Assembly: GCA_025603075.1 (NCBI GenBank)
Contig: MU626259.1
Span: 65,920-129,919 of the forward strand
Origin: Neoconidiobolus thromboides FSU 785
Taxonomy: Eukaryota; Entomophthoromycota; Entomophthoromycetes; Entomophthorales; Neoconidiobolaceae
Reading direction: 5' to 3'
DNA: 64,000 nucleotides
In this document: piece by piece, positions 1 to 64,000 of the stretch
Layout of the letters: each line of letters begins with the position of its first letter
How positions within the stretch are numbered: the stretch's first letter is position 1
Translations under genes and position numbers: made by a program
Notes under the pieces: generated by a model
Told to the model about the DNA's origin: nothing
Seen by the model: only the letters and a program-made list of their open reading frames with translations
The model's database searches: none

Positions 1-972
1 CGATGGATTAAAATGTGAAATTTATGAGATCATCTACTCAATATACTATTTTAAATATTTATTAAAGCTAGACTTAAATTATGTAAACATCAAAGTATTC
101 TCAAACGTTAATCATATATATCAATTTCAGTGCTATATGGTTATTTAATATTATACCAGGTATTCTCGTCTAGTGTGTCGCAAATTTTACAAAGTTTGTT
201 TGGTGATGGTCACAAGCTACAGCAATAACAGCTACATTTAAAAGCTACTACTAACCCAAAGAAAATAAAATTACAGTCAGAAAAACATTTATAACCGATT
301 TCCATGTTATAACATTAGTTCTTGATCTCATGATTAGAGTTGTTTTGTAAGGATAAAAAGCAACCAAACTTTTATTGCTAGTTATTACAAAACAAAATAT
401 GGGAATGTATTGTTTGTATTTAAGAATTTCACTAACAATTTTTCCACTCAAATAGCGCTTAAAAGATGGAAAAAGTAATGAAGTCAGAAAACGTCCTCAT
501 ATGCTATTATAATAATGATTTTATTCTAAGTATTAGTTTTTAATTCATTAGTGAAATTTTCAAAAATCTAAACTGCTATTTTAATTAATAACGCCGCTTT
601 TTTAGGTCAAAATTTGCCACATATTAGGTGAGAATACTTAATAAAATAGTATTTATAGCTATTTTAAGTAATACATGGGACTGCTTTTTACCTTTTACCC
701 TTTTTATTTTTCAGAGTTAGTTGGTCAATGTAGCTGTTTGAGTTCTAATGTATGCTGACAAATGATGATATTTATAGCCAACTATTTGTTTTTTCATGCC
801 AACTTGAGGCTTGTTGGTTTGATTTTTATTTTAAAATAAATAGTTAGCTAGCAGATACCCAAGCTTGAACAGTGTACTGGTTGATTAATTTCTAAATTTA
901 AAATAATAAAAGACAATTAGCAAAAAATATTTAGATATATTACGGCCTATTACCTTCTATATAAAGTAATAT
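1..972. other. Non-coding left edge
   Basis: No convincing gene on either strand. The only structured item is one copy of the 105 bp inverted-repeat element at 397-502. A short reading frame on the minus strand at 251-451 is made by that element and is not counted as a gene. Confidence 0.6.
397..502 (+). mobile_element. 105-bp TIR element, copy 1
   Basis: Starts ATATGGGAATGT and ends ACGTCCTCATAT, with the typical interior CACTCAAATAGCGCTTAAA. Plus is defined here as the orientation that begins GGGGATGTATTTTTGT. MITE-like, non-coding. Confidence 0.85.
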
Positions 973-978
973 GCGGCT

Positions 979-1022
<44 letters not shown>

Positions 1023-1045
1023 GCGTTCAATCCGCGGTGGGCGCA
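973..1045 (+). tRNA. tRNA-Phe (GAA)
   Basis: Folds as a 73-nt tRNA without intron. The anticodon loop CTGAAGA, closed by stem CAGA/TCTG, gives anticodon GAA. The T-arm is CCGCG-TTCAATC-CGCGG. The acceptor stem GCGGCTA/TGGGCGC has one G-G mismatch at the fourth pair. The only Phe tRNA in the window. Confidence 0.93.
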
Positions 1046-1960
1046 TTAAAATGCAAACTCATTTTTCCTTACAATACTAATATTTCAAGTAGACTAAACA
1101 CTTAAATGTAATTCATGAAATAATAGTTTTTTGAATACATTGCATTAATTTGTGATGGTTTACTATTTTGTTTTAATGTATATTGTTGTTCTAAAAGAAA
1201 TTATATAAGGGTGTTTTTTTAGCTTCATCACTTTTTCCATTCCTTGAGTGCTATTTAAGTCGAAAAATTGTTAGTAGAATTGCTAGACAAATACATCCAC
1301 TTATGTTGATGATTGCTATTAATATTAAATTAAGCTTTGATGCAAATTTATTTTTCTAACAATAAAAATAATTCAGTTATTTAAAAATGGTTCTGTTATT
1401 CTAGATAAAATAATTCCACAAACTATCTAGGGTTTGAAAATATCAAGAGTAGATAAATCAAGTAAAAATATGATTTATTAGATTGAAAAGCTTGTATATA
1501 CTTTAAGGCTTATTCTTTAATAATTAACTTTAATATATAATATTTTAATCTGTATTCATTAATAGGTTTACAATACTTTGACAAAAAACTCAATAAAAAC
1601 AGAAGTACAACAGCTTCTAAATATCAATGTAATAGACATTAAACTGAACAAATAATAGTAAGTATCTCTTGTTATTAAAGAATTTAATATTATTTTTTAG
1701 TTTTAAAGTTATGCTATGGCAAAAATCTCGTGATTCTTATATAGTTGTACGTATCATAATACAATTTTACAACCTCCAATGTGTAATATTTTGATTTTGT
1801 AAGCCACAGTGAGCTGCAGTAAGTTTTCAATTTAGAATGACCACATCTTTCATCTACACTAGTGTAAACCATCCTTTAGGGTTGCATTTTACTATTAATA
1901 AATTGATGAACCAATGTATTATAAATATAGCTTATAAGATAATATTTTAGTAAAATTAAA
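1046..1960. other. Intergenic, one TIR element
   Basis: AT-rich spacer between tRNA-Phe and the cyclin stop codon. It holds one minus-oriented copy of the 105 bp element (1203-1304). No other gene or RNA recognised. Confidence 0.55.
1203..1304 (-). mobile_element. 105-bp TIR element, copy 2
   Basis: Minus-oriented copy: begins ATAAGGGTGTTTTTTTAGC and ends ATACATCCACTTAT. Moderately diverged. Confidence 0.8.
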
Positions 1961-3078
1961 CTAAGGTAAAGGCTGTGGTGGTATCCTTTTTTCCCAATTA
2001 TCTAGGAAGTAATCGGAGCAGTCTATAAAATGTGTTGTAATAACTAATATTTCTATAAAATTTATATTTTACCTTTAATAACTCCAATAGGTAATTGGAG
2101 TTCATCAAGCCAGATCTTATCTTTATTGCGCTCTTTTGCATGTATGTTTTCATTTAAAAACATAGTTGCTAAAAAAAGGGCCGAGCCAGCGATAATTGCA
2201 GGTGGATAACGAAGAACCATCGTCGAACTTACAAAACTAAATAATAACGTTTAAAATAGAATCAACAAATTTTAAAAAAATACCTTTCATAAATAATATC
2301 ATTAGCTAGAGATTCAATCTGAGGAGAAACTAAATAAGATATATCACTTCATTTTCTAAAACAACATAGTAGTAAGCTTACATTCTATAGTCCTTTTAAA
2401 GAGACGAATATATTCTTCCGGAGGTTTATAATTAAAATCTCCGTTATTTGATATAGCAACCAGATGTTCGTATGTAAGTAAAGTCTGCCTCCATTTTGTT
2501 ACTTCTTTTTTATAGAACTCCTCAGAAAAACCATTGTTATTGTTACAGATAATAATTATCTGTTTGGTAACCTCTCTTATTGAATATCCATGACTGTTAT
2601 TTTTCAATGCTAATATAAACGAAGCCGCAGCTACTTCCTGTATTAAGTAGAAAGGATTAGATATTAAAATAATTATTATGACTAATTACATAATAATGAT
2701 CCCTATTAAAGTCTGAGTACATATAATGTCTCTGAAAAAAAGCTATCGCACTGGATAATACTTTTTGTGGTCTATTTTTTAACTATTAGTTGATGGCAAA
2801 AATGAAATAAAATACAATTACACATTCACCCTTTTGCTCAATTTAGCAATAAATAAGCAGCCACGTAGCCTTAGCGTAAATTCCTGTTCAAGTGTATAAC
2901 CCAATTCTTGGCTTGGGGTAAGCTGGAAATCTGCTTCCTCATAAATGAAAAATTTCATCATATGGTCTTTATAATTATAAATTTCGTCCCTGTTTTCAGG
3001 GTTTAATACTTGTAGGTCTGGCCTCATTTTTTTATAATTATAATGGTCATCGTAATAATAGTGCTCTAAGTTTTCCAT
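1961..3078 (-). CDS. Transcription-type cyclin (cyclin K/L/T family)
   Basis: Six exons on the minus strand: 3078-2822, 2750-2690, 2637-2382, 2329-2284, 2236-2073 and 2022-1961; all junctions are GT-AG and in frame, giving 281 aa. Seen: the N-terminal part has TPSQELGYTLEQE followed by R-G-C-L-F-I and SKRVNVAIAFFQRHYMYSDF, the first cyclin-box helix pattern of cyclins T/K/L. Then come the EVAAASFILALK helix and a second box with LRYPPAIIAGSALFLAT. The family binds a CDK (CDK9/12/13 or yeast Ctk1/Bur1 type) that phosphorylates the RNA polymerase II C-terminal domain in the nucleus. The protein lacks a long C-terminal tail, so it is close to the minimal two-box length. Which subfamily it belongs to cannot be settled by eye. 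Confidence 0.85.
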
Positions 3079-3510
3079 TATAATATTTTATTGGATTGAG
3101 TTATTTCGAATTTAATTATTTAATTATAAACGTTGTATGGTTTCAATTAACTCAGTATCGAATTCCTATTTTTAGGGTGTAGAAGGAGTTAAATTAACTC
3201 TAGAATAGAAAGCAACCGTCAGCAAGTTAGCCTAATCCTTAAAAAATGGAATGTCAATGCTATAATTTTTTTCAGGAGACGAAAAAAATAAAAAAGCAGC
3301 CAATCATTAAATATTTAAAATGCAATTCAAAACTTGTATAATAATAAAAATAAAAATTTAAAATTATAAACGTGGAACAGTTGGTAATAGAAACTATGAA
3401 ATAAAAGTAGAGTCATGGTTATTTTAATGATTTATTCTATTTTGGATGAAATCCCACATGGAAAACTGGGGATGAAATATATTTTAAAATCACAATTTTC
3501 GAAATAGGGA

Positions 3511-3518
3511 TATATAAA
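3511..3518 (+). promoter_or_regulatory. TATA box before small ORF
   Basis: TATATAAA about 100 bp upstream of the ATG at 3617. The same octamer precedes several better supported genes in this window. Confidence 0.35.
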
Positions 3519-3616
3519 GCCAAACTATTTCTCGAATTCAAACTATTATTAATATAATACTATTGATTAGTAGCTATTAATACTTAATTTAATTATATAT
3601 ATTTACCTAATAATAA

Positions 3617-3814
3617 ATGATGGAGAGAAAAGAGCTTACTCGCAAAATGAGCAGTGTGTTAATAAGTAAGGGAAAGAAGAAGGAGAATAATCAAATGGAA
3701 ATCGTTAATCTAAAAGATATAACACTACCGAACTTTGAAACAGGTCTAAAAGAAGGTTTCTTTGACGATAAAATTATCAGGATATCTTTAACTCCAGAAT
3801 GCGCTAACTTTTAA
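3617..3814 (+). CDS. Small hypothetical protein
   Basis: 65 codons, starting with tandem Met codons, very rich in Lys in the first half (K-G-K-K-K-E) and with an acidic/hydrophobic second half (EGFFDDKIIRISL). It lies between the divergent cyclin promoter and the 3' end of the NDUFA9 gene. A TATA-like octamer sits upstream and the composition is more coding-like than the surroundings. Not recognised. It may be a genuine short gene, an exon of a longer one, or chance. Confidence 0.35.
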   Translation: MMERKELTRKMSSVLISKGKKKENNQMEIVNLKDITLPNFETGLKEGFFDDKIIRISLTPECANF

Positions 3815-3930
3815 TCTAATAATATTGTATAGTTTAATAAAGATCCCCCCTTTGAGTATTTTTACTATTTAGTTGTCATTTTTATTTTAAAACAAATTAA
3901 CAAATAAAAATCAGTTAAAAGAATATAATT

Positions 3931-5351
3931 TTAATTGGAAGATGAAGATGGCATAGACTTGACTTTAGGTTCTTGATCGTAACCTAATTCATAGAACATA
4001 GGGGAACGATAAGCTCTCATAACAGTTAAAATACAATGCTCTAAAGCCTGTGGGTGAATACCTAAATCTTGGAATTTTAAAGTTTCTTTGTGTACTTTAT
4101 CATCAATCAACATCTATAAAACATAAGCATACACTCATATATTAAAGTATCAATTTACCAATTCAATTTCTTCTGGTCGAAGTACACGATATGGATAAAT
4201 ACTCATAGCTTTGGAAATTAAGCTAAAATCTTTAGTAAATTTTATGTATAAACTATATATTAATCATCTACCTAAAGATAGATTTTGGTAAGTTGATTTT
4301 TCTTATATCTTCCTTAAGAATGTTCGATGCCATATCTAATATTTGGTCATAGGTAAGTTGATTAGGGCCTATCAATTCAAATGTTTTTCCATTAAATTCA
4401 GTTTGTTCTTGAGAAATGATGTCAATAGCATGGGCAACATCTACAACATTGACTGGTCTTAACTTTTGTTTCCCATGGTTTACCATGAGATGATTGTTTT
4501 TAGTAAAACCAATTCTGTTTAAGAAATAATCTTCTGGTCCGTACATTGTACTTGGTCTTACAATAGTAGCCTCAGGGAACTCATTTAATACTGCTTTTTC
4601 ACCATAATATTTACTTTTATAATAATCAGATGGTGATTCAGGGTTGGCATTTAATGCTGAGATATGTACTAATCTACTAACATTTACTTCACGACAAGCT
4701 CTTGCAATAGCTTCTGCCCCTTTAACATGTACATCTTGAAACTTGAAGTTACGGGTTTCCCAAGTTCTACCAATTAAATTGATGACGGTATCTGAATGCT
4801 TAACACATTCGATAATTTGGTCATAATTACGGATATCAATTTCCTAACCAATAGGCTTTAATTTTTTGCTAATTATTTATTAAAAAAAGTAATACCATTG
4901 GAATGACTTGACCTAAGTCTCCAGTTACTTTTAAATGTCTCTTATTATCTTCTTCGCCACGATAGGGGACCACTACTTGAGCACCACGACGAGCTAATAC
5001 ATCAATCATCTACATTCTTACATTTTATATAAATTACCTGCTTTGTTTACAACATATCTGCCAAGTGATCCAGTGCATCCTAAAACAGTAACAACTTCAT
5101 TGTTGCTGGTAGATCTACCTCCAGATCCTTGACGTAATACGACTTTACCACTGTTAAGTAAAGCTACATCACTGTTTAATCTCTATAACGAATTAATAAA
5201 CTATTATAAAAGTTGAGATAAATCTACCTTAGTGATGTAATTAATGTTAGATAATTTCAAAGCTAATTGAAAATCGAAGTTGTTAATATATGTTCTATTT
5301 TGTTATTTTATTTTATTTACATGCTTTTAGTACTCTACTGCTATTGTACAT
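3931..5351 (-). CDS. NDUFA9: Complex I 39-kDa subunit (NDUFA9/NUO-40 like)
   Basis: Seven exons on minus: 5351-5321, 5262-5228, 5182-5051, 5009-4896, 4843-4272, 4222-4159 and 4113-3931, all GT-AG, giving 376 aa, the usual length. The first two tiny exons encode a basic/hydroxylated N-terminus (MYNSSRVLKASLKLSN) that fits a mitochondrial presequence. The Rossmann fold begins at about residue 55 (VTVLGCTGSLGRYV), followed by RRGAQVVVPYR and, later, DTVINLIGRTWETRNF and VRPSTMYGPEDYFLNR, all hallmarks of the atypical short-chain dehydrogenase subunit of NADH:ubiquinone oxidoreductase. It binds NADPH in the peripheral arm and is needed for assembly; it is not catalytic in electron transfer. The intron after exon 3 was placed at GTT|GTAAAC because later donors break the frame. 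Confidence 0.93.
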
Positions 5352-5659
5352 TATTTTTTATTATTCTAAAAAAAAATTTGATGATTTAAATCTTAAGATA
5401 ATCTTTAGGGTGAAATTTAATCATCGCTTATTTAAAGGTCCCATAATTTGAAATTTGAATTTTTGAAATTTGATATTTCTGAGTTACACATACTATTAAT
5501 TAGCTGACTAGTTTTTAATGATTCAATTAGCTTTATTCTTCTATATCAAAATAAAATTATAGTAAATCCAGCTATTTATGAAGAAAATTGAAAAATAATG
5601 ACTAATTGAATAACTTATAAAGTTCAACTTTATTTAAAATATTTACCAAAGAAAAGGGT

Positions 5660-6550
5660 TTACTTATTGTAACCCATTAAAATTTTGAACTGTCTGTTAA
5701 TTCCAGTATGAAAAAATAAAACTAATAGGGAATCAATTAATCCACCACATACAATTAAAAATACTTTTAAGCTCGATAAAATAAGTTTAACTTTAGTTGA
5801 GATACTACTACTAGTAGATAGATGCCCTTCGATTAATAGGAAAAAAATTCCTGGCATATAAACAACAGCAGATGCGATAATAAATAGCCATCCACGAATG
5901 GTAACTCTTTTAACTTGCTTCCTTTGAATTGCTGCTTCAGTGCACATTTCTTCTGTATTACGGAGCTTAATAGATTTCCCTGCTTTATCTGTATATTTTA
6001 AAACACAAATATAAGATATCAATACAATAGAATAGCAAACAAACAAATGAATAAAAAGGTAATGGAAAGTAGCAGATGAGATTGTTGAAGTATTTGGATA
6101 TGGCTGAGAAATAAAGGCATATTTAGGTTTATAGAATTCACTATAATAAGCTGTCATGCTTAATAAAATGATTATAATTAAACTTGATAAGTAAGGTGAT
6201 ACTATGATGATTAAATTTAAGAAAACTTCATTTAAAAAGGCTAATCTATACACAGCTAAACTGGCTGATAGTTGTGCGGACAAGCATGGCCAAAACATAT
6301 CTAAAAAGCCAAGAGACTGACTATAAGCTTGGATATTGTGAGGGTCTTCACCCAATACTCCATAAGCGATTACATAAATCAAAAAAACTACAAATGGCAC
6401 AGAATCAGATATGATTAAACATATCAAGTATATTATATCTCTTCGAATGAGTTTCATTTTGTAAGTTAAATACAATAATAATCCATTTAGTGAAAAGGTT
6501 GTGAATGTTATTACACCTAAGATAATAATCGGAAGTACTACAGGTACCAT
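5660..6550 (-). CDS. Rhodopsin-like 7TM receptor (GPCR)
   Basis: 296 aa in one exon. Seven hydrophobic segments are visible, at roughly residues 4-28, 38-65, 75-105, 110-135, 160-185, 220-245 and 258-285, with a short basic C-terminus (TGINRQFKILMGYNK). The loop before the sixth segment is basic (QRKQVKRVTIRGW), as in G-protein-contacting loops. Canonical DRY and NPxxY motifs are absent; the seventh segment carries GGLIDSLLVLFFHTG. It looks like the expanded class of fungal rhodopsin-type receptors seen in Entomophthorales. Ligand unknown. It stands alone, about 300 bp upstream (in its own reading direction, downstream) of the NDUFA9 start. Alternative: another 7TM family such as cAMP-receptor-like. 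Confidence 0.7.
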   Translation of the reverse strand: MVPVVLPIIILGVITFTTFSLNGLLLYLTYKMKLIRRDIIYLICLIISDSVPFVVFLIYVIAYGVLGEDPHNIQAYSQSLGFLDMFWPCLSAQLSASLAVYRLAFLNEVFLNLIIIVSPYLSSLIIIILLSMTAYYSEFYKPKYAFISQPYPNTSTISSATFHYLFIHLFVCYSIVLISYICVLKYTDKAGKSIKLRNTEEMCTEAAIQRKQVKRVTIRGWLFIIASAVVYMPGIFFLLIEGHLSTSSSISTKVKLILSSLKVFLIVCGGLIDSLLVLFFHTGINRQFKILMGYNK

Positions 6551-8028
6551 TGAAATGAAAAAAGGAGTAAGAAAAAAAGAGAGTTTGAACTTAATTTATA
6601 TAATAGCATTTGGGAAAAAATTAAGGAGTTGTTTTTATATATTCTATATTTAGATGGTATTAAAAATATTAAAAATTTAAGCTTTCTTAAAATAGCGATT
6701 TTCCAATCACCTTTCATTTCGACTACTTTAAATCTCCATTTTTAACTTTTTAAATACTTTAGAATAACATGGGATGTTATTCTTCTCACACCTTTGTTTA
6801 TTTTAACACTTGTTCTTAAACAAACAGGTAAGATTAAATTATAACTCTATCTGTATTCTAGCCTTCAAGCCAATACAGACATAAATCTAATAATAGTTAG
6901 TAACTTGGTTCTAAATGAATGAAATAGTTAACTTATCAATATAGTTGACTGAACTCTATCTCAAAAACCATTTGTTCTTTTGAGTTGTTGTTTAGCCTGT
7001 TAAATAAATTGATTATATCTTATTATTACGGTTCATGTTATTTCTGACTTGACATCATTTATATCGCTCACTAAGAGTTTTTTTCAAATTGTGTTCTAAA
7101 CTAAAAATAATTGGACCTATCTATTTCCTAAAGTCATAGAGAGATAAGCTGAAACCTCCTATTTGAAATAATACCTGATATTTCTAGACTATTATTTTAG
7201 TAAGCTTACTTATTTCCAGGCATGAATCTTTTTTGTACCTGGACTTGGCTCTACCTACATACACTTCTAATTTTAAGAAATTAAATTTTCAAAACAAAAA
7301 TTATTGTTAATTAGTCATTTGTTATAAATTTATAGGAAATTATAATGAAGGATTACTATATGATGGTTTTTGGATTATTTGCTTTGTGTTTGAAACAGTA
7401 TTTGTATTGTTTATTTAAACGAAGATTTTAATGTGCCCCCCTATGGTTTCATTTCATCTTTATGGTGATCTAAATCATCAACTTTTTGACTACAAAATTC
7501 GATATGTATCATTTAAAATTTTATATAAATAAATAAAACTTTATAGCCTGATGATATAAGTATAGCAGAGTCATCAGGCTCTATTACTTTATTTTTACAA
7601 TTTTCGGACTATTTTGAATATATAAACTTTTTACTAAGGTGAATAAAAGGTTTATATTTCAGGCTCTATGGAAATAAAACACTTTAATGTTTTGAAAATT
7701 TAATAAACGTATTTTCTATATTTAAACCTTCTTTATAAGTAATGCATTATTGATATGGTGTTTTCTTTAGTTTTATTAATAAATTTTATAGCCTTTTTAT
7801 TAAGTCAAAATAGACAAAAAGTGAAATCAAAAAGACATTTATACTTTAAATGTTAATTTTTTTGGTACATCTCAAAAACCATCCCTTAAAAATTATTCTC
7901 ATTAGAAAAAAAAAGCTGCAACTATTGGATTTCAAATTATGTAATTTTAGCTTAAACTACTTACTGCTTTTGAGATTAAAAGCTTGAGAAGAATAAATAG
8001 ATAAAAGCAATTATTAATCTACAATCAA
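6551..8028. other. Intergenic, no gene seen
   Basis: About 1.5 kb of AT-rich sequence between the divergent 7TM receptor and MCMBP genes. I see no ORF, RNA or good repeat copy; a stretch near 7800-7850 weakly resembles the right end of the 105 bp element. Confidence 0.5.
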
Positions 8029-9632
8029 ATGAAAGAAAAATATATCGAAACCCCATTAGATGTGATAGATGAAATACTAGGTAAGGGAATTACAACTATA
8101 AAAATAAAGCCAACTAAAATAGTGATAACATTTAACAATTTAGATCAGTACGATATCAATAGCTGGGAGGAAGCTCATGAAAGAGTTAGTAAGGAGTTTG
8201 AAGCTTTTTTGGCAAAAGATAACGTAATTCAAGAGGTAATTCGGACTAGTTTTTGTAATTTGATATGTTAATGTTTTAGCTATTTTTACTTCAATCAAAC
8301 AATTTAGAAGCATTGCCCAATTATCATAATAAATTGGTTAGATTCCATGGAATGATTCAAGATAACTCTTATGGACAAGAAATGATTATAAGCCAATATA
8401 TAGAAAATGATAAAATTTGCTATAATAGCTATCGTAATATTAACGAAGTAGATGTTAAAGAGGAAATTCGGATGGAAAATTACAAATTAGAAGACGTTCA
8501 TATAACCCAAGCAATAAGCACACCTGGAATTTACAACTCAACCGAAAGGCATTTGAATGTTTTATTAAAATTTTATGGTAAAGAAAAATCAACAGCTGTT
8601 GGCCAATTAACTGAAGTGGTTGGTGTGTCGAGTTCAATAGATAATCAGGTATGTATACATGTCGTATTCTTTAGTAACATTAACGAACCAATGAAATTGT
8701 ATCAAGATCTAGAAGTGGAAAATACATGTTTTGACGCTAGATCAATTAATAAAGAGATTATTGAGCACTTTAAAGGCTATTTTAATAACGACAAATATGC
8801 TAGCGAGTTGTTGTGTTTATTTTTATTAAATTGTAATGTTAATATTGAGGAGTTTCATTCCTTAAATTTAGTATTCACACAAAAACACGACATATCAAAA
8901 CTAATACAATTTATAAAAAGCGTTCTGCCTATCGTCAATGTCTTTGACTTAACAATTAATAGTTTAAATCAAACTCAGCTATTTCCAAGTAACATGTCAG
9001 GAGATAATTTAGAGTGGGCGAAGTTACAGCTACCCAAAAAAAGTTTGTTAATAATTAATGAAATGGACTTAGAAGAAGGGCAATTAAATGATAATGGAAT
9101 TAATAATTTAAATTGGTTGATGATGTTAACTTCAGATAATAAGTTAACCTATAGGTTTTCTCATTTTAACCAAGTTATGGCAGCAGACTATAGAGTTCTA
9201 ATTTTGTCAAAACACAGCTCACTTTTAGGCTCTTCTTTTAAGATTAACTTAGATGATAAAGATATAGGAAATTCAATCAACAACATAGATAATGAAGTAG
9301 TTAACTTATTTAAATACTATTTTAATAATAAAATAGAAGGAAAGAATTTTGAACTCAATGACGAAGTTTCTAAAGTAATTCAAGAAGATTATGTAAATTT
9401 ACGTAAGGAAGGAAAATTATCTTACCAAAATTTGAACAACAAGGCTAAAGAAAAAATTATTTTTGGACCCGAAGATTTAAATAATTTATTATGCTTAATG
9501 AAATTAGTTACTATATCTAATGGGTATATCGAAGAGGATTCAGTTCAAAACTGGAAGCATTGCCTTGATTTATATTTACATATGATTCACTCGTTTTCTA
9601 CTCAAAATTCAATTACATCAATTGGAAGATAA
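8029..9632 (+). CDS. MCMBP: MCM complex-binding protein (MCMBP/ETG1-like)
   Basis: Two exons, 8029-8235 and 8280-9632, joined by a 44-bp GT-AG intron; 519 aa, shorter than animal and plant members (roughly 590-640). Family hallmarks: LVRFHGMIQD near residue 90, and in the C-terminal half NEMDLEEGQLNDNGINN followed by VLILSKHSSLL, then VIQEDYVNLRKEGKLS. MCMBP binds MCM3-7, replaces MCM2, and helps unload or stabilise the MCM helicase in the nucleus. The intron was set at GAG|GTAATT and TTTTAG|CTATTT because these keep the frame; other acceptors introduce stops. The N-terminus (ETPLDVIDEIL) aligns with the family start, so no further 5' exon is needed. Converges with the neighbouring dehydrogenase (107 bp between stops). 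Confidence 0.88.
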
Positions 9633-9739
9633 ACTCATACAAATTACAAATATAAGCTTTTATAATAAAAGATATAAATAAAAATAATAAAGTTAAAATA
9701 AAACAAAAATATGTTTGGTTTATTATCAAAATTATGTAA

Positions 9740-10667
9740 TCATTTTTCAAGACCTACAATTTTAAGTGAATGTTCATAGGCCTCTTTAATCTAAACTAAT
9801 GTTAGTCTTTGTTTTAAATTCATACTATAAATAACTTACTTTATCTGAATTAAACTCAACCCAGTCGAATTTTTCTTTAGAATAAAACAAAGTAGAATTT
9901 TCATTAGGAGGTGGACCTAAAGGAAGTAAATTGGAGGTACTTGAGATAAGCATTCTGTTAACACCTTGTTCCATAGTAGAAGCAAAAGGGAAAAGAGGGA
10001 AGATCTTATTTAATATAAATTTCGTGATGAAATTTACATCTTTAGCTAGATTAGTATTTGGAACAAAACCTGGGCATAAGTTGATCAATTGTATGTCATC
10101 CTTTAAAACATTGTTTTTAAGATAAGTGTAAGTTAATAAAGATAACCTTTTAGACATTGGATAAATAAACGAACTGGGAACTCCATGTTGGGTTGGATTA
10201 AGATCTAATAAATCTTGATCATCTGTGACTTTAGTATGAAGAGAGGAGCTGGTATTGACAATACGACTATTTTTAGTATCTTTTAACAAATCCGATAATA
10301 AATGGGTTAATAAGAAATGACCATAATGGTTACAAGATAAAGTAAGATCTATGCCTTCATTATTTACTTCAGCGTCATTACGATAGTAAGCACCAGCATT
10401 GTTAAATAAAATATCTAATCTCTTATACTTCGATTTAAATTGATCTGAAAACTTATAAATAGAATCCTTATCACTCAAATCTAAACTCATAAACTCAATA
10501 TTATCTTTACCACCACTTGTTTTTTTTATTTCTTCAACAGCTTCTTCTCCTCTTTGTTTATTACGACTTGCAATAATAATTTGATAGTTAAAATGAATTA
10601 AACGTTGGGCATAATGATATCCTAAACCACTATTTCCACCAGTTATTATACAGACTAATCTTTCCAT
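9740..10667 (-). CDS. Short-chain dehydrogenase/reductase
   Basis: Two exons, 10667-9840 and 9790-9740, 292 aa; the GTAAGT donor at 9839 extends the protein by 16 residues beyond the first stop codon. Classical SDR features: TGGNSGLG at residues 9-16 for NAD(P) binding, FNNAGAY around 88-94, the Asn of CNHYGHF near 113, Ser140-142, and the catalytic pair Tyr169-x3-Lys173 in IYPMSKR. PG in LCPGFV follows. It is closest in style to retinol dehydrogenase/WWOX-like SDRs. Substrate unknown. No signal peptide; a soluble or membrane-associated oxidoreductase is likely. Confidence 0.9.
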
Positions 10668-10789
10668 TTCGTTTTATTTTTTAGAGTTTTCTTGTAATAT
10701 AAAAAATCGTTTCTTTTTATATACCTTATATAACTTTTTTCTTAATTCTAATATTATAGATAACTGCTACTAAGTAAACTAATTGTAAA

Positions 10790-10897
10790 CTTTCCACATT
10801 ATGTGATGGTTTCATAAATCAAACGCTGTCATATAATTAGTGATACTGTATTAGATGAAAATACTTAATTTACGAAACCATCATATAATGTGGGAAG
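10790..10897. repeat. Imperfect inverted repeat
   Basis: Arms 10790-10813 and 10874-10897 match at 22 of 24 positions (CTTTCCACATTATG... versus its complement), with pairing continuing a few bases inward. The right arm ends four bases before TIR element copy 3. A second arm pair (10832-10854 with 11007-11036, core AATTAGTGATACT) encloses that element. Confidence 0.7.
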
Positions 10898-10901
10898 AAC
10901 T

Positions 10902-11006
10902 ATATGGGGATGTATTTTTGTATTTGAGAATTTTACTAACAATTTTTCTACCCAAATAACGCTTAAAGATGGAAAAAATAATGAAGCCAAAAAAACATCC
11001 CCATAT
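10902..11006 (+). mobile_element. 105-bp TIR element, copy 3
   Basis: Well preserved: ATATGGGGATGT start, ACATCCCCATAT end, complete interior. Confidence 0.9.
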
Positions 11007-11291
11007 TTAGATTAGTAGTATCACTAATTTGAAACGCAATCTCCAAATATAAAATTATAATATTTTAAAAATGATTAAACTAAGCTATCTTATAAAATAA
11101 AAGACTAGATTTTATAAATTAATATTCTTATAGTAAAGTAAGTGCCATTGAATCATATTTTACACAAGCTCCTACTTTTAGTATTCTTAAACAAAAAACT
11201 ATCTCGGGTTTTTTAAATTATATGACTTTTTAAGTTTTCAAGCTAATTTATAGAATTAATCAGATATCCCAATTTACCAAAATTTAAAAAT

Positions 11292-11380
11292 TAAATACAA
11301 TAAAAATCCGACTCAAATCCTTAAACACAATAGAAATCCGACTCAAATCCTTAAATACAATAAAATCCGACTCAAATCCC
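11292..11380. repeat. Tandem repeat, ~32 bp x 3
   Basis: Three head-to-tail units of about 32 bp with core ATCCGACTCAAATCC, separated by TTAAAYACAATA-type spacers. Not coding. Confidence 0.85.
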
Positions 11381-11421
11381 ATATTATTTTGCCTAATAAT
11401 TAGCATTAATAAAAATTGGAA

Positions 11422-11524
11422 ATATAGGGGTGTTTTTTTGACTTCACTGTTTTCCATTTTTTAAGTGCTATTTAAATGCAAAATTGTTAGTGAAATTCTT
11501 AAACACAAAAATATATCCCCATAT
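11422..11524 (-). mobile_element. 105-bp TIR element, copy 4
   Basis: Minus-oriented, ATATAGGGGTGT to ATATCCCCATAT; several interior substitutions. Confidence 0.85.
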
Positions 11525-11836
11525 GCTTAAATATTTATATCCTATCTTATTTTTCAGACATACAAGGTGTATTATTTAGAGCTAAAACTTTCTTTTGATT
11601 TTAATTTCTTATCTCTTGTCATTCCGCATTTATTCATTTAATATGATTGATCTGAAGCCTTATAGTATTAAAATAATAAAAATGCAAAAGTTCGAGCATT
11701 TAGCTTAACAGAAATAAGAGAGATCTTATATTCAAAAATGGTTTCATTTTGACTATATTAGTACTCATTTTCGTTTGTAACTTTTTGAAGTTTAATTAAT
11801 AACTTTCAGCAAATAAAATAACAATTCACGAGGATT

Positions 11837-11909
11837 GCTCCGTTAGCTCAGTTGGCAGAGCGTGGTGCTAATAACGCTAAGGTCATAGGTTCAAGCCCTA
11901 TACGGAGCA
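11837..11909 (+). tRNA. tRNA-Ile (AAT)
   Basis: Acceptor GCTCCGT/ACGGAGC is fully paired; anticodon loop CTAATAA gives AAT; T-arm ATAGG-TTCAAGC-CCTAT. No intron. Identical in all 73 positions to the minus-strand gene at 33446-33518. Confidence 0.97.
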
Positions 11910-11930
11910 GCTTATTTTTGAGCTTGACAA

Positions 11931-12015
11931 TAAGGGGAGACATTTTTTCCATCTTTTAAGCATTATTTAAGTGGAAGCTCTACCAGTAAGATTCAAACAA
12001 ATACATCCTCATATA
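11931..12015 (-). mobile_element. 105-bp TIR element, copy 5 (shortened)
   Basis: Degenerate minus copy (ATAAGGGGAGACATTTTTTCC ... ATACATCCTCATATA split by substitutions), missing about 20 bp after the left terminus. It begins some 20 bp after tRNA-Ile. Confidence 0.7.
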
Positions 12016-12147
12016 GCTTAAGAAATCAACCAAAAAATAATATAGAAGATGGGTTATATAAATGTATAAGTAGGGGCCAATCAAACCTCTGATAGTCTTA
12101 CAATTTACGTTTACCTTTCTGACTGTTTCCAAGACATAAGAGTTGAT

Positions 12148-12768
12148 GAAAAGTATAAATCACTTTCTTATTAGACCTCCTTCTATGATGATGGCAATAA
12201 TGCTATGGGATGTATAACGAGTTGTTTTATAAACCAAGTTATCAAAAGCTATATATAGGACATGTTATGATATAAATTAGGACAAATTCTCATATAACTG
12301 AAAATAAAGAGTAAGCAAAAACAAATAATATCTTGAAGATTAAAAATAAGAGCTTAAGGTAGAATAGATATGCGCTTACTAAAGGTTGAGCAATAAGACA
12401 TAAATGAATATGTGCTCTATGATTTTCCCATGTATAGAGCAAATGAGTATGAGGCTCTAATCATAAGATAAATATGACATATTGAATTAGAAAGTAATAT
12501 GTTCCTAATGGGGCTGCAAATAAAATATAGCTAATTTATAATCAGATATTCATAGGGTACTATTTGGATGATCCAGTTAATCAAGAGAATACCGAGAGGT
12601 TTTGATATGTTTTGTAGCACTTTATTGAAGAAAAGTTATTAAAAAAGGAATCGTAAATGTCAGAAGAATCTTCAGTTTTAATGGGCCGTTCTCCCCACCT
12701 GTCCAAAAACAGAGTTGTAGTATATTTTATGAATTCCATATACATTTGCGACTATTATGATGAGTGAT
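12148..12768 (+). pseudogene. Decayed reading frame, unrecognised
   Basis: Within this spacer the plus strand shows protein-like stretches interrupted by stops. One runs DINEYVLYDFPMYRANEYEAL near 12400-12465; another runs from about 12548, with FIGYYLDDPVNQENTERF, then two more stops, then MSEESSVLMGRSPHLSKN. Both are less A/T-monotonous than the surroundings. No family recognised, and chance cannot be excluded. The rest of 11910-13005 holds nothing else visible. Confidence 0.3.
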
Positions 12769-13005
12769 TTCCACTTTATTTAGAATTCAAGTATATCATT
12801 TTATTTAAAGTTATTTGAAATAAAAACCTTTATTAATACTGATGGTACATTTATTAAAATTATATAATTAAGACATACATAAGGAACATAGGCAAATTCA
12901 GAGAAATAGGAATACAACTAGTGGTTAAACATTTACACCTAACTACAAAACTATCCAATATTTTATACACCCTGCAGCATATGATGCTAAGCAAATTGAT
13001 CTCTG

Positions 13006-13756
13006 TCAAAGATTATAATTTATCTTAGCATCCACATAACTAGGTAGTATTTCTTCCGTCTTTTCATGTGGGATAACCCTCTTATCCAGCTTCATTTTAC
13101 GATAATCAAAGCTCTTATTGCCAAAATTATACTTAATTAGTGTACCAGGAGTACAACTGATAGTTTTTGAAAGTGGGAGGCCATCAAAGGAATAATCAAA
13201 AGAGCACAGCTCTATACCATTACAAATAAAAATCACTTTGTCATCAATCATATCGTAATAGCATCCTACAATATCCCCTCGTTTTAAAGTTGGCCCATAA
13301 CTGTTTTTATGGTTGATGTTATTAACTATAACCCCGTTATTTTTATTACTTAAAAGAATATGGTTATCTAATGAGTTAAGTTAGTCATTATATAAAGAGT
13401 TAATTATAAGCATTACAATTAAACTTTTTCTTACTATCACTTGCATACCCAATAAATATATCAGCGTCTGGTCTAAGATCCATAATTTTGATTTCATAAT
13501 AAAACCAAGTTTGATTCAGTTTAGAACACTCCGACTGTAAAATACAACTTTTGATAAAATAAATAGTATCTATACCCCCTTTCTTTACATTGTCATTGTT
13601 TTCATTGATATTAAATTCTTTAACTTTCATTCCATTAGTTAATATTATATCATCTGATTTCGTACGATAGTGATCCTCTCGTAAACATATGTCCTTGATT
13701 AATCCCTTATCCTTTATGGCATATACCATCAATTTGCAAAACTCCTTTAAACCCAT
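13006..13756 (-). CDS. SPRY-domain protein
   Basis: Two exons, 13756-13417 and 13367-13006, joined in phase 1 (TT|GTAATG ... TCATTAG|AT), 233 aa. The central part reads TWFYYEIKIMDLRPDADIFIGYASDS, then NSYGPTLKRGDIVGCYYDM and DKVIFICNGIEL: the order and spacing of a SPRY/B30.2 domain (W-Y-E strand, IG(Y/W) strand, GDVIGC strand, IFFT-NG strand). SPRY domains are protein-interaction modules; no RING, LisH or other partner domain is visible in this short protein. The N-terminal third (residues 1-60) is unclassified. Partner and role unknown; an upstream exon is possible. Confidence 0.72.
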
Positions 13757-14646
13757 TTAAAATTAAAAATTTAGAAAATACAAAAAACAAATCTCTTTTT
13801 AGTCTGCTTTGATTTCCATTAGTTCAATAACTATAGCGCCTAATTTTAAGATCATTTATGAAATTATTGGTTTACCATTATTTACTATTTATACTTTTCT
13901 TTGTTCATTTTTTGATCTTTAGGATTAGCGGAAATAATCTTTTCAAGACCTATCATTACCCTTTTAAGCTCAATTTCTAAAAAGAAATTGAGAACATCTT
14001 TTTTACACAATATAAAGCTACGTTCATTTATATACAAACCAATCTGTTTTTATTGTCTATTTCACACATTCTATATTCATTAATTGATATCAGATAATAT
14101 CTACTTTGGTGTATAGATAGGTTATTTGGCTGTTTTTATGAACTTATCAGATCTCTTTTTCTAAATTTTAACTATAGATTATATTAGCTTTTCCTCTTTA
14201 TTTTTAAGTATTTTCTACCCTATTTTTTTGACTTAAAATTATGACTTTATTTTCGAAATTCCATTGTTTGTAACCCAAGTTCTAAAGTAACTTAAAAATA
14301 GTGGACTTTTATAACTCTGCAAAATAAATTTGACAAATTTACTATGAACTTCTTAATGAATTAGTCATGCTTAATTGAAAAAGATAGTTTAAATAGACTA
14401 TGTTATTACATATCAACCTTTATTAATTCTAGGCTCATAATTTATCATAATTGAAAGTTGGTAACTTTTCAATATATTCTATAATTATGAGTTTGCTTCT
14501 ACTTTGGATTTAAACACTACTTATTAAATTCATGTTACAGTGTTACTCATTTAAACATAAATCGCACCCAAATTTTAGGTAGGAATTATTAGTTCAATTT
14601 ATGCACACCAAAAACCTTTCAAAATTCAATCGTTTTATAAAAACTA
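13757..14646. other. Intergenic, no gene seen
   Basis: AT-rich spacer. No ORF of coding character, RNA gene or element copy was found. Confidence 0.5.
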
Positions 14647-14745
14647 TAGTATTTTTAACCTACTACGGCTATAGCAGAAAAATTTAAACAAGCTAGGGTA
14701 TAAACTTTTCGATAGTAATTGCAACAAAAGTAAGCAAAATTTAAA

Positions 14746-14861
14746 ATATGAGAATGTGCTTTTGTGTTTAAAAATTCTACTAGCAATCTTTCCACTTAAA
14801 TAGCACTTAAATAGTACTTAAAAATGTAAAAAGTGATAAAGCCAAAAAATACATCCCCATA
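14746..14861 (+). mobile_element. 105-bp TIR element, copy 6
   Basis: Plus copy in the palindrome loop. It carries an 11-12 bp internal duplication (AAATAGCACTTAAATAGTACTT). Confidence 0.85.
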
Positions 14862-14863
14862 CT

Positions 14864-14966
14864 ATATTGGAGATGTGTTTTTTTGTTTAAAATTTTAATA
14901 CTAATTTTTCCGCTCAAGTAGAACTTAAAAATGGAAAAGTAATGAAACCAAAAAAAACATCCTCAT
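14864..14966 (+). mobile_element. 105-bp TIR element, copy 7
   Basis: Plus copy directly after copy 6, separated by two bases. Left terminus ATATTGGAGATGT, right terminus ACATCCTCAT. Confidence 0.82.
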
Positions 14967-15221
14967 GCCATAAATTCTCGGTTTTGTTTACTTTTGCAAT
15001 TACTATCAAAAAGTTTACCCTAACTTGTTTAAATTTTTTCTCTTATTATAACTGTAATAAGTTAAAAACATGTAATGTAATTTCTTATAAAATATAATAG
15101 ATAACTAATAAATCACAATAAAGATATAGCCATCGAATTTCAAGCTAATGGTTCTTTTGTATTATGAATGTTGACCAATTGAAGCTATTATTTTTCACAA
15201 CTTAAATATTGAAATAAGGTT

Positions 15222-15326
15222 ATATGGGGATGTATTTTTGTATTTAAGAATTTTACTACAATCTTTCCACTCAAATAGCGCTTAAAAAATGGAAGAATAA
15301 TGAAACTAAAAAAAACAGCCCCATAT
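15222..15326 (+). mobile_element. 105-bp TIR element, copy 8
   Basis: Plus copy with intact left terminus ATATGGGGATGT; the right end reads ACAGCCCCATAT. Confidence 0.88.
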
Positions 15327-15623
15327 ATTACAAAACAAATCGTATATAGAACTTTCGTTTGCTTTTACTTAATTAATATCGTAGATTACTCGATTTCAAA
15401 CACTTGAACCAGCTCCAAAAAATGAGCTGATCTACGGTAACTAAGATCATTAATATCATTAAATTCTTCTAACCCTTACCTTTTCTTTGTAGTTTATTTC
15501 AGTTTTTTATTTCTTAATAAACCAAATCGTCTACCTAGATGAGTAAATAGAAAAATATTTTAAGCTATTGTTGTTACTTAAATTATTTTTATAAATACAG
15601 TTTAAGTTTATTGTTTGGCATTA

Positions 15624-15723
15624 CACAGGGGTGTTTTTTTGGTTTCATCACCTTTTTCATTTTTTAAGTGCTATTTGAGTGGAAAGCCTATCAGTAAAAC
15701 TCTTTAAAAATACACCCCTATAT
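15624..15723 (-). mobile_element. 105-bp TIR element, copy 9
   Basis: Minus copy, ACAGGGGTGTTTTTTTGG to ATACACCCCTATAT. Confidence 0.85.
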
Positions 15724-16054
15724 GCTAAAAGATTGGCTATATATAATCAAAGTTAATGATTTTTCTTTGATCAAAACTAAATTATTGCTTATATTTAATT
15801 ATAAACTTGATTAATTATATACCCTTTATAAGTATTTTTAACAGAATGAAATCGATTTTCCTGATCAAAGGTATAGTATTTGATTTCATTGTTATGATCA
15901 TAGATTATATTTTAAACCTAAATAAAATAGCTAATTATATATAACTTTGACTAAATCTATTCAGAATGTGGACATAAGTTGCTAATTATAGCCTTTTTAA
16001 TTTGAGAAATCATAATATCAAAGTTTATACCATTGTGTTTGCCAACTAAAATAG

Positions 16055-16345
16055 CAATATTTGTTTGGAGTCTTTAAGAACCACAAATTTCAAATTCCTA
16101 CCAACCAACAACTCACTATCAGCATCAACAATTCCTCTTCCACTTATAGAGCTATTGATGTATACTAATCTACAATTTCTCTAATACATGGCATACTCTG
16201 TTGCATTTCTCAACTGAAATCTTTTTTAAGGTAGCTTTGGTACTGTCTGGCTTGTTACTAATTTTAGTTTCTCCAAAAACGCTTTCTCTTTTCGGCTTGT
16301 TTCTTCACGCTCTCATTAGATCAAACCGTCCCATTTTTTGTTGCA
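16055..16345 (-). pseudogene. Decayed paralogue of the 17.7-kb gene
   Basis: Minus-strand conceptual translation in two frames parallels the intact neighbour at 17657-18115. One piece, NKPDSTKATLKKISVEKC, matches its TPENIKVTLKNSLIHH region. A second piece in another frame, RLVYINSSISGRGIVDADSE, matches its KLWYIDSSKGEAVIDDNKE. There is a frameshift between them plus several in-frame stops. A gene duplicate that has lost function, about 1.3 kb from the living copy. Confidence 0.75.
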
Positions 16346-17497
16346 GTCGGGTTGAGTTTTATTAAATTCACTTATTATCTAATCGTTTATACCGTTAGGA
16401 AGTTCATGATTGAAATCTTCCATGTTTGTATATGAATTGATTAGTATAAAAGTAAATTAAACTTTGAAAAGTTGTAAAGATTTATAGTTAAAATTACATA
16501 CTTTAAATAAGATAAAAAAAGATAACATCTGTTGAAAATGACTAGTTTTGATCATCTCGTGAAAACATTTTTTATTACGCATACAAACAGATGATTTGGT
16601 TTTCTTGAGGATGAGGCTTTATAAGGAGTTCATAAGAATAATGAAATACAAAATTTTATGGAAATGGCAACTTTTTATAATTATACTAGCTAATTATTGT
16701 ATCAATATTAATTTGATTGAATATCAGAATAATTAATTATCTTTGATTGATCTATTATAGATAGTTTGTTATTTGTAATGGTATGCTAAACTCTTAAATC
16801 ATTGTTGTATTATGTTTTGTGTACTATCTATAAAATATTTTGAAAAATGACTGTGCTATCCTAAACTCCAAGTATAAGATAGTCTTTACATAACAAACAG
16901 CACACTGAACAAACTTGAGTATTTTCATCACTTTTTTACTTTATAATTTATTGGAATATAGATAAACCAAAAAGATACTAAGAATTGTGCTGTAAAAATC
17001 ATTTGCCACAAAGTTCAAATAAAAAAGTAGATGTTGAATAGGGCTCCTCTAGCTAAAGTTATACTTAAATCAATAAAACATAAATTATAGATAAGCGTAG
17101 GAAAATACTATAATGAGAATATTAATATTGAGTCTAGGTTGATGATTTTTTCGTATTTTACTTTCAATTAATTGACACTGTTGTGTTTAAAACTTAAATA
17201 CCGAAATAAGTTTACACAAAATCTAATGAACATTGTAAAAAACTTCAGTATACTTTTAGTTATACAATTTGAATAAATTATCATTTAAACGCTAAATAAA
17301 TATAATTGTGAGGTTCATGTTATATTGTGAAAAGTTGGCTATGTATAACAAATGATTAATACATCATTTTGTAGTCAATATAACATTATTGTTTATATAT
17401 GTATACAAAATAACTTAATATTATATCCTTTCAAAATTCCTTTGATATATTGAAATTGGTTTCATCAATCAAAACTACCAATTTTTTCACTTTTACA
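16346..17497. other. Intergenic, no gene seen
   Basis: AT-rich sequence. No ORF, RNA or element copy recognised before the TIR element at 17498. Confidence 0.5.
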
Positions 17498-17602
17498 ATA
17501 CGGGGATGTTTTTTTTCTTCATTACTTTTTTCATCTTTTAAGCGCTATTTACGTGGAAAAATTGCTAGTAAAATTCTTAAATACAAAAATACATCCCCAT
17601 AT
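17498..17602 (-). mobile_element. 105-bp TIR element, copy 10
   Basis: Minus copy, ATACGGGGATGT to ACATCCCCATAT. A short plus-strand reading frame here (17450-17647) arises from the element and is not a gene. Confidence 0.9.
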
Positions 17603-17656
17603 GTAAAAGGTTCCAATATGAAAGATAAGAATTCTGTTCAATACTAATAAATTTAT

Positions 17657-18115
17657 TTAATTAAAATTGATATGTAAATAATCAATTATGATTCCTCGAA
17701 TTTCCAATGGCATAGTAGCAAAGCTTTGATTACTTAATTCTTCAACCAAGTTATCAATTTTCTGTGAAGAATCTTTCTCAACTACTGATTTTAAACCTTC
17801 ATTCACTATTAACTCCTTATTATCATCTATGACCGCTTCTCCTTTTGAGCTATCAATATACCATAATTTTCCATTTTTCATATAAATGGCATGCTCTTTA
17901 TTACGGTGATGAATTAAAGAATTTTTTAAGGTAACTTTGATATTCTCTGGGGTGGTTGCAGTTTCTACTTTCTTTAGAAAATCTTGGTTTTTTCGGATCA
18001 TTTCTTCTTGTCGACGTTTGACGCCATCTCGATATTCTTTATTGAAGTTAGGATCGGTAGCTGCCCACCTATTTGCTATAAGGTCATTGTAACTACAAGG
18101 CATATAGTAACCCAT
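17657..18115 (-). CDS. Unrecognised 152-aa protein
   Basis: Single-exon frame beginning MGYYMPCSYNDLIANRWAA. The middle is charged and probably helical (RRQEEMIRKNQDFLKKVE). A strand-like segment YMKNGKLWYIDSSKGEAVI follows, and the C-terminus is hydrophobic (LEIRGIIIDYLHIN). No signal peptide or membrane span. The decayed paralogue at 16055-16345 conserves the central part, which supports this being a real gene of a small local family. Function unknown. Confidence 0.65.
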   Translation of the reverse strand: MGYYMPCSYNDLIANRWAATDPNFNKEYRDGVKRRQEEMIRKNQDFLKKVETATTPENIKVTLKNSLIHHRNKEHAIYMKNGKLWYIDSSKGEAVIDDNKELIVNEGLKSVVEKDSSQKIDNLVEELSNQSFATMPLEIRGIIIDYLHINFN

Positions 18116-18913
18116 TTTTGCTTTATCTAAGTATAAATAATTAATATTAAAATTTAATGAAAAATATTTTGAAAGTTGAAAACTACTTACATATTTTAAA
18201 TGTGATTAAAATTTATAAGTTACTAATAACATAAACAGTATTTATACCATCTCATAAGAATAGTAAGATGTAATAATTTTGCGAATAAAATTCCATATTA
18301 TAATAAACTTGTTAATTACTATAGTAAATTCATTTTATTGGATATTTGGATAATTCATTACGCTTAGTTTATTTAAAATGTATAGTTTAATATTTATAAT
18401 AATACTTTACCTTTGTAAATCGATGTTTCATTATATTTTATATGATAGTTTCAACTGTTTTTAATAGTAGATTATATCATCATAATAAGTTTTATTATTG
18501 TTGCTATTTTCAGTGTTATAGAATTCGGTACTCAAAACCTGATTGCTTTATATTAGCTATAAAAAAGTTTACAATAACTTTCTAAGTATGCAAAATATGA
18601 AAAAATTATTTAGTAATGAAGTTATATTGTAATAATGAAAAAAATACTATACAATATAGCTAAAAAAGATAAAAAGTAGTTTCCAGTAAAAATTTGAGGA
18701 TGTAAATAAAGTTTAAAATTTAGTTATATAATAAAATATTGTGTTTTAAGGACAATTGTTTATCCAAGGTTATAATCCTGGATAAAGCTGATATTCACAT
18801 GCTCCAAATTATATAGTTAAGATAGACTTTAATTCATAAGCATGGAATACTTGTTAATAAAAATAGTAACTTATTTTTCATTACCATTTTTTTTAAAATA
18901 AATCATAGGTTTA
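18116..18913. other. Intergenic, no gene seen
   Basis: AT-rich spacer upstream of the unrecognised gene; nothing else visible. Confidence 0.5.
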
Positions 18914-19019
18914 ATATGATGATGTTTTTTTGGCCTTATTATTTTTTCCATCTTTTAAGCGCTATTTGAGTGGAAAAATTGTTAGTAAGATTCTTAAACA
19001 CAAAAACACATCCCCATAT
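18914..19019 (-). mobile_element. 105-bp TIR element, copy 11
   Basis: Minus copy, ATATGATGATGT to ACATCCCCATAT, with a well-kept interior. Confidence 0.88.
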
Positions 19020-19499
19020 AGTAGTTAAAAATACTAAACATTTGTTTAGAAATTTCTATTTTTTAATAAAAGCAATTTTTAGCTAATAACTGAGTTAAAA
19101 GCAAACACAAGGTAATTTTAACTTGTTTTAATTAAAAACTAAATCTTATACTAACCCTCCCTAACCCTAATATTAATACTGATTAGAATATTTTTAATCT
19201 TAATTCCAACCCTAACTTTCACTATATAGAAATTGCTTTTCTAAACTTTTCAAGTTAGATGGCTGTTCTTTTTGATTGGAACTTTTTTCCTCAATTTTTG
19301 CAAATGAAATTGCCATTTTATGATGAAGAAAATAAGAGCCTTTATCAACCTTGACTATACCAAAGCAATAGTGTTCTAGTGACTTTATTGATCATAATTC
19401 AAATAAAAAGCAAAAGTAGAGTTTATAAAACATGATCGATATAACCAAGTTAATTTTTTCATTTTATTTTTAATATATTCCAATAGCATAAATAATATC

Positions 19500-20620
19500 C
19501 CTTTATATCAGGGGGGACATAAATGATACTAGACAGTAGAGCCACTTTTAATCCCAATTTTAAACCTTATCTTAATAAAGTTTGATAATGATTACTATAA
19601 AATTTTAATATTTCCTTCTCTTCCTTCTGTTTTTCTTAGATTTTTGTTGCTTCTTCAATTTGAAGTTTACTCTTTTGAACTCCCATAATAGATTTGGAGT
19701 TTATACTTGGATTAATGTTTCTCTTCATTCTTGTTGATAGAATTCATTACCGCTGGATCGAACACTTAGTTTAAGAAACCAAAATTCCATTATGCTTTAC
19801 TGTTGTTTAAATTCTAATTCAACTCTCAATTTTTCCTTACTAACTCCATCACTCTTAGTTAATATTACTGCTATTTCGGATAAATCATTACTCAAATTGA
19901 GAGTATACCCAATTTCACTATTATTATTCCTTTTTTTCCTGTGGTGTTTTTCAATTTTTCCCAGCAGGTTAATCGATCAGGGTAGTTTTACGTTCAACAC
20001 ATTTAAATCCTCAATGATCCTGGATGCATCTAATAACTTATCTAATTCACAGTGTTTAATACGCTTCAGAGATAAATATCTAAGTGACTGGTATTTCCAA
20101 TAATTATAGCTTTGAAAAAATAGTCAAAGTACTTTATAATATTTATTCAATTCATTCGATTTTTAACACTCTCATTAATACTAGCTAATTTCTATTTGAC
20201 TGTATTAATAAATTGGGGACAATTGATGGTATAATACGGTTTTTTAATCATCCTCTTATTTATACCTTTGTATTTTTTGTTTAATACCATGGATAAAGCC
20301 CTTGTTCTTTAACATTGAGCATATCTGCTTCACTCCTTTTATTAGCATCAATAATTTTTTGGTTAGTATATTTTCGGTTCTGCTGATTATAAATTAAAAT
20401 AATTTATCAATCCACTTAACTAAGTAAACTTATCACAATGATAAATTTTTGTTCATGAAAAGCGGATATCGCTCTATTTACAAAGCGTTGGAAAATTAAA
20501 GGTACTCTATGGACCACCTTGATGCACGTATTATCCAGAACGGCTCCATTTTTTATAAAAGTTTGGAAACTTGATTTATTCAATTTAAGAAACAAACCTT
20601 ATTGATTTCAACCTTTCACT
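19500..20620 (-). pseudogene. Decayed protein gene, unrecognised
   Basis: The minus strand holds long protein-like stretches broken by stops. From the upstream side: SSFQTFIKNGAVLDNTCIK continuing to IFQRFVNRAISAFHEQ (about 20600-20440). Next is a ~103-codon frame ending near 19792, containing LDKLLDASRIIEDLNVL and GYTLNLSNDLSEIAVIL with one TGA inside. Then INPSINSKSIMGVQKSKLQ with a Lys/Glu-rich coiled part and two TAA codons. It reads like one gene of several exons that has degenerated. The plus-strand frame 19792-20103 is its shadow. Family not recognised. It is divergent from the kinesin gene. Confidence 0.5.
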
Positions 20621-20943
20621 TATATCCTTTCAAAAATTAAAATTTTGGATCATTTCCAATATGATTGGCCAATTAAAACTTGGAATTTAAAAGTTGTGAA
20701 AATATTCTTTTTTTCCTTTATATTTTATCAATCCTAAGTTTCAAGGATATACTAAAGAGTTCATCATTATCTAGTTTAAAAAAGTTCATCATTTATTTAT
20801 AATAAAAAACAATAATTTACCGTAGTATATAGTCAAATTCAAAAGCTATACAGCAACTATCTCCCAATCTTAAAAGAGATAATCCATCTTTAGTTTTATT
20901 GCCAATTATTTCTTATTTCAAGATCAAAAAACTTTATCTGAAG

Positions 20944-20992
20944 GTAAGTAATTGAAATTTAGATCTCGTTTCAAACTTAACTTCTGTTATAG
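20944..20992 (+). other. Probable 5' UTR intron of the kinesin gene
   Basis: A consensus donor AAG|GTAAGT and an acceptor TGTTATAG enclose 49 bp that end six bases before the kinesin ATG, the size of other introns here. Inferred, no transcript evidence. Confidence 0.55.
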
Positions 20993-20998
20993 AAAACT

Positions 20999-23692
20999 AT
21001 GACCAAAACTAACAGCACCTCTACTTCCTCATTATTAGTAGCAGTAAGAGTACGGCCATTTACAATCGAAGAAAAAGGAATATTAAATCATGAAGAAGAA
21101 CGGAATTCCCATGGGATCAACTTTGTTAATTATAGTAATAAACCTAAACAACATGGTATTAAACAAGTGGTGTTTCCAATTGGAGAAACCACAATTTATT
21201 TTGACCCATCGACCAATTCAGATTCACAATTGAATAAAAATTTAACAGCAAGGACATTTCGAAGAAGTCAAAGAAGTTTAGATAAAAAATTTCAATTTGA
21301 TAAAGTATTTGATGAAGGATCAAGTCAAGAAGTAGTGTATTATGAAACATGTACTAAACTATTAAATGATTTATTTGCTGGTTTTAATGCTACTATTTTC
21401 GCCTATGGTGCAACTGGTTGTGGTAAAACCTATACCATTAGTGGTACAGAAGCTGAACCAGGTATTATATTTTTAGCAGCTCAAGAAATATTTTCCAGGA
21501 TTAATAAGGAGAGTGAAGATAAAGTGTTTCCAATCTCAGTATCTTATTTAGAAGTTTATAATGAAGAATTAAGAGATTTATTGGTTAGCAAAAAGCAGCA
21601 AAGAAATTTAAAATTAATGGAACATTCTGAGCAAGGGGTGATAGTTAATGATTTGTCAATGCATTCACCAAAAACAGTGGAAGAATTAATGGATTTAATT
21701 AAAGAAGGTAATAAAAATCGAGTTATCGGTAGTACTAACGCCAATGCTATTTCCTCACGTTCTCATGCCGTATTAAGAATTACATTAAAACAAACACCTA
21801 AATTATCTTCCAACTCCACCAAAGCAACTATTTCTACACTAAGTATAATTGATTTGGCAGGCAGTGAAAGAGCTTCTGTAATTAATAATGGAAGACATAA
21901 AACGGAAGGATCCAATATTAATAAATCGCTATTAGCACTTGGAAATTGTATTAATGCTTTAGCTAAAAAAGAAAATAAATATATACCTTATAGAAATAGT
22001 AAGTTGACAAGATTGTTGAAATCCTCCTTAAGTGGAAATTGTAAGACAGCAATGATTGTTTGTTTAAATCCATCAAGCTCTTATTATGAAGAATCATTGA
22101 ACACATTGAATTATGCCAATAGAGCTAAAGAAATTAAAATGAAAGCAACAAAGAATATGATTAATATTAATACTTATTTTTCGCAACATAATGATATTAT
22201 TCAAGGACTTAGAGATGAAATTAAAAAGTTAAAAGAACAGTTGAAGAATAAAAGGGAAACTAATGTTCTACAAAATCAAAATTCAAATCATGGAAATTTA
22301 TTGAGCCTTGAAAAACTTCAAGAATATCAAACATATCGCAAAGTGGCAAAGATATCGTATAATAAATATTTAAGTAAGAAATTGAACGTTAAAAAGAAAG
22401 AATTTATTATCAAAATAATACAAGATATGATGAAAATGTTAAATAATTATACATTATTTTTATTTAATAATAATCCATTGAAATGTAATAATAGATTTAA
22501 AAAAGAAATTAAATTATTAATGGATAAGTTAGAGGAGGAGAAACAGTTACATGTGAAAGAATATCCAAATAGTATACAATCAATGAAAAATGATTTAGAA
22601 CTACATGAGAGATCATTTAAAAAAGTAGAAGACAATGTAATTCATTTATTTGGTAATTATTTAGCACAAATATTAAAAGAAGATCAAATTACAATGGAAT
22701 TATTTTATGATAATAAATATCAACAATTTTATAATTTGGGATTAAAATCAATGAACTTACAATGGGAAATATTAACTGAAGATAAAAGTAATTTAAATTC
22801 AATTAATTTAATTAAATTCAATCAATTTATTGAAGAATATAAGAATACAATTAAAGATATTGAAAACTTAGATGAATTAGATCAATTTAAAATTCAACCC
22901 TTTACTCCTAATTTATTAATACCAAACGAGTTACCAAAATACAAACTACCTAATTTAAATTTACTAAATCATCAAAATCAAAGTAAATTATCCATACCAA
23001 TTAATTCTATTAAATTAACTAATTCAAATAATAATAATAATAATAATAATAAACCAAGGTTATCTATGCCAACAAATACAACATTGCGTCATCAGCCTAG
23101 ATTATCAATACCAACAAATATAACAATACGTCATCAACCTAGATTTTCAATACCAGCAACAACTTCATCAAAATCATTTAACAATACACAACAATCTAAA
23201 CCATCTATACCAAAGAATAATAGTACATCAACAATATCATTAAAATCAACTAATGAATCCAAAAATCAATTAACAAGTCATGATCCATCTATTCCTATTA
23301 TTTCCAATAGTTCACCAAAATGGATTACGCCCAATAAAAGACCATTTCAGATGATATTATCACCCACATTGTTAGCTCATTCACAAGGTAAATTAAGTCA
23401 TCCATTACCTTCGGATCCATTAGAAACAAGAAGAAGGATTCGAAAAAGTCCAGCGAAAGAAAGGATGAGGTTTCAACCTGAGAAATATATTCGACCTAGT
23501 AAATCAGCTTTAAGTAATAATAACAATAATAGCAATAATAATAAACAAAAGAAAAGGGTAAGGATTGCTGCTTATTCTCCACCACCATCAAGAGAATCTA
23601 CTTTAAAGAAAGAGGATGGTAGTGGATTAAGAAGTAATAATCTTGAAGAAGATAATTTTATTGATAATATTGAAGAGGAGAAGGATTATTGA
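20999..23692 (+). CDS. Kinesin-8 family motor (Kip3/KIF18-like)
   Basis: 897 aa in a single coding exon. The N-terminal motor domain spans residues 10-380: SLLVAVRVRPF at 11-21, P-loop GATGCGKT at 137-144, switch I NAISSRSH at 249-256, switch II DLAGSE at 285-290, and neck NYANRAKEIK at 371-380. The wording IFAYGATGCGKTYTISGT and the variable loop after the first strand are typical of kinesin-8, plus-end-directed motors that depolymerise microtubules and control spindle length and nuclear position. Coiled-coil stretches follow (about 395-425 and 500-560). After residue 690 the tail is low-complexity, with Asn runs, repeats around RLSIPTN/RFSIPAT and a basic segment (TRRRIRKSPAKERMRF), probably a second microtubule-binding site. 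The AAT microsatellite at 23028-23052 encodes the Asn run. Confidence 0.93.
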   Translation: MTKTNSTSTSSLLVAVRVRPFTIEEKGILNHEEERNSHGINFVNYSNKPKQHGIKQVVFPIGETTIYFDPSTNSDSQLNKNLTARTFRRSQRSLDKKFQFDKVFDEGSSQEVVYYETCTKLLNDLFAGFNATIFAYGATGCGKTYTISGTEAEPGIIFLAAQEIFSRINKESEDKVFPISVSYLEVYNEELRDLLVSKKQQRNLKLMEHSEQGVIVNDLSMHSPKTVEELMDLIKEGNKNRVIGSTNANAISSRSHAVLRITLKQTPKLSSNSTKATISTLSIIDLAGSERASVINNGRHKTEGSNINKSLLALGNCINALAKKENKYIPYRNSKLTRLLKSSLSGNCKTAMIVCLNPSSSYYEESLNTLNYANRAKEIKMKATKNMININTYFSQHNDIIQGLRDEIKKLKEQLKNKRETNVLQNQNSNHGNLLSLEKLQEYQTYRKVAKISYNKYLSKKLNVKKKEFIIKIIQDMMKMLNNYTLFLFNNNPLKCNNRFKKEIKLLMDKLEEEKQLHVKEYPNSIQSMKNDLELHERSFKKVEDNVIHLFGNYLAQILKEDQITMELFYDNKYQQFYNLGLKSMNLQWEILTEDKSNLNSINLIKFNQFIEEYKNTIKDIENLDELDQFKIQPFTPNLLIPNELPKYKLPNLNLLNHQNQSKLSIPINSIKLTNSNNNNNNNNKPRLSMPTNTTLRHQPRLSIPTNITIRHQPRFSIPATTSSKSFNNTQQSKPSIPKNNSTSTISLKSTNESKNQLTSHDPSIPIISNSSPKWITPNKRPFQMILSPTLLAHSQGKLSHPLPSDPLETRRRIRKSPAKERMRFQPEKYIRPSKSALSNNNNNSNNNKQKKRVRIAAYSPPPSRESTLKKEDGSGLRSNNLEEDNFIDNIEEEKDY

Positions 23693-25189
23693 GGAAAGGG
23701 GTTATAGAGTAAGGTTTGATAAAAAAAAGAATAATAGTAGTATTACAAGATGTTTATTTATGTAAAGAGTGGAAATTGAAGATATTGAATTAAATAAAAG
23801 TTATAAATGATTATAAAGTAATTGTATTATGTTTATGTTTTATTTTAGATATCAAAAGTAATTGATTTTAATGGGGTAAGTTAGATTGATATTAATTAAA
23901 TGTTTCAAAGTTTATTAATGATATTGAGCTATAAAGTCAAATCGATTTATCTGTTATAAGGAGAAAATTGGAAATGGGATTCTCTGAATATTTGTTTTGA
24001 TCTTTTTTTATAAAGCCTCAAATTTAAAATTGAATGTTATTTAGTATTAAATTAAGCTTATAGTTTTAAAAAATAAGAGTCAATAGTTGTAATAGTATAA
24101 AAAATATCTTATAAAAACAAAATTATTTTTAATGATAAATAGCTATTATTACAACTGATAATTTGCTACTTTTTCATAGGAATGAATTTATAAGCTTGTT
24201 TTATAAATAAGTTAATAAGTAAGAAAAAAAATATAGAGCTATTCGAAGATTCTAATTTCATTTGTAATAATATTAGTATTTATAAAAATTGAGATAAATT
24301 ATATGATTATTATGTTAATTAAGGTAAGATAAATGTAAAACTCAGTTGATTTTTATTTTTCGCTAATTTCTTAATATAATTAATTAAAATATTGAATTAG
24401 ATATTGAATTTTAAAGTTTATTGAGTTTAGTAGCCTGTAATAAGTCTATAATATATATAGCCTTTTGTTTTTTTAGGAAGATAAATTGGTTATTTTGATT
24501 ATGAAAAATATTCTATAGTTGTATTTTTATTTATAGCCATTTTTTAATTATTTAAGATTTAATAATAAAAGTAGTTAAGTATATAAAATAAATAGAGATA
24601 AGTTTAAAAATTAGTATATTAGTTAGTAGTTAAATAGAAAACTAACTTAATATAGTCTAAAAATAAAACAAAATAGCTATAATGTAAAAAAATATAATAG
24701 TAGTAGTTTATATTTCAAATGTTTAAAACTAAAAAATAAAAAAACTGAAATTAAAGCTATAAAACATTTAAAAAATTAAACTACATAAATACAATATTTA
24801 TTTAATAGTTTGTTAATATATAAAATAATTTATTATAAGAAAAATAATCAAATATAATTTTAATGACTGATAAATTATTATATAAAATCAATAAACAATA
24901 AGTAAATAAGATTATATTAAAAAGTAAAAATTCTTATAATAAATTAAATAAAAAAATAAAACTATAATAAATAAAATAGTATTAATAGATAATATTGTTA
25001 AAAGTTTAAATTATAGAATTTATTTATAAAAGTTTTGAAAATAATTTAAAACTATTAATAGTTTTTAACAGTATCCATAAACTTGCTTTTAAGTTTTAAG
25101 AATAAACTAAATTATTATATTTGATCTATTTTTTAATTATAAAAAATAATAAAGTTTATAATTAATTAATTAGTTAATATAGATCTAAG

Positions 25190-25690
25190 CTTAGATATTG
25201 TACTCGTGTGAAATCCAGTACTCAGTAGTTGGAGTCAAAAGTAGTTTTTGCTTGATTGAGTAGCCATAAGTCGAAAGGTCTTAGTTTATGTGACTAAGAT
25301 GGACTTGACTTATGAAGAATAGCACGTAACATACTACAGACTATATAAGATAAATAGAATAGACAATAATACTGTAAAATCTACATAATATACTATCAGA
25401 AAGGTTTAATAACTTTATTAAAGGTACGAGATATCAAGGAACAACTTAGTTAAAAAGTCCCGAGCTATTACGTTGAAGAATCTTTTTTATACTGCAACAA
25501 GTATGGATGTCAAAACGAGAGAACAATCTTCTTTGAGACATGAAGTTAGAAATTCTCGCAGCAAACCAAAATAAGAAAATCAGGGTTGATTGTATCTGGA
25601 CCCAAGAACATAACAACTTAAGTGATTGTTATGTTATAATCAATCGTAGAGCTGACAAAGCGATATTTTACACTTGTTAGTTAATTTTTA
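25190..25690. other. Higher-GC island in the AT desert
   Basis: About 500 bp whose composition jumps above the surroundings, with sharp edges. It contains TATA-like ACTATATAAGATA and words such as CCAGTACTCAGT (also present at 27011-27022). No frame is open for long. It could be a relic of an inserted element such as a solo LTR, but no target duplication or terminal match was found, so it stays unclassified. Confidence 0.4.
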
Positions 25691-26270
25691 GATGTAATGT
25701 TGAAATTTAAAATTAACAAAAATAAACTATTTAGTATTTTTCAACTAATTAACTAAATAGCTTTATTATAGGGTATTGTTTTAAAAGTATTAAAAATAAT
25801 AAAATTAAAAATTAAAAATTAAAAAAAGGTTTCAATAACTTATTAAAAAGTGTATAAAATATTTTAAAAAGCTATTTGATATGATATAAAATTATACTAG
25901 TAATAATAAATAAAATAAATAAAAATAAATAAACAAATAAAATAAAGCATAATAAATATTTAAATAAAACATAAACTACAAAGTTAATTTTTATAATTCA
26001 TATTGTTTTGTTAAACTATTTAAAACTATTAAAATTTTAAATTAAGAAATATTAGTATTCTATATAATAAATTATAATAGTTAGTAAAGATATATTTTTA
26101 AATTTTAAATTTTGTTTTTTTAGTTAAAAATTATTGATGTTATTATTAGTAATATATATTTTATATTTTATATTTAATAAATCAAATATTTTTATTGTTT
26201 TTAAACCTGTAATATAAATAAATAATATTATATTTTAAAAAAACATTATTTTATTTCTATTTATATAAAA

Positions 26271-26367
26271 TCGTTTTTTAATTTGACTACCCTTTTTGTT
26301 TTTAATCATTGTTTGAGTGGAAAAATTATTAATAAAACTTTTAAATACAGAAACATATCTTGATATA
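26271..26367 (-). mobile_element. 105-bp TIR element, copy 12 (degenerate)
   Basis: The interior GTTTGAGTGGAAAAATTATT and right part AATACAGAAACATATC are recognisable; the termini are largely lost. Confidence 0.55.
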
Positions 26368-27089
26368 TTGTTTAGTATTAAAAAATCCTAAACTAAATTC
26401 GATTTAAAATAATTACATTATAAAACTTTAAAAAGTTTGCTTTTCAATAATAAAAACTAAATACGAGTATATACTGAATTTTAACAACTATAAGTTTATA
26501 AGCTATTTAAGATTACTTGATATTTTATTTTTAATAAACAGTAAAACTCATGTTAACATAAAAAGCCTAATAATATATATTTGTTATTTGTTATCTAAGT
26601 TGAACAGAATAAAAAACTTTAAGTTATTTAAGTTGATTCACATTGAAATTAATTAACTTTAAGCAGAAAATTAAACAAAGCTAGCTTTATGGCCATTATT
26701 TATAATCTTGTTTTTATAAACTATAGTATTGATACAAGTAGATCTAGATCTAAACTTTAATAAACGATTTAACCAGATTTGCGTTATTTTAAAAATAGGA
26801 CTAAACAAGGTTATCAGTACTTTCTGGATCCCTCAATAAACAACAGAACTTATTAGATGCTTGTATATTACCAGTGCTTATTTACTTATAATTAAAAGTT
26901 GCTATTTTATTAATAGCAAAAAAGCAATCACTTTAAAAGCCCTTAATCAAACATTTTGCTCTTCTAGGCACTCGGTATCAAATATTAAAAATCTTCTTTA
27001 AGTGTTGATGACCTTCCAGTACTCAGTCAATGAGTATATTTAATCAAAATTTTGAACAACTTTTTGTTATTAAATTTTAAACTACACTT

Positions 27090-27960
27090 TGTTCAATTTT
27101 GATCTAATCAATAAAATTTTATCTTTTATTGTTTAGATTAAAGTAACCTAAACTAGTAATAATATCAATCTCTTTAGATAAATTAGTATTTAAACTATTT
27201 AATTTGCTTAATAAACTTACCACTTTTATATTTTTAAGACTTGTTATGTCATCTAAACATTTGACTGCAACTTTTAGAATTTCCTATCAATGACAGATTT
27301 AGCTTTGTCAATGTGAAATTCAGTTTTTTGTTTTTAAAATTCTATAAAAAAACTTTGAACTTAATAAACTTAATACTTGTAAATTAAGACAATTCTCCTT
27401 ACTACTATTCAATCTACAAGGTTGATGTCTTAACTACTTTGACTTTTTATTGACTTAATTTTATCAGTATAAAACCTACAAATGATATCAACGTCTAAAG
27501 AAATTTTGCATGTCATATCCACTTTAAATTGTCCAGTTTGTTCAATTTGTTCAATTCGTTCAATCTGATTGATTTTTCTATAATTGATTGATTTCCTTAG
27601 CTGATAAAAATCAGATAATTTGCATTCTATAAGCAATTTCTTTAATTCTGGTAAATTGATCAATGATGTTGTATCGAATCTACTTTGCTTATTACCATAT
27701 GTAATTAATTTTACAAGTTGACATTTATTTATCAAATCAATGTTGTTTGCGCTTACAATTATATGATCTACTTTCCCTAGATTATCTTCAATAAACTCAT
27801 TCTGGCAATTGTTGAAAGTTGTGTTTGTGTAACGTGAACAAACTGTATCTAATGAAATAATTAAATCAAATTTTGTCCTTAATTCTTTATTTAGATATCT
27901 GAATTCAAATAAGTCTAAAGAATCCAAATAGTTTAACTATTATTTTAATATGAACATAGA
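27090..27960 (-). pseudogene. F-box/LRR-like pseudogene
   Basis: The minus strand opens with NYLDSLDLFEFRYLNKELR, an F-box-like helix pattern, in a 165-codon frame (27927-27430) without a start ATG. After the stop, homologous-looking pieces continue in other frames: NCLNLQVLSLLSSKFF, TLTKLNLSLIGNSK, and finally a leucine-rich end LKNIKVVSLLSKLNSL closing with ITSLGYFNLNNKR and a stop near 27090. Frame changes and the missing start mark it as broken. It is reminiscent of the large F-box/LRR-like families of Entomophthorales; the assignment is by style only. Confidence 0.55.
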
Positions 27961-28129
27961 ATGCGTCGCCCTTGCTAATCTTGAAATCGACATTTTAACC
28001 TTAAACTTAAGTAGTGATTTTTTAGTCCTTTTATACTTTATTTTTTAAATTGTCAAATAGGAATTTAATTGAGTTCATTTAATTTATATACCAATTTTCA
28101 TTAGTTACTACCACAGTCTATTAGACTGT

Positions 28130-28420
28130 TTATTATCATTGTTACAAACTTCTGTTTGACATTCAGCTGCTTCTTCTAAGATTATAGATCCCTTTATTAT
28201 GGCCTCTTAATCTTATTTTTTATTATAGTACTGCTTAAATTAGCTACTAAGCTTTAAGCCACTCCATCATCCTCATCACATTCTTTAACAATTATATCTG
28301 GGTCCAATTGTGTTTTTAGTGCTATCAGTAATTTATTATTTGATCTATTCTATCAGCTATATAAACTGCTGCTTCGTTTTTACTGGTTAATAATGACCTT
28401 TTGTGTTATTTATAATTATA
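28130..28420 (-). pseudogene. Decayed coding fragment
   Basis: Minus-strand pieces NEAAVYIADRIDQII and, in the next frame, IALKTQLDPDIIVKECDEDD look like one acidic helical protein separated by a frameshift. No family recognised. The remaining spacer to 28903 shows nothing else. Confidence 0.35.
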
Positions 28421-28903
28421 AAACAAGTGATGTAAAGTATCTTGATCATAAGTATCTTTTTAGATTTAGAAGAATAATACAACAACTGTATAGTAGAAGC
28501 ACATAAAACTGACTTTTCTTAACTGAATTTAATAGCTTAAGCTATCTCTACATTTAAGTCATTTTTTAGTCATTATACAGAGATGTGTTTTTTCTACTTT
28601 TTTGAAATATTGCTCTAGATAATGACTTTCTTGATTTAAAACCTTTTTTATTATTGCTTCAACTAAACAATGAATTTCAGCTCAGATTTTGCAAACATCA
28701 TAATGTCAAGCAAGCTTTAAGAAATAAGTTTAAATCCAATATTGGTTTTTTGTTTGTATAACAACTTATTTTGGTCATTATTGGTGTCAATATTTTGGCT
28801 GGGTTTGAATTAAAAGAAGGTTATTTATTAACTGAGAGCATTATAGACATGTTAATATGTTCGCTTTCAAGCTAGGTAATTTGAATTTTTTTTAAATTGA
28901 AGC

Positions 28904-29010
28904 ATATGGTGATGTATTTTTGTATTTAAGAATCTTACTAACAAATTTTCCACTTAAATAGCACTTAAAAAATGGAAAAAATAATGAAGTCAAAAAAGAC
29001 ACTCCCATAT
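28904..29010 (+). mobile_element. 105-bp TIR element, copy 13
   Basis: Nearly identical to copy 18 at 35502-35608, sharing its private variants (AAGAATCTTACTAACAAA and GACACTCCCATAT). Confidence 0.92.
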
Positions 29011-30166
29011 GCTTGTGATTTATTAATAGCAAAGATGAAGTTTGAGTGATCCTTAAACAAAGACAGAACGTCAGTTACTGTAGGTTTAAGTAAGCCATTT
29101 GAGGAATTAGACTAAAAGTTTAAATCTGAATTGTTAGACTTGACTTTAAACAATGAAAAAAGGGAGCCAGTTTTTCAATAATCAACTATAAACGCCCACA
29201 GTAAAGCAAAGAAGGTTTAAGGGAATCAGGATTGAAGGATAGTTTAGTATGGTGTGATTGGATAGAGCGAGAGATTAAATTTAAGATAGTAAAGATAATA
29301 AATAGGAGAGTATCGGAAATTATGCAATATAATAAAATATTCAGATTGTATAGAATGGTATTTATATTTATATTAGGAACTGTAGTGCTTAGTCCAATAC
29401 TACCAGTACTAATCACTCCTGCCATAACTTTTTTAATCTAGTTTACAAAATAGACTTCTATGAATTTATTTTCATTGACTACTTTCACTTTATTAATTGA
29501 AGAGACAGAATTTTAAACTTTGATTATAATACTTTTAATATCCTTAAAACAATATTCTCTGATAGAGTTATTTGATTAACTAAATGAAAATCATTTTAAA
29601 GATATCTCTATCAACTTCAGATTTTGGTATTAAACTTAAAAATTTAGAAGTGTCTTCATCCTTCATGGTTTATTATGATTGAAACTCTCAGCAGGTTGAT
29701 CTCATTTAGTAAAGTATATTACGCTAGATAATTCCTTTGGTCACCGCCAGTAGCTAATAAATACAACAGGTGTAATAATTCGGAGTCCGCTTTTTAAGGC
29801 TTAGGAGCAAGTTTATAAATACCATTAAAAATTTTCGATAACTTTAAGTTGATTTTCAAAAAATTTTATAAGCAAACTTATTTTGTGTAGTCCAAACTCT
29901 CGGTACCAGTATCTATTAATACTGCTCCATTTACTACGACCATATTTTTTCTACTTCAATCTCAAAGTCCACATTCGATGATAATCAACCATTAAATTAA
30001 AACAATAGCAATAATTTTATTGAAAAAATAGAAAGTTAATAAAGTTGAAAAAAGGGACAAATTAAGTTTTATAGTAGTACAGTTCAAATCAATTTTGGGA
30101 CCATGTAGGCTTTAAGTAATAGTAATTGTTTTTACTTAACCTATCACCATAATAATTCCAGGGCAT
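29011..30166. other. Intergenic, no firm gene
   Basis: Overlapping short frames on both strands at 29186-29441, one with a hydrophobic end, are not convincing. Otherwise AT-rich spacer downstream of the first helical-family gene. Confidence 0.45.
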
Positions 30167-30628
30167 TTAAACGAGGACAGTAGAAGATTCTGGATTTGGT
30201 TCAAAAACAATGGAAATGTCAACACTTCTTTCCACCATAAAAGGTTTCACAGGCAACACTCTAATTCTATTAAAAGAACTAATAACATTTTTTGATAGTG
30301 TTTCAAACGATTTTGAAAACAACGGAGTCCATAAAATCTTTTTGACTAACTTTGTATCTGTATAGTGTTCTATTACTTTATAACAACCCCAAATTGTAGT
30401 TAGATGACTTTTTAATTCAATTAAATACTCTTTGTCATCTAAAGCATAAACAGAATCATAAATACATTCTTCTTTCATTTGTATAATAAATCGTTTTTGT
30501 TCAATTAAGGACTGTTGGATTGTTTTTAATTGTTTGTGAATGATAATGTTGTTGTGTTGTAATAAAATTAAATCAATTGTATTTTGTATCTTTTCTAAAA
30601 TACTATAACAACAGTAGTTTGTCTCCAT
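30167..30628 (-). CDS. Helical family protein, member 1 (subgroup A)
   Basis: 153 aa, single exon, ATG at 30628. Predicted all-helical: LEKIQNTIDLIL near the N-terminus, then IEQKRFIIQMKEECIYDSVYALDDKEYLIELKS in the middle (family core), then IWGCYKVIEHY. The C-terminus carries the subgroup A motif RIRVLPVKPFMVER and ends in a short acidic tail (FEPNPESS). No signal peptide, membrane span or Cys pattern. It is most similar to the gene at 49801 (shared LEKIQN-ID, IEQKRFII-MK, IWGCYK, RVLPVKP). Function unknown; one of seven paralogues between 30 and 60 kb. Confidence 0.75.
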   Translation of the reverse strand: METNYCCYSILEKIQNTIDLILLQHNNIIIHKQLKTIQQSLIEQKRFIIQMKEECIYDSVYALDDKEYLIELKSHLTTIWGCYKVIEHYTDTKLVKKILWTPLFSKSFETLSKNVISSFNRIRVLPVKPFMVERSVDISIVFEPNPESSTVLV

Positions 30629-30703
30629 TTCCTATTCGATTTTTTTATTTGTTTATTATTGTTTATTTATTTCCTTTTTATATCTTTTACTTTATACAAG
30701 GTT

Positions 30704-30711
30704 TTTATATA
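30704..30711 (-). promoter_or_regulatory. TATA box of helical member 1
   Basis: TATATAAA on the minus strand, about 76 bp before the ATG. Confidence 0.45.
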
Positions 30712-31490
30712 AAGCGAGCCGATTTTACCTGATAGTTTGGATTAAGGAACTAAGTCATTTAGGCATTAAAGTTCTTCCAACTATATTGAAGCCTAATTAA
30801 CTGCTCATTTAAGAAATATGCTCAAGTAATAATCTATCAAAAAAATAAACATCAAGCCTTAAAAATCTAGTATATAGATAGATTAATTACAAAATTCACC
30901 GTTAATAAAGTCGTAAAAGAGTTGTAACAGCTGCAATGTCAGTTTAACCTTAATTTGATCCAGAAGTTAGTTGATTAGGTAAATTCGATTTCAAAAAATT
31001 TTGAAATCTTTATCATTATCTATTTAAAATAATATTATATCAATTGCTATAATTCGCTATTGAAAAAAGTTTTAACAAATTGAACCTAAAATAGAAATTT
31101 ACAACATTTAATAAAAGCTATTCAACTTCCTTTATTTCCCGATTGCAGTCTAAAGACCCCATCAGTAAAGTTTACAAATTTAAAGTTCTTTGCAATTCAT
31201 CTTCTACCATGTGCAAAACAAGAATTGTCAAAAAACAAGTACTCTAAATTCATTAAAGCCTTAACCATTCGCTTTATAAGCTTCTGAATAGTATTTGACC
31301 ATATACCAGTCTTGGATATAATTTATTTTACCTGTCTTTATTTAATAACTTGTTTGTTTAAAATTTGGAATCTCGAATGTAGATTGTTTAATACTCATTA
31401 TATCGCATAAATTGCTATTTTTGTGTTTTTATCCAACAGTTGCTTAGCTAAGATTTAACCTAGACCTTATTTAAGTTTTAAGCGTGTTAA
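30712..31490. other. Intergenic, no gene seen
   Basis: AT-rich spacer between helical member 1 and the inverted repeat; no ORF or RNA. Confidence 0.5.
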
Positions 31491-31718
31491 AAAGTAGTCA
31501 AAGTTTTACAACAAATTCAATTTGTTATCAGTTCCTGTTAAAAATTTGGGATTGATCTATGATCATTTTTGCATAATTTATGAGGTAAAAAAAAACCGAC
31601 CAATTAAAATTAGTGCGTGAATTTAAGTTTACTGATGTAAAAATGATCATAGATCAATCCCAAATTTTTAACAGGAACTGATAACAAATTGAATTTGTTG
31701 TAAAACTTTGATTACTTT
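31491..31718. repeat. Near-perfect 80-bp inverted repeat
   Basis: Arms 31491-31570 and 31639-31718 are reverse complements with a single mismatch by eye, separated by a 68-bp loop with no coding frame. It shares no terminal sequence with the 105 bp element. A transcript would form a very stable hairpin. Confidence 0.93.
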
Positions 31719-31991
31719 TACTTTGTTTTTTAAATATAATATTAAATAACCCATAAGTAAAGACTTTTTATAAAAGTAAAAACAATAAATCTTTAAACGT
31801 AAAAATTTAAATATAAAATTAAATCTATAACATTATTATTGATTAAAACATATTTAATAATTTTAAATTTGAGTAGAATTTAAGAAACTATTGTAAATTA
31901 GTTAAATAGTTTATCATTTTAATTTGCTCCGAAAATTTTCACTACCTAATTAAAAGACATTATTTTCCTTTTTGATCTCCATAATCAATAA

Positions 31992-32095
31992 ATGGGGGTG
32001 TTTTTTTGGTTTCATTACTTTTTTCATCTTTTAACTACTATTTGGGCGGAAAAACTGTTAGTAAATTGTTAAATAAAAAATACATCCTCAAATAT
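31992..32095 (-). mobile_element. 105-bp TIR element, copy 14
   Basis: Minus copy, ATGGGGGTGTTTTTTTGG to ATACATCCTCAAATAT. Confidence 0.82.
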
Positions 32096-32298
32096 AGTAG
32101 AAAATAGCTATTACTATGTCTTTTATATATAATTACCTAGTTAAAGTATAAATAAGGTTTTTTAATATAACAACTTAAGCCCTTTAATCAAATTATTTTC
32201 TAATATATATTTTTAAAGTTATTAGCTTTTTTTTAGTATTTCATATAAATTTTATAATATCATCTATTTTATTTGTTCTGTAGAGTCTGTGGTCTATT

Positions 32299-32356
32299 AT
32301 ATGGGGATATATTTTTATGTTCAAGAATTTCCCTGATAACTTTTCCATACAATCTA
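32299..32356 (+). mobile_element. 105-bp TIR element, 5' half only
   Basis: The left terminus ATATGGGGATAT and the following ~45 bp up to TTTTCCATAC are present; the right half is missing. A truncated copy. Confidence 0.65.
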
Positions 32357-32606
32357 ATAAATCAACATTTATTTAAAAATTAAAAATTAATTATTATTAT
32401 ATTACTGATATTAATTATGTGATTCTAAATTTGAATAAATTTTAAAGATGTAATATAGAAAATAAAACTTATTACCAGAATTTTAATATTGACAACATTA
32501 ATTTAATTAAAATATTTTATAATTAAAAAACTTAAATTTTTTCTAAGTTTTTTCTAAATTGTTCAAAAGTTTGCTTTAATTTTTTGTAACTAAAATTATG
32601 TTTAGG

Positions 32607-32708
32607 TTATGGGGGTGTTTTTTTTTAGTTTCATTATTTTTCCATTTTTTAAGCGCTATTTGAGTAGAAAGATTGTAATAAAATTCTTAGAAAAAATACA
32701 TACCCTTA
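32607..32708 (-). mobile_element. 105-bp TIR element, copy 15
   Basis: Minus copy, TTATGGGGGTGT to ATACATACCCTTA. It creates the spurious plus-strand frame at 32609-32824. Confidence 0.82.
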
Positions 32709-32905
32709 TTTTAAATTTAAACATGAAAATTTTTTTAATGATAAACTTAAATAACAAAAATTTTTGCTTTTATTATTATTTTAAATATTTAGTATTGAAA
32801 AAATTATTTAATAAAAATCTATAAAATATTATAAACCAGATATAAAAAAACACTTTCTATTTTTAATTATTTTTGAAATAAAATATTTTAAAATATTTAA
32901 CAATT

Positions 32906-33006
32906 ACATGAGGATGTATTTTTTGCTTAACAATTTTACTAATAATTTTTCTGCTTAAATAGTACTTAAGATGAAAAAAGTAATGAAAAAATACATCCAC
33001 CTATAT
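32906..33006 (+). mobile_element. 105-bp TIR element, copy 16
   Basis: Plus copy, ACATGAGGATGT to ACATCCACCTATAT. Confidence 0.82.
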
Positions 33007-33445
33007 TAATCTTAACTTTTGATTAATATTATATATTTATAATAAATTAAATACAAAATTATTATTAAGACTATTATTTATTAAACTACATAATTTGAAG
33101 TATATTATTAAAATATATTAAAAATATTTATAACACTAAAGTGAAATTTATTTATCCAGACTTCGCTGCTAAAAGTTAATAAGGATAATTGTTAAAGCAC
33201 TCAAAAGATCAAATGACTATTTGAGCATTAATAAACTAATAAAACATAATCATCATTTTACTTTAAATAAAAATTTAATATGAGAAAAAAAAACTAAATA
33301 AACATATTAGAAAATTATCAAAATACTTAACTTAAACATATACAGGGTGCTTTTAAGTCAAAGAGAAAGTTTTTGTTGTGATGAATCTGTCTAATAAAGT
33401 CCTTTTCAATTGACTCAAAAGTATATAATAAATAATTTCAAAAAA

Positions 33446-33518
33446 TGCTCCGTATAGGGCTTGAACCTATGACCTTAGCGTTATTAGCACCACGCTCTGC
33501 CAACTGAGCTAACGGAGC
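33446..33518 (-). tRNA. tRNA-Ile (AAT)
   Basis: Exact reverse-complement copy of the tRNA gene at 11837-11909; anticodon AAT, no intron. Confidence 0.97.
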
Positions 33519-34361
33519 CTAGAAGTTGTTTTTTGTTTTTAGAATAAATATATATTATTCTAAAAACATATAATTAACCGAAATGCTAAAATACATAATC
33601 ATAGGCTTTTGATTAAGTATCAATAGACTCTACAAGAGTTTAAAAAAATGTTATCAGCAGTTTTGATAGGATTTCATTAATTTGTCATAGTCCTTAATTA
33701 AATATTTCATGTTAATAATGATAGTTTAATCCATCCAGACTTGTTCGAGATGGGCTGGAAATTTATCTGGTTTAGATTGAAGATTATACTCTCCATATCT
33801 AAAGTTCTACAGTTTACTAATTGTTTAAAGAATAATATTATATCTAATTCTTTGAATTGAAATCTTCGCTAACATGTCAAGTAATGTATTAATTCTTGTT
33901 TAACATTAAAATTGACGCTTCTAATTTGTTTTAAGAATAAAGTTACCAAATATAAAAGATAGGTTATTAAATTTAAAAAAATAGAAAATAAGATCAATAT
34001 TCCGAATTCTGTAACCAAGTTCATAATATTAATAAGGTGTAACTATAATACATTGATATTCTATATATTGGATAGTTATGGTTTACTATATTTCCTTATA
34101 GCTTATTGAAATGTATTAAAAACAATGAAGTTACTTAGAATGGTAACTATGATCAATATTTATTTATAGAATCGACTTAAATTTAATAAATGAAGTTACC
34201 TCAGCCTGGGCCATAAAATTTAAATTCTTTAATTGATGAATAAATATAATTTAGAATAAGCGTATATGTTTGTAAATTCAAGTATAAAAATAAAAGATAT
34301 AAATAAGAGATCTTTTATTGATAGTTTTAATTTAAAACTCTTATTTTTTAATTTTTTTATT
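33519..34361. other. Intergenic, possible gene debris
   Basis: No intact ORF before the next helical-family gene. Leucine-rich fragments on both strands near 33720-33920 recall the decayed F-box/LRR gene but are too broken to annotate. Confidence 0.35.
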
Positions 34362-34850
34362 ATGATTACTAATATCCTTTCAACTACCATTGATAATAAT
34401 AATATCATGAATAATATTAAATGTATATTAGAAGACATTGAGATATCAATCAAAAGAATTTTAAAAGAAATTAATAATATAAAATTATATCATCAAATAG
34501 ATTATATAAACAATAGTGAACTGAAACTTATTAAAGAAGAATTAGATGAGCAACAGAAGCTAATAGTCGATATTAAAGATAATTATTTATTAGATCAAGT
34601 CTATGATTTCGAAAAAAAAGAATATTATTTATTGTTATTAGATTATTATAATTTAATAGTATCTTTTCAAAATATATTATCATTTTATTGGAATACTAAT
34701 AATTTGTTGGATTTTAGACAAAATCAAACTTTTAAACATTCGTTTAATATTTTAAATGGTAAATTAATTGATAAGTTTAATAAGGTTAGAGTATTACCTG
34801 TCAAACCCTACTTGGTTAAAAGAGATTTTAGTCTGAGTTATTGTGTTTAA
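34362..34850 (+). CDS. Helical family protein, member 2 (subgroup A)
   Basis: 162 aa if started at 34362 (MITNILSTT); the frame is open back to 34266 and a further Met lies at 34407. The family core is IKEELDEQQKLIVDIKDNYL followed by DQVYDFEKKEYYLLLL; the C-terminus has NKVRVLPVKPYLVKRDFSL, nearly the same as member 5 (RVLPVKPYLVNRDF). Very rich in Asn, Ile and Leu. No acidic tail. Start choice follows alignment with the shorter N-termini of the relatives. Function unknown. Confidence 0.7.
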   Translation: MITNILSTTIDNNNIMNNIKCILEDIEISIKRILKEINNIKLYHQIDYINNSELKLIKEELDEQQKLIVDIKDNYLLDQVYDFEKKEYYLLLLDYYNLIVSFQNILSFYWNTNNLLDFRQNQTFKHSFNILNGKLIDKFNKVRVLPVKPYLVKRDFSLSYCV

Positions 34851-35290
34851 AGTGGATGACTTTCTTATAATAGGTTTAGCCTTTCTAATGACATTCAATT
34901 AAGAATATTCTTTTTAAGTGATAATTCCGTCTTTATTATATGATTTTACAAATGTTCAAAACAGTATTCTTTCAAAATAAGCAGTGCTTCAGGAATTTCA
35001 TATGCTGGATAACAGGAGTTTGATCCAAGGTTATTTTTTTCCCCTATTTTGTACTACTATCTTAGCTATCTTTAATGATAGATAAATCCCTCTATTTTAC
35101 TAATCCTTTCCTAACGCATACTTCTATTCTTAGAGTCTTTTAATAAGTTGAATTTCATCAATAATCAATTTTTATTTCTCTCCTATATTTATGTTGAGTA
35201 TTCGATATTTCATTAAAGATATAAATTTTATGAAAATCTTTTTTATTTTTTAAAGTTATATATTTTTACTACAATAAATAAATTGCAAGA
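34851..35290. other. Intergenic, no gene seen
   Basis: AT-rich 3' flank of helical member 2; no ORF or RNA. Confidence 0.5.
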
Positions 35291-35384
35291 TACATGGAGC
35301 TGTATTTTTTAAGAATTTTACTGACAATCTTTCTACTTGAATAGCACTTAAAATAAAAATGAAATCAAAAAGACATCCCTGTAT
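35291..35384 (+). mobile_element. 105-bp TIR element, copy 17
   Basis: Plus copy, TACATGGAGCTGT to GACATCCCTGTAT, slightly shortened inside. Confidence 0.8.
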
Positions 35385-35501
35385 CTTCTCTATTAAGCTA
35401 TTTTTGTCCATTTTACCAAGCATAATTTAAAAAGCTGCTAATTAAATCTGTGAAACAAAGGATACAATTTTGTATTTATATTAATAAATATAAATTAAAG
35501 A

Positions 35502-35608
35502 ATATGGGGATGTATTTTTGTATTTAAGAATCTTACTAACAAATTTTCCACTCAAATAGCACTTAAAAAATGGAAAAAATAATGAAGTCAAAAAAGACAC
35601 TCCCATAT
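35502..35608 (+). mobile_element. 105-bp TIR element, copy 18
   Basis: Almost identical to copy 13 (28904-29010). Left terminus ATATGGGGATGT is perfect. Confidence 0.92.
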
Positions 35609-35797
35609 CATGTTTGAAGTCATGTCAAATTAAAGTTGAATATTTACAAATAATGGATCAACATAGTTACTTTGCTCAAAGCAACATAAAAAAGATAGGA
35701 ATAAGTGTATTGTTTTTTGTATCTTGTTTATTAATTACCAACATCGTTAAAATTATAGGTTTATATTATAGCAAAAACCGAAGGAGCAAGAAGAAAA

Positions 35798-35871
35798 GCT
35801 CGTATGGCGCAATTGGCTAGCGCGTTCGACTGTTAATCGAGAGGTTGCTGGTTCGATCCCAGCTATGAGCG
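35798..35871 (+). tRNA. tRNA-Asn (GTT)
   Basis: 74 nt. Acceptor GCTCGTA/TATGAGC, anticodon loop CTGTTAA (GTT), T-arm GCTGG-TTCGATC-CCAGC. No intron. Identical to the minus-strand gene at 43037-43110. A GUN-anticodon tRNA, hence a substrate class for queuosine modification (see QTRT2 at 52615). Confidence 0.97.
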
Positions 35872-36201
35872 TATAATTTTATCTATTTTTGTCCCTTATG
35901 TTTCCATCTCTGCTAATAATAGAGCTTTATAGGTCAATTCCCTTAGTTTTTTTTTGAAAAAAAAGATCGAGTATTATCCATAGCTTGGAACTTTTTGTTT
36001 CTTTCATTAACCTGGAATATGTTTTATATTTATTTATTTTTGACTATTAATAAAACATTTAGGATTATTGATATTTTCAAGGATTTAAAAATACTCGATA
36101 TTTAAAAACAAAGATAAAATAAAATATTTTTTTATTAAACACGGATATAATCTTTAAAAGTGAAGGAAATTCGTAGAATTAGATTGTTTTAAAGAAATTA
36201 T

Positions 36202-36519
36202 TTAAACCTTATCACTACTGTTGCCTTTTTTGCCAAATAAACCTTTTAAGGTAGCAATAAAACCTTTGACTTGTTTTACCGCTTTTTCTATACTTGGTTT
36301 CTCAGCCTCTTTTCTTTCTAAATATTCATCAACGCTCCACGCTTGCACATCTCCTCTTTTTTGTTTTTTACTAGTTTTTAATACTTCTGGTTTGGAATTT
36401 TGTAATAAATCCACAGGGTTGACATTGATGTTCAATTCCCCATTTCGGTTGTTTGGGTTTACTAATACACTAGTGCTTATAAATGTTAGAAATAATAATA
36501 ATAAATAAAATTTAAGCAT
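36202..36519 (-). CDS. Small secreted protein, tandem member A
   Basis: 105 aa. N-terminal signal peptide MLKFYLLLLFLTFISTS, then VLVNPNNRNGELNINV. A dibasic site (KKQKR) precedes GDVQAWSVDEYLERKEAEK, and the end is lysine/glycine-rich (GFIATLKGLFGKKG). The hydrophobic start, the (V/I)LVN.NN..ELN block after it and the W-S-V-D motif are shared with the next gene. No cysteines after the signal. Effector-like or matrix-like secreted protein; function unknown. One of three same-strand paralogues in 3.3 kb. Confidence 0.75.
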   Translation of the reverse strand: MLKFYLLLLFLTFISTSVLVNPNNRNGELNINVNPVDLLQNSKPEVLKTSKKQKRGDVQAWSVDEYLERKEAEKPSIEKAVKQVKGFIATLKGLFGKKGNSSDKV

Positions 36520-37307
36520 TGTTAATAATACAGTTGTTTAAAAAGTAGAAATGATTTAATTTAATTTATATCTTTTGTTTTTATTTTTATTTTATTGATC
36601 TTCCCTATTAGGGCTGATTTTTAAGATCTTGGTTGGTCGATCCCTTTTACTATTCAAAATAAGGATAAGATGTTTTTCATTGTTACAGAAAATTATTTAA
36701 GAATATTTTATTGCTCGATGTTTTCAATACTTAATGGACTTATTCTTATTTTTAAATGATAGTGATGATAATAGTTCATTCTAATAAAGATAGTTTTATA
36801 AAATTTTACTCTGATTCAATTTTAAAGCTTAAAGCTGTAGTTAATAGTTTTTTAACTTAATAACTTTTATTGAATTGATTTATAAATTTTCAACTCATCT
36901 TCTTTTATTATGTTATGAAAAGCACATTCCTTATATAGGTAGATTACGGAACAACAAGAACTGCTCTCTAAAGAGCTTCTATACATTCAATATAACTCCA
37001 AACTACACCAAAATTAAGATAATAATATATGAACGTTAAATTGTAAAAAAGGCAATTCTTCCATTGGGTTCAAGGCTAACATGAGCTAATACCCTCCTCT
37101 TTTCGCTCTTTATCTTTTTCACCCTTCTTTTAAACTTTCATTGTCCCAAATAAACCATGCCTTTTATATTGATGAGTAATAAAAAAAATACAGCTAACTT
37201 ACTCTGTAATTATTTTAAACTTTTATATTTTAAATAATTAGAAAATCCCAACTGACTCAAAAACATTATAATAAATAAATAAACATAAAGTAAAAGCCTG
37301 TAAAGTT

Positions 37308-37871
37308 TTATTCTTTATCATTATCACCAATGTATTTTTTAAATGGAGGTATCATAAAATTTAAATGTCTCTTTTCGAAAAATAAAATAATTTTATCTTT
37401 ATATTGAATCATAGCAGCTTTGATAAAAGCATTGACATCCATATTATTTAGTTTAGCAAAAAGTGCTTTTAAAGCAGAAACTCCAGCACCAAATGCTCCT
37501 TTTACTGATGTTTTTAATTTATTGGCTTTTGAATTTGTATTTGGTTTTTTGTCTAAAAAATCATCATCTACACTCCATGTGGAAGTGTCATTTTTCTTTT
37601 CGCCTTCTTTATCGTCTTCATCTATAGAAGAGCTTTCCTCTTCTGAATCCTCTAAAGAATCATTTGTGTTGGTCTCCTCAATTACTTTCTTTTTCCTCAA
37701 ACGTGACAAAAAGGAGGATTTTTTAGTACCACTATCTCCTTTGTTTTGATTCAATATTAATTCCTTTGGTTTTATGTTAGCGTTCAATTCACTATTTTTA
37801 TTATTTGTGTTAATTAATACACTAGCGTTAATCAATATACAAAATAAAAGTAACAGGTAAAATTTAAACAT
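37308..37871 (-). CDS. Small secreted protein, tandem member B
   Basis: 187 aa. Signal peptide MFKFYLLLLFCILINAS, then VLINTNNKNSELNANI. A basic stretch (RLRKKK) and a long acidic Ser/Glu/Asp block (SLEDSEEESSSIDEDD) follow. Next come STWSVDDDFLDKKP, matching the W-S-V-D motif of member A, a helical Ala/Lys region (KGAFGAGVSALKALFAKL) and an extra C-terminal segment of about 45 residues absent from member A. Function unknown. Confidence 0.75.
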   Translation of the reverse strand: MFKFYLLLLFCILINASVLINTNNKNSELNANIKPKELILNQNKGDSGTKKSSFLSRLRKKKVIEETNTNDSLEDSEEESSSIDEDDKEGEKKNDTSTWSVDDDFLDKKPNTNSKANKLKTSVKGAFGAGVSALKALFAKLNNMDVNAFIKAAMIQYKDKIILFFEKRHLNFMIPPFKKYIGDNDKE

Positions 37872-38093
37872 TATTAATATTAGTTGTTTGAAAACTACAG
37901 CAACTTCTATTTTAGTCTATTATATATCTTTTAATTCTTTTTTAGGATCTTCTCTATTTGAGCTGATTTTAAGATCTTAATCGGAAGATCATTTTACAAC
38001 TCAAAAAATAGAGATTGAATTTGAATAATAATTTTTACAAAAGTTTTCAAATACTATTATTAGCTTGATTTTAACCAATATATAATTTTAATA

Positions 38094-38196
38094 ATATAGA
38101 GGTGCTTTTTTTGCTTTATTACTTTTTTTATTTTTTAAGCGCTATTTGACCGGAAAGATTGTTAGTAAATCCTTAAAAAAATACATTCCTACATAT
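38094..38196 (-). mobile_element. 105-bp TIR element, copy 19
   Basis: Minus copy, ATATAGAGGTGC to ATACATTCCTACATAT. Confidence 0.8.
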
Positions 38197-38452
38197 TAAA
38201 AATAAAGCCATAGTAAAAAAAAGCTTATTTCCTACAAATTCAAAACTCTACAAAAATAACTATTTGGTTTAATTTAACTAGGCATAATACCGTATATAGT
38301 AGAAAAGTTATCATATTTTTATAATAATATTACCTATTAATTAACACTAACTGTATTTAGATTCGCCAATTTAATTTTTAAGCACTGGGAAAATATACTT
38401 CAGATAATATTAAACTAAAAGCTATTCATGTTAGTATTTCCAATTACTAAAG

Positions 38453-38555
38453 ATATGGGGATGTTTTTTTTGTTTCATTATTTTTTCCATTTTTTAAACG
38501 CTATTTGAGTGGAAAAAGTGTTAGTAAAACTCTCAAATAAAATACATCCCCATAT
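38453..38555 (-). mobile_element. 105-bp TIR element, copy 20
   Basis: Minus copy with good termini ATATGGGGATGT and ACATCCCCATAT. Confidence 0.9.
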
Positions 38556-38767
38556 ATATACAAGAATTCTATAGGTTGTATATGTATTTGATTAAATCAT
38601 TTCGTCCATCAGATTAATAAAATCATGAAACATTGTACTATACAACTTAAGTGTGAACGATTATATAGCTTGATCCAAATGCTACAGTGGTAATATAGAT
38701 TTTCCCAAAAATTGAAAGAATTATGGTGTTTAAACATATTTTAAGCTAAGATTATAAAGCTTTTAAC

Positions 38768-38871
38768 ATATTGGGATATATTTTTGTATTTAAGAATTTT
38801 ACTAACAATTTTTCCGCTCAATAGGCTTAAAAGATGGAAAAAGTAGTGAAGCTAAAAAAAATACCCCCGTA
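38768..38871 (+). mobile_element. 105-bp TIR element, copy 21
   Basis: Plus copy in opposite orientation to copy 20, 212 bp away. Right end ATACCCCCGTA. Confidence 0.85.
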
Positions 38872-38970
38872 CTTATTAAAATGGAAACATAATTTACAAA
38901 ATAATAATGAAATATAATCAATATAAATTAATAATATATAAGCATTTATTATACTCTTTAATAAAACTAT

Positions 38971-39534
38971 TTAAGTGGCCTTTGGACTTGGGAGCGGAGG
39001 TAATTTTATATTATTTTTTGCTAAAAGTTCATCAATTTTATATTTTGTTTGATCTTTGACTTCCAAAAAGAAATTTTTAGCATCATCTTTAGTTAGCTCT
39101 AATTTTTGTTTAACTTTAGCTTTGTCTTCTTCTAGTTTTGCTTTGAATTCATCATCTTTTTCTTGCTTTTCTCGTTTCTTTTCTTTCTTACTTTTCTTTT
39201 TCTTTTTTTTGTTCTTTTTGTCCTTTTTATCTGTGCCTTCTTTTTGTTTCTTTGAGTTGTCCTTGTCCTTTTTCGTTTTTTCTTTTTTTTTCTTTTTCAC
39301 TTCTACTACCCTTTCATTTTCATTTTCATTTTCGTTTTCATCTTCATTTTTTTCCACCTCTTCATTATCTTCAAGTTCATTGTCTACATTTGTCACTTTC
39401 TCTTTGCTTTTATTGACCATTAACTCTGAGCTTTTACTATTATCATTTAGTACTAAGCCACCACTACTATTACGATTAACTAATACTCCAGCATTAATCA
39501 AAGTTAACAATAGAATTAATAAATACGTTTTCAT
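38971..39534 (-). CDS. Small secreted Lys/Glu-rich protein, tandem member C
   Basis: 187 aa. Signal peptide MKTYLLILLLTLINAG, then VLVNRNSSGG and a SSELMVN block like the neighbours. The rest is extremely charged: an E-N repeat block (ENENENE) and a run of KK/KD/KE words over residues 75-130, then a more regular helix (FKAKLEEDKAKVKQKLEL) and LAKNNIKLPPLPSP at the end. It lacks the W-S-V-D motif. Related to A and B only by the N-terminal block, so the shared origin is an inference from signal, block and tandem position. Confidence 0.7.
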   Translation of the reverse strand: MKTYLLILLLTLINAGVLVNRNSSGGLVLNDNSKSSELMVNKSKEKVTNVDNELEDNEEVEKNEDENENENENERVVEVKKKKKEKTKKDKDNSKKQKEGTDKKDKKNKKKKKKSKKEKKREKQEKDDEFKAKLEEDKAKVKQKLELTKDDAKNFFLEVKDQTKYKIDELLAKNNIKLPPLPSPKAT

Positions 39535-40822
39535 TTTTTGTTAGTGATTGTTTAATTCTTCAAGCTGTTTTTATTGTTAATTTATATGTATTTTTGTCTT
39601 ATATATGATCTCTTTTTTTATGGCTGATGAATTTTCAACTTCAAGTTGATCATTACAATTCAACATAATTTTATAGACTATTAGTTGAAGTGGGATTAAA
39701 TTGATAGCTTTATTTTAAAAATATTATAATTGGATCTTATATCAATATTAACTTTAAAATACCATTTGTGTTCATCAATACTAATAGCTGCATTGAAGTG
39801 TATGTATCAATTGCTTCAAGCAACAACAGCTCATATCAAAAAAGGGTCTGGGATGCCATCACAGCTTTTTATGTTAACATATATGATAGTTATAAGTATT
39901 GATCAATAAGATTATTCTTAAGACCAAGGAATATCAATAGTTTAATATCTTTATCTCCCTAAATAATTTTAGAACGTACATGTCTAAGGCATTGACCATT
40001 TATATGAAAAACCCAGTTATAAAATTAAACAAAGAATACGAAATCTAAAACTATAGTTATAAGAAAACTAGAAGTGTCATTTCAAATAACCTCATAATCC
40101 TTTTTCGAATGATATAACCGAAAAGTTGATAAAGGAGCTTATCAAACAGCAAAACTTTTTATCCTGAAAGATGAATCCTAATAGGATAAGAACTAAGTTG
40201 GGAACAAAAATCTGAATAGTACTTAATTTCTATTGTTAACAAATGTCACTGAATTTGGTAATACCTTCATTTAACAAATGAAATACTTTTACATCATCTA
40301 AAAATTGACAGAATAAGAATCTTTATCACTATAAGTCATTATATTACTAAATTTGCTATCCTTCAGGTGCCTTTGGTGTGTTTATTATTTCTATAAGATA
40401 TAATGTAAACAAAAGTGTTTGTTTAACTATTCGTAAGATGTAATTGATAGTACAATTTAAAGCATATTGTAAAAATTAGATGTTTTTTAATTAACAAAAA
40501 TATTTTTGACTCTTATTTAGCACATGATAAAATATTATCTATTTTTTTTAAAAGATAACGATAACAATATAAATAAAAAATCGTATCATTAATGTCAATA
40601 GCAACTCCAAAATCGTATGTTTAAATTTTAATCTTTAATTGTTTACTGCTATTAATAAAAAACAGTAAAACACCAAATAAATAGAAAAATAAGCTCTAAA
40701 ATCCTACCAATCAATTTATCACGATGTTATAAAAAGGAGGGATGAGGTAATTAAGAATAAAATACAGAAATCGATTTAGTTTTTTTTATAAATAATATCA
40801 ATTTTAAACATATATCATAGCA
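39535..40822. other. Intergenic, no gene seen
   Basis: About 1.3 kb between the divergent secreted protein C and thiolase genes. No ORF, RNA or TIR copy. Confidence 0.5.
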
Positions 40823-42190
40823 ATGGCACAGTTTCAAGGTAAACGGATATTAACTAAAGATAACTCCACAAAGTTATTTACAATTTTAATAAGATGTTTA
40901 TATAATCGCCAGTGGACGTACTCCCATTGGTAATTTCAATAGTAAAATGGCCGTATTTAGTGCTATTGATTTAGGTGTAACAGCTGTACAAGGTAATATT
41001 TATATAATGTAGAACTAATAAATAAATCTAAAAAAACTCCTTTTTTCCACTAATTTTCAGGAGTAATAAGCAAAGGAAACATCCCCGCTGATCAAATAGA
41101 ACAGCTATATTTTGGCAATGTGTTAAGTGCTAATCTCGGTCAAAATCCCGCTCGTCAAGTAGCCATCAAATCTGGCTTGCCAACAAGCACCGTAGCTACT
41201 ACTATCAATAAAGTATGTGCCTCTGGATTAAAAGCAGCTATTATTGGTGCGCAAAATATTAAATTAGGAGAAGCTGATTTAATTGTAGTTGGCGGTATGG
41301 AGTCTATGAGTAATGTGCCGTTTTACTTAAGTAATGTACGTAAAGATGGGGTAAAATATGGGGATCAAAAATTAATTGATGGATTACCAAAAGATGGTTT
41401 AACTGATGCCTATGATCAGGTACCAATGGGTGAATTTGCTGAGTTGTGTGCTAAAGAAAATAATTTAACTCGTAGTGATAGTGATGATTATGCTGTTTTG
41501 AGTTATACACGTGCACAAGCAGCACATAAAGATGGTAATTTTAAAAATGAAATTATCCCATTGACTATCAAAGCAGTAAAAAAAGGACAAAATGATACCG
41601 TTATTGAAGTCGATGAAGACTCTCAAAGATTTGATCAAAATAAATTAAGACAAATGAGACCTGCTTTTCCTAATGCCGGCGATACTGTTACTGCTCCTAA
41701 TGCCTCTTCTTTATCCGATGGAGCTGCTGCTTTAGTTTTAGCCTCTGGTAAATGGATTGAAAAAGCAAAAAACGAAGGATGGAAGCCAGCTGGGGCTATT
41801 TATCAAATTTTAGGATGGGGAGACGCCGAATGTGAACCAAATAGATTTACTACCGCACCATCTTTAGCTATACCAAAAGCATTAAAACATGCTAATACAT
41901 CTATTGATCAAGTTGATTTCTTTGAAATTAATGAAGCTTTTTCAGTGGTCGCTTTAGCTAATGTTAACAAGTTAAATTTGAATAAAGACAAAGTTAATGT
42001 CTTTGGTGGAGCTGTTGCCTTAGGTCATCCCCTTGGTTGTTCAGGCGCTAGAATTTTAGTTACTTTAGCTAATGTTTTAGAACAAAAGAATGGTAATATT
42101 GGTGTAGCTGGTATCTGCAACGGTGGTGGTGGTGCCTCTGCTATCGTTATTAAAAAAGCCAACTTTGACCTTCCCCAATCTAAAATTTAA
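40823..42190 (+). CDS. ERG10: Acetyl-CoA C-acetyltransferase (Erg10-type thiolase)
   Basis: Three exons, 40823-40838, 40894-40992 and 41061-42190, 414 aa. The first exon encodes only five codons (MAQFQ) and splits the sixth. Thiolase signatures: VYIIASGRTPIG at the start, nucleophile Cys91 in NKVCASGLKA, NEAFSVVAL, His361 in LGHPLGCSGAR and Cys391 in CNGGGGAS. It condenses two acetyl-CoA to acetoacetyl-CoA, the first step of the mevalonate/sterol pathway. No mitochondrial presequence is visible, which favours the cytosolic form. The C-terminus ends Ser-Lys-Ile, a near-miss of the peroxisomal PTS1 tripeptide. Confidence 0.95.
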
Positions 42191-42280
42191 ATAAAAATCC
42201 ATCTTTTTCATAGCTAAATAAAGCCTCTGTTTTATAGTAAAGTTAAAATAAAACAACAAAATGATAAAATGATGACTATT

Positions 42281-42703
42281 TTATTTTAAATCCCAATCTT
42301 TATTAGCTTTATATTTTTTCCAAATCTCTTTTGTTAATTTATCTATTTGTAACCAAATGTTTTGTTGACACTGAACTAATTGTATCCTTTTATCACGACA
42401 TTTGCTTTTATCACCTTGTAAACAAAGTTGATAATTGATATATTCTTGGGGGCATAAATTTTTGGATACACAGGTATCTTTGGCATTTTCCTCTTTCATA
42501 CATACACTTGGATTCATCGATGTATTTTCTTCCAAACAAGTTTCATATTTTTCTAGATTTATTAGTTATTGTGGTTTGGGATGAAATTGAAATTTACCTA
42601 TTAACTCATTACATTTTGACATCATACTTTTATAAATGGGTAGTTCTTGTTGTACTTCTTTATCTACTTTTTCAAAATCTTTCTTTATGTCTTCAAAACT
42701 CAT
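42281..42703 (-). CDS. CX9C-motif protein (mitochondrial IMS candidate)
   Basis: Two exons, 42703-42598 and 42552-42281, 125 aa. After an acidic/basic helical N-terminus (MSFEDIKKDFEKVDKEVQQE), several cysteine pairs show nine-residue spacing: CMKEENAKDTC (its first Cys follows V), CPQEYINYQLC and CRDKRIQLVQC. Such twin CX9C helical hairpins are imported into the mitochondrial intermembrane space by Mia40 and are typical of COX-assembly or complex I accessory factors. The exact orthologue is not clear. Convergent with the thiolase gene (90 bp between stops). Confidence 0.75.
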
Positions 42704-43036
42704 TTTAATAATAATTATATGATAATAAAGGGAAAAACAAATTGATTTTAAAACTAAAGCAAAGCTATTGTAGTGCTTATTGTCATTACTTCATTTTGAA
42801 TTTTGTTAAAATTATACTTTAATATATAACCAATAATCTTTCAATCAATTTGAAACTAAAAGTCCTTCATTTTTAAAAATAACCCAACGAAAAATAAATA
42901 TATACAAATAAATTATCAACTATTTGACCTATTATATAAAACATAGTTTCAATATGTATTTCTATATCTTGGCAGTTATATATATTTAAAATCTAATTTT
43001 AATGTTAGATAATAAAGTAAAAACATCAAAAAATTA

Positions 43037-43110
43037 CGCTCATAGCTGGGATCGAACCAGCAACCTCTCGATTAACAGTCGAACGCGCTAGCCAATTGCG
43101 CCATACGAGC
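43037..43110 (-). tRNA. tRNA-Asn (GTT)
   Basis: Exact inverted copy of the gene at 35798-35871; anticodon GTT, no intron. Confidence 0.97.
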
Positions 43111-43723
43111 CTTTTACAAATCCTTATATACATCATACTTTTTAATAATATATAAATTTTTTAAACTTAGCAAATTTGGTAAAGAGCTCAACTTTGGAAA
43201 ATTCAATTAAGCTCTTTTATATTTTTAATACTGAATGAATCCCTTGACTTAAATCGATAATCTTGTTTTTGTATTCAATTAACAATTATTTAATTCTATA
43301 TAAAGGATAGACAAAGTTAATAAATTAAAAAAACTTATATTTGAGATATGCTCATGGTTTTATTTTCTATCTCACTTTGCTTTTGAAATAATGTTAAACA
43401 TCAATATTAATTATTATATATAAATCTATTACTTTAACTATTTTAATTAACAATATTAATAAATAAATATGTAGAATTTTAATCAAATTTTATTAAACAT
43501 TAAGTATGGCGTCTTATCTAAAAGTACTATGGCTATAAAAAGTAATTTGTAAAAAGAACACATTGTATTTTATCTTATTATTTAAATAAACTTATTAGCA
43601 ACAAAAATAAAAAAATATGAAAATATTGATTTATAAAAATTTATTAAAAGGAAAGTTAAAATAAAGTTAAGAGTTAGTAAATAATTTAGCAGCAAATATT
43701 GATAAGAAACGACCCAAAGAAGC
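43111..43723. other. Intergenic, no gene seen
   Basis: AT-rich spacer with nothing recognisable. Confidence 0.5.
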
Positions 43724-44416
43724 TTATTTAGAGTTTTCAATCACTGAAAAAAACTCCTTTCTCTTTGAAGGGTAAACGGAATGTACTCTTAGCTCTTTTT
43801 TGTTAATATCAAAATTAAAATGACGATTGTTTAAAGAGTACTCATTTGTTGAATGATTTCTAGTATGAGAAAATTGGATTTTAATAGGTGACACCAAAGG
43901 CAAGTGGTTTGTAAGGCTGATATCTTTACTATCTCTTTTTATCATTTCATCTGGATTAGGTGGGAATGATATTTCACTTAAATTAATTGAAACACCACAT
44001 TCGTTAAGCTTTCTTCTACCTTTTTTTAATGGAATTTTGGCTATAACATCACATGACGCCACAAGCCTCTTTTTCATATCTAGTATATTTTGTTTAAATT
44101 GAGAGTGCATTTTAAACCTCTTTACTAATGAATATTGCTCAAAGCACATCAAAACGGAGTGGTAGCCAATTAATAAAGAATGATGAAATTCCACTTTTTG
44201 AAAGTAACGTTCATTATTGAAATTATATATATCTTTTTCTTTAAAATATCGGTCCTGTAAGGTTTGTATCAACTTTAAATTACATTCGATTATGTTGGTT
44301 ATTAAATTAACTGGACTTAACTTGTGCTTCAGCTTATTTTGTAGTGTTATTACTGTCTCGATTAATTCAACCATACGTCCATATTCTATGTAAACATCGT
44401 ACTCTTGTACCATCAT
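43724..44416 (-). CDS. Helical family protein, member 3 (subgroup B, long)
   Basis: 230 aa from the first of two adjacent Met codons at 44416; the open frame extends further upstream without ATG. The core has IQTLQDRYFKEKDIYNFNNE then YFQKVEFHHSLLIGYHSVLM and VASCDVIAKIPLKKGRRK, corresponding to the YDL and LP(L)K regions of the relatives. It has the longest C-terminal extension of the family: ISFPPNPDEMIKRDSKD and a basic/Ser tail (YPSKRKEFFSVIENSK). No signal or membrane segment. Function unknown. Confidence 0.7.
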   Translation of the reverse strand: MMVQEYDVYIEYGRMVELIETVITLQNKLKHKLSPVNLITNIIECNLKLIQTLQDRYFKEKDIYNFNNERYFQKVEFHHSLLIGYHSVLMCFEQYSLVKRFKMHSQFKQNILDMKKRLVASCDVIAKIPLKKGRRKLNECGVSINLSEISFPPNPDEMIKRDSKDISLTNHLPLVSPIKIQFSHTRNHSTNEYSLNNRHFNFDINKKELRVHSVYPSKRKEFFSVIENSK

Positions 44417-46313
44417 ACTGATTAAAGTATCAAATAAAAAAAAATAAAAAATAAACAAACAATAAAACTTATCTTATAAGCTTTGTGTATATATAATATT
44501 TTATATCTGATCCTTATGAGAATAAAAATTAATTGTGAAATTAATTTGAGATTATGGACAAACTATAGTTGTTCTAAAATAGAAGTTGCAAATTTATTAA
44601 AATATTTTCATTCAGCATTTTTCCGACTCAATTGCTAAAAATGGTCAAAAATAAATCAATATAATATTTTTATTTTTTATCTCATATCTATAGAATAGCC
44701 AATTGAAGGCATCCTACGTTTATAACTTTAAACTAATATTGTAAGTAACCATATTAAAATTTGGTATCGTTTATTTAATAGATTGAATAACACTTCTATA
44801 GATTAAGTGTTGATTATTTAACCTGCCCTTAATTAATTAAAATATTAAAAGTCAATTTACCAATAATCTGTTATGATATTTTTTAAAGGTTTTTATTGAA
44901 AATACTGAAATGTGTTAAGTTGCGTACATATATATTAATTATACGTTTAAAAATAAATTATTAAAAGTGTACGTTACTAACTCAATTTGTTTACTTGGAA
45001 AGCTATTTTAATAGAAAAGCCGATGCTTAGTTATTACTATTGATCCTAATCTTTAATGAGAACGAAATTCAATTATAATACAGATTGATAAACATCATTT
45101 TAAAATTTAAAATCTCACTTATACATATGTGGATCCATTTTTTTGTTTAAGGATTTTACTAACAATCTTTCCACTCAAATAGCGCTTAAAAAATCAAAAA
45201 AGCGTTGAAGCCAAAAAAAATCATCTTATATCATAGTATTTAGGTGGTCTTTAAAAGAATATTCAGCTTAAATAAGCGGTAAACCTTTATATAAAATAAT
45301 AACCATAAAAATTCCCTATAAATGTTATGCTAAACTGAAATCTGACCTCTATTTATAACTCTTGAATAATAAATTAAGTAAACGTTATTATAAATAAGCG
45401 CAATATATTTAATTATTTATTCCATAGTTTTATTATAAATATATAAATGTATTGAGTTACTACAAACAGGCATCTAATAGGGTTAATGGATGAGTTTCTT
45501 GATTTGCCTAATTCCAACCTAAATTTATAATACTTGATGTAGTTACTCTAAGGCCATTTTATGGTTGGTTTCATTTCTAATGCTTGTACAGTATTAACTA
45601 AATGGCTTGGTCTATTTCACGTTGCGTTGAAGTCAATAGATTTTATGATCATTATTTTTAGTAACAAAAGTAATGAAGGGTTTAGTAACTATAAGTTGAT
45701 ATTTAGCTTATATGTATTTATTTTATGTTTTTAATTAACTGGACGTATTTTCAATATTGTAATGTATTTATCTATTTGTTATATCCTATAAAAACCTTCT
45801 ATCTTGTAGTTAACTTTAAACTTCTAAATTAGTAATTTACAATATTACTTATAGCTAATAATCGATAAAGTAGTAAGGTGAAAAAATTAAAAGAATAAAG
45901 CATATATTTTATTTATTTAAACTAAATCTTTACATTTCCTTGCATTGAAATATTAAACATTAATGTGATGTTTTTTATTATATACACATACAAAAGGTTC
46001 GGGTTATCGAAGAGTAGTTGGGTTTTAAAAAAGATAGAAGGTATAGAAAATGAAAAGCGGAGGGTATCGGTATTATTAGACTGAAAGTAGATAAAAAAAT
46101 GTTAATTCCTTTCACCTTAAATCTTGGAGGTCTTCATTTTATTTCTACAAGATTTGATGCGATAATGTATATAGTCTCTTTTGAAGGTAGTTCTCGCTAT
46201 TCCTGGATCATTATCAATATAATAAGTTATCAAAGAATAACTAAGGTAATTTCTTAAATGATCAATTACTACTAATTAATATATACTTCGTTTTTATATT
46301 TGCCAAGTAGATC
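44417..46313. other. Intergenic with one TIR copy
   Basis: Long AT-rich spacer. It holds TIR element copy 22 (45125-45231); a fragment near 44590-44655 (TTTTCCGACTCAATTGC) may be a worn copy. No gene. Confidence 0.5.
45125..45231 (+). mobile_element. 105-bp TIR element, copy 22
   Basis: Plus copy, ATATGTGGATCC to TCATCTTATAT; termini diverged, interior ACTCAAATAGCGCTTAAA intact. Confidence 0.82.
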
Positions 46314-46385
46314 GGCCAAATGGTCTAGTGGTATGATTCACCCTTAGGGTGGGTGAGGTCCCGGGTTCAATTCCCGGTTTGGCCC
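46314..46385 (+). tRNA. tRNA-Pro (AGG)
   Basis: 72 nt. Acceptor GGCCAAA/TTTGGCC, anticodon loop TTAGGGT (AGG), T-arm CCGGG-TTCAATT-CCCGG. No intron. Single copy in the window. Confidence 0.96.
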
Positions 46386-46603
46386 GTTCTTTTATTTTTT
46401 TTGTACCTTTGATTCTCTTACACTTATAGCTGCACAAGATATTCTTAATAACTCTGTGTAAAATGCATGTTAAAGGAACGTTTATAATTAAAATGTCATG
46501 TTTAAAAGTGTAACATGTTACCAGTAGTAGTATAAGAGTTTTAAAAAAGAAGTTTCTCCTCTTAAATAGTGTACTGGAATTGTAGAATATCCCAATCGTA
46601 AAT

Positions 46604-46708
46604 TATTGGAGATGCTTGTTTTATTTCAAGGCTTTTTTCATTTCTTGAGTACTATCGAGTCAAAAAATTATTAGCAAATTTCTTAAATAAAAAGGGTATC
46701 CCCTATTT
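46604..46708 (-). mobile_element. 105-bp TIR element, copy 23 (degenerate)
   Basis: Minus copy, ATTGGAGATGCTTG to GGTATCCCCTATT, with several interior changes. Confidence 0.7.
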
Positions 46709-47485
46709 TTAAATTGGACTGGATAAAAATAAACTGAGTGAGTTGATAATCATGTGAAACAATTAATACATTTTTTTAGCAACTTTAAAATCTATATTTT
46801 AGCAGCGTAAAATAGCTTGGACTTTTAAATAATGATGTGGTTGGGTAAAATCTAAGCCAAATAGTGTTTGATCAATATATTATCTTAATTCCTAAACTTA
46901 TTAATATCTACAAGAATTTTTACAAGTGGCTATTTATAGTTACTTATGTCTATACCTTAATAATTTTTAGACTATATTAATCAATTAAAACTGTATTATA
47001 AGATATTATCCTATTATTTTTTTGCCTTGATCTTAGTTTATCTATTTTTATAAACAGTAATAAACTTGATTATTAATTGGCAAAGACGGTAATAATGTAG
47101 TGTTGACGGTGTAAAACTTCTAGAATTAAAGAAATGTCCTTTATGAACTCGTCAATTTCTCTTTGGTATACTCTTTTCTTTTAATATAAAATGCTATTAC
47201 TTATTAATATCCTTTTATTACTATTATGTATATGGCTTTATAATCTTTTACTTAACACTGTCCTTATTTTTTATTTGTTACTATCTTTATTGAACCTTTT
47301 GTAAATTTACCTATTTTTGATTTTTGGTTGATTAATCATCAGCAGAGAATTTCATTAATTTATTCCACCTGATAAAATAAGGTACAAACATAAGAACAGT
47401 GCCATTTATAGCTTTGGGGCAGGAAGTAAAAGATTTTAAAAAGGGGCTGATTTCTAATAATATAAATACAATTAGAATTCACATA
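46709..47485. other. Intergenic, no gene seen
   Basis: AT-rich 5' flank of the next helical-family gene; no TATATAAA octamer as in its relatives. Confidence 0.5.
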
Positions 47486-48028
47486 ATGCTATTTCCTTTC
47501 ATCAATTCTATGAAATACAAAAAAAATAATTCAACGATGATAATTAAAATTGAAAACGAGATCAAGCAAATATTATCAATTTATCATTTTTATGACATCT
47601 TTCAAAAAGTACAAGAAGTCGATACTATTGTTAGACAAGTACAAGAAATACTGCTTGATCAACATGTCTTTATACAAAAAGTTAAAGGATACATAAAAGA
47701 TGATAGTATTTATTCGCTTAATAGTATTTATTACCATGATCAATTAGAAAAATATTATCATGCATTGGTAGACTATAACTATGTATTTGGGACTTTCTTA
47801 CATAGCAATAATTACAAAAAAGCTCAATCAATAGATACGCTTTATACCTCTTTTCAAGTATCATTGGCTAGATTAACCATTGCGTCTAAAAACATTACTA
47901 AACTCCCTTTAAAGGTATTTAAAGTTAATATTTATAAGGAATCGAAAATCGAAGTTGTTGAATATAATAAAGCTCTTAGTGTTGGCTTTTCTCAAGTGAT
48001 TGCCAAAGGCAACTTTAAGCTAACTTGA
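47486..48028 (+). CDS. Helical family protein, member 4 (subgroup B)
   Basis: 180 aa from the ATG at 47486; the Met at 47537 (MIIKIENEIKQIL) would fit the N-termini of relatives better. The core is ILLDQHVFIQKVKGYIKDDS then IYSLNSIYYHDQLEKYYHAL, and IASKNITKLPLKVFKVNIY gives the LPLK motif. The tail is short and ends in FKLT. The frame reaches back to 47399, but only through a GTG. Function unknown. Confidence 0.68.
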   Translation: MLFPFINSMKYKKNNSTMIIKIENEIKQILSIYHFYDIFQKVQEVDTIVRQVQEILLDQHVFIQKVKGYIKDDSIYSLNSIYYHDQLEKYYHALVDYNYVFGTFLHSNNYKKAQSIDTLYTSFQVSLARLTIASKNITKLPLKVFKVNIYKESKIEVVEYNKALSVGFSQVIAKGNFKLT

Positions 48029-48210
48029 TTTCTATTCCCAAATTTTAAATTGAATTGTATATGAAGCTTGATGTCCTCGGTTTTAATGCCCTTTTTCTCA
48101 TTTATTTATTCCTATTCCTGCTATCGCGGTGTCTATGTTTTCATTTGCTACTATATTTATTTATGTTCTAGAAAGCACTTGTTTTATGGAAATAAATTTT
48201 TTTAATAACT

Positions 48211-48313
48211 ATATGGGAATGAATTTTTGTTTGAATTTCACTAACAATCTTTCCACTCAAATAGCGCTTAAAAGATGGAAAAAGTAATGAAGCCAAAAAA
48301 AACACCCCTATAT
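48211..48313 (+). mobile_element. 105-bp TIR element, copy 24
   Basis: Plus copy, ATATGGGAATGA to ACACCCCTATAT; generates the spurious minus frame 48168-48353. Confidence 0.87.
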
Positions 48314-49567
48314 ATAAAATTTCTTTTATTTTTTTTGATACTATTTGGTTCAATTCCTTGAGTAAGAAAGTAACTAATCAATCTAACTTCTTTCAATACA
48401 TATGACTTTATATTGATCACTAATGACTTTTGATACAGACACTAATCACTTCTTTAATGAATTCAATAAATAATTGAGTTTTTCAAAAAATATATTTTTA
48501 GTTAATTATAGCTTCATTTCGATATTGAAGTCTAGGCTTTAATGTATTACTTTTTTAAATATAGTCACCTGTAAAAAACAAGGTAAGTTATAATAATTTA
48601 TCACATCTAATACATAAACTATAAAATTTTAATACATTTTGACTGAAACTTATTATTTACAGAAATATTAGTATTCTCAAAAATCGGAAATAACTTTTAA
48701 ATGAATATTCTATTTTAAAGTATGAAATATCTAAAATTTTATTATAGTATTTTCATCAAGGGTAGCTGATATTATGTAAGATAGCACAAATTTAAAATTG
48801 TATAGCAAAGATCCTTAAAAACTAATAAGTGTAGTACTATTATAGATCAGTGTTTCTAATATATATATAGTAATACAAATTGAATTTAAGAAACTCAACT
48901 GCTCCAGGTGTGTTAGATTGCTTGATAACAATAAAAAATAATTTGAAATGAGGATAGGATAAATATTAAATGTTATTGTGAAATCAAAGTAAAACAACAA
49001 AATAGTATCACAAGACTTGTTTTCGAATTTAGAAAAATTTGTTGATTTAAAAACCTGATTAAAATAGCAATAACTTTTCCAGTTTGATTTAGACTTAAAC
49101 TTGCAAAATTTCAAGATCACTTTCAATTTATGCAAAAATAATGGCTACTTTATTAGCATTTATCATCTCATAGTTTTTTATATTGAGCCAAGGGTGGGAA
49201 GTTGAACTTTGAATAAAAGCAGCTTATTCAAGTTTTATTAAGAATGGTTGTGACTACTATTAACATAATTCCAGTTTTCTATATTTTCAGTATACATTAC
49301 TTTATTGGCTTGTTTTATTAGTAAAAAAAACTTAGTATAATAAATCCGATTAAAAGGATGTTTATTAAAAAGGTATGATTCTATATGTAATTGATTAATC
49401 ATAGAAAATTTCTAACTTATTCAAGATATATTATATTGTAACGTGGAACTTTTCATCAATAACTAAAATCCAGATTGCATTGTTTTCTAAAAGGAACTTC
49501 TAAATCAGTATTATTGAAGTTTATGATATAATATACTCATTGATATAATTTAAATAAGCTACATTTA
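48314..49567. other. Intergenic, no firm gene
   Basis: AT-rich. The minus-strand frame 48815-49135 (106 codons) is Phe/Ser/Ile-rich and lacks any domain; not annotated. Confidence 0.45.
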
Positions 49568-49608
49568 TCAGCTTGTCATAATTTTTAAATTTAATTATGA
49601 CAAGCTGA
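49568..49608. repeat. Short perfect hairpin
   Basis: Arms TCAGCTTGTCATAATT (49568-49583) and AATTATGACAAGCTGA (49593-49608), perfect over 16 bp with a 9-bp loop. It lies about 200 bp downstream of the stop codon of helical member 5. Confidence 0.85.
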
Positions 49609-49800
49609 AAAAGGTTTAGAAACTACATGTGTTTCGAATTAAAAAAAACTTGGCATGATATTAGAATAATTCATTACAATACAAAATTTAATTATTTATA
49701 AACTGCTCAAATAAAATGCTACTTTACAAATGAATAAAATAGCCAAAATACACCTAGACAGAAAAAACAGCACCATGAACGCGGGCAAATTATATACAAT

Positions 49801-50283
49801 TTAGGAATCAATAGAATGTAGTGAACTAAGTGAGGGAGTATCACAGGCTATATTATCGAAATCTCTGTTAACTAGATATGGTTTCACGGGTAGCACTCGT
49901 ACTAGATCAAATGAAAAGTCGATATTTTGATTTAAATTTTCTAGTGCTATCAAAAATAATTCTCCCATTCTAACTTTTTCAATCACTTTCTTGTTATAAT
50001 AATATTCAAATGTTTTATAGCATCCCCAGATTAAAGCAAAGTAAGCTTTTAACTTGGCTAAATAATCTGCTTGACCTAAATCGTAGACTTCATCGTTAAC
50101 ATGCTCTGCCTTCATCTCTATAATAAACCTCTTCTGCTCAATTAATGAATTTTTTAGCCTCTTCAATGATTTATTTATGTTGAACTTTTGATACAATGTA
50201 AATATATCGCATCTGTCTAAAACTAAATCAATAATATTTTGTATTTTTTCAAGTGTCTCGTAGCAACTATAATTATCATTCAT
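49801..50283 (-). CDS. Helical family protein, member 5 (subgroup A)
   Basis: 160 aa, single exon. Closest relative of member 1: LEKIQNIIDLVL, SLIEQKRFIIEMKAEHVND, EVYDLGQADYLAKLKAYFAL, IWGCYKTFEYYY and DLVRVLPVKPYLVNRDF occur in the same order. An acidic/Ser tail (DTPSLSSLHSIDS) closes it. No signal peptide or membrane span. A TATATAAA box lies 39 bp before the ATG. Function unknown. Confidence 0.77.
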   Translation of the reverse strand: MNDNYSCYETLEKIQNIIDLVLDRCDIFTLYQKFNINKSLKRLKNSLIEQKRFIIEMKAEHVNDEVYDLGQADYLAKLKAYFALIWGCYKTFEYYYNKKVIEKVRMGELFLIALENLNQNIDFSFDLVRVLPVKPYLVNRDFDNIACDTPSLSSLHSIDS

Positions 50284-50321
50284 TTAACTATTGATTCATA
50301 ATCAATGTCACTTTCCTGATA

Positions 50322-50329
50322 TTTATATA
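50322..50329 (-). promoter_or_regulatory. TATA box of helical member 5
   Basis: TATATAAA on the minus strand, 39 bp upstream of the ATG, the same spacing as in members 6 and 7. Confidence 0.55.
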
Positions 50330-52165
50330 ATTTTCCTCCCACCTTATTTTCTTTTATTGTATATGAATAATATAAACCTTAACTTATTCCTTATATTGAA
50401 AAATATATTTAGCGATTCACAAATTGCTCCAATTAATTAATATTAATTTTATTTTTTGAAGCTTATAATTGGAATTGACATTAAATTAATTATTATTTTA
50501 ATCATTCCTATATCATTTTACCCATTTTCTCCGTATTTTATTAAGGATCTCCACATATATCACCTACTATTGCATATATTTATAACAAGATAAGCCGTCT
50601 ATGTATTTCTTATGACTTTAGCTTACCATACTGCAAAGGTAGGCACAATTAATAAACAACAAAGTGTTCGAATTTAACATTTATAAGCAATGGATGGTAT
50701 ATTTCAGTCATATATTACATTCTACCATCTGCTCAAATGATAATATTTATTTCATTATTTATTTTCCCTATCACTTATTTTAAAATTTTTAGATTATATT
50801 GGTAATTTACGTATTAAAGCAGGTTTTTTTCTTTAACTAAATTTTCAATGGAAATTCCCAAATAAGGCTTCTTAATGTATTATAGTAAAGTCATTAAAAC
50901 TTATAAAAGGTATTGTTAGTAACTTTTAAAATTTAAATTTCTATAATCCTGAATGGTTGTTATATTATAAATCAAGTGCCAAATAAACTTTTTGTAATCT
51001 ACTCTTACATACTTAAACGCCTTTTTTGCGTTTTTATAAAGCTTTAAAGAGATTTAAAATGAACATGTAGGTTAGATATGACAATCGGGAATTGCAAGGA
51101 AGCACAGTTTCTTCGATTTCGCAATTTTAAGAGTAGCCAAGTTTTATTCAAACTGATATCAGAATTCGTTTCAAATCCATAACCTACCCAATACTAATGA
51201 TACAAGTCACCACAATTTGATTCAAGAGTTCTTGAAATTTATATAACTATCTCTTCAATGTTTTGCGGATTTTTAAAGGCCAGTATACCAAAAGAATCAT
51301 TGGCTTAAATATTCTCAAAAATTAATGTAAAGAATATTAGTTTGAAATATAAGAACATTGAAGAGAAAAAATGGATGGTTTAACAATTTATATCCTACAG
51401 CGAATAGATATGCTAAAGCTCTGTTTAAAAATATTGAACTAGACATAATACCATATCAAATGAATGAACAAAGCCTAAAATTCATTAAGATATACAGATA
51501 ACTACTAGAACTAAAATTAAATAATTAAATAAGAACTAAAAGATCATTATTAGTAGAACTGAATAGTCGTTTGAGGACTTTATTTAATTTATTTATGATG
51601 TTACTTTAATTTTTATATTAAATTAAAAAAGTAAAGAATAAAGTTAAAGCCTTTATATTAATTTGTACACCATATTCTAAAAATAAAACATGTTATAAAA
51701 TAGACAGATCATTTTTGAAAACCATATTGATATGAATCTCGCTTACTAATGTTATCTCAATGTTTTACTTAATTGTATTTCCCTTTTTAAAAAAGGTTAA
51801 ATATAATAACATCTACAAAGCATAACAACCTTACCAATTAGTTTGTAAAGAGTACTGCTGTCTTATACCAAATATCATATTTGTTTGAATATTTAACAAT
51901 AAGTTATAATTAACTTCAGTGCTATAAATAGTATTAATATTTGATGCATCAATTGCACTAGGCCAACATGATTATAGATTTTCTTCTAAATTACCAATAT
52001 TCAAATTGAATTTTGAATAAAAAGTAACTTTTGGTTGATTTATTTGTTCATCCTTTGCACTATATTAGAATAATGCTACTAAAACAATAAAAACATATTT
52101 ATTTTAAACATTAAAATAGTTTATATCTTATTTACTTGATAGAAAAGCATCTAAGTTAAAAAGAT
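50330..52165. other. Intergenic, no gene seen
   Basis: 1.8 kb AT-rich spacer without ORF, RNA or TIR copy. Confidence 0.5.
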
Positions 52166-52238
52166 GCCTGATTAGCTCAGTCGGTAGAGCATGAGACTTT
52201 TAATCTCAGGGTCATGGGTTCGAGCCCCATATTAGGCT
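52166..52238 (+). tRNA. tRNA-Lys (TTT)
   Basis: Acceptor GCCTGAT/ATTAGGC, anticodon loop CTTTTAA (TTT), T-arm ATGGG-TTCGAGC-CCCAT. No intron; discriminator base T is unusual. Identical to the minus-strand gene at 62783-62855. Confidence 0.96.
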
Positions 52239-52614
52239 TCAAACTAGTATCAACAGATATTTTAGTACCCTTATTCTAAGGAAATAAGGTTTTGAATCGT
52301 TTTTTACTTGGGATCAGATTCTGGAGTAATGGAGTTATTAGACTATTTAATATTGAAGAAATGAATTAGTTTGATAGATGAGTATGTTTTCAAGGAATTT
52401 TATAGGATTCATTTTCAAATTTTGTGTAGTCTGAAAATAAACAAAATATTGAAGCGAATTAGAGCATTCTATAAATTAATCTCTAATTATATATTAACCA
52501 ATAAAACACTTAATTTTTAAGTTAAAGAATAAAAAAAATAAAACCAAAAGTAACAACTCTTTAACTATCCACCGATAACAACAGATCCTCATAGACAAAG
52601 ATAGAAGTAACGCT

Positions 52615-54139
<1,525 letters not shown>

Positions 54140-55154
54140 GTTGAGTATAGGTCATAATAAGAGTAGATTATAGAATAAGTTGGTAAAATAGTCCTTTTTT
54201 AAGCGTGAATCTAAATAAAGTTTTCTAAAAAAGGATTGAAAGATAAGATAATGAAATGTTTTCATTGATTTTTTATTATTAGTAACAAATTTAATAAGAT
54301 TTTATTATATTATTATTATATTGATTTTTTAAAGATATTTTAATCAATTTTTTAAAATATTTTTTAATCATAAACCTAAATAAACTTTCAAGAAGGATTT
54401 TTTAATCCTATTAAATAAGGTTTTTTTATTTCAAGTTAAAATTAATATATTGAGTTACCGAATTATACCAGAATAATGATATTAAAATAATACTTTCAAA
54501 AAAAAGAAATAAAACATTTAATGCTAAACTATATTATTGATATTATTAATAGCTTATTTTATTTAATACTCCTTTAACTATTTTAAAAGTATTGAACCAT
54601 AACGACAATTGCATCTCAGTAGCATATACTTAGTTAAAAATTAAGGATACACTAAAGTTATCTATACTTCAAACCCTTTTTTTATTAACTTATATCTCCT
54701 TTTTAAATTACTAAATTTCTTGGGAAATTCGGATTTAGGATGTTTGAAGTTAATACTGAAGTTAATACTGAATATAGAAATAAATTGCGCTACTATTTAA
54801 TAGTAATAAAATTGCGCTTGTTATTTAATATCAATTTTTTATTAAAACAGATTCAATAAATACTAGTTTTAAATGGAATAATATAAAATAATAATCATTG
54901 ACTTAATTTTAATATTTCAAGGACTTTGAGGACCCAAAATTTGTAAAATTAGGTACTTTTTAATCACGACGCTTAATTTTATAAATATTTTTAAAAGAAT
55001 AAATACTAATTAATTTTGGTGGGGTAGTTGCTAAAGAATGGGTTAAAATTTTTTTTATAAAAAGGGATTTTGAGTGAGGTATCTAATATTAATACCAAGG
55101 TACTAATAAGAATAAAAACATTTAAATAAATTTGACATTAGGTATAAAAAAAGG
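54140..55154. other. Intergenic, no gene seen
   Basis: AT-rich spacer. Small local duplications occur (GAAGTTAATACTGA twice near 54750, ATTGCGCT twice near 54790), no ORF. Confidence 0.5.
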
Positions 55155-55162
55155 TATATAAA
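55155..55162 (+). promoter_or_regulatory. TATA box of the serine protease gene
   Basis: TATATAAA 136 bp before the ATG, the same distance as in the tyrosinase gene. Confidence 0.5.
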
Positions 55163-55297
55163 CTTCCAATTTACACCCAACAATTATTAAAAAATCATTT
55201 ACATTTCTTTTTTTTTCTGTGAAAAAAAATTGCTATTGCTATTGATTATTATTGCTTTTAGATAACTACCACTAAATAATTATTTTCTATTAAAAAT

Positions 55298-56290
55298 ATG
55301 CGTTTCATCATTCCATTTATTACTCTATTTGCGCTTATCTCTGCCCAAGATAATGATGAACCTAGTAGTCGAATCATTGGTGGCAGTGTAGCCCAAAGAG
55401 GAAAATATAATTATATGGTTCATATTATTATCAATAACAGTAACATGTGTGGTGGTTCTTTAATTGCAAAAGATACGGTACTTACGGCTGCTCATTGTAT
55501 TGCAGGAAACAATCCAGGCTCTTATAACGTACGTGGCAACATTCATAACATTCGTAGTGAGCGTGGAGAACAATTGAGAGTAACTCAAGTAATTACTCAT
55601 CCTCAATTTAATCGTCAAAATTTGGATAATGACATTGCTATTTTAAAAATTAATCCAAGTCATAATATTAATTCCTTTTTAACTCTTGATACCAATAACT
55701 CAGCCCAAATCAATAATCAAGTATTAGTCACTGGTTGGGGACGTACTCAATCTTTTGGACAAAGTAGTGATGTATTAAAAGAATTAAATATGAAAGTATT
55801 AGATCCTCAAGTATGTTCTCGTAATGTAGCGCCTTTAAATGAAAGAACTCATTTCTGTGCCACTGGTGTACAAAATGGTTCTTCTGCTTGTCAAGGTGAT
55901 TCTGGTTCCCCTGTAGTTAGTAGTGATTTAAGAACTATTGTCGGTTTGGTTTCTTATGGTACTGAAGGTTGTAATGCTCCTTCTGCTGCTTTCACTAGAA
56001 TTTCGAATTTTGCTTCTTGGATTCGCCAATATTCTAGTGGATCTGGTAACCCAGGACAAGGACAAGGTAATCCAGGACAAGGACAAGGTAACCCAGGACA
56101 AGGACAAGGTAACCCAGGCATTCCAAGTGATAATAGCTATCCAAAAGGCTCATGTACTCAACCTGGAGAAACGATTTGCTTTAGTCCCCAAAAAGTAGGT
56201 GTTTGTGCTAATACTCAATTTGCTTATCCATATGATTGTCCACCAGGTACAACTTGTAAACAAAGTAATGGTAGATCTTATTGTCAATAA
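55298..56290 (+). CDS. Secreted S1 serine protease with Cys-rich C-terminal module
   Basis: 330 aa. Signal peptide MRFIIPFITLFALISAQ, short propeptide ending SSR, then IIGGSVAQRG as the mature N-terminus. Catalytic triad: His66 (LTAAHC), Asp112 (DNDIAIL), Ser202 (GDSGSP). The S1-pocket position six residues before the catalytic Ser is Ser196, not Asp, so specificity should be chymotrypsin-like rather than trypsin-like. After residue 248 a linker of three GNPGQGQ repeats (21-bp DNA repeats) leads to a 50-residue module with six cysteines (SCTQPGETICFSP ... CKQSNGRSYC), resembling small carbohydrate-binding modules. Likely secreted for cuticle or protein degradation. Probably single exon. Confidence 0.93.
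   Translation: MRFIIPFITLFALISAQDNDEPSSRIIGGSVAQRGKYNYMVHIIINNSNMCGGSLIAKDTVLTAAHCIAGNNPGSYNVRGNIHNIRSERGEQLRVTQVITHPQFNRQNLDNDIAILKINPSHNINSFLTLDTNNSAQINNQVLVTGWGRTQSFGQSSDVLKELNMKVLDPQVCSRNVAPLNERTHFCATGVQNGSSACQGDSGSPVVSSDLRTIVGLVSYGTEGCNAPSAAFTRISNFASWIRQYSSGSGNPGQGQGNPGQGQGNPGQGQGNPGIPSDNSYPKGSCTQPGETICFSPQKVGVCANTQFAYPYDCPPGTTCKQSNGRSYCQ
56045..56118 (+). repeat. 21-bp coding minisatellite
   Basis: Three full 21-bp units plus a partial fourth (GGTAAYCCAGGACAAGGACAA), encoding the Gly-Asn-Pro-Gly-Gln linker of the protease. Differences are only synonymous (AAC/AAT). Confidence 0.9.
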
Positions 56291-57327
56291 ATAGTACTGA
56301 AGTGGTATTGATTTCAATATTTATAATCTTTTTTTATTGATATTGTATATTATTATTTTTATGTAAAACATGAGTTTTGAAGGTATATAACAGTAAAATC
56401 CATAAACTCGATTTTTAGTTTCGATTAAAAGTCATTATTAGGTCCTTAATTAAAGTAATATAAATAAGAATAACCAATGCAGTAAAAAAGACTAGTATTT
56501 TATTAAAATTAAATTCATTTTCCTACCCAATCTCTGGTTTATATATTAATTGGAGTAACGTCACCAAATATCATTGATATTGAAAATTAATCCATTACTT
56601 AAGCAACATTGAAATTTTAGTAGAGTTCATACTGATTGGGATTGGTAAAAGTTAAATGTAATGATTTCTTATCTATTTGCTATAAAAGAAAGGTACAAAT
56701 ATAAAACTAAAATCTCAATTTAATATTATATTATAATATAGAAAAATATTAAGTAAAATTTCATTCTTTAAAGTTTTAACTGTAACATTAATTTTTATTA
56801 TTTAATATCTAGTATTTATCTATTTTAATTTCTTTTTTAAGAATCAGCTGTGAGCTTGAATTCTTAAAAATTTAAAAATATCAATCTCCACACGTTAAAT
56901 ACTAGTTTTTATTTTTATTGTAACAATGTGATTTTAAATTTTATTCAATATTTTTAATACCTTTGATCTATATATAACTTGGTATCATGTAAGCACTATT
57001 TTAATAGAAATCAGTTAATAAAAATAGATATATCATAAAGAAACTCCATAAACCCACAGGTTCGTAATATTATAGATGATAAGGTTAATTAAAATTGGTA
57101 CAGCTAATAAATGAATAAAAACTATGTTCTTATTCATTTGGATTTGTGATTAATCTATTGAATTCATTAGCCTAAGATTTGATATAAAATAAATTTAGTA
57201 ACTTTTATTAAAAAAACTCAATATTTCTTACCTGATAGCCAAGAAATTCATTAACTTGTTTACTACATTTATAATAAAGAACAAATGTTATAAAAGATAA
57301 TTCACAAATAATGAACATTATAATAAG
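56291..57327. other. Intergenic, no gene seen
   Basis: AT-rich spacer without ORF, RNA or TIR copy. Confidence 0.5.
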
Positions 57328-57335
57328 TATATAAA
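57328..57335 (+). promoter_or_regulatory. TATA box of helical member 6
   Basis: TATATAAA 41 bp before the ATG. Confidence 0.55.
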
Positions 57336-57375
57336 TCCATGGCAAAGTAATTTTATAGAATTAAAATTCTTCAAA

Positions 57376-57936
57376 ATGAATTATACAGAATATGATAGTT
57401 ACAAGCTAATCGAAAATTTATACAATCAAGGTTATGAGATGAATAACAATCTGAAGTCTAAGTTTCAACTACACTTCAATACACCAAAGGAATATAAATC
57501 ATTAAATGATACAATTCAATCTCAAAATAAATATTTATCAAGATTAAAAGAGAAATATGAGTATGAATCTATTTATGATTTAAAACATTCTAATTTAATA
57601 ATAAAACTAAAAGATCAATTAAGTTTATTAAAAGTGATTCATCAGTATATTATCCATTATAACCACCTTTCATTATTTAAAAAAATCAAGTTTTTATCTC
57701 AGTTTAAATTAGTATTGAGGAAACTGTCTTTAAAAGTAATGAATGGGCTAAATAATCTTAAATTATTACCACTTAAACAAATTGTCAATAGTGAAAATAC
57801 TGCGGGTATTAAGTGTAACGATAAATGTAATATAGAACCCTCCATTCTATTTGAAATGTCCTTTGAAACAGATTGTTTATCATTAAATGAGCCTCATGTT
57901 CATCATTTTTCAACTAATCCTTTTCTAACGGAATAA
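57376..57936 (+). CDS. Helical family protein, member 6 (subgroup B)
   Basis: 186 aa. Core: SRLKEKYEYESIYDLKHSNL and IIKLKDQLSLLKVIHQYIIH, then LSLFKKIKFLSQFKLVLRKL and LNNLKLLPLKQIV. The C-terminal tail includes IEPSILFEMSFETDCLS, which matches FEPSIIFDLSFSP of member 7, and ends with several His residues (EPHVHHFSTN). No signal or membrane span; lysine- and tyrosine-rich. Function unknown. Forms a same-strand pair with member 7, 1.3 kb downstream, with a TIR element between. Confidence 0.75.
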   Translation: MNYTEYDSYKLIENLYNQGYEMNNNLKSKFQLHFNTPKEYKSLNDTIQSQNKYLSRLKEKYEYESIYDLKHSNLIIKLKDQLSLLKVIHQYIIHYNHLSLFKKIKFLSQFKLVLRKLSLKVMNGLNNLKLLPLKQIVNSENTAGIKCNDKCNIEPSILFEMSFETDCLSLNEPHVHHFSTNPFLTE

Positions 57937-58286
57937 TCAAATATTTCTTTACATTCCTCTCTCTTTATTGTTAATTATTTAATAAAAATTTAAACTTATA
58001 ACTGTATCTTCCTTAATCCTATCTCCTATCTCCTATCTATTAATTACTTGGCTTTTGGATTTATTTTAAAAAATTAATCAAAATCTATGGTGCTTAGTTG
58101 AAGAAATGATTTTATTAAACATATATGTTTGTTTTATTATTAACTTTTACTTTTTGTCATTGAATTTATTGTTCTTAATGAAATAATAAATCTTTAATAA
58201 ATCGAACTTTGATTATTTAAAAATAAATCTACACCATAATTTATTGATATCTAAAAGTGACTTAAGAATTCCGAGAAAATAATAGT
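57937..58286. other. Intergenic, no gene seen
   Basis: AT-rich. A short TCCTATC repeat lies near 58015-58038. Confidence 0.5.
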
Positions 58287-58393
58287 ATATGGGGATGTAT
58301 TTTTGTGTTTAAGAATTTTACTAACAAATTTTCCGCTTAAATAGCGCTTAAAAAATGGAAAAAGTAATGAAGTCAAAAAAAACACTCCCATAT
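58287..58393 (+). mobile_element. 105-bp TIR element, copy 25
   Basis: Plus copy with perfect left terminus ATATGGGGATGT; right end ACACTCCCATAT as in copies 13 and 18. Confidence 0.92.
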
Positions 58394-59210
58394 GTTATTT
58401 ATGTCAAAATAGTAACTAAATCATATACCTAAATAATTCTTGAATGTATAAAAGGTAGTCATAATATATAAAAGTTATATAGTATATAATAATAGTTATA
58501 TATGTATGCCTTTATATTAGTATAAACCTATATTAAATATTATAAATCCTATTATAATAAATCACAAGTGATATCATAAAACATTAAAATACTCACTTTA
58601 TAAAAATAGAAAAGTACAATACTGGAATGCATAATATCTAAAATACAAGTTGTGTATAAATAGATCTATCCGAATTATCAATACCAGTTTAAGCAGTTTT
58701 TATATATGTGGAAATAAGTGGTAATAAGTCTAAAATGAAATTCAAAATTTTTATTTATAAAACTTAATATAATTAAAAATATAATAAAAAAGAATCTATC
58801 CAGCCTGAATAATTAATTGATCATGTACCAGCTTTAGTATTTGTTACAACAAAAACTGTGTAATATTCAAATATAAGATATGAATATCTTTTTTCACTTC
58901 ACTACTTCATTTTTTCTGCAATATAAAAATTTTGAAATACTAATCGAACATCGAAACAGAAACATGTTATCATGTCTTGAGTTTTATATGAAGCAGTAAC
59001 GATATAGTAGTAAAATAGTATCCAAATGGAATTGAATTACAATGAACTTACAAAAAAAAGACTCATATTGGGAACAAAAGTGAAATAATCAATGTAATGT
59101 TATAATTAATAAACTCAACAGCTTAAACGACAATTTTTTATCAAAATGATTTGATTTTAGCCAAGATTTATAATTAATTAAAAAAGCTTGAATTTTGTTC
59201 TAGAAAAAAA
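58394..59210. other. Intergenic, no gene seen
   Basis: AT-rich 5' flank of helical member 7. Confidence 0.5.
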
Positions 59211-59220
59211 TATATATAAA
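59211..59220 (+). promoter_or_regulatory. TATA box of helical member 7
   Basis: TATATATAAA ending 43 bp before the ATG. Confidence 0.5.
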
Positions 59221-59263
59221 TAAAAGAAAAGAAAAAAGTATATAATTATACAATATTCAAAAC

Positions 59264-59881
59264 ATGATATCAATATTTTACAAGAAAAACGGAACCTTTG
59301 AGCTATTACAGAAACTTGAAACTAAAATTCAATATATGAAATCGGATATTGAAAACAATAAGCTTAATAGTGGGATAGGCAAAGTGAGTACTGGTCTAAA
59401 TGAAATAATAAATTTGTTAAAAGTACATGAAATCAAAGTAATTCAAATGAAAAAAAAATGTGAATTTAAAAGCAAATATGATCTATACAAAAAAGAATAT
59501 TTATTTCAGTTAAGATATCATCTTTCTCTACTATTAGGATTGCAACAGCTATTGATTTGTTACATAGAAAAGGATATATTATCAAGATTGAAATTTCAAA
59601 AAGAATTTATTACTGGTGTTCACTTTTTAAAATTTAAGCTAATAGCTTCTTGGCATATTTGTAAAGCCCTTCCGTTGAAAGAAAAACTTAGTGAGGTTGA
59701 TGAAAATAAATTCAACGATGATAATGTTGACTTAGTATTCGCCAATAAGGGTGATGAAGATGAAATAAAAGTGATGTTTGAACCATCTATTATATTTGAT
59801 CTCTCATTCTCTCCTATTGAAGAAACTAAAAGAAGTAAACGTTATGCTTCTATCTTCGAAAAAGATAGTATAATGTTATAA
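59264..59881 (+). CDS. Helical family protein, member 7 (subgroup B)
   Basis: 205 aa. Core: LLKVHEIKVIQMKKKCEFKS then KYDLYKKEYLFQLRYHLSLL, and IASWHICKALPLKEKLSEVD. An acidic insert precedes IKVMFEPSIIFDLSFSPIEE, the tail motif shared with member 6. The end is basic and Ser-rich (RSKRYASIFEKDS). The most complete example of the subgroup B layout: N-terminal coil, YDL core, LPLK, EPSI-F tail. Function unknown. Confidence 0.77.
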   Translation: MISIFYKKNGTFELLQKLETKIQYMKSDIENNKLNSGIGKVSTGLNEIINLLKVHEIKVIQMKKKCEFKSKYDLYKKEYLFQLRYHLSLLLGLQQLLICYIEKDILSRLKFQKEFITGVHFLKFKLIASWHICKALPLKEKLSEVDENKFNDDNVDLVFANKGDEDEIKVMFEPSIIFDLSFSPIEETKRSKRYASIFEKDSIML

Positions 59882-60640
59882 CCTCTCGGATTATTTCTTT
59901 CCTTAACCCATTATTCATCTCAATCATTATTTATTTTTAAAAGATTAATGCTACTTATATAGTTATTTTTATTTTATAGGCATAATAGTAATAAAGATCA
60001 ACTATAAACAAAAATAAAATGCACCCTCTTGTATTGTAATATTTAATTAAACTCCTTTTGTTATCTTATTAAAATTTGATATTTGTAATTTTTGAAACTA
60101 CCTGGGATTATTTTTAAAGCTCAATGCTTAAGGTTTTTATTCTTGATCATTTAACGGCTCAAAGACTATCTTACTAGTTGTTGTTTTGATAAATTAATTT
60201 AAAAAAGTTCATAGCTACAAATAAAAATTAGGATTGGAATTATAACTTCCAACGTATGAAAAGAATAGCACCAAATATCAGGGAATCATTAATAAGAAAT
60301 AAAATAAAAATATATTAAGGTAACGCATCTTCAATAAAATATTGACTTCATAATCAATTTAGGGTAGATATATTAATTGTGGATTGTGCGGATTTGTTTG
60401 AAGAAAATTAGCTCATTTAAACTTGTGGATAAATTCAATTGTTCAATAAAAGTGGCTAAATTTAATATTTAAGGTACATTATTGGAAGACAATTATTAAT
60501 GAGGGATTAATAACAACTAAAAATAAGTTGGGCACTTAAATTATAAAGAAGTAGAATGGAAGCAGGGGAACTATATTTATTTATAGTGAAGTAATAAATT
60601 GAAGGAACCTCCCGATTATGAATCAGTACAGTAGACAAAA
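59882..60640. other. Intergenic, no gene seen
   Basis: AT-rich spacer between helical member 7 and tyrosinase. Confidence 0.5.
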
Positions 60641-60648
60641 TATATAAA
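60641..60648 (+). promoter_or_regulatory. TATA box of the tyrosinase gene
   Basis: TATATAAA, 137 bp before the ATG. Confidence 0.5.
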
Positions 60649-60784
60649 CTATAAATCATTAATATTACTTTTTTTCATTTAACACTCTATTTAAAGTAAT
60701 TTTTACTTTTGAAAGTAAAAATAAAATTATCTAATATACATAATCGGCTCAACATCTATACACTTTGAAAGTGTAATATCAACA

Positions 60785-62608
60785 ATGAAATATTTCTTAA
60801 TAGTAAACTTATTTGCTGGATTAATACTCACTCAAGCTACTGGAAGATGCGAAAAGATTCATGTTAGAAAGGAGATCCGAGATTTGACATCCCAAGAACG
60901 TGAAGATTTTTTCAATGCTATATTAAGCATTAACTCTGGAAGTCGTCCAACCCCATTAGATAGATTAACAAGGATTCATGTTGATAATAGTGATAGTATC
61001 CATACTAACCCAGTATTTTTACCATGGCATCGTCATTTCTTACATTTAGCCGAACAAGAAATGCGTAAGAATTATCCAAACCTTGTAATTCCATATTGGG
61101 ATTGGGCTAGAGATTCTCAAGCTCCAGAACGTAGTGAAATTTTTACCGATAATTACTTTGGGGGCACTGGTACAGCTCAGACTAATTGGTGTGTTAGCAG
61201 TGGTAGATTTAAAGACTTTAGAGTCATAACTACTGATGATGGAAATCAAGAGCATTGTTTAAGAAGATCCTTCAATAAAGGGAATAGAATATCTGCTTTT
61301 GTTTCGGTTGAAGGTATTGATAAAGTAAAAAGAGAAAATAAGAATTATGATCGCTTTGCTCAACGTTTAGAAGGGAGTCCACATGCTCTTCCACACACGT
61401 TTATTGGTGGTGATTATGGTGATATCTCTTCAATGTCTAGTCCTAACGACCCTATTTTCTGGGTACATCATGGGATGATCGATAAAATTTGGGCTGATTG
61501 GCAAGTTGAAAATGGAGAAGAAGGAAAAAAATATCATTCAAGACGTAGTGATACTGATCCTCTACCCTACTATCAAAATGTTCAAGTGAGACAAATATTA
61601 GATACTTCTCAATATCCACTATGCTATGTCTATGCTGGGCAGCCTATTCCAAAATCAAATGATACTACTACTGAAACTACCACTACTGCTCCTCAAACTC
61701 AATCAAGTACTATTAGTCTTCCCCAGACAACAACCGATCAACCAATTGATACACAATCTTCTATTGCCTCAAGTACTACTCAACAACCTATTGCTACTCC
61801 AAGTACTACTCAACAACCTATTGTTACCCCAAGTACTACTCAACAACCTATTGTTACCCCAAGTACTACTCAACAACCTATTTTTACTCCATCTACTACG
61901 GAACCTATCTTTACTCCAACTAATACTCAACCTATCTTTACTCCGACTTTCACCCAACCACAAGTTACAAACGAACCTACTCCTACTAGACAACCCCCAC
62001 CACGTGGAGGTCGACCAGGACGCGATAATAATTTCTTTATTAATGGAAGTTTATTAAGAACAATCTTAGAATCTCTTGGATTCCGAGTTCGTCGTAGAGG
62101 TTATTATGGAAACACAGATGAAAATTATGGTGAATATCCAAAGAATAATAATAATAAATATCCAACGAAACCTAAATATCCAACAGAACCTAAATATCCA
62201 ACAGAACCTAAATACCCAACAGAACCTAAAAATCCAATTGTTAATATTGAGCATGAGGGTCAAAATCTAGCCATTGATCTTACTTCTATTATCCAACCTA
62301 ATGCCTTGTTACAGCAAATTGAACAAATTTGCCCAAAAACATTATGTCCATCTTCTGAAGATCGTGATAATAAAGTCAAATTAAGGATTCCAGAACCAGT
62401 TGGTCTTAAATGGTTACAAATGAATCGTTATCCAGTTGAACAATTCCGTGAACAAGAATTGGAATATGCTCAAGAATTATACAAATTTAATTCAGATCCT
62501 AATTATATTTCTTCTGCTTCTATTAAAAAGAGGTTCGAATCTAAATATCAAGCTGATGAAGAAGAGATAGTTAAGAAAACCGTAGTTAAGAAAGTAGTTT
62601 ATTATTAG
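60785..62608 (+). CDS. Secreted tyrosinase (type-3 copper oxidase)
   Basis: 607 aa, single exon. Signal peptide MKYFLIVNLFAGLILTQATG. CuA site: His65 (RIHVDN), His73 (SIHTNP) and His82 in VFLPWHRHFLHLAEQE. CuB site: His200 and His204 (SPHALPHTF) and His228/229 in NDPIFWVHHGMIDKIWADW. Oxidises phenols/catechols to quinones for melanin or cross-linking, likely in the cell wall or medium. After residue 295 the chain is Thr/Pro/Gln-rich (four 10-residue repeats around TTQQPI.TPS, probably O-glycosylated), then an RPGRDNN basic part, then PKYPTEP repeats. A charged C-terminal region of about 140 residues ends in KKTVVKKVVYY. The low-complexity extensions are longer than in typical tyrosinases. Confidence 0.93.
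   Translation: MKYFLIVNLFAGLILTQATGRCEKIHVRKEIRDLTSQEREDFFNAILSINSGSRPTPLDRLTRIHVDNSDSIHTNPVFLPWHRHFLHLAEQEMRKNYPNLVIPYWDWARDSQAPERSEIFTDNYFGGTGTAQTNWCVSSGRFKDFRVITTDDGNQEHCLRRSFNKGNRISAFVSVEGIDKVKRENKNYDRFAQRLEGSPHALPHTFIGGDYGDISSMSSPNDPIFWVHHGMIDKIWADWQVENGEEGKKYHSRRSDTDPLPYYQNVQVRQILDTSQYPLCYVYAGQPIPKSNDTTTETTTTAPQTQSSTISLPQTTTDQPIDTQSSIASSTTQQPIATPSTTQQPIVTPSTTQQPIVTPSTTQQPIFTPSTTEPIFTPTNTQPIFTPTFTQPQVTNEPTPTRQPPPRGGRPGRDNNFFINGSLLRTILESLGFRVRRRGYYGNTDENYGEYPKNNNNKYPTKPKYPTEPKYPTEPKYPTEPKNPIVNIEHEGQNLAIDLTSIIQPNALLQQIEQICPKTLCPSSEDRDNKVKLRIPEPVGLKWLQMNRYPVEQFREQELEYAQELYKFNSDPNYISSASIKKRFESKYQADEEEIVKKTVVKKVVYY
61771..61890 (+). repeat. 30-bp coding minisatellite
   Basis: Four 30-bp units beginning AAGTACTACTCAACAACCTA, encoding the Ser-Thr-Thr-Gln-Gln-Pro-Ile repeats of the tyrosinase; units 2 and 3 are identical. 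Confidence 0.9.
62159..62230 (+). repeat. 18-bp coding minisatellite
   Basis: Four 18-bp units (TATCCAACAGAACCTAAA type) encoding Tyr-Pro-Thr-Glu-Pro-Lys in the tyrosinase C-terminal region. Confidence 0.9.
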
Positions 62609-62782
62609 GCCTTTTTAATTTTAATTTTAATAAAATATTTTATAACAATTTAATTGAATATGATGTATTCAACTCAAGCTTTATGATTGATTTATGGAAT
62701 TTTGTAAGTATGTTCAAAAAAATCATTATAGTTACTAGTCTTGCAAACCAAAAAAAGAACACATTAATCTTATATATATTAA

Positions 62783-62855
62783 AGCCTAATATGGGGCTCG
62801 AACCCATGACCCTGAGATTAAAAGTCTCATGCTCTACCGACTGAGCTAATCAGGC
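62783..62855 (-). tRNA. tRNA-Lys (TTT)
   Basis: Exact inverted copy of the gene at 52166-52238, including the T discriminator; anticodon TTT. Confidence 0.96.
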
Positions 62856-63672
62856 ATCTTTTTGAACTAGATGAAAATTAATTAGATAAGTAATATATCA
62901 ATACTTTTCAAAATCATATGAGGCAGCTTTCTATTCTTCAATGTACAATAGTTTAAAAAAGGGCTACGTTTTTTAAATTCACTATAATTTGATAACAATA
63001 AGTAAAATATTCAATAAAACTGTTTAATTCAACCTTAGTAAGTTTATAGAGATGTTTTTTGTTTTAAATTTAAAATAATATTTTTATAATCTGTTAAAAG
63101 GTGAATAAAACTTAAAAAGCAAATATTTTTGATACATAATCAATATTTAAACTAAAATTAAGCTAATTTTACTCTTAATTTTGATCAAGGTTTTAAACAA
63201 ACTCTTGTCTTACTATAAGGACTTCTATTTTTTATTGATAAGCTAGACACCTCACTCAACTTGAAGACATACACAATCTATGGCGTATTAGAAATAAAAA
63301 TCTGTATTAGTAATTATTATTAGTTTTATTTTGCAATCAAATTTAATCACATTAAAATTTAAGCTAGAAAATCAATATCCCGAAATTGATTGGTTTTTCC
63401 TGAGAATTTTTCTGAAAATGACGCAATTTAGAAAAGTGAATTTATTATTAATTTACATTTGCTATAAGTGGAGACAAAAAAATATTCAACTTCTAAAATT
63501 AGCAAGATTAAAGTAAAAAACTAATTTTGATTAACAATGTACTTTTAGTTTAAAAGAATTAAAAATAAAATTAAATAAACTAAAGTGGTTGAATTATAAA
63601 AATAAATATTTATATTACTAATATAAAAGTAAGATAGATAAATAGATATGTAAGCTTCCATTTTTTAAAAAG
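62856..63672. other. Intergenic, no gene seen
   Basis: AT-rich; a short plus frame at 63331-63516 has no support. Confidence 0.5.
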
Positions 63673-63680
63673 TATATAAA
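63673..63680 (+). promoter_or_regulatory. TATA box of the flavin oxidoreductase gene
   Basis: TATATAAA about 66 bp before the ATG at 63746. Confidence 0.5.
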
Positions 63681-63745
63681 CAATACTATTTCATATTTGA
63701 ATTATATAACTTAATTATAAATATAAAGATTTAGTAAAATAAAAA

Positions 63746-64000
63746 ATGACTGTATTTAATATTGAACCAAAAGATTTTGTAGTCGAACAAAATCCAACTG
63801 CTGGGAGTAATATAGAAGGAGAAAATGAAAATGCCCCTTTATTTAGTGAACTTACGATCAAAAATTTAACAATAAATAATCGGGTGGCTGTATCTCCCAT
63901 GTGTACCTATAGCTCTAAAGATGGATTTATGACCAACTGGCATTTAGTTCATTATGGACAATTTGCCTTGCATGGTGCAGGTTTAATCATTGTCGAAGCT
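63746..64000 (+). CDS. NADH:flavin oxidoreductase / Old Yellow Enzyme (5' part)
   Basis: 85 codons before the window ends. LFSELTIKNLTINNRVAVSP followed by MCTYSSKDGFMTNWHLVHYG and GAGLIIVEA is the start of the FMN-binding TIM barrel of OYE-like enzymes. The Cys after SPM and the wording TNWHLVHYGQFALHGAG point to the YqjM-type (thermophilic-like) class, NADPH-dependent ene-reductases. The residues before position 30 (NPTAGSNIEGENEN) are an N-terminal extension. Catalytic residues lie beyond the edge. Confidence 0.9.
   Translation, partial: MTVFNIEPKDFVVEQNPTAGSNIEGENENAPLFSELTIKNLTINNRVAVSPMCTYSSKDGFMTNWHLVHYGQFALHGAGLIIVEA

Follow-up and report, generated by a model that had tools for sequence, protein, structure and literature searches.

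Fungal cell death has been studied mostly in the Dikarya, in which HeLo domains are controlled by NLRs and amyloids. Such control is described in PMC12881547, PMC9815663 and PMC10197012, and the same papers relate the fungal HeLo, HeLo-like (HELL) and Goodbye-like domains of HET-S, HELLP and NLR effectors to the four-helix bundle of MLKL, the executioner of necroptosis. In MLKL, the bundle permeabilises the plasma membrane once it is freed from the pseudokinase, and HeLo and RPW8 proteins are regarded as related (PMC12881547, PMC10197012, PMC6684095). Human MLKL is inactive partly through the replacement of DFG by GFE and of HKD by HGK (PMC5104457). The plant RPW8/HR genes form a local cluster and encode bundles that have been compared to MLKL and HET-S and that vary in their C-terminal parts (PMC6684095). 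Finally, homologues of the MLKL family (TCDB 1.A.105) bearing Sel1 domains are presented, in the accessible text of PMC8778642, as exclusive to Glomeromycotina. That paper was the only one in the open literature to bring MLKL and Zoopagomycota together, and no MLKL-like protein was reported from Entomophthorales in the titles or abstracts of the matches listed (open-access literature, subscription papers and preprints excluded).

The DNA studied here is a stretch of 64,000 nucleotides (C2:65920-129919, hereafter the window) from the entomophthoralean fungus Neoconidiobolus thromboides FSU 785. The DNA is AT-rich; contig C2 measures 353,717 bases and belongs to a 23.1-Mb, 392-contig genome for which 8867 genes have been reported (PMC11105155). 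The window holds a cluster of small helical proteins which, together with full-length MLKL-like pseudokinases encoded elsewhere in the genome, suggests that a necroptosis-like system exists in a fungal lineage that branched off early.

A clustered family of seven small proteins

The family comprises seven open reading frames (ORFs) of 153 to 230 amino acids, which follow each other in the strand order - + - + - + + and are separated by gaps of 1.3 to 8.9 kb (Table 1). All seven reading frames of the initial annotation are present at their coordinates and open. The likeliest start of B1 is an ATG at 44413 or 44416, and that of B2 an ATG at 47486 or 47510. The nr entry of B4, the hypothetical protein K502DRAFT_345465, has 219 residues and a final stretch unlike that of the ORF.

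Table 1 Members of the family, in positions of the window
Member	Length (aa)	Coordinates	Strand	Features
A1	153	30167..30628	-	ORF; helix bundle residues 5-123, RVLPVKP, tail bearing FEPNPES; AF2 model
A2	162	34362..34850	+	ORF; helix bundle, RVLPVKP, short tail
B1	229-230	43724..44416	-	ORF; helix bundle, IPLK, long tail bearing FPPNPDE
B2	180	47486..48028	+	ORF (alternative start 47510); helix bundle, LPLK
A3	160	49801..50283	-	ORF; helix bundle, RVLPVKP
B3	186	57376..57936	+	ORF; helix bundle, LPLK, EPSILF tail
B4	205	59264..59881	+	ORF; helix bundle residues 11-133, LPLK, EPSIIF tail

That these genes are clustered, strongly diverged paralogues of one helical family on both strands is supported by leave-one-out profiles. 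Among the 744 ORFs searched, 338 of which come from the window, every member was recovered by the profile of the other six (A1 1.7e-37, A3 4.9e-33, A2 9.1e-22, B4 4.4e-17, B1 2.6e-16, B3 7.2e-16 and, for the most diverged member, B2, 5.5e-10), and the best non-member window ORF across the seven tests reached an E-value of 0.086. Apart from the start Met, three residues are invariant in the alignment: the Y-x-(L/F) motif contributes its Tyr, and (L/I)P(L/V)K its Pro and Lys. The first of these motifs, initially described as YxL/YDL, was counted in all members, and the Tyr said to lie at a fixed distance is found in six of the seven, seven residues past the motif Tyr. The Lys placed two to three residues before this Tyr fared less well: just two members (B1 and B4) have a Lys at one to three residues, and the one common to six members lies nine residues upstream. 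The second motif, presented as a terminal LP(L/V)K, occurs as (L/I)P(L/V)K in all seven proteins, where it marks the end of the helix bundle and not the C-terminus, since tails of 14 to 99 residues extend beyond it. RVLPVKP (A1, A2 and A3) and the EPSI(I/L)F tail (B3 and B4) were found in three and two members, as annotated. A wider tail motif, (E/P)P(S/N)(I/P)(I/L/D/E), was derived from four members and is absent from all remaining window ORFs of at least 60 amino acids.

The division into subgroups A and B is only partly reflected in the data. A1 and A3 clearly belong together in subgroup A: they share 47% identity (A2 is 33% identical to each of them) and make up the only group within the family that receives support in the tree, at a modest level (86/85); subgroup B does not correspond to a supported clade. 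The birth-and-death evolution proposed for the cluster is plausible, but it would be old: among the RVLPVKP members, dS is saturated between A1 and A3 and close to saturation, at 1.85 and 1.96, in the other two pairs, levels at which neither recent turnover nor positive selection can be demonstrated.

Predicted fold and relatives in the same genome

A bundle of four to five helices had been expected, and a four-helix bundle is indeed predicted: the AF2 models of A1 and B4 (pLDDT 76 and 80, pTM 0.71 and 0.76) are helical, with four main helices each. When these models were compared to PDB chains, the MLKL executioner domain was listed first for A1 and also for B4, in the latter case level with IncA. 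Direct sequence searches are far less telling. None of the seven proteins matches any Pfam family above cut-off, HeLo-type families included, and the PDB sequence search returned nothing above cut-off. MLKL_N (PF22215, curated cut-off 27 bits) matches none of the members at E ≤ 10, with program filters that drop most matches above about 0.1. The sole Pfam match under E 0.1 is that of A2 to RPW8 (E 0.032, 14.3 bits for a cut-off of 30.4).

The own-genome searches used six of the seven members as queries (all except A1). All matches at E < 0.01 fall inside the cluster, and four weaker ones lie beyond it: C13:26617 (E 0.018), C45:93758 (0.126), C2:140722 (0.437) and C2:44630 (2.06). When the seven-member profile was applied to the ORFs of these loci, it retrieved those of C13 (9.3e-6), C45 (2.7e-9) and the C2:140722 locus (2e-5), in all three cases at the N-terminus of the protein; at C2:44630 it gave nothing better than 0.49. 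The ORF at C2:140605-141567 (321 amino acids) is probably an eighth, diverged member of the cluster outside the window, as it is located ~15 kb past the last member. The C13 protein (815 amino acids) is made up of an N-terminal helical domain, a kinase-like domain (PF07714, E 3.5e-33) and Sel1 repeats, and the C45 protein (557 amino acids) of an N-terminal domain and Sel1 repeats, with no kinase match. A search with C13 revealed four further genes of like build: two on C50 (C50a and C50b, of which one encodes Sel1 in another frame), one on C98 and one on C16. The match between C16 and C13 is limited to residues 182-459 and 662-815, in the kinase and Sel1 parts, so that a bundle in its N-terminal region could not be established (E 0.38-0.70); C16 was excluded from the tree and from the comparisons with nine N-termini described below. 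A pseudokinase domain, absent from the seven members, is present in these five genes (C13, C50a, C50b, C98 and C16). Searched against a protein database, the seven-member profile retrieved three of 2563 candidates at E ≤ 0.01, and these three all come from contig C2. Residues 1-140 of C13 matched nothing in the same database, not even their own protein; the genome is incompletely represented there, and absence from it is consequently weak evidence.

Profile comparisons indicate remote homology between the family and the N-terminal bundle of these MLKL-like pseudokinases. With hhalign, whose E-values here refer to a single comparison and not to a whole database, the seven members aligned with the outside N-termini over 129 columns (probability 95.9%, E 5.9e-9). 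The comparison with the four pseudokinase N-termini of C13, C50a, C50b and C98 gave 1.2e-6 and a score of 43.8, for at most 17.0 in 100 trials with shuffled columns and 18.4 and 19.1 with reversed controls. C50a, C50b and C98, none of which had been found by matching the seven, still gave 8e-5 (score 33.4), and a weaker 0.0031 (score 24.9) when C16 was added. Nine N-termini found via C13, again not by matching the seven, reached 8.6e-7 (score 44.8; at most 17.5 in 200 shuffles), in an alignment that begins at helix 2. Circular shifts of the profiles proved uninformative as a control (scores up to 40.7), because most of the alignment survives the shift. Used as a search profile, the core of the seven members retrieved four of the seven outside N-terminal domains at E < 1e-3 (C45, C13, C2:140605 and C50a) and C98 at 0.088, with no match at E ≤ 1 for C50b and C16; in the reverse direction, the profile of the pseudokinase N-terminal domains retrieved only B1 (1.6e-4) and B3 (3.8e-4) at E < 0.01.

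It could be argued that any four-helix bundle would resemble MLKL to this degree, and that the cluster encodes a lineage-specific structural or adaptor family unrelated to cell death. This seems improbable, as the sequence link to the pseudokinase-Sel1 N-termini is well clear of the shuffled and reversed controls. Moreover, of the four weak outside matches, one hit the N-terminus of a Sel1 protein, one that of a pseudokinase-Sel1 protein and one the C2:140605 protein; three of four on such proteins would hardly be expected by chance, even though the fourth (C2:44630) led nowhere. The initial annotation knew of no named family with these motifs. This holds insofar as no member reaches a Pfam cut-off, but the remote homology to the pseudokinase N-termini does assign the seven in part to a known domain family, at the superfamily level only, an outcome which that annotation had itself named as counting against its reading.

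The relationship between the small proteins and the full-length ones may be read in several ways. As the seven correspond to the N-terminal domain only, they might be decayed pseudogenes, left with the N-terminal part alone after duplication disrupted pseudokinase-Sel1 genes. Nevertheless, the seven frames are all open and they have in common a distinct ending, (L/I)P(L/V)K, after the bundle. No remnants were found around them either: in 1224 open pieces drawn from the window and from flanks of about 38 kb, the best pseudokinase match did not go below E 0.18, and Sel1 gave none at E ≤ 1. Lastly, the seven are not scattered among the pseudokinases in a tree of 19 rows but are set apart by a branch (92/91), a separation that we treat as tentative in view of the long branches. 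Decay is accordingly a very improbable explanation. We consider it more likely than not that the seven are stand-alone four-helix bundles of the MLKL/HeLo/RPW8 type, homologous to the N-terminal domain of the pseudokinase-Sel1 proteins and most likely derived from it or sister to it.

MLKL-like features of the pseudokinase-Sel1 proteins

The five pseudokinases depart from the canonical kinase motifs. The HRD position reads HKN in two of them and HRN, HGG and HAN in one each, and the DFG position reads GFE in four and GFG in one. By comparison, HRD and DFG are canonical in all six other kinases among the 15 matches listed for the C13 search. A protein-database search at E ≤ 1e-20, in which the 7993 candidates with the most shared words were scored, returned ten proteins from among these candidates. 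Six have kinase and Sel1 parts together with a related N-terminus, among them proteins of Entomophthora muscae (P0006) and Massospora cicadina (P0009); all six carry HKN and SGFEFSRE, and the predicted start falls inside the bundle in P0008 and P0009. The remaining four are kinases (E 5e-23 to 9e-21).

Of ten related pseudokinase-Sel1 proteins scanned with MLKL_N, P0007 gave the best match (E 2.3e-5, 24.4 bits, below the cut-off of 27; positions 5-127 of 142), followed, also below the cut-off and with most of the model covered, by C50a (0.018), P0006 (0.04), P0004 (0.2) and P0005 (0.4); the other five had no match at E ≤ 1. DUF7792, a rival family of unknown function, matched P0007 (0.0034), P0004 (0.0067) and C50a (0.12). 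In the whole-genome scan with MLKL_N at E ≤ 10, the N-terminus of C50a was the only match (E 0.009, below the cut-off), and one of 14 control genomes also had a match below the cut-off. Any path in sequence from the seven to MLKL would run only through intermediates, first the pseudokinase N-termini and then MLKL_N in five out of ten, always below the cut-off. The profile of the seven outside N-termini offers a hint, if nothing more, in the same direction: in the PDB it matched MLKL N-terminal chains over the full domain at E 0.29-0.37, below seven unrelated chains at 0.036-0.28. In three PDB sequence searches with the pseudokinases, MLKL chains were among the best 60 of 2040, 2121 and 1061 matches, first at ranks 7, 16 and 18. 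Other kinases ranked above them, for instance CTR1 and, in the second and third searches, RIPK1; the kinase domain alone therefore does not single out MLKL.

Possible role and comparison with known systems

The role in conflict or allorecognition proposed in the initial annotation fits the superfamily and may, by analogy, extend to the seven. The bundle would be kept inactive by its own tail or by a partner, as in the MLKL executioner domain, HET-S-type HeLo and plant RPW8. Upon a trigger, the bundles would assemble at the membrane and permeabilise it, and the fungal cell would be killed or isolated. The full-length pseudokinase-Sel1 proteins would then represent the regulated, conserved version, and the small copies of the cluster, which diverge, would serve as effectors or partners, in defence or in the recognition of self and non-self. 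The idea of free bundles under the control of a tail or partner draws on the lack of nearby kinase and Sel1 remnants, on the basic cores of five of the seven members (pI 9.2-9.6 in four, 8.6 in one) and on the motif common to four tails. Since no NACHT domain was found above cut-off in the genome (six matches below it cover at most 34 of 167 positions), we conjecture that Sel1-pseudokinases are likelier partners of the small bundles than NLRs.

The main rival to this executioner reading is a regulatory one, in which the seven would be MLKL-like by origin but, instead of killing, would restrain the full-length proteins as decoys or inhibitors, by binding their bundle or their pseudokinase. The homology evidence is identical for both readings, the members have no pseudokinase or nearby remnant of one, and the acidic or near-neutral cores of A3 (pI 5.9) and A2 (6.1) are not suggestive of a basic lipid-binding surface. 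Yet the majority of the cores are basic, and seven diverged copies exceed what one conserved inhibitor would require. We thus hold a decoy role to be rather unlikely.

Returning to the executioner reading, its broadest form is that Entomophthorales own a necroptosis-like system in which conserved MLKL-type pseudokinases (bundle, HKN/GFE and Sel1) coexist, in N. thromboides, with a diverging cluster of executioner bundles, for self/non-self recognition or anti-parasite defence. We put this forward tentatively, as a possibility short of an even chance. If it were true, the common GFE signature would imply that the executioner pseudokinase predates the animal/fungal split, MLKL-like GFE pseudokinases and bare bundles in an early-diverging fungus would serve as an outgroup in tracing how necroptosis-like killing arose, and the bundle cluster would be a candidate locus for recognition. 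With GFE/HKN, bundle and Sel1 as sequence features to work from, the question lends itself to direct testing.

Among known systems, those based on HeLo, HELL and Goodbye-like domains differ from the present one by their HeLo Pfam matches, found in none of the seven, and by the NACHT domains that the genome does not contain above cut-off. The RPW8/HR genes resemble it as a local cluster of bundle genes, to which the match of A2 may be added, far under the cut-off as it is; unlike in RPW8/HR, inspection of the members' tails by eye revealed no 14/21-residue repeats. The Glomeromycotina homologues are likewise fungal, of the MLKL family and Sel1-bearing, whereas the present proteins come from Entomophthorales and combine HKN/GFE pseudokinases with a cluster of stand-alone bundles, neither of which is mentioned in the accessible text of PMC8778642. 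As for MLKL itself, the seven differ from it by the absence of a pseudokinase and of a direct MLKL_N match, and the fungal full-length proteins by their Sel1 repeats, MLKL being described in the accessible sources as bundle and pseudokinase only. Both nevertheless resemble it: the seven through their predicted four-helix bundle, for which MLKL was listed first with two models (level with IncA in one), and the full-length relatives through their association of a bundle with a pseudokinase in which GFE replaces DFG, as in human MLKL.

Small genes and neighbours of the cluster

Three tandem genes (S1-S3) sit within the cluster of seven bundle genes. Their proteins have in common a hydrophobic, signal-peptide-like N-terminus, and a three-sequence comparison found the first ~45 residues to be alike, with similarities of E = 1.1e-15 between S1 and S2, 0.007 to 1.8e-7 between S2 and S3, and 0.35 between S1 and S3. 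The bodies that follow this stretch are diverged and rich in lysine and acidic residues. Judging from these sequences, it is possible that S1-S3 form a second small local family.

The trypsin-like protease gene precedes two cluster members; read by eye, its product has a secretion-signal-like start, GQGNP repeats and an end containing Cys. The tyrosinase-like gene lies directly after the last member and its protein, also by eye, combines a signal-like start with Thr/Pro-rich and Lys/Pro repeats. Ahead of the cluster, at 24001-26000, G+C is very low (18%).

Features in and beyond the window (plain coordinates are window positions)
Feature	Position	Strand	Basis
Serine protease, trypsin-like	55298-56290	+	read by eye
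Tyrosinase-like protein	60785-62608	+	read by eye
Small-protein tandem genes S1-S3	36202-36519, 37308-37871, 38971-39534	-	ORF comparison
321-aa ORF, outside window	L045:1606-2568 = C2:140605-141567		related N-terminal bundle
557-aa protein, contig C45	L047:2182-3855		bundle and Sel1 repeats

Family-like sequences beyond the window

The 321-aa ORF, whose bundle-related N-terminus is followed by a long tail, is probably an eighth, diverged cluster member. Its protein is weakly matched (E = 0.038) on another contig (C137:26490-27086, locus L071), with five in-frame stops. About 6 kb beyond the window on C2, there is a 42-aa open piece (L044:6712-6837) whose weak resemblance to the family N-terminus (E = 0.11) may mark it as a relic or may be due to chance.

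Relatives with larger architectures

A kinase match is absent from the C45 protein, though the bundle and Sel1 repeats are present, and it may be an intermediate form. The pseudokinase N-termini of P0004, P0007 and locus L049 weakly match Pfam DUF7792 (E = 0.0034-0.12).
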